From Doris montereyensis (Eukaryota; Mollusca; Gastropoda; Nudibranchia; Dorididae), in assembly GCA_037039925.1 (NCBI GenBank), contig JAXRKP010000203.1:228501-292500 (forward strand): a stretch of DNA of 64,000 nt, written 5' to 3'. The translations under genes and the position numbers were made by a program. The first letter of the stretch is position 1, and each line of letters begins with the position of its first letter. Positions 1 to 64,000 of the stretch are shown in pieces. The notes below the pieces were generated by a model. It worked only from the letters and a program-made list of their open reading frames with translations, was not told the origin of the DNA and searched no databases.

Positions 1-440
1 CTCTCTCTCTCTGTATTCTCTGTTTCTCTGTCTCTCTTCCCTCTCTCTCTTCCTTCCTCTTTGTTTCTTACTCTGTGGGCGTTTTCAGGACATAATGACA
101 GGAAGATCAACTTTTCAGATGTTGTTCATTTTGCTATTTCCTCTTAATTTACCCTGAGATTACTGCATGTAATGGATAGAGAGAAGTGAGAGACAAGGAA
201 CACTGACTCAATCTTAAATATACACAAAATCAGAGTCTAAGGCATAGAGAAGATTGATGATTAGTCATTGTCATGTTTTAGGGTGAAAATTTGTATATAG
301 AGATCTCATTATTTATGTTTGTCAGCCAGAAAAATGTTTTAATTAAAAAAAAAATCTATACGTCTGTCATTTTTATATCTGTGTACCTCTCTATTTATCT
401 ATTAATCTATTGAGCTGTCCATCTATTTATTTATCAATCT
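1..440. other. CT-rich sequence and one copy of the ~115-bp dispersed element
   Basis: The first 65 bases are a pyrimidine-rich CTCT run. Positions about 115-190 hold a diverged copy of the dispersed element described at 43915-44040: TTTCCTCTTAATTTACCCTG followed by AGATTACTGCATGTAATGG. I see no gene here. Confidence 0.55.
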
Positions 441-600
441 GTCTATCTATCTATCTATCTATCTTTCTATGTATGTATGTATGTATGTATGTATGTATGT
501 ATGTATGTATGTATGTATGTATGTATGTATGTATATATGTATGTATGTATGTAGATATGTATGTATCTGTCTGTTTGTCTATCTGTCTATCTACTTATCT
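436..600. repeat. TCTA / TATG tetranucleotide microsatellite
   Basis: A (TCTA)n run at about 436-465 passes into an uninterrupted (TATG)n run to about 560, then into degenerate TCTG/TCTA. The open frames across it, rich in Tyr, Met, Cys and Val, are repeat artefacts. Confidence 0.95.
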
Positions 601-624
601 TTATCTGTTCATTCCTATGGTTTC

Positions 625-754
625 AGGTACAAACAACGTGGAGTCAGGGATGATCTTCAAATGTGGAGTGGAAGGCGTGTCCAATTCATTGGCCAAATTC
701 CAAAACGCTTATGAATTGTCTAAGTTTTCATCCTGCAAACAAAAGTCAGATTAA
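625..754 (+). CDS. possible terminal coding exon of an unrecognised upstream gene
   Basis: After a plausible acceptor (CCTATGGTTTCAG, ending about 625), an open frame of about 42 codons runs to a TAA at 752-754. The peptide is not low-complexity (it contains GMIFKCGVEG and SNSLAKFQNAY) and has two cysteines, quite unlike the adjacent microsatellite. I do not recognise the family. It lies 2.8 kb upstream of the VWA-like exons on the same strand and ends in a stop, so it would be the 3' end of a separate gene. A chance open frame cannot be excluded. Confidence 0.3.
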
Positions 755-939
755 ACCAGTGAGAGAGAAGAAGGCTGATTCAAAAAAATCATGAAATAGA
801 GAGAGCTGCAATCTGGAGAACATGTTTTTGGGCTTTGTGACCTATCACCATTTCTCACATACGTATACACCATTACAGTCAAATGCGCAAAAACTAGATT
901 TGATCAAATACCAAAGTTGATTTATATAAAAGCTGCAGT

Positions 940-1382
940 GACATTTTCTATACCATATCAATTAAAACTAATACATTTCTCATATTTCTTTTCTTTATCA
1001 ATTAACACTAATACACTCATATTTCTTTTCTATACCATATCAATTGTGTCTATTTCTTTTCTATACCATATCAATTAACACTAATACACTCATATTTCTT
1101 TTCTATACCACATCAATTAAAACTGATACACTCATATTTTTCTATACCACATCAATTAAAAATACTCATATTTCTTTTCTATACTTCTTCAATTAAAATA
1201 CTCATATTTCTTTTCTGATACCACATCAATTAAAACTAATACACTCATATTTTTTCTATACCATATCAATTAACACTAATACACTCCCTATTTCTTTTCT
1301 ATACCATATCAATTAACACTAATACACTCATATTTCTTTTCTATACCATATCAATTAAAACTAATACACTCATATTTCTTTA
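940..1382. repeat. short tandem repeat, ~45-bp unit
   Basis: About eight imperfect units contain CTATACCATATCAATTAA then ACTAATACACTCATATTTC. Some units lack part of the sequence, so spacing is irregular. No coding capacity. Confidence 0.8.
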
Positions 1383-3562
1383 TGATGCGGAAATGGTATG
1401 AAGAAAGCTTTGTTGTAAGCGGAAGGAAAGTGAAACTCATCTTTAAGATTTCATTATATTCAATATATATCACTGCATTGATTAATCAACATAATAATAT
1501 TAACTCATTTACAAATTGTCTGTTAATTAGGCACAATGTCAAGAAGATGAATGTCAAGGGCAGTCTCTTGTAAGCGGACTGTGCAGGCCTACCTGGCAGC
1601 ATGTCGGCATAAAAATGGTACGCAAATTGCAAGTTCAAAGCCCTTGGTAAGACAAAATTTGTTTTCTACATTTATATCATAGCTCAGGACATGTCATGGA
1701 TATAATTAAACCAACAATTACTTGTACTTGACACTTCTGTCAGTCATCTTGTTTTTCTATGTACGAATTGAGTGAAAGGGAGTGATACAGGTTTAAACAA
1801 TTTATTAAAACCCTGTGCATTCTTGTAACTAAATGGAAAATAGTGATATGAAAATAAATGCAGAATTGTATAAATAAAAGAACTTTTTTCCAGTAGCAGT
1901 TATGTTAGATGGAACTGAAATCACATAGCTAAGATATGAACAATAAAACCCTTCCGAGACAGTCAACGTTCCTATGCTTTTAAAATATATAACTATATAT
2001 GAGGGGTGAGATCAAAAACCACTACATCCAAAAAAGCGAATTGAGTAAATAATTTTTGTCTTCCCAAAGTTCAAAATGAAGCCCAATGAATTTGATATTG
2101 CAGGTGTGCAATCGTTAATGCTTGTATATCATATGTGCATTAATTTAAAAAATCTGTGAAGTAATTATATGTGAAATTAACGTTTTAATTATTGACCCCA
2201 GAAAGTGCGAAACCAGACATGTCGACCAGTTTTGGTGCAAAACCAGACATATTCTAACATTGTCTAAAATTGAGGAATGAGAGACCTTCACCTGATTTTC
2301 TTTCTTTCGTTTTCTAGCCTTGTTTCTTATTTGTGTGTGTCCTCAGGCCATCAAAGGTGTTTAAAACCTCAATAGAGAAACTGTCATTCTCTATTTATAT
2401 GCGGTTGCCATTTTGAACAACAGCCTTCATGTAACTAAATACTCGTTCCTGATTGGCTCTCCTAGGATATGTTGAGTTTTGACCAGAAACGATATCGGAT
2501 TAATCACTTTGTGAAAGTAAATGCAATGTTTAGAGCTGAATTATAATAGAATACAGCCAATTTTGAACAAAATTGATTTTTTGTCAGAAGACTCTTCATT
2601 GAAATTATGAGATGGTGAAAAAACTCACAAAATATAAAGATGTGAAAAACAACAACTAGTTGTCCTTTAGTTTATAAATTATTCACATTTGACTTCACTC
2701 CACTGTGGTTTATTGCATTTCAGCCTTTCATATGTCAATCTAAAATTAAAGTACAACAGGAATCAAGACAAGATTAGAGGTCACTTGATAAAATAATTTG
2801 ATAAGTTTAAAACTTAAGTACAGCAGAAATTTCGAAGAATTTAGAGCTTATTTAATTGAATAATTTAATGAACTTTTTGTCTAGTTATGAGTGTTTCTAA
2901 ACATTTTAACATGGATTATTCTTTTCAATGTTTGCCTGAAATACTTTTGAGCACATTGCTACTGTTCTAATGACAACAAGTTTATGCCACCAACTAAATT
3001 TTATTGGAAATTGTCAAGCAAACAAAAAATCTTTCCTTATAATATTATGATATGAAGATAAACAAAAATGCAATAATATTTAAAGATGTTTAATCATGGT
3101 TGTAAATATATATATTTGAAAGTCTTTCTTGTTAAGATAATGATCTTTTTCAACTTTTCTTAATTTTTAAATAATGTTTATGAATTTTTCCAAATACTGT
3201 AGACAATCGTTGTTGCATTTTGAGGGGGTAATTAGCATTGTAAAGTTCGGTGACAGGAAAAAATTGTGCATTATGATGAACCATGCATTTTGGCGGCATT
3301 GCAATTTGGTGGAGACTACTGTACTTTGAATTTGAAGCTTTTTTTGCTTTTTTCTGCATCTTTATCACCCAATACACCATGAACATGTTTGAGGATGTTT
3401 TCAATCTTTTTTATTTCTGTTTTCTTTATTTGCTTTTTAGGGAGTGAGGGAGTTATGTACGGTTGTTATTTTTTGTGTTCGTTTATTTCTTGTTTCCATT
3501 TTTAAGGACAATTCAATTTCCTTCAATCATTTTCAATCATGTTTTTTTCTCCCTGTGTCTAG
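1383..3562. other. AT-rich stretch with no recognised feature
   Basis: I see no conserved exon, repeat array or RNA gene here. It presumably lies upstream of, or in an intron of, the VWA-like gene. The short open frames are not supported by any recognisable protein. Confidence 0.5.
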
Positions 3563-3773
3563 AAATCTGTCACGCTGAACGGGTGAAAATGATAAAAAGG
3601 TTGACGTGGTTTTGGTCCAGTCCTCCACCCATCAGTCGTCAACGACTGGACAGCCTTTAAGGACAGTCACAAAACTGTTTGAAAATTTCAAACAGCAAAA
3701 CACAAGAATTGGATTCATCACCTATGGTGGATCAGGAACTTTACCAACCAAAGATGCATCTTATGAAGAAAAG
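3563..3773 (+). CDS. VWA-like exon (with frameshift)
   Basis: The acceptor has a good pyrimidine tract (TTTTTTTCTCCCTGTGTCTAG, up to 3562); the donor is AAG|GTTTTT, a weak match. Reading KSVTLNG at the start and then ENDKKVDVVLVQ requires a one-base change near 3581-3584 (GGGTGA). Downstream of that the frame is open to the donor. Ends in phase 0. Confidence 0.5.
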
Positions 3774-6700
3774 GTTTTTATTGTCTTTCTTTCACTATAT
3801 TATTCTTTACTGAATAATTTTTTCTATGAATGTGAACATCTTACTTTGGGGGGGGGGGAGCTAAGAGGGCAATTTTTACCACGAATGGGACAAAACTCTT
3901 TTATTTTACTACTGGATAGAGCAGTTCATTCCCTTGACATTCATATTATAACGAAGGCTCAGTATCAATTCTCTCATTTTTGTACAATGTTTTAGAAATG
4001 GCCTAACCTTTAACACATCAGCTGTACCATAAAAGTCAGACATTTTGTCTTAAGTATATCAAGTTGGTACTCATTGTAATTACCACAAAGTACGCTATCT
4101 GAAAATTCTACTTTTGATGAATTATTGTCAATATTATTTAAGATCAGCTGAATATTACGGGATACATTCTGCACACCTGTTATAAGAAAAATGCCATCCC
4201 GGCATGAGTATAAAGGATCTGGAGCAGTTGAAATAGGGTTGACATTAAATATTTGATAGCTTCTCAATTGTATGATGTTTCAAAGTATTTTATTATTCTT
4301 TTATAAATTTACATGCGAAAAAACATTAAAATAACTGAAAGAATTGTTTAAAATATGATTTTCTCAAAATGTTACTTTTTGACATTGATATGCGATTTAC
4401 TTTTTTATTTATTGTCCGATTGCCCCCAAATTTGGTATATAACATCTATAAAATAAAATTTCACCCAGTAGCTTTTTTCAATATTTCTTCAAATATTTGC
4501 AAATCAAATTTTTTGTGTGATTGAATTTGCCAAAAATTGGAAAGGTTGCTATATACATTTTCAAAAAATTCATAAAATGAAAACCGTTTCATTTATCCAA
4601 AAAAGTTACTGGGTGTGGCTAGATATTGAACCGAATAACGTGTGTGCAAAGTTATAGGCAATTTTGTTTATAACTGAAAAAGCCTATTTGAAATGAAGTT
4701 GTTACTTTCGCAATAAAAATCCAAGGTAGTGGCGTTCCCATAGCAACCACATGATAAATTTTCTTTCTTTCTTTATCAGTTCCCAATATGATGAACACAT
4801 TTTAAAATATCTTTTGAAGCTAATCATGTACAATGGTAGTGGTTAAGATTGTCTAAATGAAATCAACAAAAAAAAACATGCTCAGGACCCGGAATTACAA
4901 CTAGCTGAAGAATTTGAGAGATCAAAGTAGACATAATGGCTATCACAGAAACAAAGATAACTGACATAAGAGGCGGAAGGAAAAGGTTGCCCGGTCTGTG
5001 CATTTGTATACACATGCTCAAGTGTAGGAATAGTGGAATAGATAAAAAGCTGGTCATTTTGACGTCTGTCTTCACAACAATGCACATCTCAATCTCAACC
5101 CAGATTTGCAATCCTTTTAAGGTGGGGGGGGGGGGGGGCTCCTGAAGTGATTTTTTCTTGTTTTTGAGTTTAGGTTTTGCTTTTAGTATGTACATAAGTG
5201 ACTGTCAAAATACAGTCATCCTCAAAATTTCTCAAAACATTTACAATATATAAAAAAAACCCTGACGTCATTCTATTAACATTGAAAAGAGGAACTTGTG
5301 TGCCAAATATAATACAAATTGTTTGGTAAATGGTGGAGGAGATAGAATTTTAGTGTGAAAAAACTACATTTCGAGAAAAATGCAAGTACAAAAAATCCAA
5401 AGAAAATAACACAAAACAAATGCTTCAGACAGATTTCCCTTGTTGGAGCAGCCCCTTTATTCTATCAACAGTCTCTGGCATTATTACTAAAGTAAAGAGG
5501 ATTATAAATCTAGGTTTAGATGTGCCCTGTTGTGAAAACAGACGTCAAAATGTCCAGCTTTTTGTTTTTTCCTCTATATCCTATGCTTGTGCACGTGTTT
5601 ACATACACACTGATGCGCAATGCTTCTTACATCACACAGCAATGGGCCGAAGCGACTAGCGGTGTCGGCAGAAGCCAGGTGACTTTGGTGTTGCCACATT
5701 TTGGCGATTAGCCGCCAATATACGGGTTTTTACTGCCATCTTCTCAGTCAGTGTTAGAGCACTTTTACGTACTCTCGCCTGCAAAATTTTTATAAAAAAA
5801 CAATTAGACGTCATATGGACATTTTTCTGCCATAAATTTGTAGATAAATTCTACCCGAATATGCAAAGAACAGAAAATCAACTTTTGGTCCCAAACTCGC
5901 CAGTCAAGGTGGCGTCCTCAGGTCCCCCCACCTCCCCCTTATTAACATTAGTACTATTGCCAGAGACTGTTGAAAGAGATATGATTTTGTTATTAGTGTT
6001 AATGTGTTGAGGGAGGTATGTGACGGAGCTACTCAGCCAATGACAGAAAGGACTACTGTTCTGTGTCATCAGGTGTCATTGAGATGCAGGTCAATGTGTT
6101 AGGCCTAGATGCTACAAAATCATGATTTCAATAATTAGGCATCTACAATCCAGAATCTCAATGGTTAGGCATCTAGCATCCATAATCTCAATGATTAGGC
6201 ATCTGCCATCTAGAATCTCAATGATTAGGCATCAATCATCCAGAATCTGAATCATTAGGCGTCAACCATCCATAATCTCAATGATTAGGCATCTAGCATC
6301 CATAATCTCAATGATTAGGCATCTAGCATCCATAATCTCAATGATTAGGCATCTAGCATCCATAATCTTAATCATTAGGCATCTACCATCCATAATCTCA
6401 ATGATTGGGCATCTAGCTTCCATAATCTCAATGATTAGACATCTACCATCCAGAATCTCAATGATTAGGCATCTTGCATCCATAATCTCAATGATTAGGC
6501 ATCTACCATCCATAATCTCAATCATTAGGCATCTAGCATCCAGAATCTCAATGATTAGGCATTTACCATCCAGAATCTCAATGATTAGGCATTTACCATC
6601 CATAATCTCAATCATTAGGCATCTACCATCCATAATCTCAATGATTAGGCATCTAGCATCCATAATCTCAATGATTAGGCATTTACCATCCAGAATCTCA

Positions 6701-9700
6701 ATGATTAGGCATTTACCATCCATAATCTCAATCATTAGGCATCTAGCATCCATAATCTCAATGATTAGGCATCTAGTATCCGGAATCTCAATGATTAGGC
6801 ATTTACCTTCCTGAATTTTAATGATTAGGCATGTACCATCCATAATCTCAATCATTAGGCATTTACCTTCCTGAATTTCAATGATTAGACATCTACCATC
6901 CATAATCTCAATGATTAGGAATTTACCATCCTGAATTTCAATGATTAGGCATGTACCATCCATAATCTCAATGATTAGGCATTTACCTTCCTGAATTTCA
7001 ATGATTAGGCATGTACCATCCATAATCTCAATCATTAGGCATTTACCTTCCTGAATTTCAATGAGTTGACATCTAACATCCAGAATCTCAATGATTAGGC
7101 ATCTACCATCCATAATCTCAATGATTAGGCATTTACCTTCCTGAATTTCAATGATTTGACATCTAACATCCAGAATCTCAATGATTAGGCATCTAGAACC
7201 CAGCATCTCAATGATTAGGCATCCACCATCCAGAATCTCAATGATTAGGCATGTACCACCCAAAGAACAGAAAATCAACCTTTTGGTCCCAAACTTGCCA
7301 ATCAAGGTGGCGTCCTTTCCCCCCTATTAACATTAGTACTATTGCCAGAGTCTGTTGAAAGAGATATCACTTTGTTATTAGCGTTAATGTGTTTAGGGAG
7401 GTATGTGACGGAGCTACTCAGCCAATGACAGAAAGGACTACTGTTCTGTGTCATCAAGTGTCATTGAGATGCAGGTCAATGTGTTAGGCCTAGATGCTAC
7501 AAAATTATGATTTCAATGATTAGGCATCTAGAACCCAGTCTCTCAATGATTAGGCATCTAGCATCTAGAATCTTAATGATTGGGCATCTAGAACCCAGTC
7601 TCTCAATGATTAGGCATCTAGTATCCAGAATCTCAATGATTAGGCATCTAGAACCCAGTCCCTCAATGATTAGGCATCTAGCATCTAGAATCTTAATGAT
7701 TGGGCATCTAGAACCAGTCTCTCAATGATTAGCTATCTACTATCCAGAATCTCAATGATTAGATATCTACCATCCAGAATCTCAATGATTAGATATCTAC
7801 CATTCATAATCTCAATGATTAGACATCTACCATCCAGAATCTCAATGATTAGGCATCTAGCATCCATAATCTCATTGATTAGGCATCTAGCATCCATAAT
7901 CTCAATGATTAGGCATCTAGCATCCAGAATCTCAATGATTTGGCATCTAGCATCCAGAATCTCAATGATTAGGCATCTAACATCCAGAATCTCAATGATT
8001 AGATATCTACCATCCAGAATCTCAATGATTAGATATCTACCATCCAGAATCTCAATGATTAGGCATCTACCGTCCAGAATCTCAATGATTTGGCATCTAC
8101 CATCCATAATTTCAATGATTAGGCATCTAGCATCCAGAATCTCAATGATTAGGCATCTACCATCCAGAATCTCAATAATTAGTCATCTGCCATCCAGAAT
8201 CTCAATAAGTAGGCATCTGCCATCCAGAATCTCAATCATTAGGCATCTAGCATCCATAATCTCAATCATTAGGCATCTACCATCCAGTCTCTCAATGATT
8301 AGGCATCTAGCATCCATAATCTCAATGATTAAGCATCTAGCATCCATAATCTCAATGGTTAGGCATCTAGCATTCATAATCTCAATGATTAGCATCTAGC
8401 ATAATCAATGATTAGCATCCATAATCTCAATGATTGGGCATCTAGCATCCATAATCTCAATGATTGGGCATCTAGCATTCATAATCTCAATTGATTAGGC
8501 ATCTAGCATCAATAATCTCAATGATTGGGCATCTAGCATCCATAATCTCAATGATTGGGCATCTAGCATCCATAATCTCATGATTGGGCATCTAGCATCC
8601 ATAATCTCAATGATTGGGCATCTAGCATCCATAATCTCAATGATTGGGCATCTAGCATCCATAATCTCAATGATTGGGCATCTAGCATCCATAATCTCAA
8701 TGATTGGGCATCTAGCATCCATAATCTCAATGATTGGGCATCTAGCATCCATAATCTCAATGATTAGGCATCTAGCATTCATAATCTCAATGATTGGGCA
8801 TCTAGCATCCATAATCTCAATGATTAGGCATCTAGCATCCATAATCTCAATCATTAGGCATCTACCATCCAGTCTCTCAATGATTAGGCATCTAGCATCC
8901 ATAATCTCAATGATTGGGCATGTAGCATCCATAATCTCAATGGTTAGGCATCTAGCATTCATAATCTCAATGATTAGGCATGTAGCATCCATAATCTCAA
9001 TGATTGGACATCTAGCATCCATAATCTCAATGATTGGGCATCTAGCATCCATAATCTCAATGATTAGGCATCTAGCATCCATAATCTCAATGATTGGGCA
9101 TCTAGCATCCATAATCTCAATGATTGGGCATCTAGCATCCATAATCTCAATGATTAGGCGTCTAGCATCCATAATCTCAATGATTGGGCATCTAGCATGC
9201 ATAGTCTCAATGGTTAGGTATTAGTGTTAATGTGTTGAGGGAGGTATGTGACGGAGCTACTTAGCCAATGACAGAAAGGACTACTGTTCTGGGTCATCAA
9301 GTGTCATTGAGATGCAGGTCAATGTGTTAGGCCTAGATGCTACAAAATTGTGATTTCAATGATTAGGCATCTAGAACCCAGTCTCTCAATGATTAGGCAT
9401 CTAGCATCTAGAATCTTAATGATTGGGCATCTAGAACCCAGTCTCTCAATGATTAGGCATCTAGTATCCAGAATCTCAATGATTAGGCATCTAGAACCCA
9501 GTCTCTCAATGATTAGGTATCTACCATCCAGAATCTCAATGATTAGATATCTACCATCCAGAATCTCAATGATTAGATATCTACCGTTCATAATCTCAAT
9601 GATTAGACATCTACCATCCAGAATCTCAATGATTAGGCATCTAGCATCCAGAATCTCAATGATTAGGCATCTAGCATCCAGAATCTCAATGATTAGGCAT

Positions 9701-12331
9701 CTACCATCCAGAATCTCAATGATTTGGCATCTACCATCCTTAATTTCAATGATTAAGCATCTAGCATCCTGGAATCTCAATGATTAGGCATCTACCATCC
9801 AGAATCTCAATAATTAGTCATCTACCATCCAGAATCTCAATAAGTAGGCATCTGCCATCCAAAATCTCAATGATTAGGCATCTAGCATCCATAATCTCAA
9901 TCATTAGGCATCTACCATCCAGTCTCTCAATGATTAGGCATCTAGCATCCATAATCTCAATGATTGGGCATCTAGCATCCATAATCTCAATGGTTAGGCA
10001 TCTAGCATTCATAATCTCAATGATTAGGCATCTAGCATCCATAATCTCAATGATTGGGCATCTAGCATCCATAATCTCAATGATTGGGCATCTAGCATTC
10101 ATAATCTCAATGATTAGGCATCTAGCATCCATAATCTGAATGATTGGGCATCTAGCATCCATAATCTCAATGATTGGGCATCTAGCATTCATAATCTCAA
10201 TGATTAGGCATCTAGCATCCATAATCTGAATGATTGGGCATCTAGCATCCATAATCTCAATGATTAGCTCAATGATTAGGCATCTAGCATCCATAATCTC
10301 AATGATTGGGCATCTAGCATTCATAATCTCAATGATTAGGCATCTAACATTCATAATCTCAATGATTAGGCATCTAGCATTCATAATCTCAATGATTAGG
10401 CATGTAGCATTCATAATCTCAATGATTAGGCATGTAGCATTCATAATCTCAATGATTAGGCATGTACCATCCAGTCTCTCATTGATTAGGCATCTAGAAC
10501 CCAGTCTCTCAACAATTAAGCATCTACCATACATAATCTCAATGATTAGGCATCTAGAACCCAGTCTCTCAATGATTAAGCATCTAGCATCCATAATCTC
10601 AATGATTAGGCATCTACCATCCAGTATCTCAATCATTAGGCATCTACCATCCAGTATCTCAATCATTAGGCATCTACCATCCAGTATCTCAATCATTAGG
10701 CATCTACCATCAAGTATCTCAATTATTAGGCATCTAGCATTCATAATCTCAATCATTAGGCATCTACCATCCAGTATCTCAATCATTAGGCATCTAGCTT
10801 CCATAATCTCAATCATTAGGCATCTAGCATCCATAATCAAATCATTAGGCATCTACCATCCAGCATCTCAATCATTAGGCATCTAGCATCCATAATCTCA
10901 ATCATTAGGCATCTACTATCCAGTATCTCAATCATTAGGCATCTAGCATCCATAATCTCAATCATTAGGCATCTAGCATCCATAATCAAATCATTAGGCA
11001 TCTACCATCCAGCATCTCAATCATTAGGCATCTAGCATCCATAATCTCAATCATTAGACATCTACCATCCAGAATCTCAATCATTAGGTATCTAGCATCC
11101 AGAATTTCAATGATTAGGCATGTACCATCCATAATTTAGCGTCCAGAATCTAGATTTAAATTCAAGTTCTTGAGAGACAATCAAGCCCACCCTTTTAGAC
11201 CTACACAAGCAGAAATCTTGGTGTCATATGCCGTTCATAAAATTTATCAAATTGACTAACATAGGAAGGAATGGCAATGGAATTTATTCCCATTAATGGA
11301 TTGGTTTTATTGTAAACGTGAACCCTTGAAAGGACACTCAATTTTTACAATTCAGTATTTCGCTGATAAAGAAATAAATACTCTTGCTTTGGAACAAAAT
11401 TCCTGATAGTAAATAAACAATGAAAACTTTTAAAGGCACTTCTCTACTTATTACATTAAAACGTGTGCAGTCTACAAACATAAGGTCCTATACATTTTAT
11501 TGTTGCATCAATTCTCAAATATGACTTAATTCCCATTGCTTCTATTTCTCAGACAAGTTTGGATTGTCCCTTTACTGCTGAATATGTTCACAATTTTATT
11601 TAGCCAGATATTTTGATGAAATGTATACATATGTTCAACGAAATAGTGCAAAACCATTATTTTATACAAAGATCTTTGTATTCAGGTTGTTTGGAGACTT
11701 AAAAAGCGTCAGGCAAGTTTCGTTCTTGAAGAAACACGATGGACACTCCAATGTCACTCCTGAGGAAGCAGTGATAATTGGCGCTGGCTATCCTTTCTCA
11801 CCGACGCAAATAAAAAGATTGTCCTCATGTTACCACATAAGGTATGAACTTTTCGCTCCACTAATTTAAGTCATATATATTATTTGTCCTTATGTAGAAA
11901 GGCGTTGTGAGTTGGCAATCAAGATAACGGCGGTTTACAAACCCTGGACGTTCTACTTCACACTGTTTCCTCACTTGATTTAAGTGTGAATGAGCATCCA
12001 CCCGTAGGCAGAGGAATATCTTGTCTGTGTCAGCTAAAGCATCTAACAGGCAGCTTTGCTGTATACTCCCCACAGGGAATTGAGAAAGACTTCTTGTAAG
12101 ATAATTTGACTGTGCATTGGTATTTGAGATCACCAAGAAAATGTATCAGGGGTTAAAGTATAGGACCGGTTTTAATTTGTTAATAAAATATTGATATATC
12201 CCCGTCTTTTAGAGCTCTTACTTACATATCCCATACTTCCTCCACAGGATTCCATGGGGAAGAACATACCTGCTCTGAAGAAGTCTCTAATTGACAAAGG
12301 AATTTCTCTTGAAGTAGTTGCAGTTTCTTAG
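3563..12331 (+). CDS. VWA-domain-like gene, 3' part (3 exons seen)
   Basis: The three exons (3563-3773, 11686-11841, 12248-12331) together read as one von Willebrand factor A-type fold. Exon 1 gives a first beta strand (KKVDVVLVQSS) and a later strand (RIGFITYGGSGT). The middle exon gives FGDLKSVRQVSFLKKHDGHS, resembling the VWA segment before the second metal-binding loop, and then an I-V-L strand. The last exon gives a helix plus LEVVAVS and a stop. The classic DxSxS of the MIDAS metal site is not conserved (the aspartate position reads Q-S-S), so metal binding is doubtful. VWA domains usually mediate extracellular protein binding; no signal peptide or other domain is visible. Three small frame breaks need correction (see findings). 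Intron 1 (about 7.9 kb) contains the 5 kb 30-bp minisatellite. The protein family beyond VWA is not recognised. Confidence 0.5.
3880..4870 (+). repeat. ~0.9 kb dispersed element, copy 1
   Basis: It begins near the sequence ACTGGATAGAGCAGTTCATT and runs to about 4760, followed by a stretch also shared with the copy at 31.8-32.4 kb. It matches 41170-42070 in the same order throughout: GAGCAGTTCATTCCC, a CTCAGTATC block, a TGATGTTTCAAAGTATT block, and a GTGGCGTTCCCATAGCAACC block. The 3' border carries TTTCTTTCTTTATCAGTTCC, which is the complement of the RTE LINE 3' tail. The open frame 4010-4267 on the - strand lies inside it and is not otherwise supported. Confidence 0.75.
4875..4985 (+). mobile_element. 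fragment of RTE-type LINE endonuclease region
   Basis: CTAGCTGAAGAATTTGAGAG followed by ATCAAAGTAGACATAATGGC and ACAGAAACAAAGA matches the endonuclease N-terminus of the LINEs at 34977-35225 (minus) and 37490-37726 (plus), around the motif AITETK. About 110 bases, non-coding. The same junction with the ~0.9 kb element recurs near 31.7-31.85 kb. Confidence 0.65.
5010..5615. repeat. inverted repeat, ~100-bp arms with ~420-bp spacer
   Basis: The arm at about 5010-5090 (AAGCTGGTCATTTTGACGTC) is the imperfect reverse complement of the arm at about 5520-5610 (GACGTCAAAATGTCCAGCTT, preceded by TGTGCCCTGTTGTGAAAACA). The spacer contains an 11-base G run at 5126-5136. It resembles a foldback or MITE-like element. 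The four short open frames here are not supported as genes. Confidence 0.6.
5866..6128 (+). repeat. leader 1 of the 30-bp minisatellite blocks
   Basis: This is a non-tandem ~260-bp segment (AAAGAACAGAAAATCAACTT ... GGTGGCGTCCTC ... CCAATGACAGAAAGGACTAC ... GGCCTAGATGCTACAAAAT) placed immediately before the tandem array. It recurs at 7258-7510 and, truncated, at 9216-9352. Confidence 0.85.
6129..7257 (+). repeat. 30-bp minisatellite, block 1
   Basis: About 37 units of 30 bp built from ATAATCTCAATGATTAGGCA plus TCTAGCATCC, with frequent variants (TTACC, TACC, AGAATC; CTGAATTTCA in the distal part). Because 30 is divisible by 3 and the unit lacks stops in several frames, it produces a 347-codon open frame on the - strand and a 177-codon one on the + strand. 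Both are decapeptide repeats and not genes. Confidence 0.97.
7258..7510 (+). repeat. leader 2 of the 30-bp minisatellite blocks
   Basis: A near copy of 5866-6128 (CCCAAAGAACAGAAAATCAA through GGCCTAGATGCTACAAAAT), slightly shorter in the C-rich part. Confidence 0.88.
7511..9215 (+). repeat. 30-bp minisatellite, block 2
   Basis: About 57 units. The proximal part is rich in variants (GAACCCAGTCTC, GATATCTACC); from about 8430 to 9200 it is strongly homogenised to the ATTGGGCATCTAGCATCC form. Open frames up to 235 codons occur on both strands and are artefacts. Confidence 0.97.
9216..9352 (+). repeat. leader 3 (truncated) of the 30-bp blocks
   Basis: It starts within the leader at TTAGTGTTAATGTGTTGAGG and continues to CTAGATGCTACAAAATTGTG, matching the 3' half of leaders 1 and 2. 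Confidence 0.85.
9353..11140 (+). repeat. 30-bp minisatellite, block 3
   Basis: About 60 units. The first units repeat the same succession of variants as the start of block 2 (GAACCCAGTCTC, TAGCATCTAGAATCTT, GAACCCAGTC, TAGTATCC ...), which shows a block-level duplication. The distal part carries CAGTATCTCAATCATT variants. A 344-codon - strand frame and a 218-codon + strand frame are artefacts. Confidence 0.97.
11141..11685 (+). other. non-repetitive intron sequence before VWA exon 2
   Basis: AT-rich sequence between the minisatellite and the acceptor TGTATTCAG at 11685. No other feature was recognised. Confidence 0.4.
11686..11841 (+). CDS. VWA-like exon 2
   Basis: Acceptor TTTGTATTCAG|G, donor CATAAG|GTATGA. 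The frame reads LFGDLKSVRQVS, then KKHDGHSNVTPEEAVIIGAG. As given, the last part reads without a hydrophobic strand. One extra A in the A5 run near 11812-11817 would give QIKKIVLMLPHK, a good VWA fourth strand, and would make the exon end in phase 0 as the next exon requires. Confidence 0.55.
12248..12331 (+). CDS. VWA-like terminal exon
   Basis: Acceptor CCTCCACAG|GATTCC. Starts in phase 0, reads DSMGKNIPALKKSLIDKG then ISLEVVAVS and ends at TAG 12329-12331. An amphipathic helix followed by a V-V-A-V strand is the usual end of a VWA domain. Confidence 0.6.
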   Translation, partial: DSMGKNIPALKKSLIDKGISLEVVAVS

Positions 12332-12404
12332 GAGGAGATTAATATTGTGCTGAGAGATAATGGGACTGATAATTGTCGGAAATTGCATAAAGCATTTGAT
12401 GAGA

Positions 12405-12410
12405 AATAAA
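12405..12410 (+). promoter_or_regulatory. poly(A) signal AATAAA of the VWA-like gene
   Basis: AATAAA lies 74 bases after the stop codon, which is a suitable place for the 3' end. Confidence 0.5.
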
Positions 12411-12774
12411 ATTCATGAAGATATATTTTACACCAGGGAGAAATTCTATCTTTGTGGACTTTTTCATAAGTTGATTTCAATGAAACGTGGTAGAAACCAT
12501 CTTCATAGTCATACTCATACCCGTTGATTTAATTCCGCTATCATCCAGTGCCTGACCCCATTGCACTCAAATCACTCTGAAATTTGGAGAATGCATGCTC
12601 TGGTTTTCTCTCAACAATTTTTATATTATACCTTTCTCAATTACTAGAAAAAACAAACATAGAAAGGTAAACAAAAGTTTCTTTCTTAGTATACCACTCA
12701 ACTGAGATGTTTGTAACATGTTTAAAAAACTTTTTGCCTATGAGTATGATTCAAATAACATTAGCAGCTTGATT

Positions 12775-12955
12775 TTTCCCCATCAAGGGTGACATGGACT
12801 TTAAGTTTGTTCGATTAAAATTTCTCCTGTCCACCATATGCAATGATCTCAGGGTAAAATAAAAGGAAACAGCGAGATGAAAGACAAACGAAAGAGGGAA
12901 AGAAAGTAAATAAAACCTACCTTCATCTACTTTTTGTTTTTTTGTTAATAGTGTT

Positions 12956-13016
<61 letters not shown>

Positions 13017-14010
13017 TAACGACATTAAAATAATGATGGTAGTAAACAACGATATTACCAACAGCAATCTTGCAATGTGTAGCACTTTCTAATAAAAGCC
13101 GAAGAGAGCAAGGTAAAAGGATGTCCTATATCTAATACAGCAAAGCAAAGGACGTAGATGCATAGGTACAGACAGGCACAGGCAGGCACAGACAGGCACA
13201 GACAGACTTGGCCCGTAGTTTCCAAATGCCCGAAACAAAATTGTAGGAAGTGGAGTAGGACCTAGTATTCCTTCTATTTCAGTTCATCATTTTATCACTT
13301 TTATTGTTGTTATGGATTTCTGAATGCCCATATATTATGTCATCACAAAGAGTGTTTATTTTACTTAAGAGGAAAAATGACATAATTCCTCTAATCAGTT
13401 CATTAAAAAAAGGCCTTCCCCACCGTCAACTGTTTTGGAGTGTATACATACATCAATAAAGAAAATGCCTTTTATTTGTGTTATTTGTGTCTGTTTTTTT
13501 TGTTTATGTTGATGCTGCTACATACTCTATCTCTATCAATCTGTTTGTTTGTACAGTGTTCCCACGAACCTAGAGGGTTGCAAAACACATGGCATGACAG
13601 CAGGATTCAGGTTAAAAATAAATCTTTTAATTTTTTATGTTTTTAAATTCAGGACCAAGGCTTGTTAAATATTTGCCCTACTTTTAGACAAGACAGGATC
13701 TAAGTAACAAATAGCATTGAAGAAAGGATTAGAGGAATGCATTATGAGAAGAAAACCCACCAAAAGTTTTTTTCAGGCAAGATAAAAGATAAATAAAAGA
13801 GTGAAAGGAAAGAAGTGGGACCTACCAGGAGTGCCCGCCAACTGCTCCACTGTTACTTTAGGATATGAGTATTTCACTGAAATTTACCCCCTCCACCGGT
13901 GATCTCAGGGTGAATTAAGAGAAAACAGTAAAATGAAAGATAGGTGAAAGAGTGAAAGGAAAGAAGTAGGGCCTCTCAGGAGTGCCCACCAACCGCCCCA
14001 CTTTTACTTT
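12775..14010 (-). repeat. three ~115-bp dispersed-element copies in intergenic DNA
   Basis: In reverse orientation: about 12832-12922 (CCACCATATGCAATGATCTC), a 3' part at 13780-13860, and 13885-14010 (CACCGGTGATCTCAGGGTGA ... GTGAAAGGAAAGAAGTAGG). This region lies between the 3' ends of the VWA-like and AGPAT5 genes, and I see no gene in it. GACAGGCACA short repeats occur at 13168-13206. Confidence 0.65.
12949..13016. repeat. (TAA)n microsatellite
   Basis: About 20 TAA/AAT units. Confidence 0.97.
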
Positions 14011-14299
14011 TGGGTACAAAACTTTATTTTACAATCAGACAAAAACAATAACATGGAATCTATAACAGTAAAAAAAAAACAAAACAAACATAGAACAAAT
14101 AATAAAACAATAGCAATAAAAGTATCAGCACTTTTAAAGATTTACCAGAAAGATTAACAAAGACAATGTAAAGAGAATGAAAAGGACAGCAAATAATAAA
14201 ACACTGATTAAATACATAAAAAAACCCAAGGAAACACGAAGATCTTATTTGAGATATTTAAAATAAGATTTATTTCAATCTATGATCTTTTTACTTTTC

Positions 14300-16312
14300 T
14301 CTATACAGCAAGTGAAGCACATGTCTTAGATAAATCTGTGCTTTCAATGATTTCATCACACACACACAACAGGTGTAGCACATGTCTTAGATAAATCTGT
14401 GCTTTCAATGATTTCATCATCACACACACAACAGGTGTAGCACATGTCTTAGATAAATCTGTGCTTTCAATGATTTCATCACACACACAACAGGTGTAGC
14501 ACATGTCTTAGATAAGTCTGTGCTTTCAATGATTTCATCACACACACACAACAGTGTAGCACATGTCTTAGATAAATCTGTGCTTTAAATGATTTCATCA
14601 CACAAACACAACAGGTGTAGCACATGTCTTAGATAAATCTGTGCTTTCAATGATTTCATCACACACACACAACAGGTGTAGCACATGTCTTAGATAAATC
14701 TGTGCTTTCAATGATTTCATCACACACACACAACAGGTGTAGCACATGTCTTAGATAAATCTGTGCTTTCAATGATTTCATCACACACACACAACAGGTG
14801 TAGTACATGTCTTAGATAAATCTGTGCTTTAAATGATTTCATCACACACACACAACAGGTGTAGCACATGTCTTAGATAAATCTGTGCTTTCAATGATTT
14901 CATCACACACACAACAGGTGTAGTACATGTCTTAGATAAATCTGTGCTTTAAATGATTTCATCATACACACACAACAGGTGTAGTACATGTCTTAGATAA
15001 ATCTGTGCTTTCAATGATTTCATCACACACACAACAGGTGTAGTACATGTCTTAGATAAATCTGTGCTTTAGCAATGCCTTAGATTTGTGCTTTCAATGA
15101 TTTCATCACACACACACAGGGGTAGAACATGTCTTAGATAAATCTGTGCTTTCAATGATTTCATCACACACACACAACAGGTGTAGAACATGTCTTAGAT
15201 AAATCTGTGCTTTAAATGATTTCATCACACACACAACAGGTGTAGCACATGTCTTAGATAAATCTGTGCTTTAAATGATTTCATCACACACACACAACAG
15301 GTGTAGTACATGTCTTAGATAAATCTGTGCTTTAAATGATTTCATCATACACACACAACAGGTGTAGCACATGTCTTAGATAAATCTGTGCTTTAAATGA
15401 TTTCATCACACACACAACAGATGTAGTACATGTCTTAGATAAATCTGTGCTTTAAATGATTTCATCATACACACACAACAGGTGTAGTACATGTCTTAGA
15501 TAAATCTGTGCTTTAAATGATTTCATCATACACACACAACAGGTGTAGTACATGTCTTAGATAAATCTGTGCTTTAAATGATTTCATCATACACACACAA
15601 CAGGTGTAGCACATGTCTTAGATAAATCTGTGCTTTAAATGATTTCATCATACACACATAACAGGTGTAGCACATGTCTTAGATAAATCTGTGCTTTAAA
15701 TGATTTCATCATACACACACAACAGGTGTAGCACATGTTTTAGATAAATCTGTGCTTTAAATGATTTCATCATACACACACAACAGGTGTAGCACATGTC
15801 TTAGATAAATCTGTGCTTTAAATGATTTCATCATACACACAACAGGTGTAGCACATGTCTTAGATAAATCTGTGCTTTAAATGATTTCATCATACACACA
15901 ACAGGTGTAGCACATGTCTTAGATAAATCTGTGCTTTAAATGATTTCATCATACACACAACAGGTGTAGCACATGTCTTAGATGAATCTGTGCTTTAAAT
16001 GATTTCATCATACACACACAACAGGTGTAGCACATGTCTTAGATAAATCTGTGCTTTAAATGATTTCATCATACACACACAACAGGTGTAGCACATGTCT
16101 TAGATAAATCTGTGCTTTAAATGATTTCAACAGGTGTAGCACATGTCTTAGATAAATCTGTAATACACACACAACACACACATGAACAGGTGTAGCACAT
16201 GTCTTAGATAAAACTGTGCTTTAAATGATTTCATCATACACACACAACAGGTGTAGCACATGTTTTAGATAAGTCTGTGCTTTAAATGATTTCATCATAC
16301 ACACACAACAGG
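14300..16312. repeat. ~60-bp tandem array containing an internal CA microsatellite
   Basis: About 33 units with GTAGCACATGTCTTAGATAA, ATCTGTGCTTTCAATGATTT (or AAATGATTT) and CATCACACACACAACAGGT. The (CA)n part varies from unit to unit, so unit length drifts between about 58 and 62. Proximal units favour CAATGATTT and CATCACAC; distal units favour AAATGATTT and CATCATACAC. A 67-codon open frame is an artefact. Confidence 0.95.
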
Positions 16313-16639
16313 TGGGAACAAGATTGATGAATTTATTTAAAATATATACACACAACATTCCTACAGATTGACAAAAAGTAAATTTAGATGAATCTGGCTT
16401 TAAAATTTATACAAGGATAAGTTTATAAAAATCTGTGCGTTACAAATAATGTACAAACAACAGGTGAACATTTTAAGACCTTGTATATGATTTCATATTG
16501 ACAAAGTTAGCTTTTAGTTTAGACATCTTATACTATACAGTGGAGTCTACATTAAGCCAATTTGCTTTAACATCATTTAAAAGGGGGAAAAAATTAAAAT
16601 CATTCCTACAGATTTTCGGCAATTTACCAGGTCTTTCCT

Positions 16640-16975
16640 TAAGTCTTCAACCATAAAAGCAAGGAAGCAGCAAGATAGAAGATAAGTGAAAGAAATGAAG
16701 TAGTACACACCAGTAGCGCAATACCAGGCCAACTGCCCACAAATGAAAGGAAAGAAGTAGAACACACCAGTAGCGCCCGCCAACTGCCCACAAATGAAAG
16801 GAAGAAGTAGAACACACCAGTAGCGCCCGCCAACTGCCCACAAATGAAAGGAAAGAAGTAGAACACACCAGTAGCACCCACCAACTGCCCAGCACCCACC
16901 AAGTGCCCACAAGTGAAAGGAAAGAAGTAGAACACATCAGCTGCATCTGCCAATTCCCTGCATTTCACGTGAATA
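16640..16975 (-). repeat. dispersed element with internal ~51-bp tandem expansion
   Basis: The flanks match the 5' part of the ~115-bp dispersed element in reverse (GGAAGCAGCAAGATAGAAGA ... GTGAAAG). Within it, GAAAGGAAAGAAGTAGAACA, CACCAGTAGCGCCCGCCAAC and TGCCCACAAAT repeats about four to five times. The Phe/Ser/Trp-rich open frames on the - strand come from this array. Confidence 0.8.
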
Positions 16976-17089
16976 AAGGTGCTATACATCGAAGGTAAAA
17001 CAAATGTGCCATTAAAAAAAGAAAGAAAAACTAAATAAAGTACATATTTCAGCTGTTTTCTGATTTTGACATAATCCGTTGATCTTTCA

Positions 17090-17205
17090 CAGATAGTCAA
17101 CTCTCACTCATGACATATGAGTATCTTTCACAGATAGTCAACTCTCACTCATGACATATGAGTATCTTTCACAGATAGTCAACTTTCACTCATGACATAT
17201 CTTTC
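17090..17205. repeat. 44-bp tandem repeat, ~3 units
   Basis: Units of TATCTTTCACAGATAGTCAA, CTCTCACTCATGACATATGAG. It lies about 0.5 kb downstream of the AGPAT5 stop codon. Confidence 0.85.
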
Positions 17206-17708
17206 AAAACCGATCTGCCTGATCATACATGAAAAAAGCAGCCACACAGGATGATAATAAAAAAATAACTGAGCATTTAAGGTGACATGAAATCAGATAT
17301 ACTGCTGACATAAGGTAGAAAACATAATCAATTCAATCATCTCATATTTTTTCAAGTATTAAAAAATATATTTCTATAGTAACTGCACTATATGCATAAA
17401 GATAAAGAATGTATAAAAAAGCGTCCTGAAGGATAAGTGGAAAATAATAAAATCTTTGTACAATACATCAGAGATCTACTCTTCAACCAAGCTGCCCATC
17501 AGTTATAGAAGAAAAGTAATTCTTGCGTAAATTCACACAATGTCAGTGAAAATGATCGGTCTAAAATGAAGAGTAATCCATGCATAACATTAAGTCAGTT
17601 AAAATGATCAGTCTGGAACAAAAAAGAAATCTATACATTACATAAAGTCACACAATGTCAGTGAAAATTTCTAGTCTATATCAAACCACAGGGTTCTCTT
17701 GCCAACAT

Positions 17709-17931
17709 TCAGTATCTCACAGACATCCACACTAAGCCCACAGCACTCAAGCCAAGTCCAACTTTCCAGTAGAGCGTCCGCGTTTCACTGAACGCATTAA
17801 AGGCCACGAATCCCCCACTCCAAAACATCACAGACGGCAGAAGACTTTTCATCGGTAATGGCTTGGAAACGCTTTTCCCCGGAAACCTCATTTCCTCTTC
17901 TGAAGCGCCTCCGTAAAATTCTGCCAACAGA
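17709..17931 (-). CDS. AGPAT5: AGPAT5 exon 8 (terminal)
   Basis: Acceptor TTTTCTACTAG|TCTGTT. Encodes LLAEFYGG, then RFPGKSVSKPLPMKSLLPS and hydrophobic segments ending in WMSVRY, stop TGA at 17711-17709. The EFY and RFPGKSV parts and the C-terminal hydrophobic pair are characteristic of AGPAT5. Confidence 0.9.
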
Positions 17932-20900
17932 CTAGTAGAAAAGAATAAAAAAACCAAACAACATTAAATTTATAAAGAACAGCTCTCTCCTTGACCTAGA
18001 GTCATTTTCATACACGATTACATGAGTTATTGCACTTTCAGAGATTGGCAAAAGAAAGAATGATGTACATAAAATTGATACTTTCACATATTAGACAAAT
18101 GTAACTCTTTACATTATATATATACCTCTCTCTATATCGTATCTAATTCCATATCTATCGGACATATCTTGATAACATCTATTTGATAAAATATGCTGAT
18201 GATATGTAAATTCAAGCACTTATTACCACAGAAGCTGATATGACAGACAACACACAAATAGTTAATAATTTTGTCCACCGGTGTGATGAACACTTTTAAC
18301 AACTAAACGTCAAAAACCCAAATACAAATGATTTTTGACTTTAGGATAAAAGCTCCCGACCCTTCTAAAATCATACTTAAAATAGAAAATTATTGAAAAG
18401 ATCAAAGAATATAAATATCTCAGTATAATCTTTGATGAAAAACGAGGATGGCGGTCACAAGCAAGAAGAACACTATGAAGCCTTAACAAGAGAATGTATT
18501 TCATGTGGAAATTGCAATTTACACATTTATACAAAACTAATGTTTTTTTTTTTTTTTAACACATGCAAATAACACAATGTGATTTCATGTTCAAGGATCA
18601 ATAAAGGATATCTTATCTATTTATCTACTTGTATACCTATCAATCTATCTATCTACATTCATGTAAAATAAATTTATATCTAAAAATATACTTTTGCTGT
18701 ACTTAACAAAAAAACATTTTTAAAAAGTCACACCGTCTGTAACATCTTCAACATAAAATATTAATAAAAGGAACAAAAAATAAGGCAAAAAAGCTATTCA
18801 CCCCAGAAAAATGGTAGTGATCTCTGACGTTGCAAGTACATTTGATTTTGATTTGATTTGATTTGATTTACCCACATCCACAACTAAGGTGATCTTGGGT
18901 TTTTTGGTAGGATTTTTGTTGAATTTTGACTGTAAACAGCCAGGGGATCTTAAACATGCACAGAGGACCTCCTTTTTATCGTCCATCTCTGATGGCACTA
19001 GGTGTCAATCCACCTACCTGGACCAGGGGGTAGATTTTGCTAAAAAAAAATTGAGAAAATTTTTCAACCGTCGGCAGGGTTCGAACCCACTACCTTGTTA
19101 TTGAGAGACTGACACCTTGCCTCTGAACTAAAGAGTCCCCTCTGTTGCAAGTACAGGATGAAGAAATTCAATTAATTCTAAAATGAGAGAAAAGTTGATG
19201 TCATATCAACTCTCCTTGAACTCAGGCGCAAGTTATATCTATACATATAATACAAGATAACGATAAAGCTGACTTTCTCTAACATTAAGCCCTATAAAGT
19301 CAAGCACCACTGGACCAACGACCACCGTATTTCACATATAAGTTTCAAATAGTCTGCTTTAGGTTCTTAGCGAATTAACTATTAGATCAAATTAGTATTT
19401 GAATTGATAGGAAAAAGATTGTTTGTCTGCGATCGAGGAAACTTTTTAATGTTACTAGGTCTAATTCATCAGATTTTGGTCTGTATAATAAAAGTCCAGC
19501 GTAACCTCAGTATCAAGTACTAATACGACCTAATACCACTAATCATACTTGATATCACCCGTACCCGATACAGTGGTTTCTGATACAGAGAAATCATATT
19601 CCACCATATATCTGGGCATGCTTGAAATATATACCTATAACCTTCCGTACCTGTCTTTCTCTTTGTATTCTTTGTACAGCCACTCTTTCAATTCATGCTC
19701 CTCATGGGGAACGTCTTTTATGGGAATTCTTTTGACATGGAGATGAATTCTTTTAGGAAGGCCCATCAAGAAATCTATTGAAAGGGTAAAGAACAGAAGT
19801 TTTAAAATATTTATTACAGAAGCAATGAGTGAAGACAGTCCACAACCAAGAAATTCACGACAACATCAAAGAGAATGTGTTCTTGTATCATATGTGTTAT
19901 TACATCAAATGTCATCAAAGGGGGAGGGGGAACCTAAAAACATTATTAAATGTATTGCAATATTAACATTCTGATGAAACCTCTCTCTGCTCACAGCTAG
20001 ATCCCCGCCTCCCGCTCCCCTCAGATAAATGGTAGATGCAGTCAGGTTATTACCCAACTCAGATAAATGGTAGATGCAGTCAGGTTATTACCCAACTCAG
20101 ATAGATGCAGTGTTATTACCCAACTCAGATAAATGGTAGATGCAGTCAGGTTATTACCCAACTCAGATAAATGATAGATGCAGTCAGGTTATCACCCAAC
20201 TCAGATAAATGGTAGATGCAGTCAGGTTATCACCCAACTCAGATAAATGATAGAGTCAGGTTATCACCCAACTCAGATAAATGATAGATGCAGTCAGGTT
20301 ATTACCCAACTCAGATAAATGATAGATGCAGTCAGGTTATCACCCAACTCAGATAAATGATAGATGCAGTCAGGTTATCACCCAACTCAGATAAATGATA
20401 GATGCAGTCAGGTTATTATCCAACTCAGATAAATAGTAGATGCAGTCAAGTTATTACCCAACTCAGATAAATGGTAGATGCAGTCAGGTTATTACCCAAC
20501 TCAGATAAATGATAGATGCAGTCAAGTTATTACCCAACTCAGATAAATGGTAGATGCAGTCAAGTTATTACCCAACTCAGATAAATGATAGATGCAGTCA
20601 AGTTATTACCCAACTCAGATAAATGATAGATGCAGTCAGGTTATTATCAATTTTTGCCACTTAACATTGACATGATGGCTTCCTACAATGCGAAGGTTAT
20701 CTCCCAAATCATCAATATTTCTACACTATAAGAGGAAACAAATAACACGTTGTCAGCAAAAAGCGAACTTCAATTTTCCTACCTCATTGAAAAATTCCTA
20801 CCTAGGAAATGAAACAACCTACCGACACTGAAAATAAGAAAAGTGTCTAGTTCCATGCAATAATCATTATAAGCTTGACAAAAAGTATCAATTCAAATTA

Positions 20901-23900
20901 TTGTGATTGAACAGCTTTTTATCTCCCTTCATTAAAATGGAACGTCATCAAACACTATCTTAATGTTTTGTTTCAGATCTTTCATATTTCAGCATTTTCT
21001 ACAGTCACTGCCCCATTTCAAATGTTTTTTAAAGAAAAAAAGATGGATTTATAGTCTGTATTTCCACACAGGTGCAGGCTTACTGACTGTATATCATTTA
21101 TCCGTCAGCAGACCATTTCATTCAAAATCCTTCTCAACTACCGGGAGAGCATACAGTACACAAGCCTGTTAAGCTTTTCGTATTAACACTCTTTCTCTAC
21201 CTATACCTGGGAACTCATTCACAATTCAGTCCAGTGAGGAAAGTAGAGTGAAGTACCTTTCCTGAGAGTACAACGTTGTGAACCCCCCCCCCCCCGATGA
21301 CAAGCTCACAACAAAACAGTTCAGCTACATGGCCTTTTACCTATCTTAGACCACAATTTTCGACCACTTCGGCATTTCCAACCTAATTATGACAAATCTG
21401 ACAAATTTCTGACTTTGCGACCTTGAATATGAGTAAGCAAGCAAAGACATGAATAAGCAGCAGTTACTTGCCCTGCATCACTGGAGATCTCTGTCTTTGG
21501 TTCGTTGTAAAGTTGTACGTGTTTCCGTAGGCAACAGTGACATTGTACACACAGTCAAGTGATTCCTTAAGTTGCTCCACACAAATCTGTAAGGCCTTTG
21601 TCCTTGGAAACAAAACTTCTTGAAGAGGTTCACGGCCTGCAAGAAAAAAAAAAACCCATCAAAAAATTCCACATGCAACTCGTTAGCCAATCACACAGCT
21701 GCCAACCTTTATAAATCGAAAAAGACTGCTATAAATCGAAAAACATACTCTGCTATAAATCGAAAAACAGACTGCTATAAATCGAAAAATAGACTGCTAT
21801 AAATCGAAAAACAGACTGCTATAAATCGAAAAACACTGCTATAAATTGAAAAACAGACTGCTATAAATCGAAAAGCAGACTGCTATAAATTAAAAAAAAC
21901 AGACTCGCTATAAATAAAAAAACAGACTCTGCTATAAATCGAAAAACAGGCTCTGCTATAAATCGAAAAACAGACTGTTCAAGCAAACTAATTCTGACTT
22001 GCACGATGGCCCGTAATATTGATAATTTAACTTGAATTATCTTATAAGGCAAATAACAAAAGTCAAAAGTGCAACCGACTTTTACCTAAATCTCTGAATT
22101 TCTGCCATTAGGTTGGGGTTTCTTAAAAATAATTACAGTTAATCCTGTCATTTACAAACTGTTCAAAGTAAATACAGACTTACAAAATGACATTCTTGTA
22201 AATTCATAGAATTGAGTCATAGCCTGTGTCACAGATAAAGAGAACTCAAACCAAACCAAACCTAAAAGATCATAAGCAACTTATTCAAAAGTCAATGGAA
22301 TTTTGTCATTGACACTTATAAGTGCTGAGCTCAAAAGAGTTTTCACATGAAGTGCTTGTCTTGCAGGGTTAGGGATCTTGAGTTAAAAACCTGTGTGAAT
22401 ATGCAGTTGCTGTCAGTAACCACCCCACCCCTTTTTCACCATTCACTTTTTCCCATTATCTGAATAGTGGAGGACTCGGTAGTCCAGACGCAAGGTGTCA
22501 GCCTCTCAACCAAAATGTAGTGTGTTCGAGCTCCGCCAACTGTTGAAAAATGTTCACAAGTTTTTTGAGCAAAATCTACCCTCTGGTCCCGGTAGGTAGA
22601 TCGACACCTAGTCCCATCGGAGACGGACGATAAAAACGAGGTCCCATGTGAAGATCATAGCACTCTGTGCACGTTAAAGATCCTTTGGCTGTTCACAGGG
22701 CAGTCCAGGTAAAATTTAAAATCCTACCAAAACCCCTGAGATCATCTTTGTTGTGGATGTGGGTAAATCAAATCAAATCTGAATGGTGAAATGGCGTGGT
22801 ATTGAGTTATCTGTGCAATTTTTTTTTAGAAACAGCAAGCTCGTAAAATGTTTAAAAGCTTAGGTTTTCTCCACACAGAGGCATCAGTGACCTAGTGGCT
22901 AGGTTACCAGACTTGGTATCATGAAGTGCTGGGTTTAAATCCAAGCAAACTAGGTCTGACATTAATTAACACGCATTTTCCCCACTCAACCCAAATGGCT
23001 ACCAACAACAGCTTGGGAGAAAACTCTCCGACACAATTGCATCGTGTCTGGGAGGTGGTTATCATCATCTGCTTCAATTCAAGCTATAAAAACTGGGATA
23101 AACTCTGGTTCTATGGGCCGTAGAGGGCCTTACTCAATCTTCCCAAACATTTCCACTATTGATGGACGTGGGCAAATAAGTTGAACCAAGTTCGCAACAT
23201 GATAAATAAGGCCACTAACAAATCAATAATGCAAAATCCTGCCATTTCAAAATCAGGGGTAAATGATACGGTGCTTGTAGATTAGGAATCAAAGACTGAC
23301 AGGCTGGTCAGAGTCAACCAGAACTTTACTCTTCATCTCAGTTCAATAATATCTAGAATCCTATTAGGAGGCTCGAGAGTCCAGATGCGAGGTGTCTGTC
23401 TCTCAACCAAAAGGTCATGGGTTCAAGTCCTGGCAGGTTGAAAAGCTTTCTCAAGAGGTTGTTGTGTGTGCACATCACAACACTCTGTGCACGTTGGAGA
23501 TCCCATGGCTGCTAACAGGGCAGTCCCAGCAAAATAAAAAATCCTACAAAAACCCCTGAGACCACCTCAGTTGTGGATGTGGGTAAAATCAAATCTAACC
23601 GAATCATAAAATCTTGCAAATGAAACTATGGCTAGATGGATATTCCTTGCCTGACTAGTATTAGTAAACAAGAAAAGGAAGCATCTGTATTTTGACCACA
23701 TTGGTTCTATGGAAATTTGCCCTATCCACCATATGTGGAATCCCAAGGTAAATCAAGAGGAAGAAAACACAAGTTGCTGATACAAGTCACTAAGAACATT
23801 GTTATATTTGTAATAAAAGTAAAATGAAATGACTCTGTTCACAAATATCAAAGCTAAAAACCATAAAACAGTTTTACAAAGCTTTAAACAAGATACCTTG

Positions 23901-26900
23901 ACTTTGGGCAAAGTCTTTGCTGGCTTGGATAGAACGTGGCAGATCTGGGTTATACCTGGTACCCTCGGGAAAAATCACAAGCCACATCTGCACAAAGGAG
24001 AAGACAACTTATTAAAAATAAAGCATTTCCATCTACAATAATCACACCTAATTGATAGAGATTGATACATAGATAGATAGATAAATAGACAGATAGAAAG
24101 ATATGTGCGGTAGACAAATGTTTAGACCGATGGTTAGATATATTTGTATTGCTTTACTTGAAGGCAATGCTCATCGTTATGCCGAATTTGTTTCATCCAT
24201 GAGTACACCTGTACTAGCTTTTATGGCTGCGTACAATTACTACCTTTAAAAAAAAAATCAACATGTTATGTCACTATGACCATATCAAATTTCTCTTTTC
24301 AGAGACGAATAAGTAATTCTGATTCTGACTCTAGAAGAATGGAGTATCTACTAGATTTTTAATTAGTCGTGTTACTACAGCTTTCAACGCTTTTAAACTA
24401 AGCAATAAACATTTCCTTTCCAATTGCTATGAGACAATATTCATGGTTTGATATCAAATGGGAATTTGTATCACATATTTAAGAAAAAGAAAGAAAAGCA
24501 TTGTCAAAAAGATGAAAAAAGCACCCCTCCCCCAACAAACAAATCAACAACAAATCCTTGGCAAATCCAAAGGTAAACAGAGACAGGTGACAGCAAAGCA
24601 AAGATCAAAATATTTAAAATAAATGGATAATATTCAAAATAAACGGATATTCAAAATAAACGGATAAGATTCAAAGTAACGGATAAGACTAAATTTTTCA
24701 TTATTAAAAAATTCATAAATTTTAATATGGCAAACCCACAAGATGAAACACATGGCAGGAAATATAAACTATCATATTGAAGAACTTCATTACCTTGTCC
24801 ATTATCCCTACAATTAAATGGAATTAAAGGGTAAAGTTCATTGAAGGCCATTGCAGTCAAGGGTTAAAGCTTATCCAGAATTCTATAGAGTGAAGCAGAA
24901 CAGGCGATTCTTCATATCTCCTATACATGTATTACATGTACGTTACATATGGAACAAAAGTGTTTGAATTTTGAGATTTTAAAGAATTTGATTTATCCAC
25001 ATCCACCACAAAGGTAATCTCTGGGATTTTGGTAGGATTGTTGAACTTTGCCGGGACTGCCTGTAAACAGCCAAGGGATCATCAACATGCAAGCGTTTGT
25101 GATCTTCACAAGGGACCTCCTTTGTATCGTCCATCTCCGATGGGACTAGGTGTCATCCACCTATTTGGACCAGGGAGTGGGTTTTACTTGGAAAAACAAT
25201 CTGCACGAATCTACCTTTTGGTTAGAGACCAACACCTTGCCTCTGGACCACAAGTACCCCTTGAGCAACAGTTTTATAATGTGAGCAACAGTTTATAATG
25301 TTAGCAAGTGTATAATGTAAACAACAGTGTATAATGTAAACAACAGTGTATAATGTAAACAACAGTGTATAATATAAACAACAGTGTATAATGTAAACAA
25401 CAGTGTATAATGTAAACAACAGTGTATAATGTAAACAACAGTGTATAATGTAAACAACAGTGTATAATATAAACAACAGTGTATAATGTAAACAACAGTG
25501 TATAATGTAAACAACAGTGTATAATGTAAACAACAGTGTATAATATAAACAACAATGGAACATAATGTAAACAACAGTTTGTAATGTGAACAACAGTGTA
25601 TAATGTAAACAACAGTTTGTAATGTGAACAACAGTGGATAATGTGAACAGTTTGTAATGTAAACAACAGTGTATAATGTAAACAACAGTGTATAATGTAA
25701 ACAACAGTGTATAATGTAAACAACAGTGTATAATGTAAACAACAGTTTATAATGTGAACAACAGTGTATAATGTAAACAACAGTTTGTAATGTGAACAAC
25801 AGTTGTAATATAAACAACAGTTTATAATGTAAACAGTGTATAATGTAAACAACAGTGTATAATGTAAACAACAGTGTATAATGTAAACAACAGTGTATAA
25901 TGTAAACAACAGTTATAATGTGAACAACAGTGTATAATGTAAACAACAGTTTATAATGTAAACAACAGTGTATAATGTAAACAACAGTGTATAATATAAA
26001 CAACAGTGTATAATGTAAACAACAGTTTGTAATGTAAACAACAGTGTATAATATAAACAACAGTGTAAACAAATGTTAACAACAGTGTATAATGTAAACA
26101 ACAGTGTATAATGTAAACAGTTTATAATGTAAACAACAGTGTATAATGTAAACAACAGTTTATAATGTGAACAACAGTGTATAATGTAAACAACAGTTTG
26201 TAATGTAAACAACAGTGTATAATGTAAACAACAGTGTATAATGTAAACAACAGTGTATAATGTAAACAACAGTGTATAATGTAAACAACAGTGTATAATG
26301 TAAACAACAGTGTATATATAAACAACAGTGTATAATGTAAACAACAGTGTGTATAATGTAAACAACAGTGTATAATGTAAACAACAGTGTATAATATAAA
26401 CAACAGTGTATAATGTAAACAACAGTGTATAATGTAAACAACAGTGTATAATGTAAACAACAGTTTGTATAATATAAAAACAGGGTATAATGTAAACAAC
26501 AGTTTGTAATGTGAACAACAGTGTATAATGTAAACAACAGTGTATAATGTAAACAACAGTGTATAATGTAAACAACAGTTTATAATGTAAACAACAGTGT
26601 ATAATGTAAACAACAGTGTATAATGTATAATGTAAACAACAGTTTATAATGTGAACAACAGTGTATAATGTAAACAACAGTGTATAATGTGAACAACAGT
26701 GTATAATGTAAAACAGTGTATAATGTAAACAACAGTGTATAATGTAAACAACAGTGTATAATGTGAACAACAGTTTATAATGTGAACAACAGTTTGTAAT
26801 GTAACAACAGTGTATAATGTAAACAACAGTGTATAATGTAAACAACAGTGTATAATGTAAACAACAGTTTGTTTGTAATGTGAACAACAGTGTATAATGT

Positions 26901-29900
26901 AAAAACAGTTTATAATGTGAACAACAGTGTATAATGTAAACAACAGTGTATAATGTGAACAACAGTTTGTAATGTAACCAACAGTGTATAATGTAAACAA
27001 CAGTTTATAATGTGAACAACAGTGTATAATGTAAACAACAGTTTGTAATGTGAACAACAATGTATAATGTGAACAACAGTGTATAATGTAACAACAGTGT
27101 ATAATGTAAACAACAGTGTATAATGTGAACAACAGTTTGTAATGTAAACAACAGTGTATAATGTAAACAACAGTGTATAATGTAAACAACAGTTTGTAAT
27201 GTGAACAACAGTTTATAATGTAAACAACAGTGTATAATGTAAACAACAGTTTGTAAACAGTGTATAATCTGTAAACAACAGTGTATAATACAAACAACAG
27301 TTTATAATGTAAACAACAGTTTGTAATGCAATGTAAACAACAGTGTATAATGTAAACAACAGTTTGTAATGTAAACAAGTGTATAATGTAAACAACAGTT
27401 TGTAATGTGAACAACAGTGTATAATGTAAACAACAGTGCAATGTAATATGAACAAAGTGTATAGTAACGAACAACAGTTTGTAATGTGAACAACAGTTTG
27501 TAATGTGAACAACAGTGTGTAATGTGAACAGCAGTTTGTAATGTGAACTACAGTTTGTAATGTGAACTGCGTGTATAATGTGAACAATAATGCTATTCAA
27601 ACCCATCCATATCGTTTGATATTCTGTCTCACAATTGCATGCCTTTTGACCCATACTGCCTTGAAAAGAGATACAACAAAAGTAATCACTTACTGCTTTC
27701 TGTCTTTCATATCCCTTTCCAGTTGCCTCTCAGCTTTGTCTTTTTACGGAACTTGCCAGCACGCTTGATAAATAATGATCCATGCTGAAAAGTAATTTTA
27801 GATAAATCATGTGTCTAGTTTATCACTTTAAGAGGGTAGAAGTATGCATATGAAAATTCACGATAGGGAACATACTGTAAATTTCATACATAAAAAATAA
27901 TTTATCTTAGATCAGTCTTTGTGGTACTACTGAAAACATATAAAGCATCTTGTCTTCATTAAAAACAACTATCTTTCAGTTACATCAGTTATGATGTCAC
28001 TGATCTGTAGACTACAACTAGAATGCAGCTTTCTCCTTTAAATTATCTTTTTTTGCATGGAAGCATATATTATTGTTATGATTTGCAGAAGAAAGAAGGA
28101 TCAAGTTTTATGTCAAAATATTCCAGAAAAAAAGTTGCCTGTAGTATAAATTGACACAAGAGTATGTGTACGTAATAATTAATGCTGGCAACATAGAACT
28201 GATGGGTTATAGGAACTGCACACAGGGTCACTCCAGTCTTGTGCTGTCAATATCATGCTATGTGCCTGCCGCATAATTCTCCTTACTCTATCCTGATATA
28301 TAACAACCCACACGATAAAAGTTATCATCATCAACTTAGTCTCTTCTTTATTTCATAAAAATATTCAAACTTTCTACAATAGTGTCGTAATCATATATAT
28401 ATACAGTACAGCTCGTATTCCTGAAAACGTGTCTGACGAAATCACGGAATGCCCGAATTCATGACAAAGTCCCAACCAAGATCCTTCTTTGTACGTTTAC
28501 GATATTCCACAAATTAATTTTCTGGTCCAAATGAGCTTGAGTAACAACCGACTGTTCTGTAATTTAATAATAGATTGATTGTTTTAATGGCTATAGGCAG
28601 CTATCAACAGTCATTGCTGGCTTTCAAAACATCTATTTTTCTACGACCACATTCACAGCAATAAAGTTTCTTCTAGGGTGTACGACCCATAGAGCCGGAG
28701 TTCATCCAGTGTCAATAGCGTGAAATGGAGCAGGTGATAATAATCATCTCCTAGACAGTATGCTAATCTGACGCAGGTTTTTACTCCCAAGTTAATGCTT
28801 GTACCGATTTGCACCTGGGCTGAGTGGGGAAAATGCGTGTTGTGTCTTTCCCAAGAAACGCAACATTGTACCAGGATTCGAACCCGGCACTTCATGATCT
28901 CCAGTTTGACAGCCCAACCGCTGGACTATAGACACCAATAGAGCTAGAGCGTATCCTGTTATTTGTAGCATGAAGCAAAACAGGTGATAATAATCACCTC
29001 CTGGACAGGACGCTAGTCTGACACAGGTTTTGCTCCCACATTAGTGCCTGTGCCCAATTGCACCTGGGCCGAGTGTGGGGAAAATGAGCGTCATGTGTCT
29101 TTCCTAAGGAACACAACGGCGGAATTAACTTGCTAGGATTTAAACCTTGGACCTCAGATCCCAAGTCTGCGGCCTGACCGCTTGGTCATCAATGCGACTA
29201 GGTTCCACAATAGCTCAAAATGAATGAAAATTATGACACACGTACCATTCCGAGGTAAAATCCATAGAAAGGGAGAAATTTCAAACCATCTTTCAATACA
29301 TAGCGTGTTCTTCCTAGAGCTCCTCTACGATATGAAAGGCTGCTTCCAAGAACCCAGTCAACTGTAAGAAGAAAATTAACGTAATGGATTAATCTATAAC
29401 CCAGTCAACTGTAAGCAGAAATTAACGCAATGGATTAATCTATAACCCAGTTAACTGTAAGTTGAAAATGAACGCAATGGATTAATCTATATACAAACAA
29501 CATATGACTTTTATGGTATTTCAATTTGATTAAAAGGTTATTTTAAATCAGGGTGGTGTTTAGGTAACTATCAACAACCTAAATAAGTGTAGCCATCACA
29601 GGAATAGAAATAGTATAACATAATAACAATATCAAGCAATCAGTCAATTTGATCAAAATGAATGATAAAATAAGCATAATTGAAGGAGTCATTTCAATAG
29701 TGTGCCTTAGTCACAATTACGTCATTTAGAGAAAAATGCCAAAAAACCATGGACTTTGGCACCGTTGGCTTTGGAATTCAAGTTTCAATTGATGATATCA
29801 CTTCCACTTTTCAGGAAGCATGATTTCCTTTTATTCCCTAGGATTATCTCTCTGTCTCGTTTTTCATGAAAATGGACATAGTCACACTATTGAAATGACC

Positions 29901-31081
29901 CCTTCAGTTAATCACTTATGAATAACTTTACTTATAAAAATCCAAAATCATGCTAAAAATACTATTAATAGTAATACTCAGGAAACAATTTCGAGAGTAA
30001 GTCCATGTTTAATATGAATAATAATAATAACAATAATAATAATAAGAAGAAGACGGCAAAGGAGAAGGAGAAAGAGAAGAAGAAGAAGACATCTTTTACC
30101 TGTGCATTGATGATTTGACATGTAAAATACAATTATCTCCATTTTTCTTTTTTCCACTGCATCCAAGTCACCATAAAAAACAATCTGTTAAGCATATAAA
30201 AGTAAATCCCTTTGACCATACGAATGGCAAAAAAATGCGTCTCTAGAACATCTACAATTGTATGAAGAGAAACAAAATGCATGGAAACATTAGGGAGTGC
30301 ATCTTAAAAACAGACAGTGAGGCAAAACGTGCAAAAGGCATGTTGAAAGTAATAAAAAATATGAAATAATATCAAGGCACCGTTGGAACAAAGACAAGAC
30401 AAATACATGTACAAAGGAAGACAAAATTCTTCGGGCATCAACGGAATCAAACCTGCTGCCTCCGCATTGGCACCCATCACCTGGCCATGAAAAGAGAGTG
30501 CACCACTTGCAATCTCAAATGCAAGGACCATGGAAATGTTTTTTGCTGTGAAGTTCTTCGTTAAGCACTAAAAAAAAGCAAAGCAAATTTACAGTATGTT
30601 CTGTCTTTGAAAGAAATATGTAATCTTATTATAATACTAAGACCACTCATCTATTCTAATCCAGCAAAATTTACATTATAAACAGCTTATGAAAAATAAA
30701 ACAAAGTTAAAGAAGAAAAACAATTCCTTTATAAACACACTTATTCATGACTGTATGCTGATATCTAAGGTGCTGAAATGTCTTTTAAAATATTTTTTAA
30801 AATCTGCAAAACTATGAGTTTATACCTTTGAATTTTTTATTTTTAGAGTACAACATTTCAACCTACCTCAATTCCAGACATAATTTCAAGAAGAAGAGAA
30901 GATTTCTGTGGTATGAGGAAAAAGAAAATCATCCCCTTTGGACGTAAATCCAGCGTGGAAGAGGAGCCGACAACACCCTCCATATGCTCCATATTGAAAT
31001 GTATGCCGGGGCAGCCCCTAACATTAAAGTTGCCGGGAAAAGCCATTTCAGGTTTTGCAGTAAGACAATGGCAGTTAACAT
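17709..31081 (-). CDS. AGPAT5: 1-acyl-sn-glycerol-3-phosphate acyltransferase epsilon (8 exons)
   Basis: The product transfers an acyl group from acyl-CoA to lysophosphatidic acid to form phosphatidic acid, in glycerophospholipid synthesis; vertebrate AGPAT5 sits in ER, nuclear-envelope or mitochondrial membranes. Eight exons on the - strand (31081-30867, 30184-30100, 29361-29246, 27784-27694, 23987-23897, 21636-21472, 19774-19651, 17931-17709) align collinearly with vertebrate AGPAT5 as I remember it, for about 365-370 residues in total, the normal length. Visible are an N-terminal membrane segment (LGAAPAYISIWSIWRVLS), catalytic motif NHQCTVD (exons 2-3), GSLFIKR (exon 4), the phosphate-binding FPEGTR (exon 5) and a hydrophobic C-terminus. 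Six of the eight exons are intact and join in phase. Exons 1 and 4 need single-base corrections. The introns are filled with SINEs and tandem arrays. Divergent to CABLES. Confidence 0.88.
17932..19650 (-). other. AGPAT5 intron 7
   Basis: AT-rich, with a poly(T) run at 18543-18558 and one SINE-B copy (separate entry). The short open frames are not supported. Confidence 0.6.
18845..19140 (-). mobile_element. tRNA-derived SINE, family B, copy 1
   Basis: On the - strand the tRNA-like head lies at the high-coordinate end, with a B-box-like GGGTTCGAACCC on the + strand near 19078. The body contains AGGTGTC, the complement of CGTCCATCTCTGATGG, and a 3' end of AATCAAATCAAAT type. Other copies: 22455-22775, 23360-23605 and 24975-25262. 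Confidence 0.75.
19651..19774 (-). CDS. AGPAT5: AGPAT5 exon 7
   Basis: Acceptor CCTTTCAATAG|AT, donor GACAG|GTACGG. Reads FLMGLPKRIHLHVKRIPIKD, then VPHEEHELKEWLYKEYKEKD, matching the IHI-x-R ... DVPEE region of vertebrate AGPAT5. Phase in 2, out 2. Intact. Confidence 0.9.
19995..20648. repeat. ~38-bp tandem array
   Basis: About 17 units of ACTCAGATAAATGGTAGATG plus CAGTCAGGTTATTACCCA with few substitutions (GATAGATG, CAAGTT, ATCACC). It lies in AGPAT5 intron 6. Confidence 0.95.
21472..21636 (-). CDS. AGPAT5: AGPAT5 exon 6, GC donor
   Basis: Acceptor TTTTTCTTGCAG|GC. Reads REPLQEVLFPRTKALQICVE ... CVYNVTVAYGNTYNF ... PVMQ. It corresponds to the VLTPRIKA ... IYDVTVVYEG region of vertebrates. 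The exon ends CAGG|GCAAGTAA: the intron starts with GC, not GT, and the one leftover base plus AT of exon 7 makes a GAT codon, so the phase is exact. Confidence 0.88.
21715..21975. repeat. ~21-bp tandem array
   Basis: About 13 units of CTGCTATAAATCGAAAAACA(GA), starting 80 bases upstream of the AGPAT5 exon 6 acceptor. Open frames on both strands are artefacts. Confidence 0.93.
22455..22775 (+). mobile_element. tRNA-derived SINE, family B, copy 2
   Basis: The head GGAGGACTCGGTAGTCCAGA ... CTCTCAACC ... GTGTTCGAGCTCCG resembles tRNA A and B boxes. The body is CGACACCTAGTCCCATCGG, GCACTCTGTGCACGTTAAAG, ATCCTTTGGCTGTTCACAGG, with a tail of AAATCAAATCAAATC. Confidence 0.82.
22868..23150 (+). mobile_element. 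tRNA-derived SINE, family A, copy 1
   Basis: A-box-like GTGACCTAGTGGCTAGG and B-box-like GGGTTTAAATCCAAG form the head. The body is TGACATTAATTAACACGCAT, TTTCCCCACTCAACCCAAAT, GGGAGGTGGTTATCATCATC, and the 3' end GGTTCTATGGGCC. Reverse copies lie at 28660-28935, 28936-29205, 48040-48305 and (partial) 53170-53345. Confidence 0.8.
23360..23605 (+). mobile_element. tRNA-derived SINE, family B, copy 3
   Basis: The head (GAGGCTCGAGAGTCCAGATG, TCATGGGTTCAAGTCCTGGC) has a good B box. The middle is shortened, then ACTCTGTGCACGTTGGAGAT and the GTGGATGTGGGTAAAATC end. Confidence 0.78.
23690..23775 (-). repeat. ~115-bp dispersed element, partial copy
   Basis: CCCTATCCACCATATGTGGA, then AAGGTAAATCAAGAGGAAG, the reverse of the element core. 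Confidence 0.5.
23897..23987 (-). CDS. AGPAT5: AGPAT5 exon 5 (FPEGTR motif)
   Basis: Acceptor TTTGTGCAG|ATG, donor CAAG|GTATCT. Reads MWLVIFPEGTRYNPDLPRSI, then QASKDFAQSQ. FPEGTR is the conserved acyltransferase motif that binds the glycerol phosphate. Intact, 91 nt. Confidence 0.93.
24040..24650. other. intron sequence with no recognised feature
   Basis: Apart from a short GATA run near 24070-24090 I see nothing here. GATAAGATTCAAA-like short repeats occur at 24625-24690. Confidence 0.4.
24975..25262 (-). mobile_element. tRNA-derived SINE, family B, copy 4
   Basis: Reads in reverse, with the body at the low-coordinate end (CCACATCCACCACAAAGGTA, CTGTAAACAGCCAAGGGATC, ATCGTCCATCTCCGATGGGA) and the head at 25205-25262. 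It directly abuts the 19-bp array. Confidence 0.78.
25265..27590. repeat. 19-bp tandem array (2.3 kb)
   Basis: About 120 units of GTGTATAATGTAAACAACA and variants (TTTGTAATGTGAACAACA). Because 19 is not a multiple of 3 and the - strand unit lacks stops in every frame, long - strand frames up to 349 codons appear in all three frames. They are artefacts. It lies in AGPAT5 intron 4. Confidence 0.98.
27694..27784 (-). CDS. AGPAT5: AGPAT5 exon 4 (frame broken)
   Basis: Acceptor ACTTTTCAG|CATGGA, donor AAAGCA|GTAAGT. Reads HGSLFIKRAGKF, corresponding to GGIYVKR of vertebrates. After the A5 run (about 27745) the given frame stops, while a neighbouring frame continues as DKAERQLERDMKDRK to the donor. 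Length 91 nt, although a multiple of three is needed between exons 3 and 5. A net change of -1 or +2 would fix both frame and phase. Confidence 0.75.
27790..28650 (-). other. intron sequence with no recognised feature
   Basis: AT-rich AGPAT5 intron 3 sequence, with a short TA run at 28394. Nothing recognised. Confidence 0.4.
28660..28935 (-). mobile_element. tRNA-derived SINE, family A, copy 2
   Basis: Reverse orientation: ACCCATAGAGCCGGAGTTCA at the 3' end, GGTGATAATAATCATCTCCT and ACCGATTTGCACCTGGGCTG in the body, and the B box as AGGATTCGAACCCGGC near 28870-28886. Confidence 0.85.
28936..29205 (-). mobile_element. tRNA-derived SINE, family A, copy 3
   Basis: Directly adjacent to copy 2 in the same orientation: GGTGATAATAATCACCTCCT, CCAATTGCACCTGGGCCGAG, AGGATTTAAACCTTGG (B box), CTGACCGCTTGGTCATC (A-box side). 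Copies 2 and 3 form a direct tandem pair 40 bases from AGPAT5 exon 3. Confidence 0.83.
29246..29361 (-). CDS. AGPAT5: AGPAT5 exon 3
   Basis: Acceptor TTCTTCTTACAG|TT, donor GGAATG|GTACGT. Reads (V)DWVLGSSLSYRRGALGRTRY, then VLKDGLKFLPFYGFYLGM. It carries the Asp of NHx4D and the conserved RYVLK-GLK-LP-YG stretch. Intact, 116 nt. Confidence 0.93.
29350..29495. repeat. ~46-bp repeat, 3 units, overlapping an exon edge
   Basis: AACCCAGTCAACTGTAAG followed by AAATTAACGCAATGGATTA is present three times. The first unit contains the exon 3 acceptor itself, so two decoy acceptors (CTTACAG) lie just upstream on the - strand. Confidence 0.8.
30000..30090. repeat. AAT then GAA/AGG purine-rich microsatellite
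   Basis: (AAT)n at about 30015-30042 followed by AAGAAG/GGAGAA repeats to 30090, next to the AGPAT5 exon 2 donor. Confidence 0.85.
30100..30184 (-). CDS. AGPAT5: AGPAT5 exon 2 (NHQ motif)
   Basis: Acceptor GCTTAACAG|ATTGTT, donor CACAG|GTAAAA. Reads IVFYGDLDAVEKRKMEIIVF, then YMSNHQCT, continuing V-D-W in exon 3. N-H-Q-C-T-V-D is the catalytic NHx4D motif. Intact, 85 nt. Confidence 0.93.
30867..31081 (-). CDS. AGPAT5: AGPAT5 exon 1 (start codon; three indels)
   Basis: ATG at 31081-31079 opens MLTAIVLLQNLKWLFP, then ATLMLGAAPAYISIWSIWRV and LSAPLPRWIYVQR. A gapless match to the vertebrate N-terminus then continues in other frames as DDFLF, SSYHRNLLFF and EIMSGIE, up to donor GAG|GTAGGT. Three single-base corrections are needed: one G too many in the G4 run near 30940, one T too few in the T5 run near 30928, and one T too few before GAAATT near 30887. 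The net +1 makes the coding part 216 nt, ending in phase 0 as exon 2 requires. Confidence 0.8.
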
Positions 31082-31224
31082 TGTTTCACTTGCAACTTCT
31101 CAGAGACAATTCTCAAAGAATATATATATATATATCTATTTCAGTGTTTGCAGTTTCTGAACGGAATAACAGGTGCGGACATCTGTTCCTAACTGAAAAA
31201 AAAGGAGGTAAGACAAGAAAATCA

Positions 31225-31795
31225 TTAGCAAATATCTTTATGTGGAGAAAAGGTGTTGGCTATTTCATGTTATTCTTTAGAAGGCAAAAGTCTATTTGTC
31301 TCTCTACATTTGGAGAAGTTGTCGTCTCTCCTTCTTTATATATTACTCAAATACTCCACCTGATGTTCCTAAATTGTCGCCTACTCTAGCGTTTAAATCT
31401 CTTAAAACCATTAGTTCCTTTGTGGTGTCTTCATTTATTTTTGTCCATAAGCTATTAATAATTTACCTCTAATGAGATAGATTGATCCGTAAAAGGAAAT
31501 AACCATGCAATAGCAATCGTCAGAGGCAACGCCGCCAGTGTTCTTTTCTTGTGCCACCAATACCATGAGCTTATAAATTTCCAACTTTTAAAAGGACCTC
31601 TTCATGACATGCCATTTATGAATAGACAGCTTCTGTTCTAGCTCTATCCTTTACATCTTTCTCATGAGAAGAGTATGATTTGGTCCTACATTTTCTATTT
31701 CTTGTCCAGTTTTCTTTGTTTCCTGATAGCCATTATGTCTACTTTGATCTCTCAAATTCTTCAGCTAGTTCTGGTCCTGAGCATGTTTTTAAAAA
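31225..31795 (-). mobile_element. diverged RTE-type LINE fragment
   Basis: Matches 34670-35150 in the same (-) orientation: CTACTCTAGCGTTTAAATCT, CATAAGCTATTAATAATTTA, TATTTCTTGTCCAGTTTTC, and CTCAAATTCTTCAGCTAG. No open frame remains. It lies directly upstream of AGPAT5 exon 1. Confidence 0.7.
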
Positions 31796-31799
31796 TTAT

Positions 31800-32430
31800 T
31801 TGATTAATAGACAATTTCAACCACTACCATCATACTCGGCATGTTTAAATTAGCTAAAAAGATAAATTTATCTTTGGTTATCATAATTTTGCCATGGGAA
31901 CGCTGCCATCTTGGATTTTCATTGCGAGAATAACAACAAATTCATTTCATTTTAGGCTTTTTCAGCATACACAAATTTGGCTATAACACTGCACACATGT
32001 TATTCGGTTCACTATCTAGGTGCACCCAGTAGCTTTTTTTTTTATAAATTAAACTATTTTGATTTTATAAATTTTTTGAAAATGCATATAGATCTAGGCC
32101 TATATAGCATGCAACTTTTCCAATTTTTGGCAAATTGAATCACCAAAAAATTTGTTTTGCAAAATTTAAATATAATCAAAAATCGCTACTGGGAGAATTT
32201 CTTTTTGCATTATAGATGTTATATACTAAATTCGGGGGCAATCAGACAATAAATAAAAAAAGTAGATTGCATATCAATGTCAAAAAGTAACATTTTGAGA
32301 AAATCGCATTTTAATGTTTTTACGCATATAAAGCTATAAAAAGAAGAATAGTATAATACTGCAAACATCATACAATCTTCTGAGGCTGTCAAATACTTAT
32401 GTCGACCCTATTTAAACTGCTCCAGATCCT
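31800..32430 (-). repeat. ~0.9 kb dispersed element, copy 3 (reverse, partial)
   Basis: GCCATGGGAACGCTGCCATC is the complement of the GTGGCGTTCCCATAGC block of copy 1; CACCCAGTAGCTTTTTT and GGGGGCAATCAGACAATAAA are also in the reverse order expected. Together with 31690-31795 it repeats the element-plus-endonuclease junction seen at 4760-4985. Confidence 0.72.
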
Positions 32431-32449
32431 CATACTCAAGTTGGGAAAT

Positions 32450-32728
32450 AAATAAATCAACTCATATGGTTTGGGCATATAAACAGAATGAATGAGAAAA
32501 GAAAGCTAGATCAGTATACAATGTTAAAACCCCAGGTAAAAGACCAAAAGGTATGACATCGAAGAAAGTGGGACGAAGATGGAGACATGAGGAACTAAAG
32601 ACATTTAACCTTCACAGAAGGAAACAGAAAATGTGAGGATAGGATGACCTGGAGAAAGATCATTTGGGTGTCTAAAACTATACACTGAAGGTAAAATGGG
32701 AACTGATAAAGAAAGAAAGGATTATTAT
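32450..32728 (+). mobile_element. 5'-truncated RTE-type LINE, 3' end only
   Basis: GGTTTGGGCATATAAACAGA, AGGTAAAAGACCAAAAGG and GGAACTGATAAAGAAAGAAA correspond to the last ~280 bases of the LINE at 37160-40350. No intact frame. Confidence 0.75.
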
Positions 32729-32805
32729 TATTAAACCCTCATTATAACTATTATAGTCCTAATGCTTTCTTTCTTTCTTTATCAGTTCCCATTCTACCTT
32801 TCCGT
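32700..32805. repeat. inverted repeat of two LINE 3' tails
   Basis: GGGAACTGATAAAGAAAGAA at about 32698 and TTCTTTCTTTATCAGTTCCC at about 32771 face each other across a ~50-base AT-rich spacer. Confidence 0.85.
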
Positions 32806-35640
32806 GTATGGATTCAGATGCCCGAGATGATCTTTCTCCAGGATGCCCTCTCTGGCATTTTCTGTTTCCTTCAGAAAAGTTAAATTTTTATGCCTCTTTT
32901 TATATCTTCTTCCCACTTTCTCTGAGGTTTGCCTCTTGGTCTTTTACCTTGGGCTTTAGCACTGTATACTGATTTAGCTATTTTATTGTCATTCATTCTA
33001 TTTACATGCCCAAACCATCTCAATTGCTTTGTTTCTATCTTAGTTTTTATGCCATCTGCTTGGTTTTGATCTCTTATTGCTGTGTTTCTGATTATGTCTC
33101 TTTTAGTTTTCTCCACTACTCTTCTTAGATATTTCATTTCAGCTGCCTGTACTCTACTGTATTCTCTACTGCCTAAGGTCCAGGTTTCGCTGCCATAGAG
33201 GCAGTAGGAGAATAAACTGTATTGTATACTGCCATTTTGGTTTTTGTTGACAATTCTTGCTTACCTACAAATGCCTTTCCTAGATGGTTATATATTGCAC
33301 TGGCCTTTTTGGATTCTCTGGCTGATTTCTTTTCTTAATTTTCCTCAGAGTTAATCATTACTCCTAGGTAATTGTAGCTTTGAACTTGTTCCAAATTCTC
33401 CTGCCCAATTTAAGATTTTGTGTTTTTAGCTTTCCTAGTTACTAGCATTGTTTTGGTTTTCTTTGCATTTACTCTCATTCCTCTTTTATTTAGTTCATTG
33501 TTCATAATGTTGATATTCGACTGAAGGTCACTTTCTGATTTTCCAAACAGAACTAAATCATCGGCAAATGAAAGCATTGATACATTTACTGGTTTGACTT
33601 TCCACATACTTACATTCATTTTCTTCATTTTTGAGGATGCCTTCGCGACTGAATCTATAAATGTGATATTGATAAACAAAGAGAAATTAGGAAACAAACC
33701 CTATCTTACTCCTCTATATCTACATCAAATTCTGCAGATATGTTGCCAGCTACTCTCACTGCTCATGTTGGTTTATTTTTAAAATTTTTAATAGCTTCTA
33801 TTAAATTTTGCTCTATATTGTGTTCTTTTAAGGAATGCCATAGTTCGTCCTCTTCCAGTATCATATATATCTTTTCTGAGTCAATAAATCACATGTTCAA
33901 GTCAATGTTTCTCCAAGGAATTTTCCGTGTTTCCATGATTTCGCTGTCTCCTTTCATTATTTTCTCCTTGACGCTCTTAATTTGTCGTATTAGGCATGCT
34001 TTGGTCTTTCTCATGCTCTTCATTGCTCCCCAGAACAGCTTTTGATTTCCTTGAAGTCTTTGTCCAAACTCTTCCCACTGTTCCTGTTTTGCTTTCCTAA
34101 CTTCCTCCTTTGGCGATAGTCTTTACTCACGTAATCTATCCTATCCTCTGGTCTCTTTGTTTGCAAGCATTTCTTCCAGGCATCCTTCTTTTCTTTGATC
34201 TTAGTTTTGACATTCTCATTCCACCATGCTGTTCTTTTCTTATATCTCCTTTAATTTGTTTCCTACCACAGACTCTTCAGTACAAATGAGGAGTGTTTCT
34301 TTATACTTGCCACTTGTTCTTATACTGTGCTATCATTCAGATCCATCTGCCTTTCACTGATATATCTTTTTATCCTGTTTTATCTAGAAATCTATTGGTT
34401 TATTTAGTTCTTCTATTTTGAGTTTAGTAGCTTTCTTCTCTTTCCTTTTCTGTTTTGTTTTCTTCAGTTAATAATCTCATTTTGGCTATCACTAGGTGAT
34501 GATCACTAAATATTTCTGCTCTTCTGCTTACTCTAGCATCTATTTTACTGTAAAAAAGGGAGCTGCTAATTATTGTAGTCTATGATTGAAATTTCACATC
34601 TGTCTTCATTTACTCTTGTATATTTGTAGATATCTTTATGAGGAAAAAATGTGTTAGCTATTTTCATGTTATTCTTTAGGCAAAAATCTATTAGTCTCTC
34701 CTTTGGAGAATTTGTTGTTTCTCCTTCCTTTACCTATTACTCCTCCTGATGGTTTACATTGTTGACTACTCTAGCGTTTAAATCTACTGAAACCATTAAT
34801 TCCTGTTTGGGTTTGAGACTCTCTGCAGCTATTTGTAAATCATTTTTCGAAGATATTGTTTTCTTCTTTGGTGGCATCTTCGTTTGGACCATAAGCTATT
34901 AATAATTTAATTTCTCTTCCTTTTTGTTTAATATTTACCTGTAATAGCTGTGGGTTTACAAATTTCCAACTTTCTACTAGCATTTCTTGCCTTTATGCAT
35001 TAGGAGGCATACTCCTGCTCTAGCTCTATCTTTGACATCTTCTCCTGGGAAGATAAAAGTATGATTTGGTCCTACATTTTCTATTCCTTGTCCTTTTTTC
35101 TTTGTTTCTGTAATAGCCAAAATATCTATTTTGAAATTTTCCATTTCTTCAGCTAATTCTAACTCCTTTCCTTTAATTGCCCTAACATTCCATGTTCCAA
35201 AATCACAGTCCGTGTTCTTTTCCAAAGTCGTCGAAAGTTCAAGCCGGGTGTATCATTGTATATATTCCTTTGAATCAGGTTGTTTTGGATAAGCAGGGGA
35301 TTAGCCCACTGTACCCTAGGTAGATGGTGGGGCTGCCACCTTGAGCCCCCTACCAGGCCTTGTTATTTTCTGTCAGGGTTAACTCCTTTAGCCTTCAGTC
35401 ATTCAGACCAGCCTGCAATGCAGCAGGTTGTTATTTTCTGTCAGGGTTAACTCCCTTAGCTGGTCAACCAAGATCCCGGTCTGCAAGGCAGCAGGTTGTT
35501 TTCTTTCAGGGTTAACTCCCTTAGCCTTTGATCAGCCAAGACCTGCTGCAAGGCAGCAGGAGACTCGTGGAGGCGGGATCATCTCACTCTCTGTACAGGT
35601 GCTTACTGTGTCCACTGTCTGAGAGAGGCCTTCACTAAAT
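32765..35640 (-). mobile_element. RTE-type non-LTR retrotransposon (LINE-1 of window), degenerate
   Basis: Reading on the - strand: 5' region with direct repeats (35360-35600); endonuclease start (35225-34977: DFGTWNVRAIKGKELE ... [13 protein letters not shown], with the catalytic Glu of the APE-type fold); reverse transcriptase palm (33697-33410: LSFADDLVLFGKSESD, with the catalytic Asp pair intact); C-terminal [11 protein letters not shown] and RPRGKPQRKWEEDI (33137-32880); 3' tail of GATAAAGAAAGAAAG type. Many stops and shifts lie between these, so it is a dead copy. It sits between the 5' ends of AGPAT5 and CABLES. Confidence 0.88.
35355..35600 (-). repeat. tandem ~65-bp monomers in the LINE 5' region
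   Basis: CAGCAGGTTGTTATTTTCTG, TCAGGGTTAACTCCCTTAGC and ACCAAGA repeat three to four times. The second LINE has two to three of the same units at 37215-37370 in the opposite orientation. Confidence 0.75.
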
Positions 35641-36674
35641 TATTTTGAAGAATCAAATATCAGAATTTAGACGGAAGTCTTTTAGATCTAGATCTAGATC
35701 TAGAAGTCTAATTTTGCTAGAATCTAGTTCTAGATCTGTTCTATCTAGAATCTAGTCTATTTGCCTTCTAGATCTATGCCAATTTTAGATCGATGTATAG
35801 ATATAGACATATAACTTAAAATTACCTTAAATTTGATTTAGATCTAGATCTATCCTAATATGACCAAAGATTTAACTTCAAGGTGCTAAGCTGAAAGAGA
35901 AATCAAAACAGCAACACATGTTCATAAATGAGGCGACAGCGGACGTCAACATGCACAAGGTCAAAGTGGAGTGGAAAGGTGACAGAAGGTCAGATAAAAA
36001 ACGGTTCAATAGTTATTTCACTGATGGTTGAAAAAAAAGTCTTGAGACTACTGTGGCAATAAATATGCCATTTCCGCCTTACGTGAAATTAGTTCAGGGA
36101 CCATTAGATGTATTGAATAGTATATATAATAAAAGACATAGAAGTATATGTATTCCCTCAAAGACTTTTAGATCTATACACAAATAAAGAATCACTACAG
36201 TGCCAGATTGCACCAATACTTAGAAAAGCGGTGGATTATTTCCACAAAATTAAGTTTGTTGATCTAATTATAGATCTATAAATTCGGACTTATAACGTAT
36301 GTAGATTCTATGAGGTGACCAATTTACAACACCTTCAATCACTCAAATACATGATTTAGTTGGATCTACATCACCATGATTTATCGTAGAAGACAATTTT
36401 GACTTTAATACAATTTGATGAACCTCATAAACAATTTTTCGGGTTTTTTATTAGATCTACTGGTAACTGGTAACATCACATCATAGTAATGCGAAGGGTG
36501 ATTATAATTTCTGAGCAAAATTTGTCATGGTGTGGAAATTTAAAACATCTTTTCTAGTTTTCTAGATCTTCATCTAGTATTCTTGTCGATGGCTTAAGTT
36601 CAGGTGCGTCTAGAAGCAATTAAAGTATCGTTCAAGAAGAAGGCAGTAGCTATAAGTTTAATAATATATCCTCG
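35641..36674. other. presumed 5' flank of CABLES, rich in TCTAGATC motifs
   Basis: Between 35680 and 35860 the words AGATCTAGATCTAGATCTAG and TCTAGATCT are strongly over-represented, and scattered copies continue to 36580. No gene was recognised. By position this would be the CABLES promoter or 5' UTR. Confidence 0.4.
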
Positions 36675-37034
36675 ATGGAACCTTCTCTGCTGCATCGATC
36701 GATCTAACTCAACGTGATAATAAGGAAAATAATGATGAAGGTAGTGTAGAACTAGAAAATCGAGGCCTTGACCAAGATAGTCCATCTCAAGGAGTCCATG
36801 AAAAAAAGATGAGGAAAGTCGGCGCGAGTCCATCAGAATCGGCAACCAGCATCTTGTTGGGCGATAATGTAGTGAATCCACGACTGCCTGGTTCGATGCT
36901 GTAAGTGCAATCAAGAATGATGATGCTGGGACTGGGCCTAAAAGGCTCTCTTTGGAGCCTACAAGTGTCAGGTCGCCTAAAATACAAAGACAGGACAGAC
37001 TATCTGATGTTGGTTTAGGAGGAAAACGATGGAG
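36675..37034 (+). CDS. candidate first coding exon of CABLES (two frame breaks)
   Basis: ATG (36675) opens [10 protein letters not shown]. After a break in the GATCGATC run, a long frame gives [20 protein letters not shown] ... [20 protein letters not shown], and after one more one-base break near 36890, [20 protein letters not shown] ... [20 protein letters not shown], ending at a strong donor GGAG|GTGAGT. The composition (Ser, Lys, acidic, S/T-P) is like a disordered regulatory N-terminus. The open frames on the - strand here are shadows. Assignment to CABLES rests on position, strand and phase (2 bases left over, 1 base at 42600). Confidence 0.45.
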
Positions 37035-40000
37035 GTGAGTCGCTTTCCTGAGTTTTCAGTATGTTCCTTAAGAATTGATGCCCCTTTGACCTATGCCTGC
37101 CAGCCTACAGAATAGTGGGCAAAGGGAAATCCAGTGAAATATAAAACGTGGTGGGGGATGGGCAGTGGATACGCACCTATGCGGCACCTGTACGGGGAGT
37201 AGATGATCCGCCCTCCACGAAGTCTCCTGCTCCCTTGCAGGTCTGTTTTGGCTGATCAAAGGCTAAGATAGTTAAGCATGACAGAGAATAACAACCTGCT
37301 GCCTTGCAGGCTGGTCTTGGGTGGCCAAATGGTAAGGGAGTTAACCTGACAGAAAATAACAAGGCCTGGTAGGGGGACCTCAAGGTGGCAGCCCTACCAT
37401 CTACCTAGGGTACAGTGGGCTAATCCCCTGCTTATCAAAACCAAACTGATTCAGAGAAATAGATACAATATACCCGGCTTGACCTTTCAATGAACATGGA
37501 CTGTGATTTTGGAACATGGAATATTAGGGCAAGAAATGGAAAAGAGATTGAATTAGTTGAAGAAATGGAAAAATTCAAAGTAGACCTTTTGGCCATTACA
37601 GAAACAAAGAAAAAAGGACAAGAAATAGAAAATGTAGGATCAAATCATACTTTTATCTTCCCAGGAGTAGATGTCAAAGATAGAGCTAGAACAGGAGTAG
37701 GCCTCCTAATGCATGAAAGCTATTAGAAAGAAATTTTATAAGCCCACTGCTATAAGAGGTAAATATTAAAACAAAAGGAAGAGATATTAAATTATTAATA
37801 GCTTTTATGGACCAAATGCAGACGCCACTAAAGAAGAAAAAAGATATCTTCAAAAATGATTTACAAATAGCTGCAGAGAATCTTAAGCCCAAACAGGAAC
37901 TAATGTTTTTAGAAGATTTAAACGCTAGAGTATGCAACAATGTAGAATCATCAGGAGGACTAATAGATAAAGAAGGAGAGACAACAACTTCTCCAAATGG
38001 AGAGAGACTAATTTAATAGCTTTTTGCCTAAAGAATAACATGATAGTTAGCAGCTTCTTCTTTTACAGTACATTGAATACAAGAGTAAACAGAGGAGCAG
38101 AAATATTTAGTGATCATCACCTAGTGATTTACGACAAATGAGAGATTACTGACTGAAGAAAACAAACAGAAAGGAAAGAGAAGAAAGCTACTAAAACTCA
38201 AAATAGAGGAACTAAAGTTACCAATAGTAAAACAAATACCAATCAGATAAAAGGATTTATTAGTGAAATGCAGGGATCGAATGATGCACAATAGAAGAAA
38301 AGTGGCAATGTATTTAAAGAAACCTCCTCAGTTTGTACAGGAGAGGTCTCGGTGGGGAAAAGATTAAAGGAGATAGGAAAAGAACAGTATGGTGGAATGA
38401 GAATGTCAAGACTAAGATCAGGAAAAGGATGCCTGGAAAAAACACTTGCAAGCAAAGAGACCGAGGATAGGATAGATTACGTGAATAAAAGAACTATCAC
38501 CAAATAGGAAGTTAGGAAAGCAAAACAGGAACAATGGGAAGAGGGACAAAGACTTCAAGAAAGCTATCAAAGAAATCAAACGCTGTTCTAGGGGGCAATG
38601 AAGAGAATGAGAAAAGACAAAGTATGCCCAATAACGATAAATTAAAATTGCCAAAGGAGAAATAATGGAAGAAGACAGCGAAATCATGAAAAACATGGGA
38701 GAAAGCATTTTCATCAATTACATAATCCTTCCAGAACATATGAAACAAGGAGTAAAAATGTCAATTAGTAAGGGTAACAAATCATCAAGATGGGACAAAG
38801 CTGAAGATGTAGATATCTCAATGGAAGAAATCCAAATAGGTATAGGAAAAGAAATTAGGAAAGGCCCTAGAGCAGATTAATAAAAAAGAATAACAAGTCA
38901 TGATTAAAAACTCAGGAGAGAGGCAGACAAACTATTACATATATGCATGCCAACAAGCATTTAAGTCCAAACAGGTGCCAGGCGATCAGGCAAACAGTGG
39001 TACATATATAAGAAAGGATCAACTGTAAAATGCTCAATAGATGGGATATCACTACTTAGTATGCCAGGAAAAGTGTATGCCCAGGATATTGGAAATAAGA
39101 CTAAGGAAAATAGTAGGATCAGATTGAAGACCATCCAGAATCGGTTTAGACCAGGAAGAAGTGTACAAGTCCACATTATATTAACAATTAGACAAATCAT
39201 AGAAAAATTCCTTGAGAGAAATATTGACTTGCACCTGTGTTTTATTGACTTAGAATAGGCATTTGACACTTGAGAGGGTTGAACTATGGAACACAATGTA
39301 AAGCAAATTTTATTAGAAGCCATCGCAAATTTTTACAACAAACCAACATGTGCAGTGAGTAGCTGGAAACGTATGAAGAATTTGATGTAGATAGGAGTAA
39401 GACAAGGTTGTATCCTGAGTCCTCTATTGTTTATTAAAAATTTATGGATTCAGTCGCAAAGGCATCCTCAATGAATGTAGGTATGTGAAAGCTCAAACCA
39501 ATATTGTGTCAATGTTTTCATTTGCCAATGATTTAGTTCTGTTTAGAAAATCAGAAAGTGACCTTCAGTCGAATATCAATATGATGAACAATAAACTAAA
39601 TAAAAGAGGAATGAGAGTAAATGCAAAGAAAACCAAGACAATGCTAGTAACTAGGGAAGCTAAAACGCAAAATCTTAAATCGCCCAAGGAGAATTTACAT
39701 CAAGTTCAAAGCTACAATTTACCTAGGAGTAATGATTATTTAACTCAGAGCGAAAGTTAAGGAAAGAAATCAGCCAAAAGGCAATGATAATATATTTTAC
39801 CATCTAGGAAAGGCATTTATAGGTAAACAGAATTGTCAACAAAAACCAAAATGGCAGTATACAACACAGTTTATTGTCCTACTCTACCCTATGGCTTGGA
39901 ACCTGGACCTTAGACAGTAGAGAATACAGTAGAGTACAAGCAGCTGAAATGAAATATCTAAGAGTAGTAGGTAAAACTAAAAAGAGACAAAATAAAAAAC

Positions 40001-43000
40001 ACTACAGTAAGAGATCAAAGCAAAGCAGATGGCATGATAAAAACTAAGATAGAAATCAATCAATTGAGATGATTTGGGCATGTAAACAGAATGAATAACA
40101 ATGAATAGCTAAATCAGTATACAGTGCTAAAGGCCAAGGTAAAAGACCAAAGGCAGACCTCAGAGAAAGTGAGAAGAAAAATATAAAGCATAATTAAAGC
40201 ATAAAAGCATTAAAGATAAAAGCATTAAAGCATAGAAATTTAACTTTTCTGGAAGGTAACAGAAAATGCCAGGACAGGGCATCCTGGAGCATCTGGGGCA
40301 TGTGAACCCATACACTGAGAGGTAGAATGGGAACTGATAAAGAAAGAAAGGTGGGGGAGGGGGTGGTGGGTGGTATTCAGATGAGTCTCCCCTACCTGAA
40401 TAAGAGTCACAAAGAGATTGGTATCAAGTCTACCACGTTGTTTCTGTTTCTACTTGATGGTCTACCACAAACCAGTCTGACAACTGTTCCGTTTGCCAAT
40501 CTACTATACTACTGTCTACTAGAATCTACAATACTTAACATTTTCCTCCGTATCAATGCAGGCTTGGGAATTGTCTTCGGCTGCATTTTTAAGTCCTGTA
40601 AAGGACTGTTGGTGTGTTTGTAGTTGTCTTTTGTCATAAATGTTTTTGCTTGCAGAATGGTCTCGATGTCATTTTGGAGACGGTGAACATGTTCCAGGCG
40701 TGTCCTTCCTCAAAATCAAGTGAATGAAACATTGACTTGCCTCGTCTCTTTTATATTTTGAAGCCACATAGATCTGACCAATCAAATTTTAGCGTTTTTT
40801 AAGACGTCCATCCACTCACACACAGCAATTGTAATCGTCACTGCCTTTGATCTATCCTCCCGCTACCCAGCTGGTCATTGAATGTTGAAGTCGTCTCCAG
40901 AGCTAATGCACCCATGCGATGTCCAATCTGTCCATGTCTAGTCCCATCCGATCACTGTCTGATAGACAGGTTGACAAGTACCGTTAGACCATAGTCATTC
41001 TGGTGGGATTTACTTTAGAATGGATTATAGTGAGGTAGACCCGCATCTAAATATTAGTGCAAATATTCCAAAAAATTACTGAAAATAGAGATATATATAT
41101 ATCTACATGCTTATACTCGATAATATGCTTAATATTTATTTATCTGATTGCTAATATTCTGGGAATGCCATTTTTACAGAAAATGGGACAAATCTAGTCT
41201 ATCATACTAGTGAATAGAGCAGTTCATTCCCGTCATAATGATATCATAAAAGAAGCTCAGTATCGATTCTTTGAATTTATACAAATTTTTTAGAAACAAT
41301 ACAGGCCTATCTTTCAACACAGCTATTATACAATAAAAGCCAGAAATATTATCTTAAGAATACGGCAAGTTGGTAGTCATTTTGATCGCCACAATGAACG
41401 CTATCCAAAAGAACCTTATTTGAGCATCTTTTATGAATATTGCCTTAGATCGGCCGGAAGTTACGGAACATATTCCGCGCACCTATTATCAAAAGGCACC
41501 ATCTCACAATGAGTAAAGGTGCTGGTGCACTTGAAACAGTGTCAGTAAGAAGTAGTTGAGAACCTCTCAAGGTTTTATGATGTTTCAAAGTATTATCCTA
41601 CTCTTTTCTTAGGTTTATGGGAGAAAATGTATTCAAATAACAGAAAATAAGAGAAAATACGAATATCTCAATTTGTCATGTTTTGGACTGTTTTTTTCTA
41701 ACTTAGCTCGCATTTTTATCTGATTGACTTCAAATTTGGCACAAACCTTGCTTTTGATGCATGGAATAAAAGAATGCAAGCGTTAGATTTGTTTACTTTC
41801 CGAAAAATGAATTTTTTAGTTGAATAAGATTGCTGTAAATTGTAAACATTTTATATGCAACTTTCAACACCCCATCAAACTAAAAGTTTGATAGATTTGT
41901 CGAAACCCATTTTGTTCTATAGATGTATATGAAGGAGTGTACTGATTTTGAGACACATTCCAAAATCATTCATGCAGATTTTACATTTTGAAACTGCATG
42001 TTATGTTAGCGTCATAAATCCAATATGGTGGCGTTGCCATGGCAACAACCGACAAAATTTCAGTTTCTCATATTTTCTCCTCTAACTTGGATACACATAG
42101 AACTAAAAAATCGAGGTCCTAGTTGGCTTGCTGTATGGGTTTTCAATTGGCTTTTCAGAACGCGCTCCTCCCCTTAAGAATTGATGTCCTGTTTGACCCA
42201 GAAGTGAATGCAATTAAAATAAGTGGCCTGGTGGTTTTTAATTTATCATGCCAGATAGTATTAATTTTCAGATAGTATTTGATTGAGTATTGATGTATCT
42301 ATCTTTTGACGATTATTCATGGGGAGGCAGGACATTTCCAAATAGAGTATTATTACTTAGGTATGAAAGAAGAATTGCACAGCCCAATTATAATTTTCTT
42401 ACTGGACAAGGCTTTTGCTGGGTAGATAAATGCAGTGAATATTCTCTTGCATAGATAAAGTTTTGTTTTTAGATGTTGGTGCTAAAAATCATTTACAAGC
42501 TGAGACTAGTGTGATAATGTCTAAAAATAGTTTTGCTCACAGAAGACTGTGGAGTGTTGATTAATTTCTATGATCTCCTGTTTTGTCATTGTGTTTCAGG
42601 GCGTCATCATATTCCAGGGATAAACCTGGTAAGACATGCCGAAACAGACTTTTGCATTTACACTCTGATCCGTTTGATCGCTTCTCTGGGGCATTCAACA
42701 GGCAACATTGTGTGGAGGGTCAGGCTTTGGGTGACTATCTTTCTCAAGCCAAATTGTTTTCTTTTCTATTGTGGTGGCACACAGAGTAACTTCCTGCAGC
42801 TTTGTTGTCACTTACCGATTTGAATCACTATTGTTGACAGCTTGATCCTGTACTACTCACTATGCATACATAGAACGCATAAGCCTTGAAAGTTGTGTTG
42901 TTTACCAAATGTTACGAATGATAAAAATTCATACAATTCTGTCCATGGTAATTTTCACAGCTGAAAGAAAGCTATCTAATTTTTGTGCATGAAATTGGAA

Positions 43001-44341
43001 TTGTTTGGAGAAAATTTTTCTTTGGGTTTCACTTTACAAGAATAGAGGTCAATTTCAGCTTTAAATGTTGTATTTTAAATGCTGCCATGATATTTAGTCA
43101 ACTCAGAAAACCCTATAGAACTTTCAATTGTGTTTGCATGTGGCCGCTTTAAAGTTTCATTTGTGGCTAAACATTTGCTAAAAACTCGCGTTATTTTTTA
43201 TTTTTTAACAGTCAGAAATGTGTTAGGGCTAATTCACATAGAATGCAAAGAACAGCATGAAGTTTTTCTTTTGAACAAACACAGTGATACAGAGAAGAAA
43301 TCCATGGGCAAGGAAATGAGTTTGAATTGAAATATTGGTTTGTTCTTTGACATGGTTTAAACAATTTAAATCACAATTTTACATCTTGGACTGTAGTTGC
43401 AGTTTATGAAGGCTTTGCTCTTCCATAGATCATCAAATAAGAGGAAGCAAGTTGCTTTCCAATGGACTTTTGTTTTAATGACAGTATTTTAATAATGATT
43501 CTCGAATCTCTTGCGTCAGACTTCTATTTTTTTTAAAGATAGTTTCATCGGTATATTTTTTTCCTTGTCAGTATAGTACCTAAGCTTTGCTAAACTGATC
43601 CCTGTATATGTGATAACATAATTCCTTTGGCAAATGGATCCCTGCAGATATAACATTATTCCTTTGCTTGACTGATCCTGTAGATATGATAATGTAATTC
43701 CTTAATTCCTTTGGCAGACTGATCGCCTTAATCCTCTGTTTCAATCCATCAAGTATTTATATTATGAGAAATAAATGTGTTTGTGTTTGTCTTCGCTCTT
43801 TGTTATTTTTGTCATCACGCTAGATTCCCACCCAATGACGTTGCATTCCAGAGTAATCTCAACCCTCCTTTCTGTCTTTGTGATGGGCGGTGGCAGGGAG
43901 GCTGATAGGTTCTTTTTCTTTCCTTTTCACTTTTTTTCAACTTTCACTTTCAGTCCTCTTTCATCTTGCTGTTTCCCTCTTCTTAATTTATCCTGAGATC
44001 ACTGCATATGGTGGATGGGGTAAATTTCAATGCAACAAACAAACTATTTTTGTGCCAGATCTTTTCCTTTTGACATAGGTCAGAAAATGAAGTTTTCAGA
44101 TTTGATTCGTGAATTTGAAAAATGACAAGGACATAACTCAATTTTGACCCTTTTCTCCTTCCCTGGACTAATTTTGTCAGAAAGTTGCAAGTAGAGGAGG
44201 GAGGATGTGGTGCTGTGGTTGCAGTTTTTAAAACAGTCCTCCATTGTTTTCAAGAAGTTATTTTCTGCACTGATCATTAATTGCTTTGTTTTTCTTTCTT
44301 TTTTCATGGGAAAGTTTGCTGTGCTAATTTTACAATTACTG

Positions 44342-44379
<38 letters not shown>

Positions 44380-46949
44380 CATTTTTGTAATTTTGATGCA
44401 TGTTTGAAATGTCTGTTGATCATACCGTACGTTTTAAAATTGAATTTATTGTTATCCTTGCTATTGTGAAAATACAACAGTGCATTGAATAGATATCTGG
44501 CATGTTGAATGGAGAGGCTAATCTATGAGCTGTCATGGTGTTCACCTAATCCTTTGTATTATTTTAGGAGAATGCCCTTCACTCACATTAAAGCAAAGCA
44601 TTGTAAGTTTCAAGATATGGTGAAGAAGGTGGGCCGTTGGTTGAAGTCAAGCTGTATAGTATAGCATGTTTTTATCCAGTGGCCTTTTGGTATTGTTTGC
44701 CTTGCTGGTGATTTTCTGAAACTCGTTTTGTTTGACATATATGATATTTCAGTTATTAAATTAAAAACCCGAAAATGCCAGTTAAATCACTGAAACACTG
44801 GCATAAATAAACAGACAGAAATAAAAAATGAAAGAGAGATAAATTATCTAACATCAATCCCCCTTAACTGTGTAATCTAAATTTGAAGTGTTTTTATGTC
44901 CTTTTTTCTTTTATGATTTCTATTTCACGTGAAGGGGGGGGGGGTGAATATGTACTTGTATACGTATGTAAAAGTACAATAATGTGTTTCTTCATGTACA
45001 TGTGGTAACAAACAGCTACTGCCTTTGTGATGATTTTGGCTTGGACAATTTACGTGCTAAAAAAACTTTTGTTTTCGTATAAATTTTCATTGCCTCCATG
45101 GTTATGTTGATGCTGTCATGTGTGTTTTATTGGTCAGGTGAGAGAAGCCGTGATCTAGCTCACTATCTGTAGAATCCCTTCAGTCGAGCCTTAAAGATCC
45201 TGTATCTGTGATCAGTGATGTGCAACAAGCGGGTCCTGTGAGAAACAAAAGGTTGGTCAATGCGGCCGTTTAAAGACTTTTAACTCAATGATCTGCACTA
45301 TCTCAATGCAGTGTCCTTGTACTAAAAAAAGCACCTATTTTAAAGCATTTTATGGATGTTTAAAGGCAAACTTATTATTCACTGGATATGTCTCACCAGA
45401 GAAATAAACGAAAGGCTGTAGGAATTTTTTGTTAAAAAAGATTTTGCTTGGCTTTTACTTAAAAAACATTGTTCTGTGCTGTGAATTGTTATATTTTCCT
45501 GCTTTAAAGGTTTCGCGAATAGTTTTTGTTTTAAAATTCTGACAGTTTCTTTTCAACACCAAATGGAATAGACACTGTCTTCCCTGAACCAGCTGAAATT
45601 ATTTGATGGGCAAAATGAACAGGCAAAAAGACAGAAACTGTCCCTCTTACTTTCAAAATTTATGGAACTTTTAAAAATGCTTTGAAGCAGTTAAGGTCTT
45701 GTGCTGCCTCAATCCACCTGCAAATTGGTCAGATGAAATGGCCTTCATGAAGGATAATTTCATCCTAAAAATCAGTTTCACTAGATCTTTTCTCCTGTTG
45801 ACAAAAACAAAAATTGGCCCGTAAGAAATGTTAAGGGTAACTGAGTAAAATGAGAAAAATTTTGTCTGCTAGTTCATCTGGGTTTTTCATTGAACCAACT
45901 TAGTTGTGTCAAAACTACATTTTTACCTTCTCGTAAGTGAGCAGTTTCCCTCTTACACATATCTTTCATGTCTCTGTTTTCTCTTAATTCACCCTGAGAT
46001 CACGGCATATGGTGGATGAAATGAATTGTAATGAAACAGACAAGCAAACCTACAGAATCCTAGTAAATAATTACCTCCCCCACACTGAGGTTCCAGAGCC
46101 TGTACGTGCTGCATGTCAGTGATGTCAGGCAACAGTTCATAGGTCAGGACCGCCTTCGTTTTGAAAGAAGGGAACAAGGTGGGATGTGTGAAATTATCTG
46201 GCATTTTGTCTTAAGGCCTGTACATTGATATTGTATTAGCCTGTCACTGTCAGTCAAGAATGGGTATTTTGATGGTGCTGCCCAAGGGACAATCTGTTGA
46301 TGAGGTATACTTACAGGTCTGAGGGATGATTCATGCTGAATACATGTACCCATGTAGCAATATCTCCTTCCGTGAGGAGCAAATATCGCAATCTTCGTTA
46401 GGTTGGTCTTTATCTAACAATGGGTTTGAGTGTATTTGAATATGGTTTCAACTATTTAGTTTTGGGAATAATTGACATATTGCCATTGTGAACAGATTAT
46501 TCTTATCTCACAGGTGAAGCGAAACTACATCATTTCTTGATATTTTCTGACAACATGTTTGGATTTAGTTTAACACAATGCTACATGTATTTCATTCCCA
46601 GGGTTTTCTTTGTGTCGTCAAGCAAATGTCCCCTTGTGGTTAGCTCAGTTTTATCATTCACAGTCCGACAGTCTCATAGGTAATTCTTACTTAATGTTTT
46701 TACAGGGTAATTGCAAATCTCACAAGGTGTTCTTTTCATCACATAGTCAACATAACTTGCTTTGCTTTTCACTTTCCTTCTTTGTTAAAATGTTTATATG
46801 GAATTTTGATACAATTTGTTTAGTATATATATAGCTGTTTGGTAACTGTATTGTGTGTATGAAGCTGCCCATGTGATTTTTATTTTCTCATATTTTTTGT
46901 TTTCGCAAAAAAGTTGGTTTGTAGATAAGGTTTAAAATCAAAATAACAT

Positions 46950-47005
<56 letters not shown>

Positions 47006-47030
47006 TTGTAATAATAATAATAATAATAAT

Positions 47031-47098
<68 letters not shown>

Positions 47099-50000
47099 AA
47101 TAATAATAATAATAATGATAATAATAATACTTGTAATAATAATGATATTAGTATGTAAAATGATCTTAGAAATGGCTTTAACCATCCGATGGCATGAGCC
47201 CTGATTTTCATTTTTAACAAAAATTTGAATTTAATGATTTTTCATATTATTATGAGGAAATCAAGTTTTTCAGGATTCTTAATTATTTTGATTTCTTAGT
47301 TATTATTTATGTGTAATTTTGTGGTGTCTGTGGAAGAGTGGTTAGGAAAATGTGTGCTTCAAAACTATCGCTTGTCATGTATTTTATGCATTATACAATA
47401 TATTTTAAATATTAAAATTTATTATTTATTTAAATTTCTAGGGTAGATCATCCCCCGGATGAAGGGAGGGTTCGACATTTGTCGAGTCACTCTGGCTCTA
47501 AGTCTGTTTCCTCACAAGAAGGTCTATTGTTTGTTGGTTTACAGCAGTACAACGCCAAACAAGATGAGGTGAATTAGTGATTAAACTTTACGTTGGTCTT
47601 CTGATGTGTAGTTTTTGTAGCATGAACAAGACAAAACTTATTGGCCTACTCTTTCATTGAAGCAAAATGTTCTGTTTGTTTGAAAAATATGTTTTATTTG
47701 AAAAATGTGACTTTCATGAACTTGGTTTGTGTCGTCAGTTTGATTTACTAGATTATAATGGATAAAGAAAGAAAACTTTAACCATTTTATCGTTTTCTTT
47801 TTCTTTCCTTTTTTGTGTGTGGAAATAACGGACATATTTTGGTATTCCTCAGGAGATTTCTTACAGTAAATTTTTGGTGGCATCCAACAGGAAGTCCTTT
47901 AAACGACTGACAACCGATTTGAAAGACCACCCATCCCAGTGTATGTTTCTTTTCTTTTTTTAATTCCTTGTATGTTGTTCTTCTTCCTGTGTATTTGAAA
48001 TGATGTGTGCTCATGAGTAAAGTGAAAGTTCCTTCAAGGCCCTTGAGGCCTAATGAGCTTGAGCTTATCCCGGTTTCTTTGCGTGAAGCGTAACCAGTGA
48101 CAATAATCACATCCTGGCCAAGACACTAGTCTGATGCAGGTTTTTACTCCCAAGCTAGTGCTTGTACCCATTTGCACCTGGGTAGAGTGGGGGAAATGTA
48201 TGTTAAGTGTTTTTCGCAAGGAACACAACGTCGGACCTGGCTTTGCTAGGATTCGAACTTGACCTCATGATCCCCAGTCCGGCAGCCTAACCATTCGGCC
48301 ACCGACGCTTGTGTGCTTATGAGGGAGAACGTTTTTCAAAAGTCTTTTGACATATAATATGAAGTCACTTCAAATTGCCACTATATCTTTAATGATTTTA
48401 TTAAGTACGGCCTGAATTTTCTTGATGTATTTTCAAGTACAATTTATATACATTTATTTGTATATGTTGCGATTTAAGTAAAATAATTCCAAGAACCCAC
48501 ACATTTAAACACAGATTTAAATTCATGGGTGGGTGTTTTCTTTAAGCTGTGTGTTGATATGATGACTGCTGGTGATACAGTGTTTCTCTGCAGATTACCT
48601 CAGATTTCAGATTATTTGAGGCTTTCTAGTTTTAACATAGTTTTCTCTTAAGTTTCCTTTTTTTCCCTTTTACTTAAATACTTCTGTGTTCACTGTTATG
48701 ATTAGGTGAGATGGTTTAGCACAACAGGATAAAATTCCCGACCCCAGGCCCATCGCCGATGTTCATACCGGTGCTAATCATAAGTGGAAGCACACTGCTT
48801 TATTTTAACTTTCACGACGAACGACAATTTCCACACTGATCAGTGAAGCCCTACTACTCACACAAGAAGATTTCAGATTTAAAAATCGAAATCTTCTTTA
48901 CTCCCTTTCAGATTTTTTATTCTGAAATCTATTTACTGAATTTGTTAGGGAAATAACCTTTGCGCGAAAGGGTTTTGGGATATTTTTAGACAATGTTGAG
49001 ATGCACTGACTTACCTCTCTGCCGTCGATGGTTTTTCATTCTTTCATTCCAGGAAAATTGAAGCTAAGTCATTTTAAATTTCCTATTGCGTTATTTGCGA
49101 TTTATGTTATAATCCTATTTGTGGGTTATTGTGATTTAATAATGTAATCTAGGTCTAGAGCTAGACAAGATGAAGATCGATCTGCTTGAGTGAAGTGACC
49201 TAGGTTCTAGATCTAGATTTTTATTATGACAGTATAACAGCCCTAGGCCGTAGCGTTCCCTAGGCCATAGCTTGGGTTAGTATATCAGTGAATAAATACA
49301 TCTAGCTTGTTAACAGATTCAAATTATTTCTTGCTCAGCGTTCCAGAGAAATTGAGATTTAGATCTAGATTCTAGTCGGATAGAGAGATCTTGAAAATAA
49401 GCGCACATGTTGCTGATCTAGATTCTTATAGATTTAGTTTGTAGACAGACATGCTATTTTATGGTATATCTGGATTCAGTCTAGTAAGATCTAGATAAGA
49501 TATATCTAGATCTAAGTCTAATTGTTATCTAGAGGACTAGCAACTATGAGAGTAGATTTAGATTTCTAGGTCTAGAATTTGTCGCACCCTTTTTCTTCAA
49601 TAACTTTAGTAAAGCTAGAGTTAGATTTCTAGATCTGCTTGGTAACCTAGTTAATAGAATCAGAATTGACCTAGAATTTTGCTATAACTGTTATAATAAC
49701 AAGCAAATCTTCAAAACAACTAATTCTAGATCTAGGTTAAAGGTAAGCTAGCTCCAGAATGTAGATCTAGACAAGTTAACAAATTGGGGATGGCCTGTCA
49801 AAAGTTAAAGTTTACTAATCGCAATTCACCAGTGGATGTGGATGATCTAAACCTAAGTTCTATATCTGAGAACAAATTCTGGCTGTCAACCTAAGATTGT
49901 AATGGTGAATTCCTTTCTACTTATATCACGAAGGTTGAGAAAGATGGCATTGCATGGTACTGTTATTGTAAGTGTGAGATTGAATACGATATAGAAGATG

Positions 50001-53000
50001 TGCAGTGTCTGAAAGTTTCACATTTCCATTTGTCATTTACATCCGTGGTGGTTACTGTTATGGCTACAGATTTATTGAATGTCTTGTGAGAAAAATACTC
50101 TCACTTTTAGTTATACCTGTTTATCTTGCTTGGTTTTGCCTTGAATGACAAAGCCTTCATAGATGGTCTTTCTGTCAATTTTAAATCATACTCAGATATT
50201 ACATTTTGTTTTAGTTTAAATCTCACTCAGATATTACATTTTGTTTTAGTTTAAATCTCACTCAGATATTACATTTTGTTTTAGTTTAAATCACTCAGAT
50301 ATTACGTTTTGTTTTGGTTTAGTCCTGCGATTGCCTGTTTGATCACATGATTTGTTGTATGCTCCTAATTGATTTGGCATGCAAATGTACGCTTGAGGAT
50401 AGTTAGTTGTTTTGGTCTTTGCTACTTCTTTTTTTTATCTTTCACTGTTTCTTTTCTAGGTACTTTCTGTTGTCATTTTCCTTGTCCAGGCTTCAGACAG
50501 CTGCTGATGTAAAGAAAATTGACTCACTTTGACACTCCTTATGTAGGAGAAATGCCCAAGTTGCCAACTGTTGTTATTGTACCGTAGTCCTTTTAAGTAG
50601 AAAATTCCACTGACTATGCTGATACCGTGGCTGATATACTTGTAGAGAATTACTGCTTATAAAGTTTCATTGCCTAAACCTTTAAATTGATTAAACCCCA
50701 TGTTATTTTTTCAACGTGTATGCTTTTTTTCCCGCTCCCCAACCGTGATTGAAATGCGTAATGGAATGATAGTAGAAGGGAGTCGAATGCCTTCCCATGA
50801 CGGACAGACCTTTCCCTGCTCCCCCACTTGACACCCAACCCTCTTGTCTGGCATTCTCCCCTTCAAACAGGTACTCACCTTCAAACAGGTACTCACCTTT
50901 AAACAGGTACTCACCTTTAGACAGACGTTTCCATATTTTGTGTATTATCTTGACCGGTGGTGTTATTATTAACACTTTGGTGGCTAAACTTTATAGCTAA
51001 AAATTAAACCTCATTGTTACAAGGTTTGGGGGGGGGGGGAGGATTAAGTCAAGATATACTCAAATCTGACGGCTAGAAATTTGTTGACCAGGCCAAGTTC
51101 TTGACGGTCAAAGCGAAATTATCCTAGATATCAAATGATGTTATCCTATTAAAAATTTGCTGTTTTTCTTGGTGATATTGAAGATTTGACATATGCTGTA
51201 GGTTACGTTCCGTCTCACAACCGGAGACATCAGCATACGTGAAAACTCAGCAATCAAAGTGTTAATCATAACGTGTGCCTGCCGATAAGATTGGGAAGAT
51301 TGCCTCAAATTCTTCACACAATCTTTGGTTCCTAGAAGTACCATGGCCAATTCTGGCTCTTAAGTTTTCTAAAAAAAAATTCTAATTTGTAAACTAACAA
51401 TTATATCTATAAACTTTAATATCCAGCCATTTCTATGAATAGGTTTTATTTTTAGCATTTTGTATGTATTTATAGATATTTTATAGAACGAGAATTAGTT
51501 AAGTGAAGGCAAATAAATACCTGTGATGTGTGTGTGAAAGGGGACAACAGGGTACACAGTAGTTTCTTTCCATGAATGTCATTGGAAAATCTTAGCACAC
51601 GTAGTTTGTTTTCTTCCCCTGATTTGAGATTGTTGAGATTAGCTGACATGAGAATACTCACTAGCTCTCATTGATAGCACAATTTCCCGTAGTCTCAATG
51701 TGCACCCTTTGACTTTTCCGTGTTTAAGTCTTTATCACTACTTTTGCAAAAAGTTAAATTGTGCACAGTTGTTTTCTGTCACTTTCTCTCTATGAAACTT
51801 TTCATTGTCTCCCATGTCAGTAGAAATGCATGATTTTAAATCAATAAGCCCTTGATATGTTCTTTACATATGTCATACATTGTCTCCAGTCAAAACATTG
51901 TCAGTGTTTCTTCAAGGGAGCCAGTTTAAGTTTTATAACAAAACGTCTGTGGACGGGAGTTTGACAAACTCTAAATATCTCATGTATCACTTTATAGTGT
52001 CTTTCTTTGTTTTCTTGTTTATGCGTCATTAAGGATGTAATTTTAGCAGCTTTCCTAGAATAGGACAAATAAGTTCTTGTCCTCATGTTGCCAGGGAAAT
52101 CCTCCACAAAGCGTTCCTCCCTCTCTCCCCCACCCTCCCCATTGTTTTGTTTTGTGCCACCTCTCATGCCAAGTTTTAGATTGCACTCCAAATGTTACTT
52201 GTGTGTGTAACTTTCTTACGCTACAATTCAGTGATGTAGTTGCCAAGTAGCAACTGGTCGATGAGCGTTTTGTAACGACAAGGCCGTGATGACAGAAATA
52301 GATGAAATATCTATAGTGTTGACCCTGTCTCGGGTATTTCGATTTCAAATCTCCTCAACCATTTTGATTTTATTATGAATGATTATGTTTGAGTCAATGA
52401 AGATGACCCTATCATGTTACCAGTGTTGGAACTTGCTGTGAAGTAAATGAAAAGGTTATGTTGGGCAATATTACCTGTAACTTGTCACTATGTCTCCACA
52501 AGTGAGCCTTGGCATTGAAAAGGGGGGGGGGACGCTCCTCTATACCCAATGTATTCATGGTATTCATGGGATCCCCCAATCACCATGGAATTGAGCTGCA
52601 GTTATCCGTACCTTTTCTCTGCCAACTAGGGACACACAGGCGTAGATGGTTGCCGTTTCAAGGGTTCTTCGGAGCTCAAACAGCCCAGGTCCCATGGATC
52701 CGTCAGATCCCATTGATCAGTCAGGTCCCATGGATCAGTCAGTCAGCCGCCATGCCTCAGCTTGTTATCCGTCCCAAGAGCTTAGCTCACGAGCCTCCCC
52801 TTTGGCAATGCAATGACCTGTTTTTCGGGGAGGGGCAGGATAATTGACATCAGCACAGACATACTAAGATAGCTGTGTTGATCTATCTAACGTAAATAGT
52901 AAAATGTTGACATGTTTGACTTTGTGCAAACACATATACACATAAAATTTGTTTTTACCTTCTTCTCTCCTTATGGCTGAGGCTGTCGGAAACTGCAGCC

Positions 53001-53436
53001 CATCTGGCCAAATTTGTTATTTTTGGGGTGGAAGCCATAGCTTCCTTGTTTCCACAAAGTCTTGGCTTTTGTGTTTTCTCAGTATTTCAAGATTTAACCA
53101 TATCGCGCCTTACTTGTTTTATGATACAAGGGGTCACAGTCAATGTAAAGTTATGTTTCTTCAAGGCCGTTACAGCGCATAAAGTGGGTAAAGTGGAACA
53201 GGTGATGATCCATCACCCCCTGAGCAGGATGCTATTTGTTACAGGTTTTATGCCGTAAATGACACTGGTACCCATTTGCTGTTGGGTCGATTGAGATTTT
53301 GTGTCTTTTCTAAGGGACACAATGTTGTAACCAACATTACAAGGATCTCAAAATTGTTGTGAGAAATGAAAGTTAAAAAATGGACTGTTTTTGACATTAT
53401 TTACTGTTACTTAAACTTAAATGTTGAACTCATCGC

Positions 53437-53476
<40 letters not shown>

Positions 53477-53478
53477 TA

Positions 53479-53541
<63 letters not shown>

Positions 53542-56500
53542 TATTATTGTTATCACAGACATCATTATCACTATAAGTATTATTATTATTACAAATTTTA
53601 ATATCATTGGTGGTGTTGTTTTAATATTGTTAGTATTAAAAATGTGCTTATGACCGCTTTTATTGTCATTGTACTTCAGTGCCGGAAGATAACAATGAGT
53701 ATCACCCAAATTGCCTGGATGACCCGGAGTTGCAGTCAGGCAGTTACAGAACTTGAGCTGACCTTTCCTTCTTACATGGTACATTTTATTGTTTGTTAAA
53801 CACTGATGGCTAGATTTTTTACAGCCCGCAATTGTAGATAAGATTCTGTATTGACTCCTATTGTCATTTCCATGAAGTAATTCTTCCCTGTTCTTACTCC
53901 ACCAGGGTTTTCCAATCTTCCGCCCTTTCCATGGGCAGTTGGCAGACACTACTGGTGGTTCCTTCTTCTTTCCTTTCTATCTTTCATATTTCTTTTATCA
54001 TGCTGTATTCGCCTCTGAGATCACCGCATATGATGTACAGAGTAATTTCTTATCAACGTGTCCTTTCCTCCGATCATGGCACAACTCACACCATCTATAC
54101 AAACAGACAAAATGCACACACAGTAGAAGATTGCAAAACATCTTGATCTTCCAAGCTCTTTTTAGAACTCCAGAAAATACAGAACTTATGTGAGAGAGAA
54201 AGAGGCAGACTGAGCACAATTAGGTTAGATCCATAAAATTAATATCACCACAGCTGTAGATGTAGTGAACAATTACAAACACATGATCTCACATGGTGAC
54301 ATCTCTGCCTAGTATTCTTTCTGCACATCTAGTGTTACATTGATTTCATACTCAAATAGTCTCACACCTTTCCTTCATCTTTATTATAATAATATCTGCT
54401 CAACCAAACGTAATGAATTCATAACATTGCTACATATTCTTTTTATTGGACAATAAAAAATATTCCAATGCATGATGTAAAAAAACCCTCACCAAACAAC
54501 GCTTTTTAAGCATTTAAATTTTCGATCCTCCTCCCCCAGACGTCTATCATAGACTATGTGAAACCATCTATGTTGAAAAAAGAGCTCAATGAGAAATTCA
54601 AAGAAAGGTTTCCGAACATCAACTCACCCTTTCAAAACTCAGAAGGTAAGTTGCTTTATGTGGTAAAACTGTATCACCCTGAGATCATCACATATGGTGG
54701 ATTGGGTAAATTTATATGGTGGATTGGGTAAATTTATATGGTGGATTGGGTAAATTTATATGGTGGATTGGGTAAATTTATATGGTGGATTGGGTAAATT
54801 TATATGGTGGATTGGGTAAATTTCAATATCTCATTCAATGAATAAACTACTTGAAACTAAATTTCTTTGTGTGATAACACTAGATATTATTATAGGCAAT
54901 GTTATTCTGCAAAGCGCCTGTCTTTAACTGCTACAACAGTCATCCAACTGGTAGTTTTCTCCATGACTTTGATGTACTGCGAGCTTAGTGATAGTTTGTC
55001 TTACCTCCAGTTTTACTGTTTTTAATGGATGTCATTATCTTGTATAATAGGTAATAGAGGTTATAAACCTTTATTTGATTGACAAATATATCTTGACAGA
55101 AACCCTTAATGTGTGGCATTGGAAATGCATTTAGTGACATGTCCATCAACTTTTTCACACCAGTCCAAAAGTCATGAGCTCACTTCTCAAAACTAGAAAA
55201 GCAAAGAAATGAAAAGTAAACATAATATGTACTAGGTGGATATTGTTGTTAGTTCATCAAGGAAGCCAACCTGAAGGAAAATAAACCAATGCTAAGAAAG
55301 GGAGGTTATGAGCCTTGCACGGAGCAAGATTGGGACAACTTTGGTTGGTTTATGCTAATTCACTGACTTCCGTTGTAGCAGATTGCAAAAATGAGATGTT
55401 CCTTAGGTCAGTTTTGTTTGATTCTGTAATGTCTCAGCTTTTCCTATGGTCAAATCAGTGTTTACTTTCTCTTGACAGCCTCAAACGTGAATTGCTTCAT
55501 ATTGCTCATGCACGGGTGAGTTGAACATTGTTTTTGTAATAAGTTGATATTAACTGGTGTTGATTTACAAGGGAATAACTTGTTGGACAGTAGTTATTGT
55601 TTAAGATGAAAGTGATTGATATGACTAAACACTTAATTGACCACAATTAATTGTGGAGATATTTCTCATCTATTGTCTGACACAGGATTTAACCCCTGGA
55701 CGTCTTGTGTTTTCTTTGGTGTAGTTGCCACTTATTGCGGTTTATCATTTTAAAAATTGATTGATATTTTTTTTAAGGTTTGCACTGATGCGACATTAGA
55801 GTATAGGCGATGAAAAGTTTGAAACTAATTTTCATGTGATTTTTTTGGCTGCTGCCAATTCGCTCATCTTGTCTTATGCATGTGTTTGTATTTTCTTTCT
55901 CTCTTCTATTTCAGTGTTCAGTTGATTTGTGGACCGTGGCTCAAGCTTATGTGTTTTTTGAAAAAATAATTCTCAAAGTAAGTGGCAAAGGGCTGCACAA
56001 ACTGGTTGCGGTGGCTTTTGTACTTGAATGAGTATATATGAAGATATACTATTATACTATTTATACACAAAGGGCGTTTGTCTCTCTCTCTCTCTGTCTC
56101 TGTCCCTGTCTCTCTCTGTGTGATTTCAAGCTTTTAATATTATATAAATTTAGTACTTTAGCTTTAGTTTGTATATGAATGGCTTACCTTTTGTGTTAAA
56201 GAATTTTCTGTTTTATGACACTCCCCCGCAAACTTTTATTTCCTAAAATAAAAAAAATTAGACTCATTTTTTGTGTGTGACCATTTCAGACTTTTTTTCT
56301 TCCCTGTTTGCTTTTTGCCAGCAACTAGATCTGCATTATTATTATTTTGCATCATCCTTTTCCTCACTGACATTTGGACATAATTGTACAACTGTCATTG
56401 TGAGCAGTCACTAGAAAGTAGGCATGTTACATAAATATCCTTTTGATGTGCGAAATTTCAGCAATTGATCACAAAACAAAACCGAAAGCTGTGTGCCGGG

Positions 56501-57624
56501 GCCTGTCTGTTGCTGTCGTGTAAGCTGAATGACGTCAAGGGACCAGTTTTAGGCAAACTTGTGGAGGTAATCCATCGGATTAAGTTTGTCTTTCTCATCC
56601 AGACCTGTGTTGAAAGAACACTCTTTTGTTTTGATTTCAAGTTACGGTTTTCTCTCTCATCGAGGTCTGTGTTGAAATTGAAAGAACTCTTTTATTTTGA
56701 TTTCAAGTTACGGTTTTCTCTGTTATCCAGGCCTGTGTTGAAAAGATACTCTTTTTTCTGATTTTAAGTTACAGTTTTTCTGTAATCCAGGCCTGTGTTG
56801 AAAAGATACTCTTTTGCTTTGATTTCAAGTTAAAATATTGAACGTGAGTGGTTAGAGCACTGCTGGTAGGTCCTACTTCTTTCCTTACACTCTTTCACAT
56901 ATCTTTCATTTTGCTGTTTCCTCTGAATTCACCCTGAGATCACTGCGTGTGGTGAACGGGATAACTTTCAATGAAACAAATGTAACATTGAACAAAAGTA
57001 ATTGCTAATTTCATCAAGTTGGTTTTTAATATTTTCATGGATTTTCCTCAGTAGGAAGAGTAAGTTGTTTTTGCTTGTTTGTTATGGGAGGATTTTTGCA
57101 CTTGTATTTACATGGACATGGGATTGGGTAGCTTGCTTTTTGTTGCTGTTGAAAGGTTAATGTCAGAATTGAAATGATTTATTTATTGATAATATGATCA
57201 GATAACTCAAATGTTCTATTCATGTACCTTTTATGGGATAAATGAAACATATCTATATTTTGTATGAGCGTTCATCTAACTGACATGCAGTTTCAAACAA
57301 AACATCCTCACCATATGACTTGTTTTTAAAAATTCTTGTCTCAAATGGACTTTTTTTTTGTCAAAGAAGAAATTAAAAAAGAAGACGTTGAAATCAGGAA
57401 TTTCTTAGTAATGTTATTCTCTACTCTAAGAATATTGTAGAGCCTTGTCTTCTCTTCTCATGCCTTGTATCTCTTTTTTTGCAGCAAAGTGTTGATCGTC
57501 TCGAGTAAACCGCAAAGATCTCCTTCAGTACGAGATAGAATGCCTGGTAGCCATTGAGTTTTACCTTCACATTCCTGACACAGAGATTTATCCTCATTAT
57601 CAGCGAATCATGTACAAGTCATGA
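36675..57624 (+). CDS. CABLES: CDK5 and ABL1 enzyme substrate (CABLES1/2 orthologue), multi-exon
   Basis: CABLES proteins bind cyclin-dependent kinases and promote inhibitory tyrosine phosphorylation by linking them to non-receptor tyrosine kinases; they end in a cyclin-box-like domain. Nine exons (46602-46679, 47442-47568, 47853-47940, 53680-53778, 54540-54645, 55479-55515, 55915-55977, 56462-56566, 57485-57624) give, in order, the V-x3[18 protein letters not shown] region, [104 protein letters not shown] and [13 protein letters not shown]. All are collinear with vertebrate CABLES1/2 as I remember them. Candidate upstream exons (36675-37034, 42600-42628, 44571-44605, 45138-45251) are less certain. 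Four exons need a one-base correction. The start at 36675 is tentative. Confidence 0.85.
37160..40350 (+). mobile_element. RTE-type non-LTR retrotransposon (LINE-2 of window), degenerate
   Basis: 5' region (37175-37480) homologous to the first LINE. Endonuclease start at 37490-37726 ([20 protein letters not shown] ... [11 protein letters not shown]). Middle fragments at 37807-38016 and 38665-38880. RT fragment at 39061-39258 ends FIDLE, then TAG, then AFDT, so the palm motif A is interrupted by a stop. RT motif at 39485-39760 reads FANDLVLF, where the catalytic pair FADD has lost one Asp. The 3' end at about 40330-40350 is GGGAACTGATAAAGAAAGAA. A dead copy, oriented opposite to the LINE at 32765-35640, inside the presumed CABLES intron 1. 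Confidence 0.88.
40351..41165. other. intron sequence with no recognised feature
   Basis: A 98-codon open frame at 40327-40623 begins inside the LINE tail and has no recognisable homology. Otherwise I see nothing here. Confidence 0.4.
41170..42075 (+). repeat. ~0.9 kb dispersed element, copy 2
   Basis: Collinear with copy 1 over its whole length: GAATAGAGCAGTTCATTCCC, GAAGCTCAGTATCGATTCT, GATGTTTCAAAGTATT, GGTGGCGTTGCCATGGCAAC. More diverged in the middle. No open frame of note. Confidence 0.75.
42600..42628 (+). CDS. possible CABLES exon (short form) or start of a longer one
   Basis: Strong acceptor TTTTGTCATTGTGTTTCAG|G and donor CCTG|GTAAGA. The 1-base start phase fits the 2 bases left by 37034; the exon reads ASSYSRDKP. 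The frame stays open for another ~40 codons past this donor ([20 protein letters not shown], then [16 protein letters not shown], to 42789), so a longer exon or read-through is also possible. Not recognised by homology. Confidence 0.3.
42800..43880. other. intron sequence with no recognised feature
   Basis: GATCCCTGTATATGTGATAA-like short direct repeats at 43595-43700 only. Confidence 0.4.
43885..44045 (+). repeat. ~115-bp dispersed element, reference copy
   Basis: Order of blocks: TTTCTTTCCTTTTCAC, CTTTCATCTTGCTGTTTCC, TCTTAATTTATCCTGAGATC, ACTGCATATGGTGGATGGGG, TAAATTTCAATGCAACAAAC. The same order recurs at 45930-46040, 53945-54050, 54660-54835, 56875-56985, 63375-63470, and in reverse at 12832, 13885 and 16640. 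No tRNA head, long terminal repeat or coding capacity is visible. Confidence 0.72.
44341..44380. repeat. (TA)n(TG)n microsatellite
   Basis: (AT)9-10 followed by (GT)9. Confidence 0.95.
44571..44605 (+). CDS. candidate small CABLES exon
   Basis: Acceptor TATTATTTTAG|G and a perfect donor GTAAGT. Reads [11 protein letters not shown] with 1 base left over, which joins exactly to the 2-base start of 45138. The support is splice signals and phase; the peptide is too short for homology. Confidence 0.35.
45138..45251 (+). CDS. candidate CABLES exon (one-base deletion)
   Basis: Acceptor GTTTTATTGGTCAG|GT, end AAAAG|GTTGGT. Reads [10 protein letters not shown] and, after adding one base near 45179, [20 protein letters not shown], then GPVRNK. 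The 2 bases left over join the 1-base start of 46602 to give N-K-R|V-F-F, comparable with N-G-R|I-V-L of vertebrate CABLES1. The exon length is also correct only with the extra base. Confidence 0.5.
45930..46045 (+). repeat. ~115-bp dispersed element copy
   Basis: CTTAATTCACCCTGAGATCA, CGGCATATGGTGGATGAAAT, then GAATTGTAATGAAACAGACA. Confidence 0.7.
46602..46679 (+). CDS. CABLES: CABLES exon
   Basis: Acceptor TTCATTCCCAG|G, donor CATAG|GTAATT. Reads [20 protein letters not shown], then VRQSH. It matches the I-V-L-I-S-G-R-R-S-F-C-S-I-F-S-V-L-P-Y-R stretch of vertebrate CABLES1. Phase 1 in, 2 out. Intact. Confidence 0.75.
46952..47145. repeat. (AAT)n / (ATG)n / (AAT)n compound microsatellite
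   Basis: About 190 bases of TAA units, an ATG block at about 47031-47096, then TAA again. Poly-Ile, poly-Ser and poly-Leu frames on the - strand are artefacts. Confidence 0.97.
47442..47568 (+). CDS. CABLES: CABLES exon
   Basis: Acceptor AATTTCTAG|G, donor GATGAG|GTGAAT. Reads [20 protein letters not shown], then [20 protein letters not shown]. Ser-rich, then the GLxxVxL segment. Phase 1 in, 0 out. Intact. Confidence 0.8.
47853..47940 (+). CDS. CABLES: CABLES exon
   Basis: Acceptor TATTCCTCAG|GAG, donor CCCAGT|GTATGT. Reads [20 protein letters not shown], then TDLKDHPSQ, corresponding to VSYTQFLLPTN of CABLES1. Intact, one base left over. Confidence 0.82.
48040..48305 (-). mobile_element. 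tRNA-derived SINE, family A, copy 4
   Basis: Reverse orientation: GTGACAATAATCACATCCTG, CCCATTTGCACCTGGGTAGA, TAGGATTCGAACTTGACC (B box), AACCATTCGGCCACCGACGC (A-box side). It starts about 100 bases after a CABLES donor. Confidence 0.8.
48310..49140. other. CABLES intron sequence with no recognised feature
   Basis: AT-rich. Nothing recognised. Confidence 0.4.
49141..49770. repeat. TCTAGATC-rich segment
   Basis: At least fifteen TCTAGA or AGATCT words (for example ATCTAGATTCTTATAGAT and ATCTAGATCTAAGTCTAA) occur at irregular intervals, as at 35680-35860. No regular period is apparent. Confidence 0.6.
49790..50089 (+). pseudogene. zinc-finger-like reading frame (hAT-transposon-like N-terminus?), one stop
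   Basis: ATG 49790 to TGA 50087-50089 gives exactly 100 codons with one in-frame TAA (49892-49894). Around the stop it reads NKFWLST then [40 protein letters not shown]. The pattern W-L, D-x-NG, Y-x2-K, A-x-C-x-C and a final H resembles the N-terminal zinc finger of hAT-like 'W..D..G' proteins common in marine invertebrates. Family membership is an inference; the stop may be real or an assembly error. It lies in a CABLES intron. Confidence 0.35.
50190..50320. repeat. ~34-bp tandem repeat, 3-4 units
   Basis: CTCAGATATTACATTTTGTT followed by TTAGTTTAAATCTCA. Confidence 0.9.
50860..50925. repeat. 18-bp tandem repeat, 4 units
   Basis: TCAAACAGGTACTCACCT repeated. It includes repeated CAGGTACTCACC words that mimic splice donors on both strands. 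Confidence 0.9.
51000..52660. other. CABLES intron sequence with no recognised feature
   Basis: G runs at 51028-51037 and 52521-52529. The open frames have no recognisable homology. Confidence 0.4.
52685..52745. repeat. short ATGGATC/CAGTCAGGTCCC repeat
   Basis: CCCATGGATCCGTCAGATCC, CATTGATCAGTCAGGTCCCA, TGGATCAGTCAGTCAG: three imperfect ~20-bp units. Confidence 0.7.
53170..53345 (-). mobile_element. tRNA-derived SINE, family A, copy 5 (head missing)
   Basis: GGAACAGGTGATGATCCATC, GGTACCCATTTGCTGTTGGG and GTCTTTTCTAAGGGACACAA match the family body. The tRNA-like head is lost. Confidence 0.65.
53437..53600. repeat. (ATT)n microsatellite
   Basis: About 40 ATT units with minor interruptions, 80 bases upstream of a CABLES acceptor. 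Confidence 0.97.
53680..53778 (+). CDS. CABLES: CABLES exon (one-base insertion)
   Basis: Acceptor TGTACTTCAG|TG, donor TACATG|GTACAT. Reads [20 protein letters not shown], then SYRT; in the next frame ELTFPSYM. Removing one T at AACTTGAG (about 53751-53754) joins them and makes the exon end in phase 0. It corresponds to Y-D-P-N-L-L-D-D-P and I-F-P-S-Y-M of vertebrate CABLES. Confidence 0.83.
53930..54055 (+). repeat. ~115-bp dispersed element copy
   Basis: GGCAGACACTACTGGTGGTT, CCTTCTTCTTTCCTTTC, CTCTGAGATCACCGCATATG, ATGTACAGAGTAATTTC. The open frames here are artefacts of the element. Confidence 0.65.
54540..54645 (+). CDS. CABLES: CABLES exon (one-base deletion)
   Basis: Acceptor CTCCCCCAG|ACG, donor CAGAAG|GTAAGT. 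Reads [20 protein letters not shown], then [12 protein letters not shown]. One more A in the A4 run of CAAAACTC (about 54633-54637) gives K-L-R and 2 leftover bases that join the next exon as R-S-L-K-R-E, exactly as in vertebrates (K-I-R-S-L-K-R-E). Confidence 0.9.
54660..54840 (+). repeat. dispersed element copy with 22-bp tandem expansion
   Basis: CACCCTGAGATCATCACATA begins a copy of the ~115-bp element, then TATGGTGGATTGGGTAAATT (22-bp unit) repeats six times before the copy resumes with TTTCAATATCTCATTCAATG. Confidence 0.9.
54841..55478 (+). other. CABLES intron sequence with no recognised feature
   Basis: Nothing recognised before the acceptor at 55478. Confidence 0.4.
55479..55515 (+). 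CDS. CABLES: CABLES mini-exon
   Basis: Acceptor TTCTCTTGACAG|C, donor CACGG|GTGAGT. 37 nt: (S)[12 protein letters not shown]. It corresponds to S-L-K-R-E-M-R-K-L-A of CABLES1. Confidence 0.85.
55915..55977 (+). CDS. CABLES: CABLES exon, start of cyclin-like domain
   Basis: Acceptor TTCTATTTCAG|TGT, donor CTCAAA|GTAAGT. Reads [21 protein letters not shown]. Matches T-V-A-x-A-F-V-Y-F-E-K-L. Exactly 21 codons, intact. Confidence 0.9.
56070..56118. repeat. (TC)n microsatellite
   Basis: TGTCTCTCTCTCTCTCTG and similar, in a CABLES intron. Confidence 0.85.
56462..56566 (+). CDS. CABLES: CABLES exon, cyclin-like domain core
   Basis: Acceptor GAAATTTCAG|CAA, donor GTGGAG|GTAATC. Reads [20 protein letters not shown], then [26 protein letters not shown] is nearly identical to vertebrate CABLES. 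35 codons, intact. Confidence 0.93.
56580..56835. repeat. ~65-bp tandem repeat, 4 units
   Basis: GTTACGGTTTTCTCTCTCAT, CCAGACCTGTGTTGAAA, ACTCTTTTGTTTTGATTTCA. It starts just after a CABLES donor; the 98-codon open frame mixes exon and repeat. Confidence 0.85.
56870..56985 (+). repeat. ~115-bp dispersed element copy
   Basis: GGTAGGTCCTACTTCTTTCC, CATTTTGCTGTTTCCTCTGA, ATTCACCCTGAGATCACTGC, then GTGAACGGGATAACTTTCAA. One of the best preserved copies. Confidence 0.75.
57485..57624 (+). CDS. CABLES: CABLES terminal exon (one-base deletion)
   Basis: Acceptor TTTTTTTGCAG|CAA. Reads QSVDRLE, then TAA as given. With one extra G at GAGTAAAC (about 57509-57511) it continues [39 protein letters not shown] to TGA 57622-57624. 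It matches the F-x-L-N-R-R-E-L ... V-A-L-E-F-x-L-H-L-P-x-H-E-V-x-P-H-Y-R-R-L end of CABLES1. Confidence 0.9.
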
Positions 57625-57629
57625 CATTA

Positions 57630-57635
57630 AATAAA
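57630..57635 (+). promoter_or_regulatory. possible poly(A) signal of CABLES
   Basis: AATAAA six bases after the stop. A second AATAAA at 58061-58066 is at a more usual distance. Confidence 0.4.
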
Positions 57636-58249
57636 ATGAAATTGATTCTTTGGGTTCTTTCCAGAATAGATTTACATTATCAAACTAATTTTATATATAT
57701 ACACGTCTTGTTGCCCTGTAATGTTGAGAAGCATCAAAAAGTAAATCCATCTTGAACAAGTGTCCAAGGAAGTTTGGAACAGTAAAATTTCTGGGTTTTT
57801 TTTTCTTTTCAGGAGTTCTATCGTAATTGGACAGCTGTAAATTCAGTCAAATGTAATTTGTTGAAAGAGGTTACAAAAGTTTGACCACTTGTATCTCTGG
57901 CAATCAGACATGTCGTAATTCTTGAGCTGCAAAGCCATTGCTCATCATTGGCATTTTGAAAGGCTGTATTGGTTGTAGTGGTAAAGACAGACTATTGAAG
58001 TTAGTAGACTTGTCAGCGGGTCTTAGTCCTGCCGCTAGTATCTGTGAAAGATACGTCGGAAATAAAAGTGGCTTGAGGAGAACCATGTTTCTTTAAAAAA
58101 AGCAAATTTGGTTATTTCCGCTGTTTATAAGGAGACCTAGGAGGAGAGCATGCGCGTGCATATCACAGATTAAAATCAAATTGCAATGCACGGTTAATAT
58201 CAAAAGCAGAAACTGAAAAAAGTAGTTCATTCATCTATATACTGTATAG

Positions 58250-58520
58250 AGACGCTGGTAGCTCAGTCGGTAGAGTGTCTGGCTGGGTCGCAGGATGTCC
58301 AAGTTTGATTGTCAGTCTGGACAAAATTTTCTGGCCTTTCTGTTGACCCAGCAATGAAATGGGTATCTAGGTCTATTCAGACCTCGAGAATGAAAAGGCG
58401 GCATGGAAAGCAATGGCAAACTACCACGCTATGCCGTATGCCAAGAAAATGAGGACTCTACTTCTGATTTTCCTACACTCAGCTTTACTAAAATCAAATA
58501 AAACCTGGGATCAGTGCTAA
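58250..58520 (+). mobile_element. tRNA-derived SINE, family C
   Basis: The head GACGCTGGTAGCTCAGTCGG, TAGAGTGTCTGGCTGG contains a near-perfect A box (TAGCTCAGTCGG) and a weaker B box (AAGTTTGATTGTC). The body continues as CTTTCTGTTGACCCAGCAAT, GGCGGCATGGAAAGCAATGG, CAAACTACCACGCTATGCCG. Only one copy was seen in the window. Confidence 0.72.
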
Positions 58521-59520
58521 TGATGGATTAAGTAAATGTGGAAAACATACCATTTTTGTATTTCGGTCTTCTTTTGTTTGACCATCAAGTTTGACATCCA
58601 GGTACTCCTTATCAAGCCTCTTTTTGTCGTGAAGATGAAAACTTTGCTATTTTGTGAAGTGATTGACACTAAATTTAGGGATCAATAATATTACATCAGC
58701 ATTTGTTTTGAAACTGGTCACGCTTCAACATGGAGATATTGTACAAATACGTTTTCAATGGATCTTTCATATTGTTCACATTTCACATACATGTACTTGT
58801 GTATGACATTAATTCTAAATGCCAAGAAATATTTACAATTATGTTATATTTATATAAGGTACTTACACAAGTTTATTTATTTGTGGCGTATACAAAATTT
58901 CATGAGTTCTTTTATGCCATCATTATTTATCACTGGAACAAAATAAGATTTGTTGACATTCACTTGATATCATATTCTACATCATTATACTATTATCATA
59001 TTATTTATTTTTTAGATATTGCTTGCTTGATCATTTCAAATTGTGTGTAAATGTTTTGTTTGTGTTATGGTAAACTCATTCTGCTGTGCGGTAATATCTT
59101 TCATATTCTCTTTTGAATTTGCTGTTATTTTTTTACTTTTCAAAATCAAATCAAAGCCACAAATTTTGCATAGACAGCATGTTATGAGTATTGGTATGTT
59201 CTAAAGGTCACAGTTTGAGATTACCGTAGATGGCGTAAATTTTTATGGAATTTCAATTGATTTGTAACAGTTTGGCATAGCGCGTTATCACATCTATTCA
59301 TATGAGAGGAGTATGCATTGTTCTGATTGTTTTCAAGGTTTTCCCTCTTCTTTCTGTTTTAAGCAAGTTTTGTTGCTCGCAGTTCGTCTAGTCATTTACT
59401 GGAAAATGTTGTTCAAAATGTGTCATAAGAAGCTTTTGTATAAACAAAATAAATGTGTATAAGTTACTGTTGTCAGAAATGATGTCAAAGCAAAACCTGT
59501 GTCGCTATTGTTCTAATAAA
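58521..59520. other. intergenic AT-rich sequence with no recognised gene
   Basis: A 106-codon open frame (58730-59050) is Ile/Tyr/Phe-rich and has no recognisable homology. Confidence 0.4.
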
Positions 59521-59526
59521 AACGTG

Positions 59527-59570
59527 TTTAGTTCACGTACAAATAACAAAGAAAACGTGTATCAGGGATG
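59527..59570 (+). repeat. isolated single unit of the 33-bp repeat
   Basis: CACGTACAAATAACAAAGAA then AACGTGTATCAGGGATGCCC: one unit of the array at 60170, 600 bases upstream of it, followed by an inverted copy partner (GGGATGCCC here, GGGCATCCC at 60157-60165). Confidence 0.85.
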
Positions 59571-60165
59571 CCCTTTTTCCATATTTATACGGAAATCCAT
59601 ACATTTCGAAATTCTCCGTATGTCCCGTACATTTCAAAATTCTCTGTATCTCGATTTATTTCCGTCCGAAAGTCAAAAAATATTTATACGGAACTTTTAT
59701 CACGGCGATCATTTTATACCCGTCACTTGTCTGGTTCCCGAACCTATAAAAACTATTTGACCAGATATTCATACTTTTCCCGGTCTCTTCTCTTCCGCCC
59801 ATCACTGGTTCGAATTTTCATTGTTCATTAAACGACTCGCCATTCACCATTTCACAATAACTCCGAGATATCTTGTTTGATTGTGATTTGACTGTTTGGA
59901 CTAACTAGATGTGGACTCGCATTATTTATCAAGGAACCACACTCCCTACTTATTAAAACAAATTAGGCTTATGTGCAGTCGGACAAGTCGTATTATATAT
60001 CTTTTACGGTAAGAAACATATCAATATTTATAGTATACTATCATAATGGTATAATTTGAATGTCATACAGCTGTTTGTCAGATAATGTATCGGGACCTTA
60101 TTTCACTTATTTCCTATCACGAAAAAAAGTTAAGTATTTTTCATCTTGAACAGAGGGCATCCCTG

Positions 60166-61155
60166 GTGAATAGTGTACGTACAAATAACAAAGAAAACGT
60201 GTATAGTGTACGTACAAATAACAAAGAAAACGTGTATAGTGTACGTACAAATAATAAAGAAAACGTGTATAGTGTACGTACAAATAATAAAGAAAACGTG
60301 TATAGTGTACACACAAATAATAAAGAAAACGTGTATAGTGTACGTACAAATAACAAAGAAAACGTGTATAGTGTACGTACAAATAATAAAGAAAACGTGT
60401 ATAGTGTACACACAAATAATAAAGAAAATGTGTATAGTGTACGTACAAATAACAAAGAAAACGTGTATAGTGTACGTACAAATAACAAAAAAACGTGTAT
60501 AGTGTAACGTACAAATAACAAAGAAAACGTGTATAGTGTAATGCGTACAAATAACAAAGAAAACGTGTATACTGTACGTACAAATAATAAAGAAAACGTG
60601 TATAGTGTATGTACAAATAATAAAGAAAACGTGTATAGTGTACGTACAAATAATAAAGAAAACGTGTATACTGTACGTACAAATACGCAAATAATAAAGA
60701 AAACGTGTATAGTGTACGTACAAATAACAAAGAAAACGTGTATAGTGTACGTACAAATAACAAAGAAAACATGTATAGTGTGTGTATAGTGTACGTACAA
60801 ATAACAAAGAAAACATGTATAGTGTGTGTATAGTGTACGTACAAATAACAAAGAAAACGTGTATAGTGTGTGTATAGTGTACGTACAAATAACAAAGAAA
60901 ACATGTATAGTGTGTGTATAGTGTACGTACAAATAACAAAGAAAACGTGTATAGTGTACGTACAAATAACAAAGAAAACGTGTATAGTGTACGTACAAAT
61001 AACAAAGAAAACGTGTATAGTGTACGTACAAATAACAAAGAAAATGTGTATAGTGTACGTACAAATAACAAAGAAAACGTGTATAGTGTACACACAAATA
61101 ACAAAGAAAACGTGTATACTGTACGTACAAATAACAAAGAAAACGTGTGCACCAT
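60166..61155. repeat. 33-bp tandem array
   Basis: About 29 units of GTGTACGTACAAATAACAAA plus GAAAACGTGTATA. Some units carry an extra GTGTGTATA. Each unit contains the palindrome GTACGTAC. All three - strand frames stay open for over 340 codons and the + strand has several frames. These are artefacts of the repeat. Confidence 0.97.
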
Positions 61156-61224
61156 TGTCCAAGTGTCACAGGAGGGTTAAAGAATTGAAATGACTTTCTT
61201 ATTTTCTAACATACACAAAGCTGC

Positions 61225-61530
61225 CAACCATGTAAAAACTGTAATGATTAGTACATTTTTTGTGTTTGGAGTCCATAACTGTAAGTGTGTTACTGATATT
61301 GACACAGATGTTTAGTACATTTTTTGTGTTTGGAGTCCATAACTGTAAGTGTGTTACTGATATTGACACAGATGTTTAGTACATTTTTGTGTTTTGAGTC
61401 AGTAACTGTAAGTTATAAGTGTGTTAGTGTTACTGATATTGACACAGATATTTAGTACATTTTTTGTGTTTTGAGTCAGTAACTGTAAGTGTGTTACTGA
61501 TTTTGACTTTGACACTGATATTTAGTACCT
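61225..61530. repeat. ~75-bp tandem repeat, 4 units
   Basis: TTTAGTACATTTTTTGTGTT, TGGAGTCCATAACTGTAAGT, GTGTTACTGATATTGACACA. Confidence 0.92.
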
Positions 61531-61639
61531 TGAAAAGTATGTGTAAGGGGGGGTTTTCTGTAATTAGCGTTTAAAGAAACCCTTAAGTTACGTCGCACTT
61601 TGCCAGAAAGGCCTACGATCAACGGGCACTTTTTAAATT

Positions 61640-61850
61640 TACTCAAAAGGAGGCTAATTCAAGTTAAATGATCAGTATTTTGTGGAATATTACTGGGTGT
61701 TGTACAAGTTCTCCAAAGGGGCTAATTCAAGTTAAATGATCAGTGTTTTGTGGAATATTACTGGGTGTTGTACGAGTTCTCCAAAGGGGGCTAATTCAAG
61801 TTAAATGATCAGTGTTTTGTGGAATATTACTGGGTGTTGTACAAGATGGA
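61640..61850. repeat. ~73-bp tandem repeat, 3 units
   Basis: GGCTAATTCAAGTTAAATGA, TCAGTGTTTTGTGGAATATT, ACTGGGTGTTGTACAAGTTC. Confidence 0.92.
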
Positions 61851-61879
61851 ATTTGTTGTCGCAGTCTGTATTTTGATTT

Positions 61880-62668
61880 GAAAAGGTTGGCAGCTCAGCA
61901 TACAATACAGAGCCATGAAAAGACTTTGGAAAAGGTTGGCAGCTCAGCATACAATACAGAGCCATGAAAAGACTTTGGAAAAAGTTGGCAGCTCAGCATA
62001 CAATACAGAGCCATGAAAAGACTTTGGAAAAGGTTGGCAGCTCAGCATACAATACAGAGCCATGAAAAGACTTTGGAAAAGGTTGGCAGCTCAGCATACA
62101 ATACAGAGCCATGAAAAGCCTTTGGAAAAGGTTGGCAGCTCAGCATACAATACAGAGCCATGAAAAGACTTTGGAAAAGGTTGGCAGCTCAGCATACAAT
62201 ACAGAGCCATGAAAAGACTTTGGAAAAGGTTGGCAGCTCAGCATACAATACAGAGCCATGAAAAGACTTTGGAAAAGGTTGGCAGCTCAGCATACAATAC
62301 AGAGCCATGAAAAGACTTTGGAAAAGGTTGGCAGCTCAGCATACAATACAGAGCCATGAAAAGACTTTGGAAAAGGTTGGCAGCTCAGCATACAATACAG
62401 AGCCATGAAAAGACTTTGAAAAGGTTGGCAGCTCAGCATACAATACAGAGCCAGAGCAATACAGAGCCATGAAAAGACTTTGGAAAGGTTGGCAGCTCAG
62501 CATACAATACAGAGCCATGAAAAGACTTTGGAAAAGGTTGGCAGCTCAGCATACAATACAGAGCCATGAAAAGAGTGGAGAAAGGTTGGCAGCTCAGCAT
62601 ACAATACAGAGCCATGAAAAGACTTTGAAAAGGTTGGCAGCTCAGCATACAATACAGAGCCATGAAAA
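61880..62668. repeat. 48-bp tandem array, highly homogeneous
   Basis: About 16-17 units of GGTTGGCAGCTCAGCATACA, ATACAGAGCCATGAAAAGAC, TTTGGAAAA. Successive units are almost identical, with one partial duplication at 62450-62470. Open frames on both strands are artefacts. Confidence 0.96.
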
Positions 62669-62689
62669 GGGTCTTACAAACATAACATG

Positions 62690-63180
62690 TCTATATACTA
62701 TATACATGTATTTGTCAAGTTTTACAATTTTTTAAATATTATTTTGACATTAGGTGATAGTGATATGTCTATCGATTGATGCAATTATAAAGAGAATTGA
62801 AACCTAAAATTTGGCATATATTATTGGTATTAGATACTAGAGCGATTTGATGCAATTATAAAAATTATCTGTAGCAATTTATTTATATTTGTTGTGACTG
62901 ATTTCTTTTATGTTTGTTTCCTCACAAATCATTTCCAGGCAATGTGTTTTCCTTGTTCTGTAAGTATTAAATGACAAATGCCGCAGATTTCTGCTATTTT
63001 TTATATTTTATAAATGTATCCAGGTACAGTGCTTTTAATTGACTTGATCTTGTGATAAAAAGTGTTTGTAAGAATAAGATGAAATAAAACGAGACGAAAG
63101 TAAACACTTCAACTCCAACTGCTGTTTTAAAACAAATGTTTTGTCAGTGCATGTTGTCAGTTCTACAGTTAGAAATCTTG
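62690..63180. other. AT-rich sequence with no recognised feature
   Basis: Nothing recognised. Confidence 0.4.
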
Positions 63181-63189
63181 TCCACTTCT

Positions 63190-63350
63190 CTTGTGCTTGA
63201 TTCATGTTTGTGTGGGCGGTTGGCTTGTACTACTAGTACATTGTTTACTAGTACTGTGAGTTCTAATTCTATTCCTTAGTGATTCATGTTGTGTGGGCGG
63301 TTGGCTTGTACTACTAGTACATTGTTTACACTGTGAGTTCTAATTCTTTG
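63190..63350. repeat. ~75-bp direct duplication
   Basis: TTCATGTTTGTGTGGGCGGT, TGGCTTGTACTACTAGTACA, TTGTTTAC ... GTGAGTTCTAATTCT occurs twice. Confidence 0.85.
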
Positions 63351-63359
63351 GCGGGTACT

Positions 63360-63690
63360 ACTGTAGGTCATACTTTCTTTCCTTTTACTTCTTTCATCTC
63401 TTTCATTTTGCTGTTTCCTCTTAATTCACACTGAGATCATCGCAATGGTGGACGGAGTAAATTTCATTGACACAGGTTTTCTCTTCTTAATTCGCCCTGA
63501 TATTACGGTGATGGTGGACAGGGTCAATTTGAATTAAACAAACATACAACCACCATATATGGTGGGTGGGCTGTCATGTTTTGCTGCTGCTGGTAGGTTC
63601 TCCTCTTTCCGCGTCACTCTTCACTTATCCTTGATATTGTTCTCTTTCCTCTTTCTTTGTTCACCCTAAAGCCCAGCTCATTAGGAAACC
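63360..63690 (+). repeat. two to three tandem ~115-bp dispersed-element copies
   Basis: Cores at 63418-63440 (CTTAATTCACACTGAGATCA), 63486-63520 (TTAATTCGCCCTGATATTAC), and a partial one around 63545-63665 (CACCATATATGGTGGGTGGG). Confidence 0.6.
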
Positions 63691-63839
63691 TTGAGAAGCC
63701 GTGACGTCTCAAGTGTGTAAGCAAAAGTGGTGAAAAAAGATTTGAATGAGTTTGAAAGTTTCAGATAAGTAATGAAATAACGACACACCAGATACGAGAA
63801 ACATGTGAGGTGATGCAAAGTGTGGACAAGAATACACTA

Positions 63840-64000
63840 AAGATTTGAATGAGTTTCATGTAGCACTATAAATACAGATAGCACTGACACCAGAGTCTTG
63901 TTTGAACACTATTACATGTAGACTATAAATACAGAGAGCACTGACAAGAGTCTTGTTTGAACACTATTAGTAATTATGTAGCACTATAAATACAGAGAGC
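63840..64000. repeat. ~55-bp tandem repeat running off the window end
   Basis: GTAGCACTATAAATACAGAT, AGCACTGACACCAGAGTCTT, GTTTGAACACTATTA in three units, the last truncated by the window end. Confidence 0.85.

Follow-up and report, generated by a model that had tools for sequence, protein, structure and literature searches.

Single-base indel errors, which change homopolymer lengths and break reading frames, are described for long-read assemblies in PMC8812927 and PMC12007338. The genes studied here resemble the cases set out there in that one-base indels in base runs break the frames of otherwise conserved genes. Those two papers concern small, mainly bacterial genomes, unlike the present one, and for the breaks of the window itself, considered separately, no excess of base runs was seen. 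A literature search found nothing tied to this particular assembly.

The window, by which we mean the whole 64,000-nucleotide stretch of Doris montereyensis DNA that was analysed (contig JAXRKP010000203.1; G000:C1147:228501-292500), comes from an assembly totalling 513,438,767 bases in 3500 contigs. It carries genes for AGPAT5 (1-acyl-sn-glycerol-3-phosphate acyltransferase epsilon) and CABLES (CDK5 and ABL1 enzyme substrate) and a VWA-like gene (Table 1). We consider it highly probable (about 95%) that the frame breaks are residual indel errors of the draft assembly, mostly miscounted short base runs, over intact AGPAT5 and CABLES genes. Breaks were called with a frame-shift-tolerant profile-to-DNA aligner written for the purpose, with 11 AGPAT5 and 10 CABLES proteins of gastropods as queries.

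Table 1. Gene features of the window and the frame breaks found or proposed in them (window coordinates).
Feature	Coordinates	Strand	Observations
VWA-like gene, three exons as drawn in the first-pass annotation	3563..12409	+	candidate breaks near 3583 and 11815; in-frame TAG 12329-12331
AGPAT5 exon 1	30867..31081	-	three single-base breaks (30940-30943, 30923-30924, 30888-30889); three shifts with each of six relatives
AGPAT5 exon 2	30100..30184	-	probable compensating pair (30147-30148, 30125-30128); gain 6 over penalty, 3/6 relatives
AGPAT5 exon 3	29246..29361	-	open
AGPAT5 exon 4	27694..27784	-	break 27744-27748 by alignment; one near donor required by splice phase
AGPAT5 exon 5	23897..23987	-	open
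AGPAT5 exon 6	21472..21636	-	open; followed by GC splice donor (GCAAGT) at 21466-21471
AGPAT5 exon 7	19651..19774	-	open
AGPAT5 exon 8	17709..17931	-	open; carries stop codon
CABLES first recognisable exon	36614..37034	+	two or more probable breaks (36644, 36672); aligned over 36614-36790 only, end from first-pass annotation
CABLES exon	42595..42735	+	open, aligned part
CABLES exon	45138..45251	+	one break, 45152-45153
CABLES exon	46602..46679	+	open
CABLES exon	47442..47569	+	open
CABLES exon	47853..47940	+	open
CABLES exon	53680..53778	+	one break, 53751-53754
CABLES exon	54540..54645	+	one break, 54618-54619
CABLES exon	55479..55515	+	open
CABLES exon	55915..55977	+	open
CABLES exon	56462..56566	+	open
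CABLES last exon	57485..57624	+	one break, 57500-57501, mainly by splice phase; shifts 1,1,1,0,0,0 across six relatives

The joined AGPAT5 exons are 61% identical to the Physella acuta protein over the whole query, and the best matches are to proteins of heterobranch gastropods (Physella 61%, Lymnaea 58%, Aplysia 56%). The window gene differs from known AGPAT5 in having frame breaks in two or three of its eight exons, where the aligner placed six shifts over 1132 aligned bases (exon 1 has three of them, exon 4 one, and exon 2 two that are weak). The exon 1 breaks, which the first-pass annotation had put near 30940, 30928, and 30887, were recovered by alignment with 6/6 relatives. That annotation had also proposed two breaks in exon 4; one was called by the aligner, which labelled it +2 (the same frame change as one missing base), and the second, not called by the aligner, is required by splice phase. 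The probable pair in exon 2 was absent from the earlier list. All seven acceptors are AG and the donors are six GT and one GC. The splice phases agree with the alignment frames at every junction after net indels are allowed for, in a check for which we entered the net indel values ourselves and read the frames by eye off a three-frame print.

Over 76-83% of the query, the joined CABLES exons share 63-66% identity with proteins of Bulinus, Biomphalaria, Aplysia, and Physella; in contrast to known CABLES, the gene is broken in 5 of 12 exons and has a weakly conserved first exon. The best matches of the two genes mark the animal as most likely a heterobranch gastropod. Six shifts were called over 1357 aligned bases, a length that takes in a 30-base match at 44585-44614 (score 20), which we discarded as spurious; two of the shifts fall in the first exon and the others at 45152, 53751, 54618, and 57500. 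Breaks had been proposed near 45179, 53753, 54635, and 57510, and the alignment bears out the first three, whereas the last is weaker (3/6 relatives). Two more had been thought possible in 36675-37034; the aligner instead puts two just upstream, at 36644 and 36672 (FS score for this exon, 53 versus 36), and aligns nothing past 36790, so neither of the two was confirmed in that range.

Together, AGPAT5 and CABLES have nine single-base breaks, seven of which are firm by alignment and two mainly by splice phase (CABLES 57500 and the second one of AGPAT5 exon 4), at a density of ~3.6 per kb; we read seven of the nine as missing bases and two as extra bases. Further cases that we count as probable are the pair in AGPAT5 exon 2 and the two breaks placed in the first CABLES exon. 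Broken exons number 7 or 8 of 20 across these two genes, somewhat fewer than the "almost half" of the original claim. When single relatives were aligned, six per exon, the 11 open exons gave no shift in 66/66 alignments, and the broken exons gave shift counts per relative of 3,3,3,3,3,3, of 1,1,1,1,1,2, and, in three exons, of 1 in 6/6; this comparison covered 18 of the 20 exons, the CABLES exons starting at 36614 and 42595 being left out. In a second control, random intron DNA replacing the stretch past the break matched the observed gain in 0/300 trials for 5/6 breaks; this control has no power at CABLES 57500, where the gain was 0 (300/300 trials).

The claim of frame breaks in three genes holds for AGPAT5 and CABLES, by frame-aware alignment and splice phase. 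The two breaks proposed in the VWA-like gene were not confirmed, because that gene has no significant homologue in solved structures (no match at E 1), in Pfam, or in the protein database (0/46 candidates at E 10). Its exons, joined across the supposed breaks, reached 14.3 bits (E 0.05) against the von Willebrand factor A domain (PF00092), below the curated cut-off of 23.8 bits. After the in-frame TAG in its third exon come 25 open codons and then a TAA; the TAG may mark the real end of the gene, or be a genuine nonsense change or an error. Such a stop codon is what true decay could produce, as are the breaks that do stand in the sequence, if AGPAT5, CABLES, and the VWA-like gene were all pseudogenes in the animal; decay is also favoured by the lack of a second AGPAT5 copy that could serve as the working gene or as an independent witness, the genome search having returned seven matches, all on C1147 and all inside the window. 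We nevertheless regard decay as very unlikely. AGPAT5 keeps its splice sites and its stop codon and has no in-frame stop outside the breaks, and the AGPAT5 and CABLES alignments contain no in-frame stops, whereas pseudogenes would be expected to show nonsense changes and splice-site losses besides indels. Moreover, unrelated single-exon genes are equally broken though their codons are under purifying selection.

Some of these genes lie on the same contig beside the window, in a cluster located between C1147 positions 332501 and 432500 (L022, L024, L028/L029, and L031) of single-exon transporter-like genes, which we take to be SLC22-like. L031, picked as the reference for being the longest open frame, is open over 529 codons, and against it the other three are all broken, with 4 breaks in L024, 13 in L028/L029, and 9 in L022, which is partial. 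When the open copy was in turn aligned to read-through proteins taken from the three related copies, it showed no shifts (3/3 alignments). The three broken copies contain no in-frame stops, and pairwise dN/dS among the copies is 0.20-0.27. The dN between two broken copies (0.173) is no higher than that between broken and open copies (0.199 and 0.208), and codons of the broken copies are accordingly under selection.

Similarly, Hsp70 genes on three other contigs are broken. A genome search with HSP70 (PF00012) gave 67 matches, from which we examined five single-exon-looking places on C2102, C3480, and C220; some of the intron-split matches outside these five also show stops. One of the five is intact over 635 codons, and the other four have 2, 13, 7, and 6 breaks. 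Two broken copies are 99-100% identical in protein to the intact one, from which they differ in DNA by 15 substitutions and 2 indels and by 24 substitutions and 6 indels, with synonymous to nonsynonymous codon differences of 10:2 and 14:7. The two C3480 copies differ from each other by 45 substitutions and 17 gap events, with one-base gaps making up 14 of the latter. Their break places coincide at codons 232 and 469, and codon 251 is broken in each as well; the common breaks are compatible with systematic error in the same run, but also with a shared real change. The four broken copies contain a single in-frame stop, in a C3480 copy, and on our reading of the DNA alignment it sits between a nearby insertion and deletion. 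Because the breaks in single-exon Hsp70 genes are one-base gaps against near-identical DNA, they also speak against reading the frame changes as wrongly drawn exon boundaries or tiny introns. AGPAT5 and CABLES are intron-rich, as that reading would need, but homology spans their breaks with the loss of 0 or 1 residue, and we judge such misreading extremely improbable.

Where positions are exact, in the Hsp70 copies, the one-base indels are concentrated in base runs: 21/22 fall in runs of at least two equal bases, which hold 49% of bases, and 16/22 in runs of at least three, which hold 17%. The observed mean was reached by 0 of 20,000 resamples. The transporter breaks likewise adjoin longer runs than the background (P 0.003). 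For the ten window breaks alone, no excess was seen (longest run within 5 bases, mean 2.70 versus 2.64, P 0.47), because a position derived from protein homology can be off by about a codon. The earlier statement that most breaks lie in homopolymers is accordingly borne out by the Hsp70 copies but not by the breaks of the window itself.

Codons that are under selection while their frames are broken in base runs point to residual indel error, which the first-pass annotation had already preferred and which gains support from the spread of breaks over unrelated genes (3/4 on the same contig and 4/5 on three other contigs). A short base run whose length is miscounted would suffice to break the frame of an ordinary intact gene; AGPAT5 and CABLES would then be intact in the animal, and the cause would be long-read consensus error. 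A counterpoint is that the transporter and Hsp70 genes are multi-copy, and assemblies err there more easily. The breaks are also patchy, with 2/9 single-exon genes open; there is no break over 1.6 kb in one gene and 1.9 kb in another, but as many as 9 in 0.9 kb elsewhere.

If the breaks were real and cells coped with them across many conserved genes, either through programmed frameshifts in translation or by editing transcripts, frames would likewise run on past the breaks with conserved residues, as these do. Both directions of shift are seen, though, the breaks share no motif except base runs, and the transporter and Hsp70 genes each also have a copy that is open and free of breaks. We know of no genome-wide frameshifting or editing system in animals, and we give this explanation next to no credence. 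Were the breaks real, expectations for animal coding genes would be overturned, and the evidence is strongly opposed to this. If they are residual indel errors, polishing or reads should come before this assembly is relied on for gene models, for counting pseudogenes, or for claims of gene loss, and the 7/9 examined single-exon genes that are broken are a warning for users of its annotation.

Several other features were seen. The window contains long tandem arrays at 6100-11140 (units of ~30 bases), 14300-16330 (59-61 bases), 20030-20650 (38 bases), 25290-27590 (19 bases), and 60100-61190 (33 bases). Tandem arrays were tried and set aside as a homology-free yardstick for indel error: single-base departures in unit length are present, but real indels occur there too. 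The run-length spectrum of the window was likewise uninformative. N stretches in multiples of 2500 bases occur in L010, L011, L014, L015, L017, L019, L021, L022, L025, L026, L029, and L030 and may be gaps. Low-GC stretches with open frames lie in L012, L027, L028, L031, and L032 and may belong to a virus-like mobile element, judging from the look of the proteins. At ~37463-39757 on the plus strand, the window has open frames that we take, from their look, to encode the endonuclease and reverse transcriptase of a retrotransposon; on the minus strand, at 32760-35400, a comparable copy that looks decayed was seen by eye.
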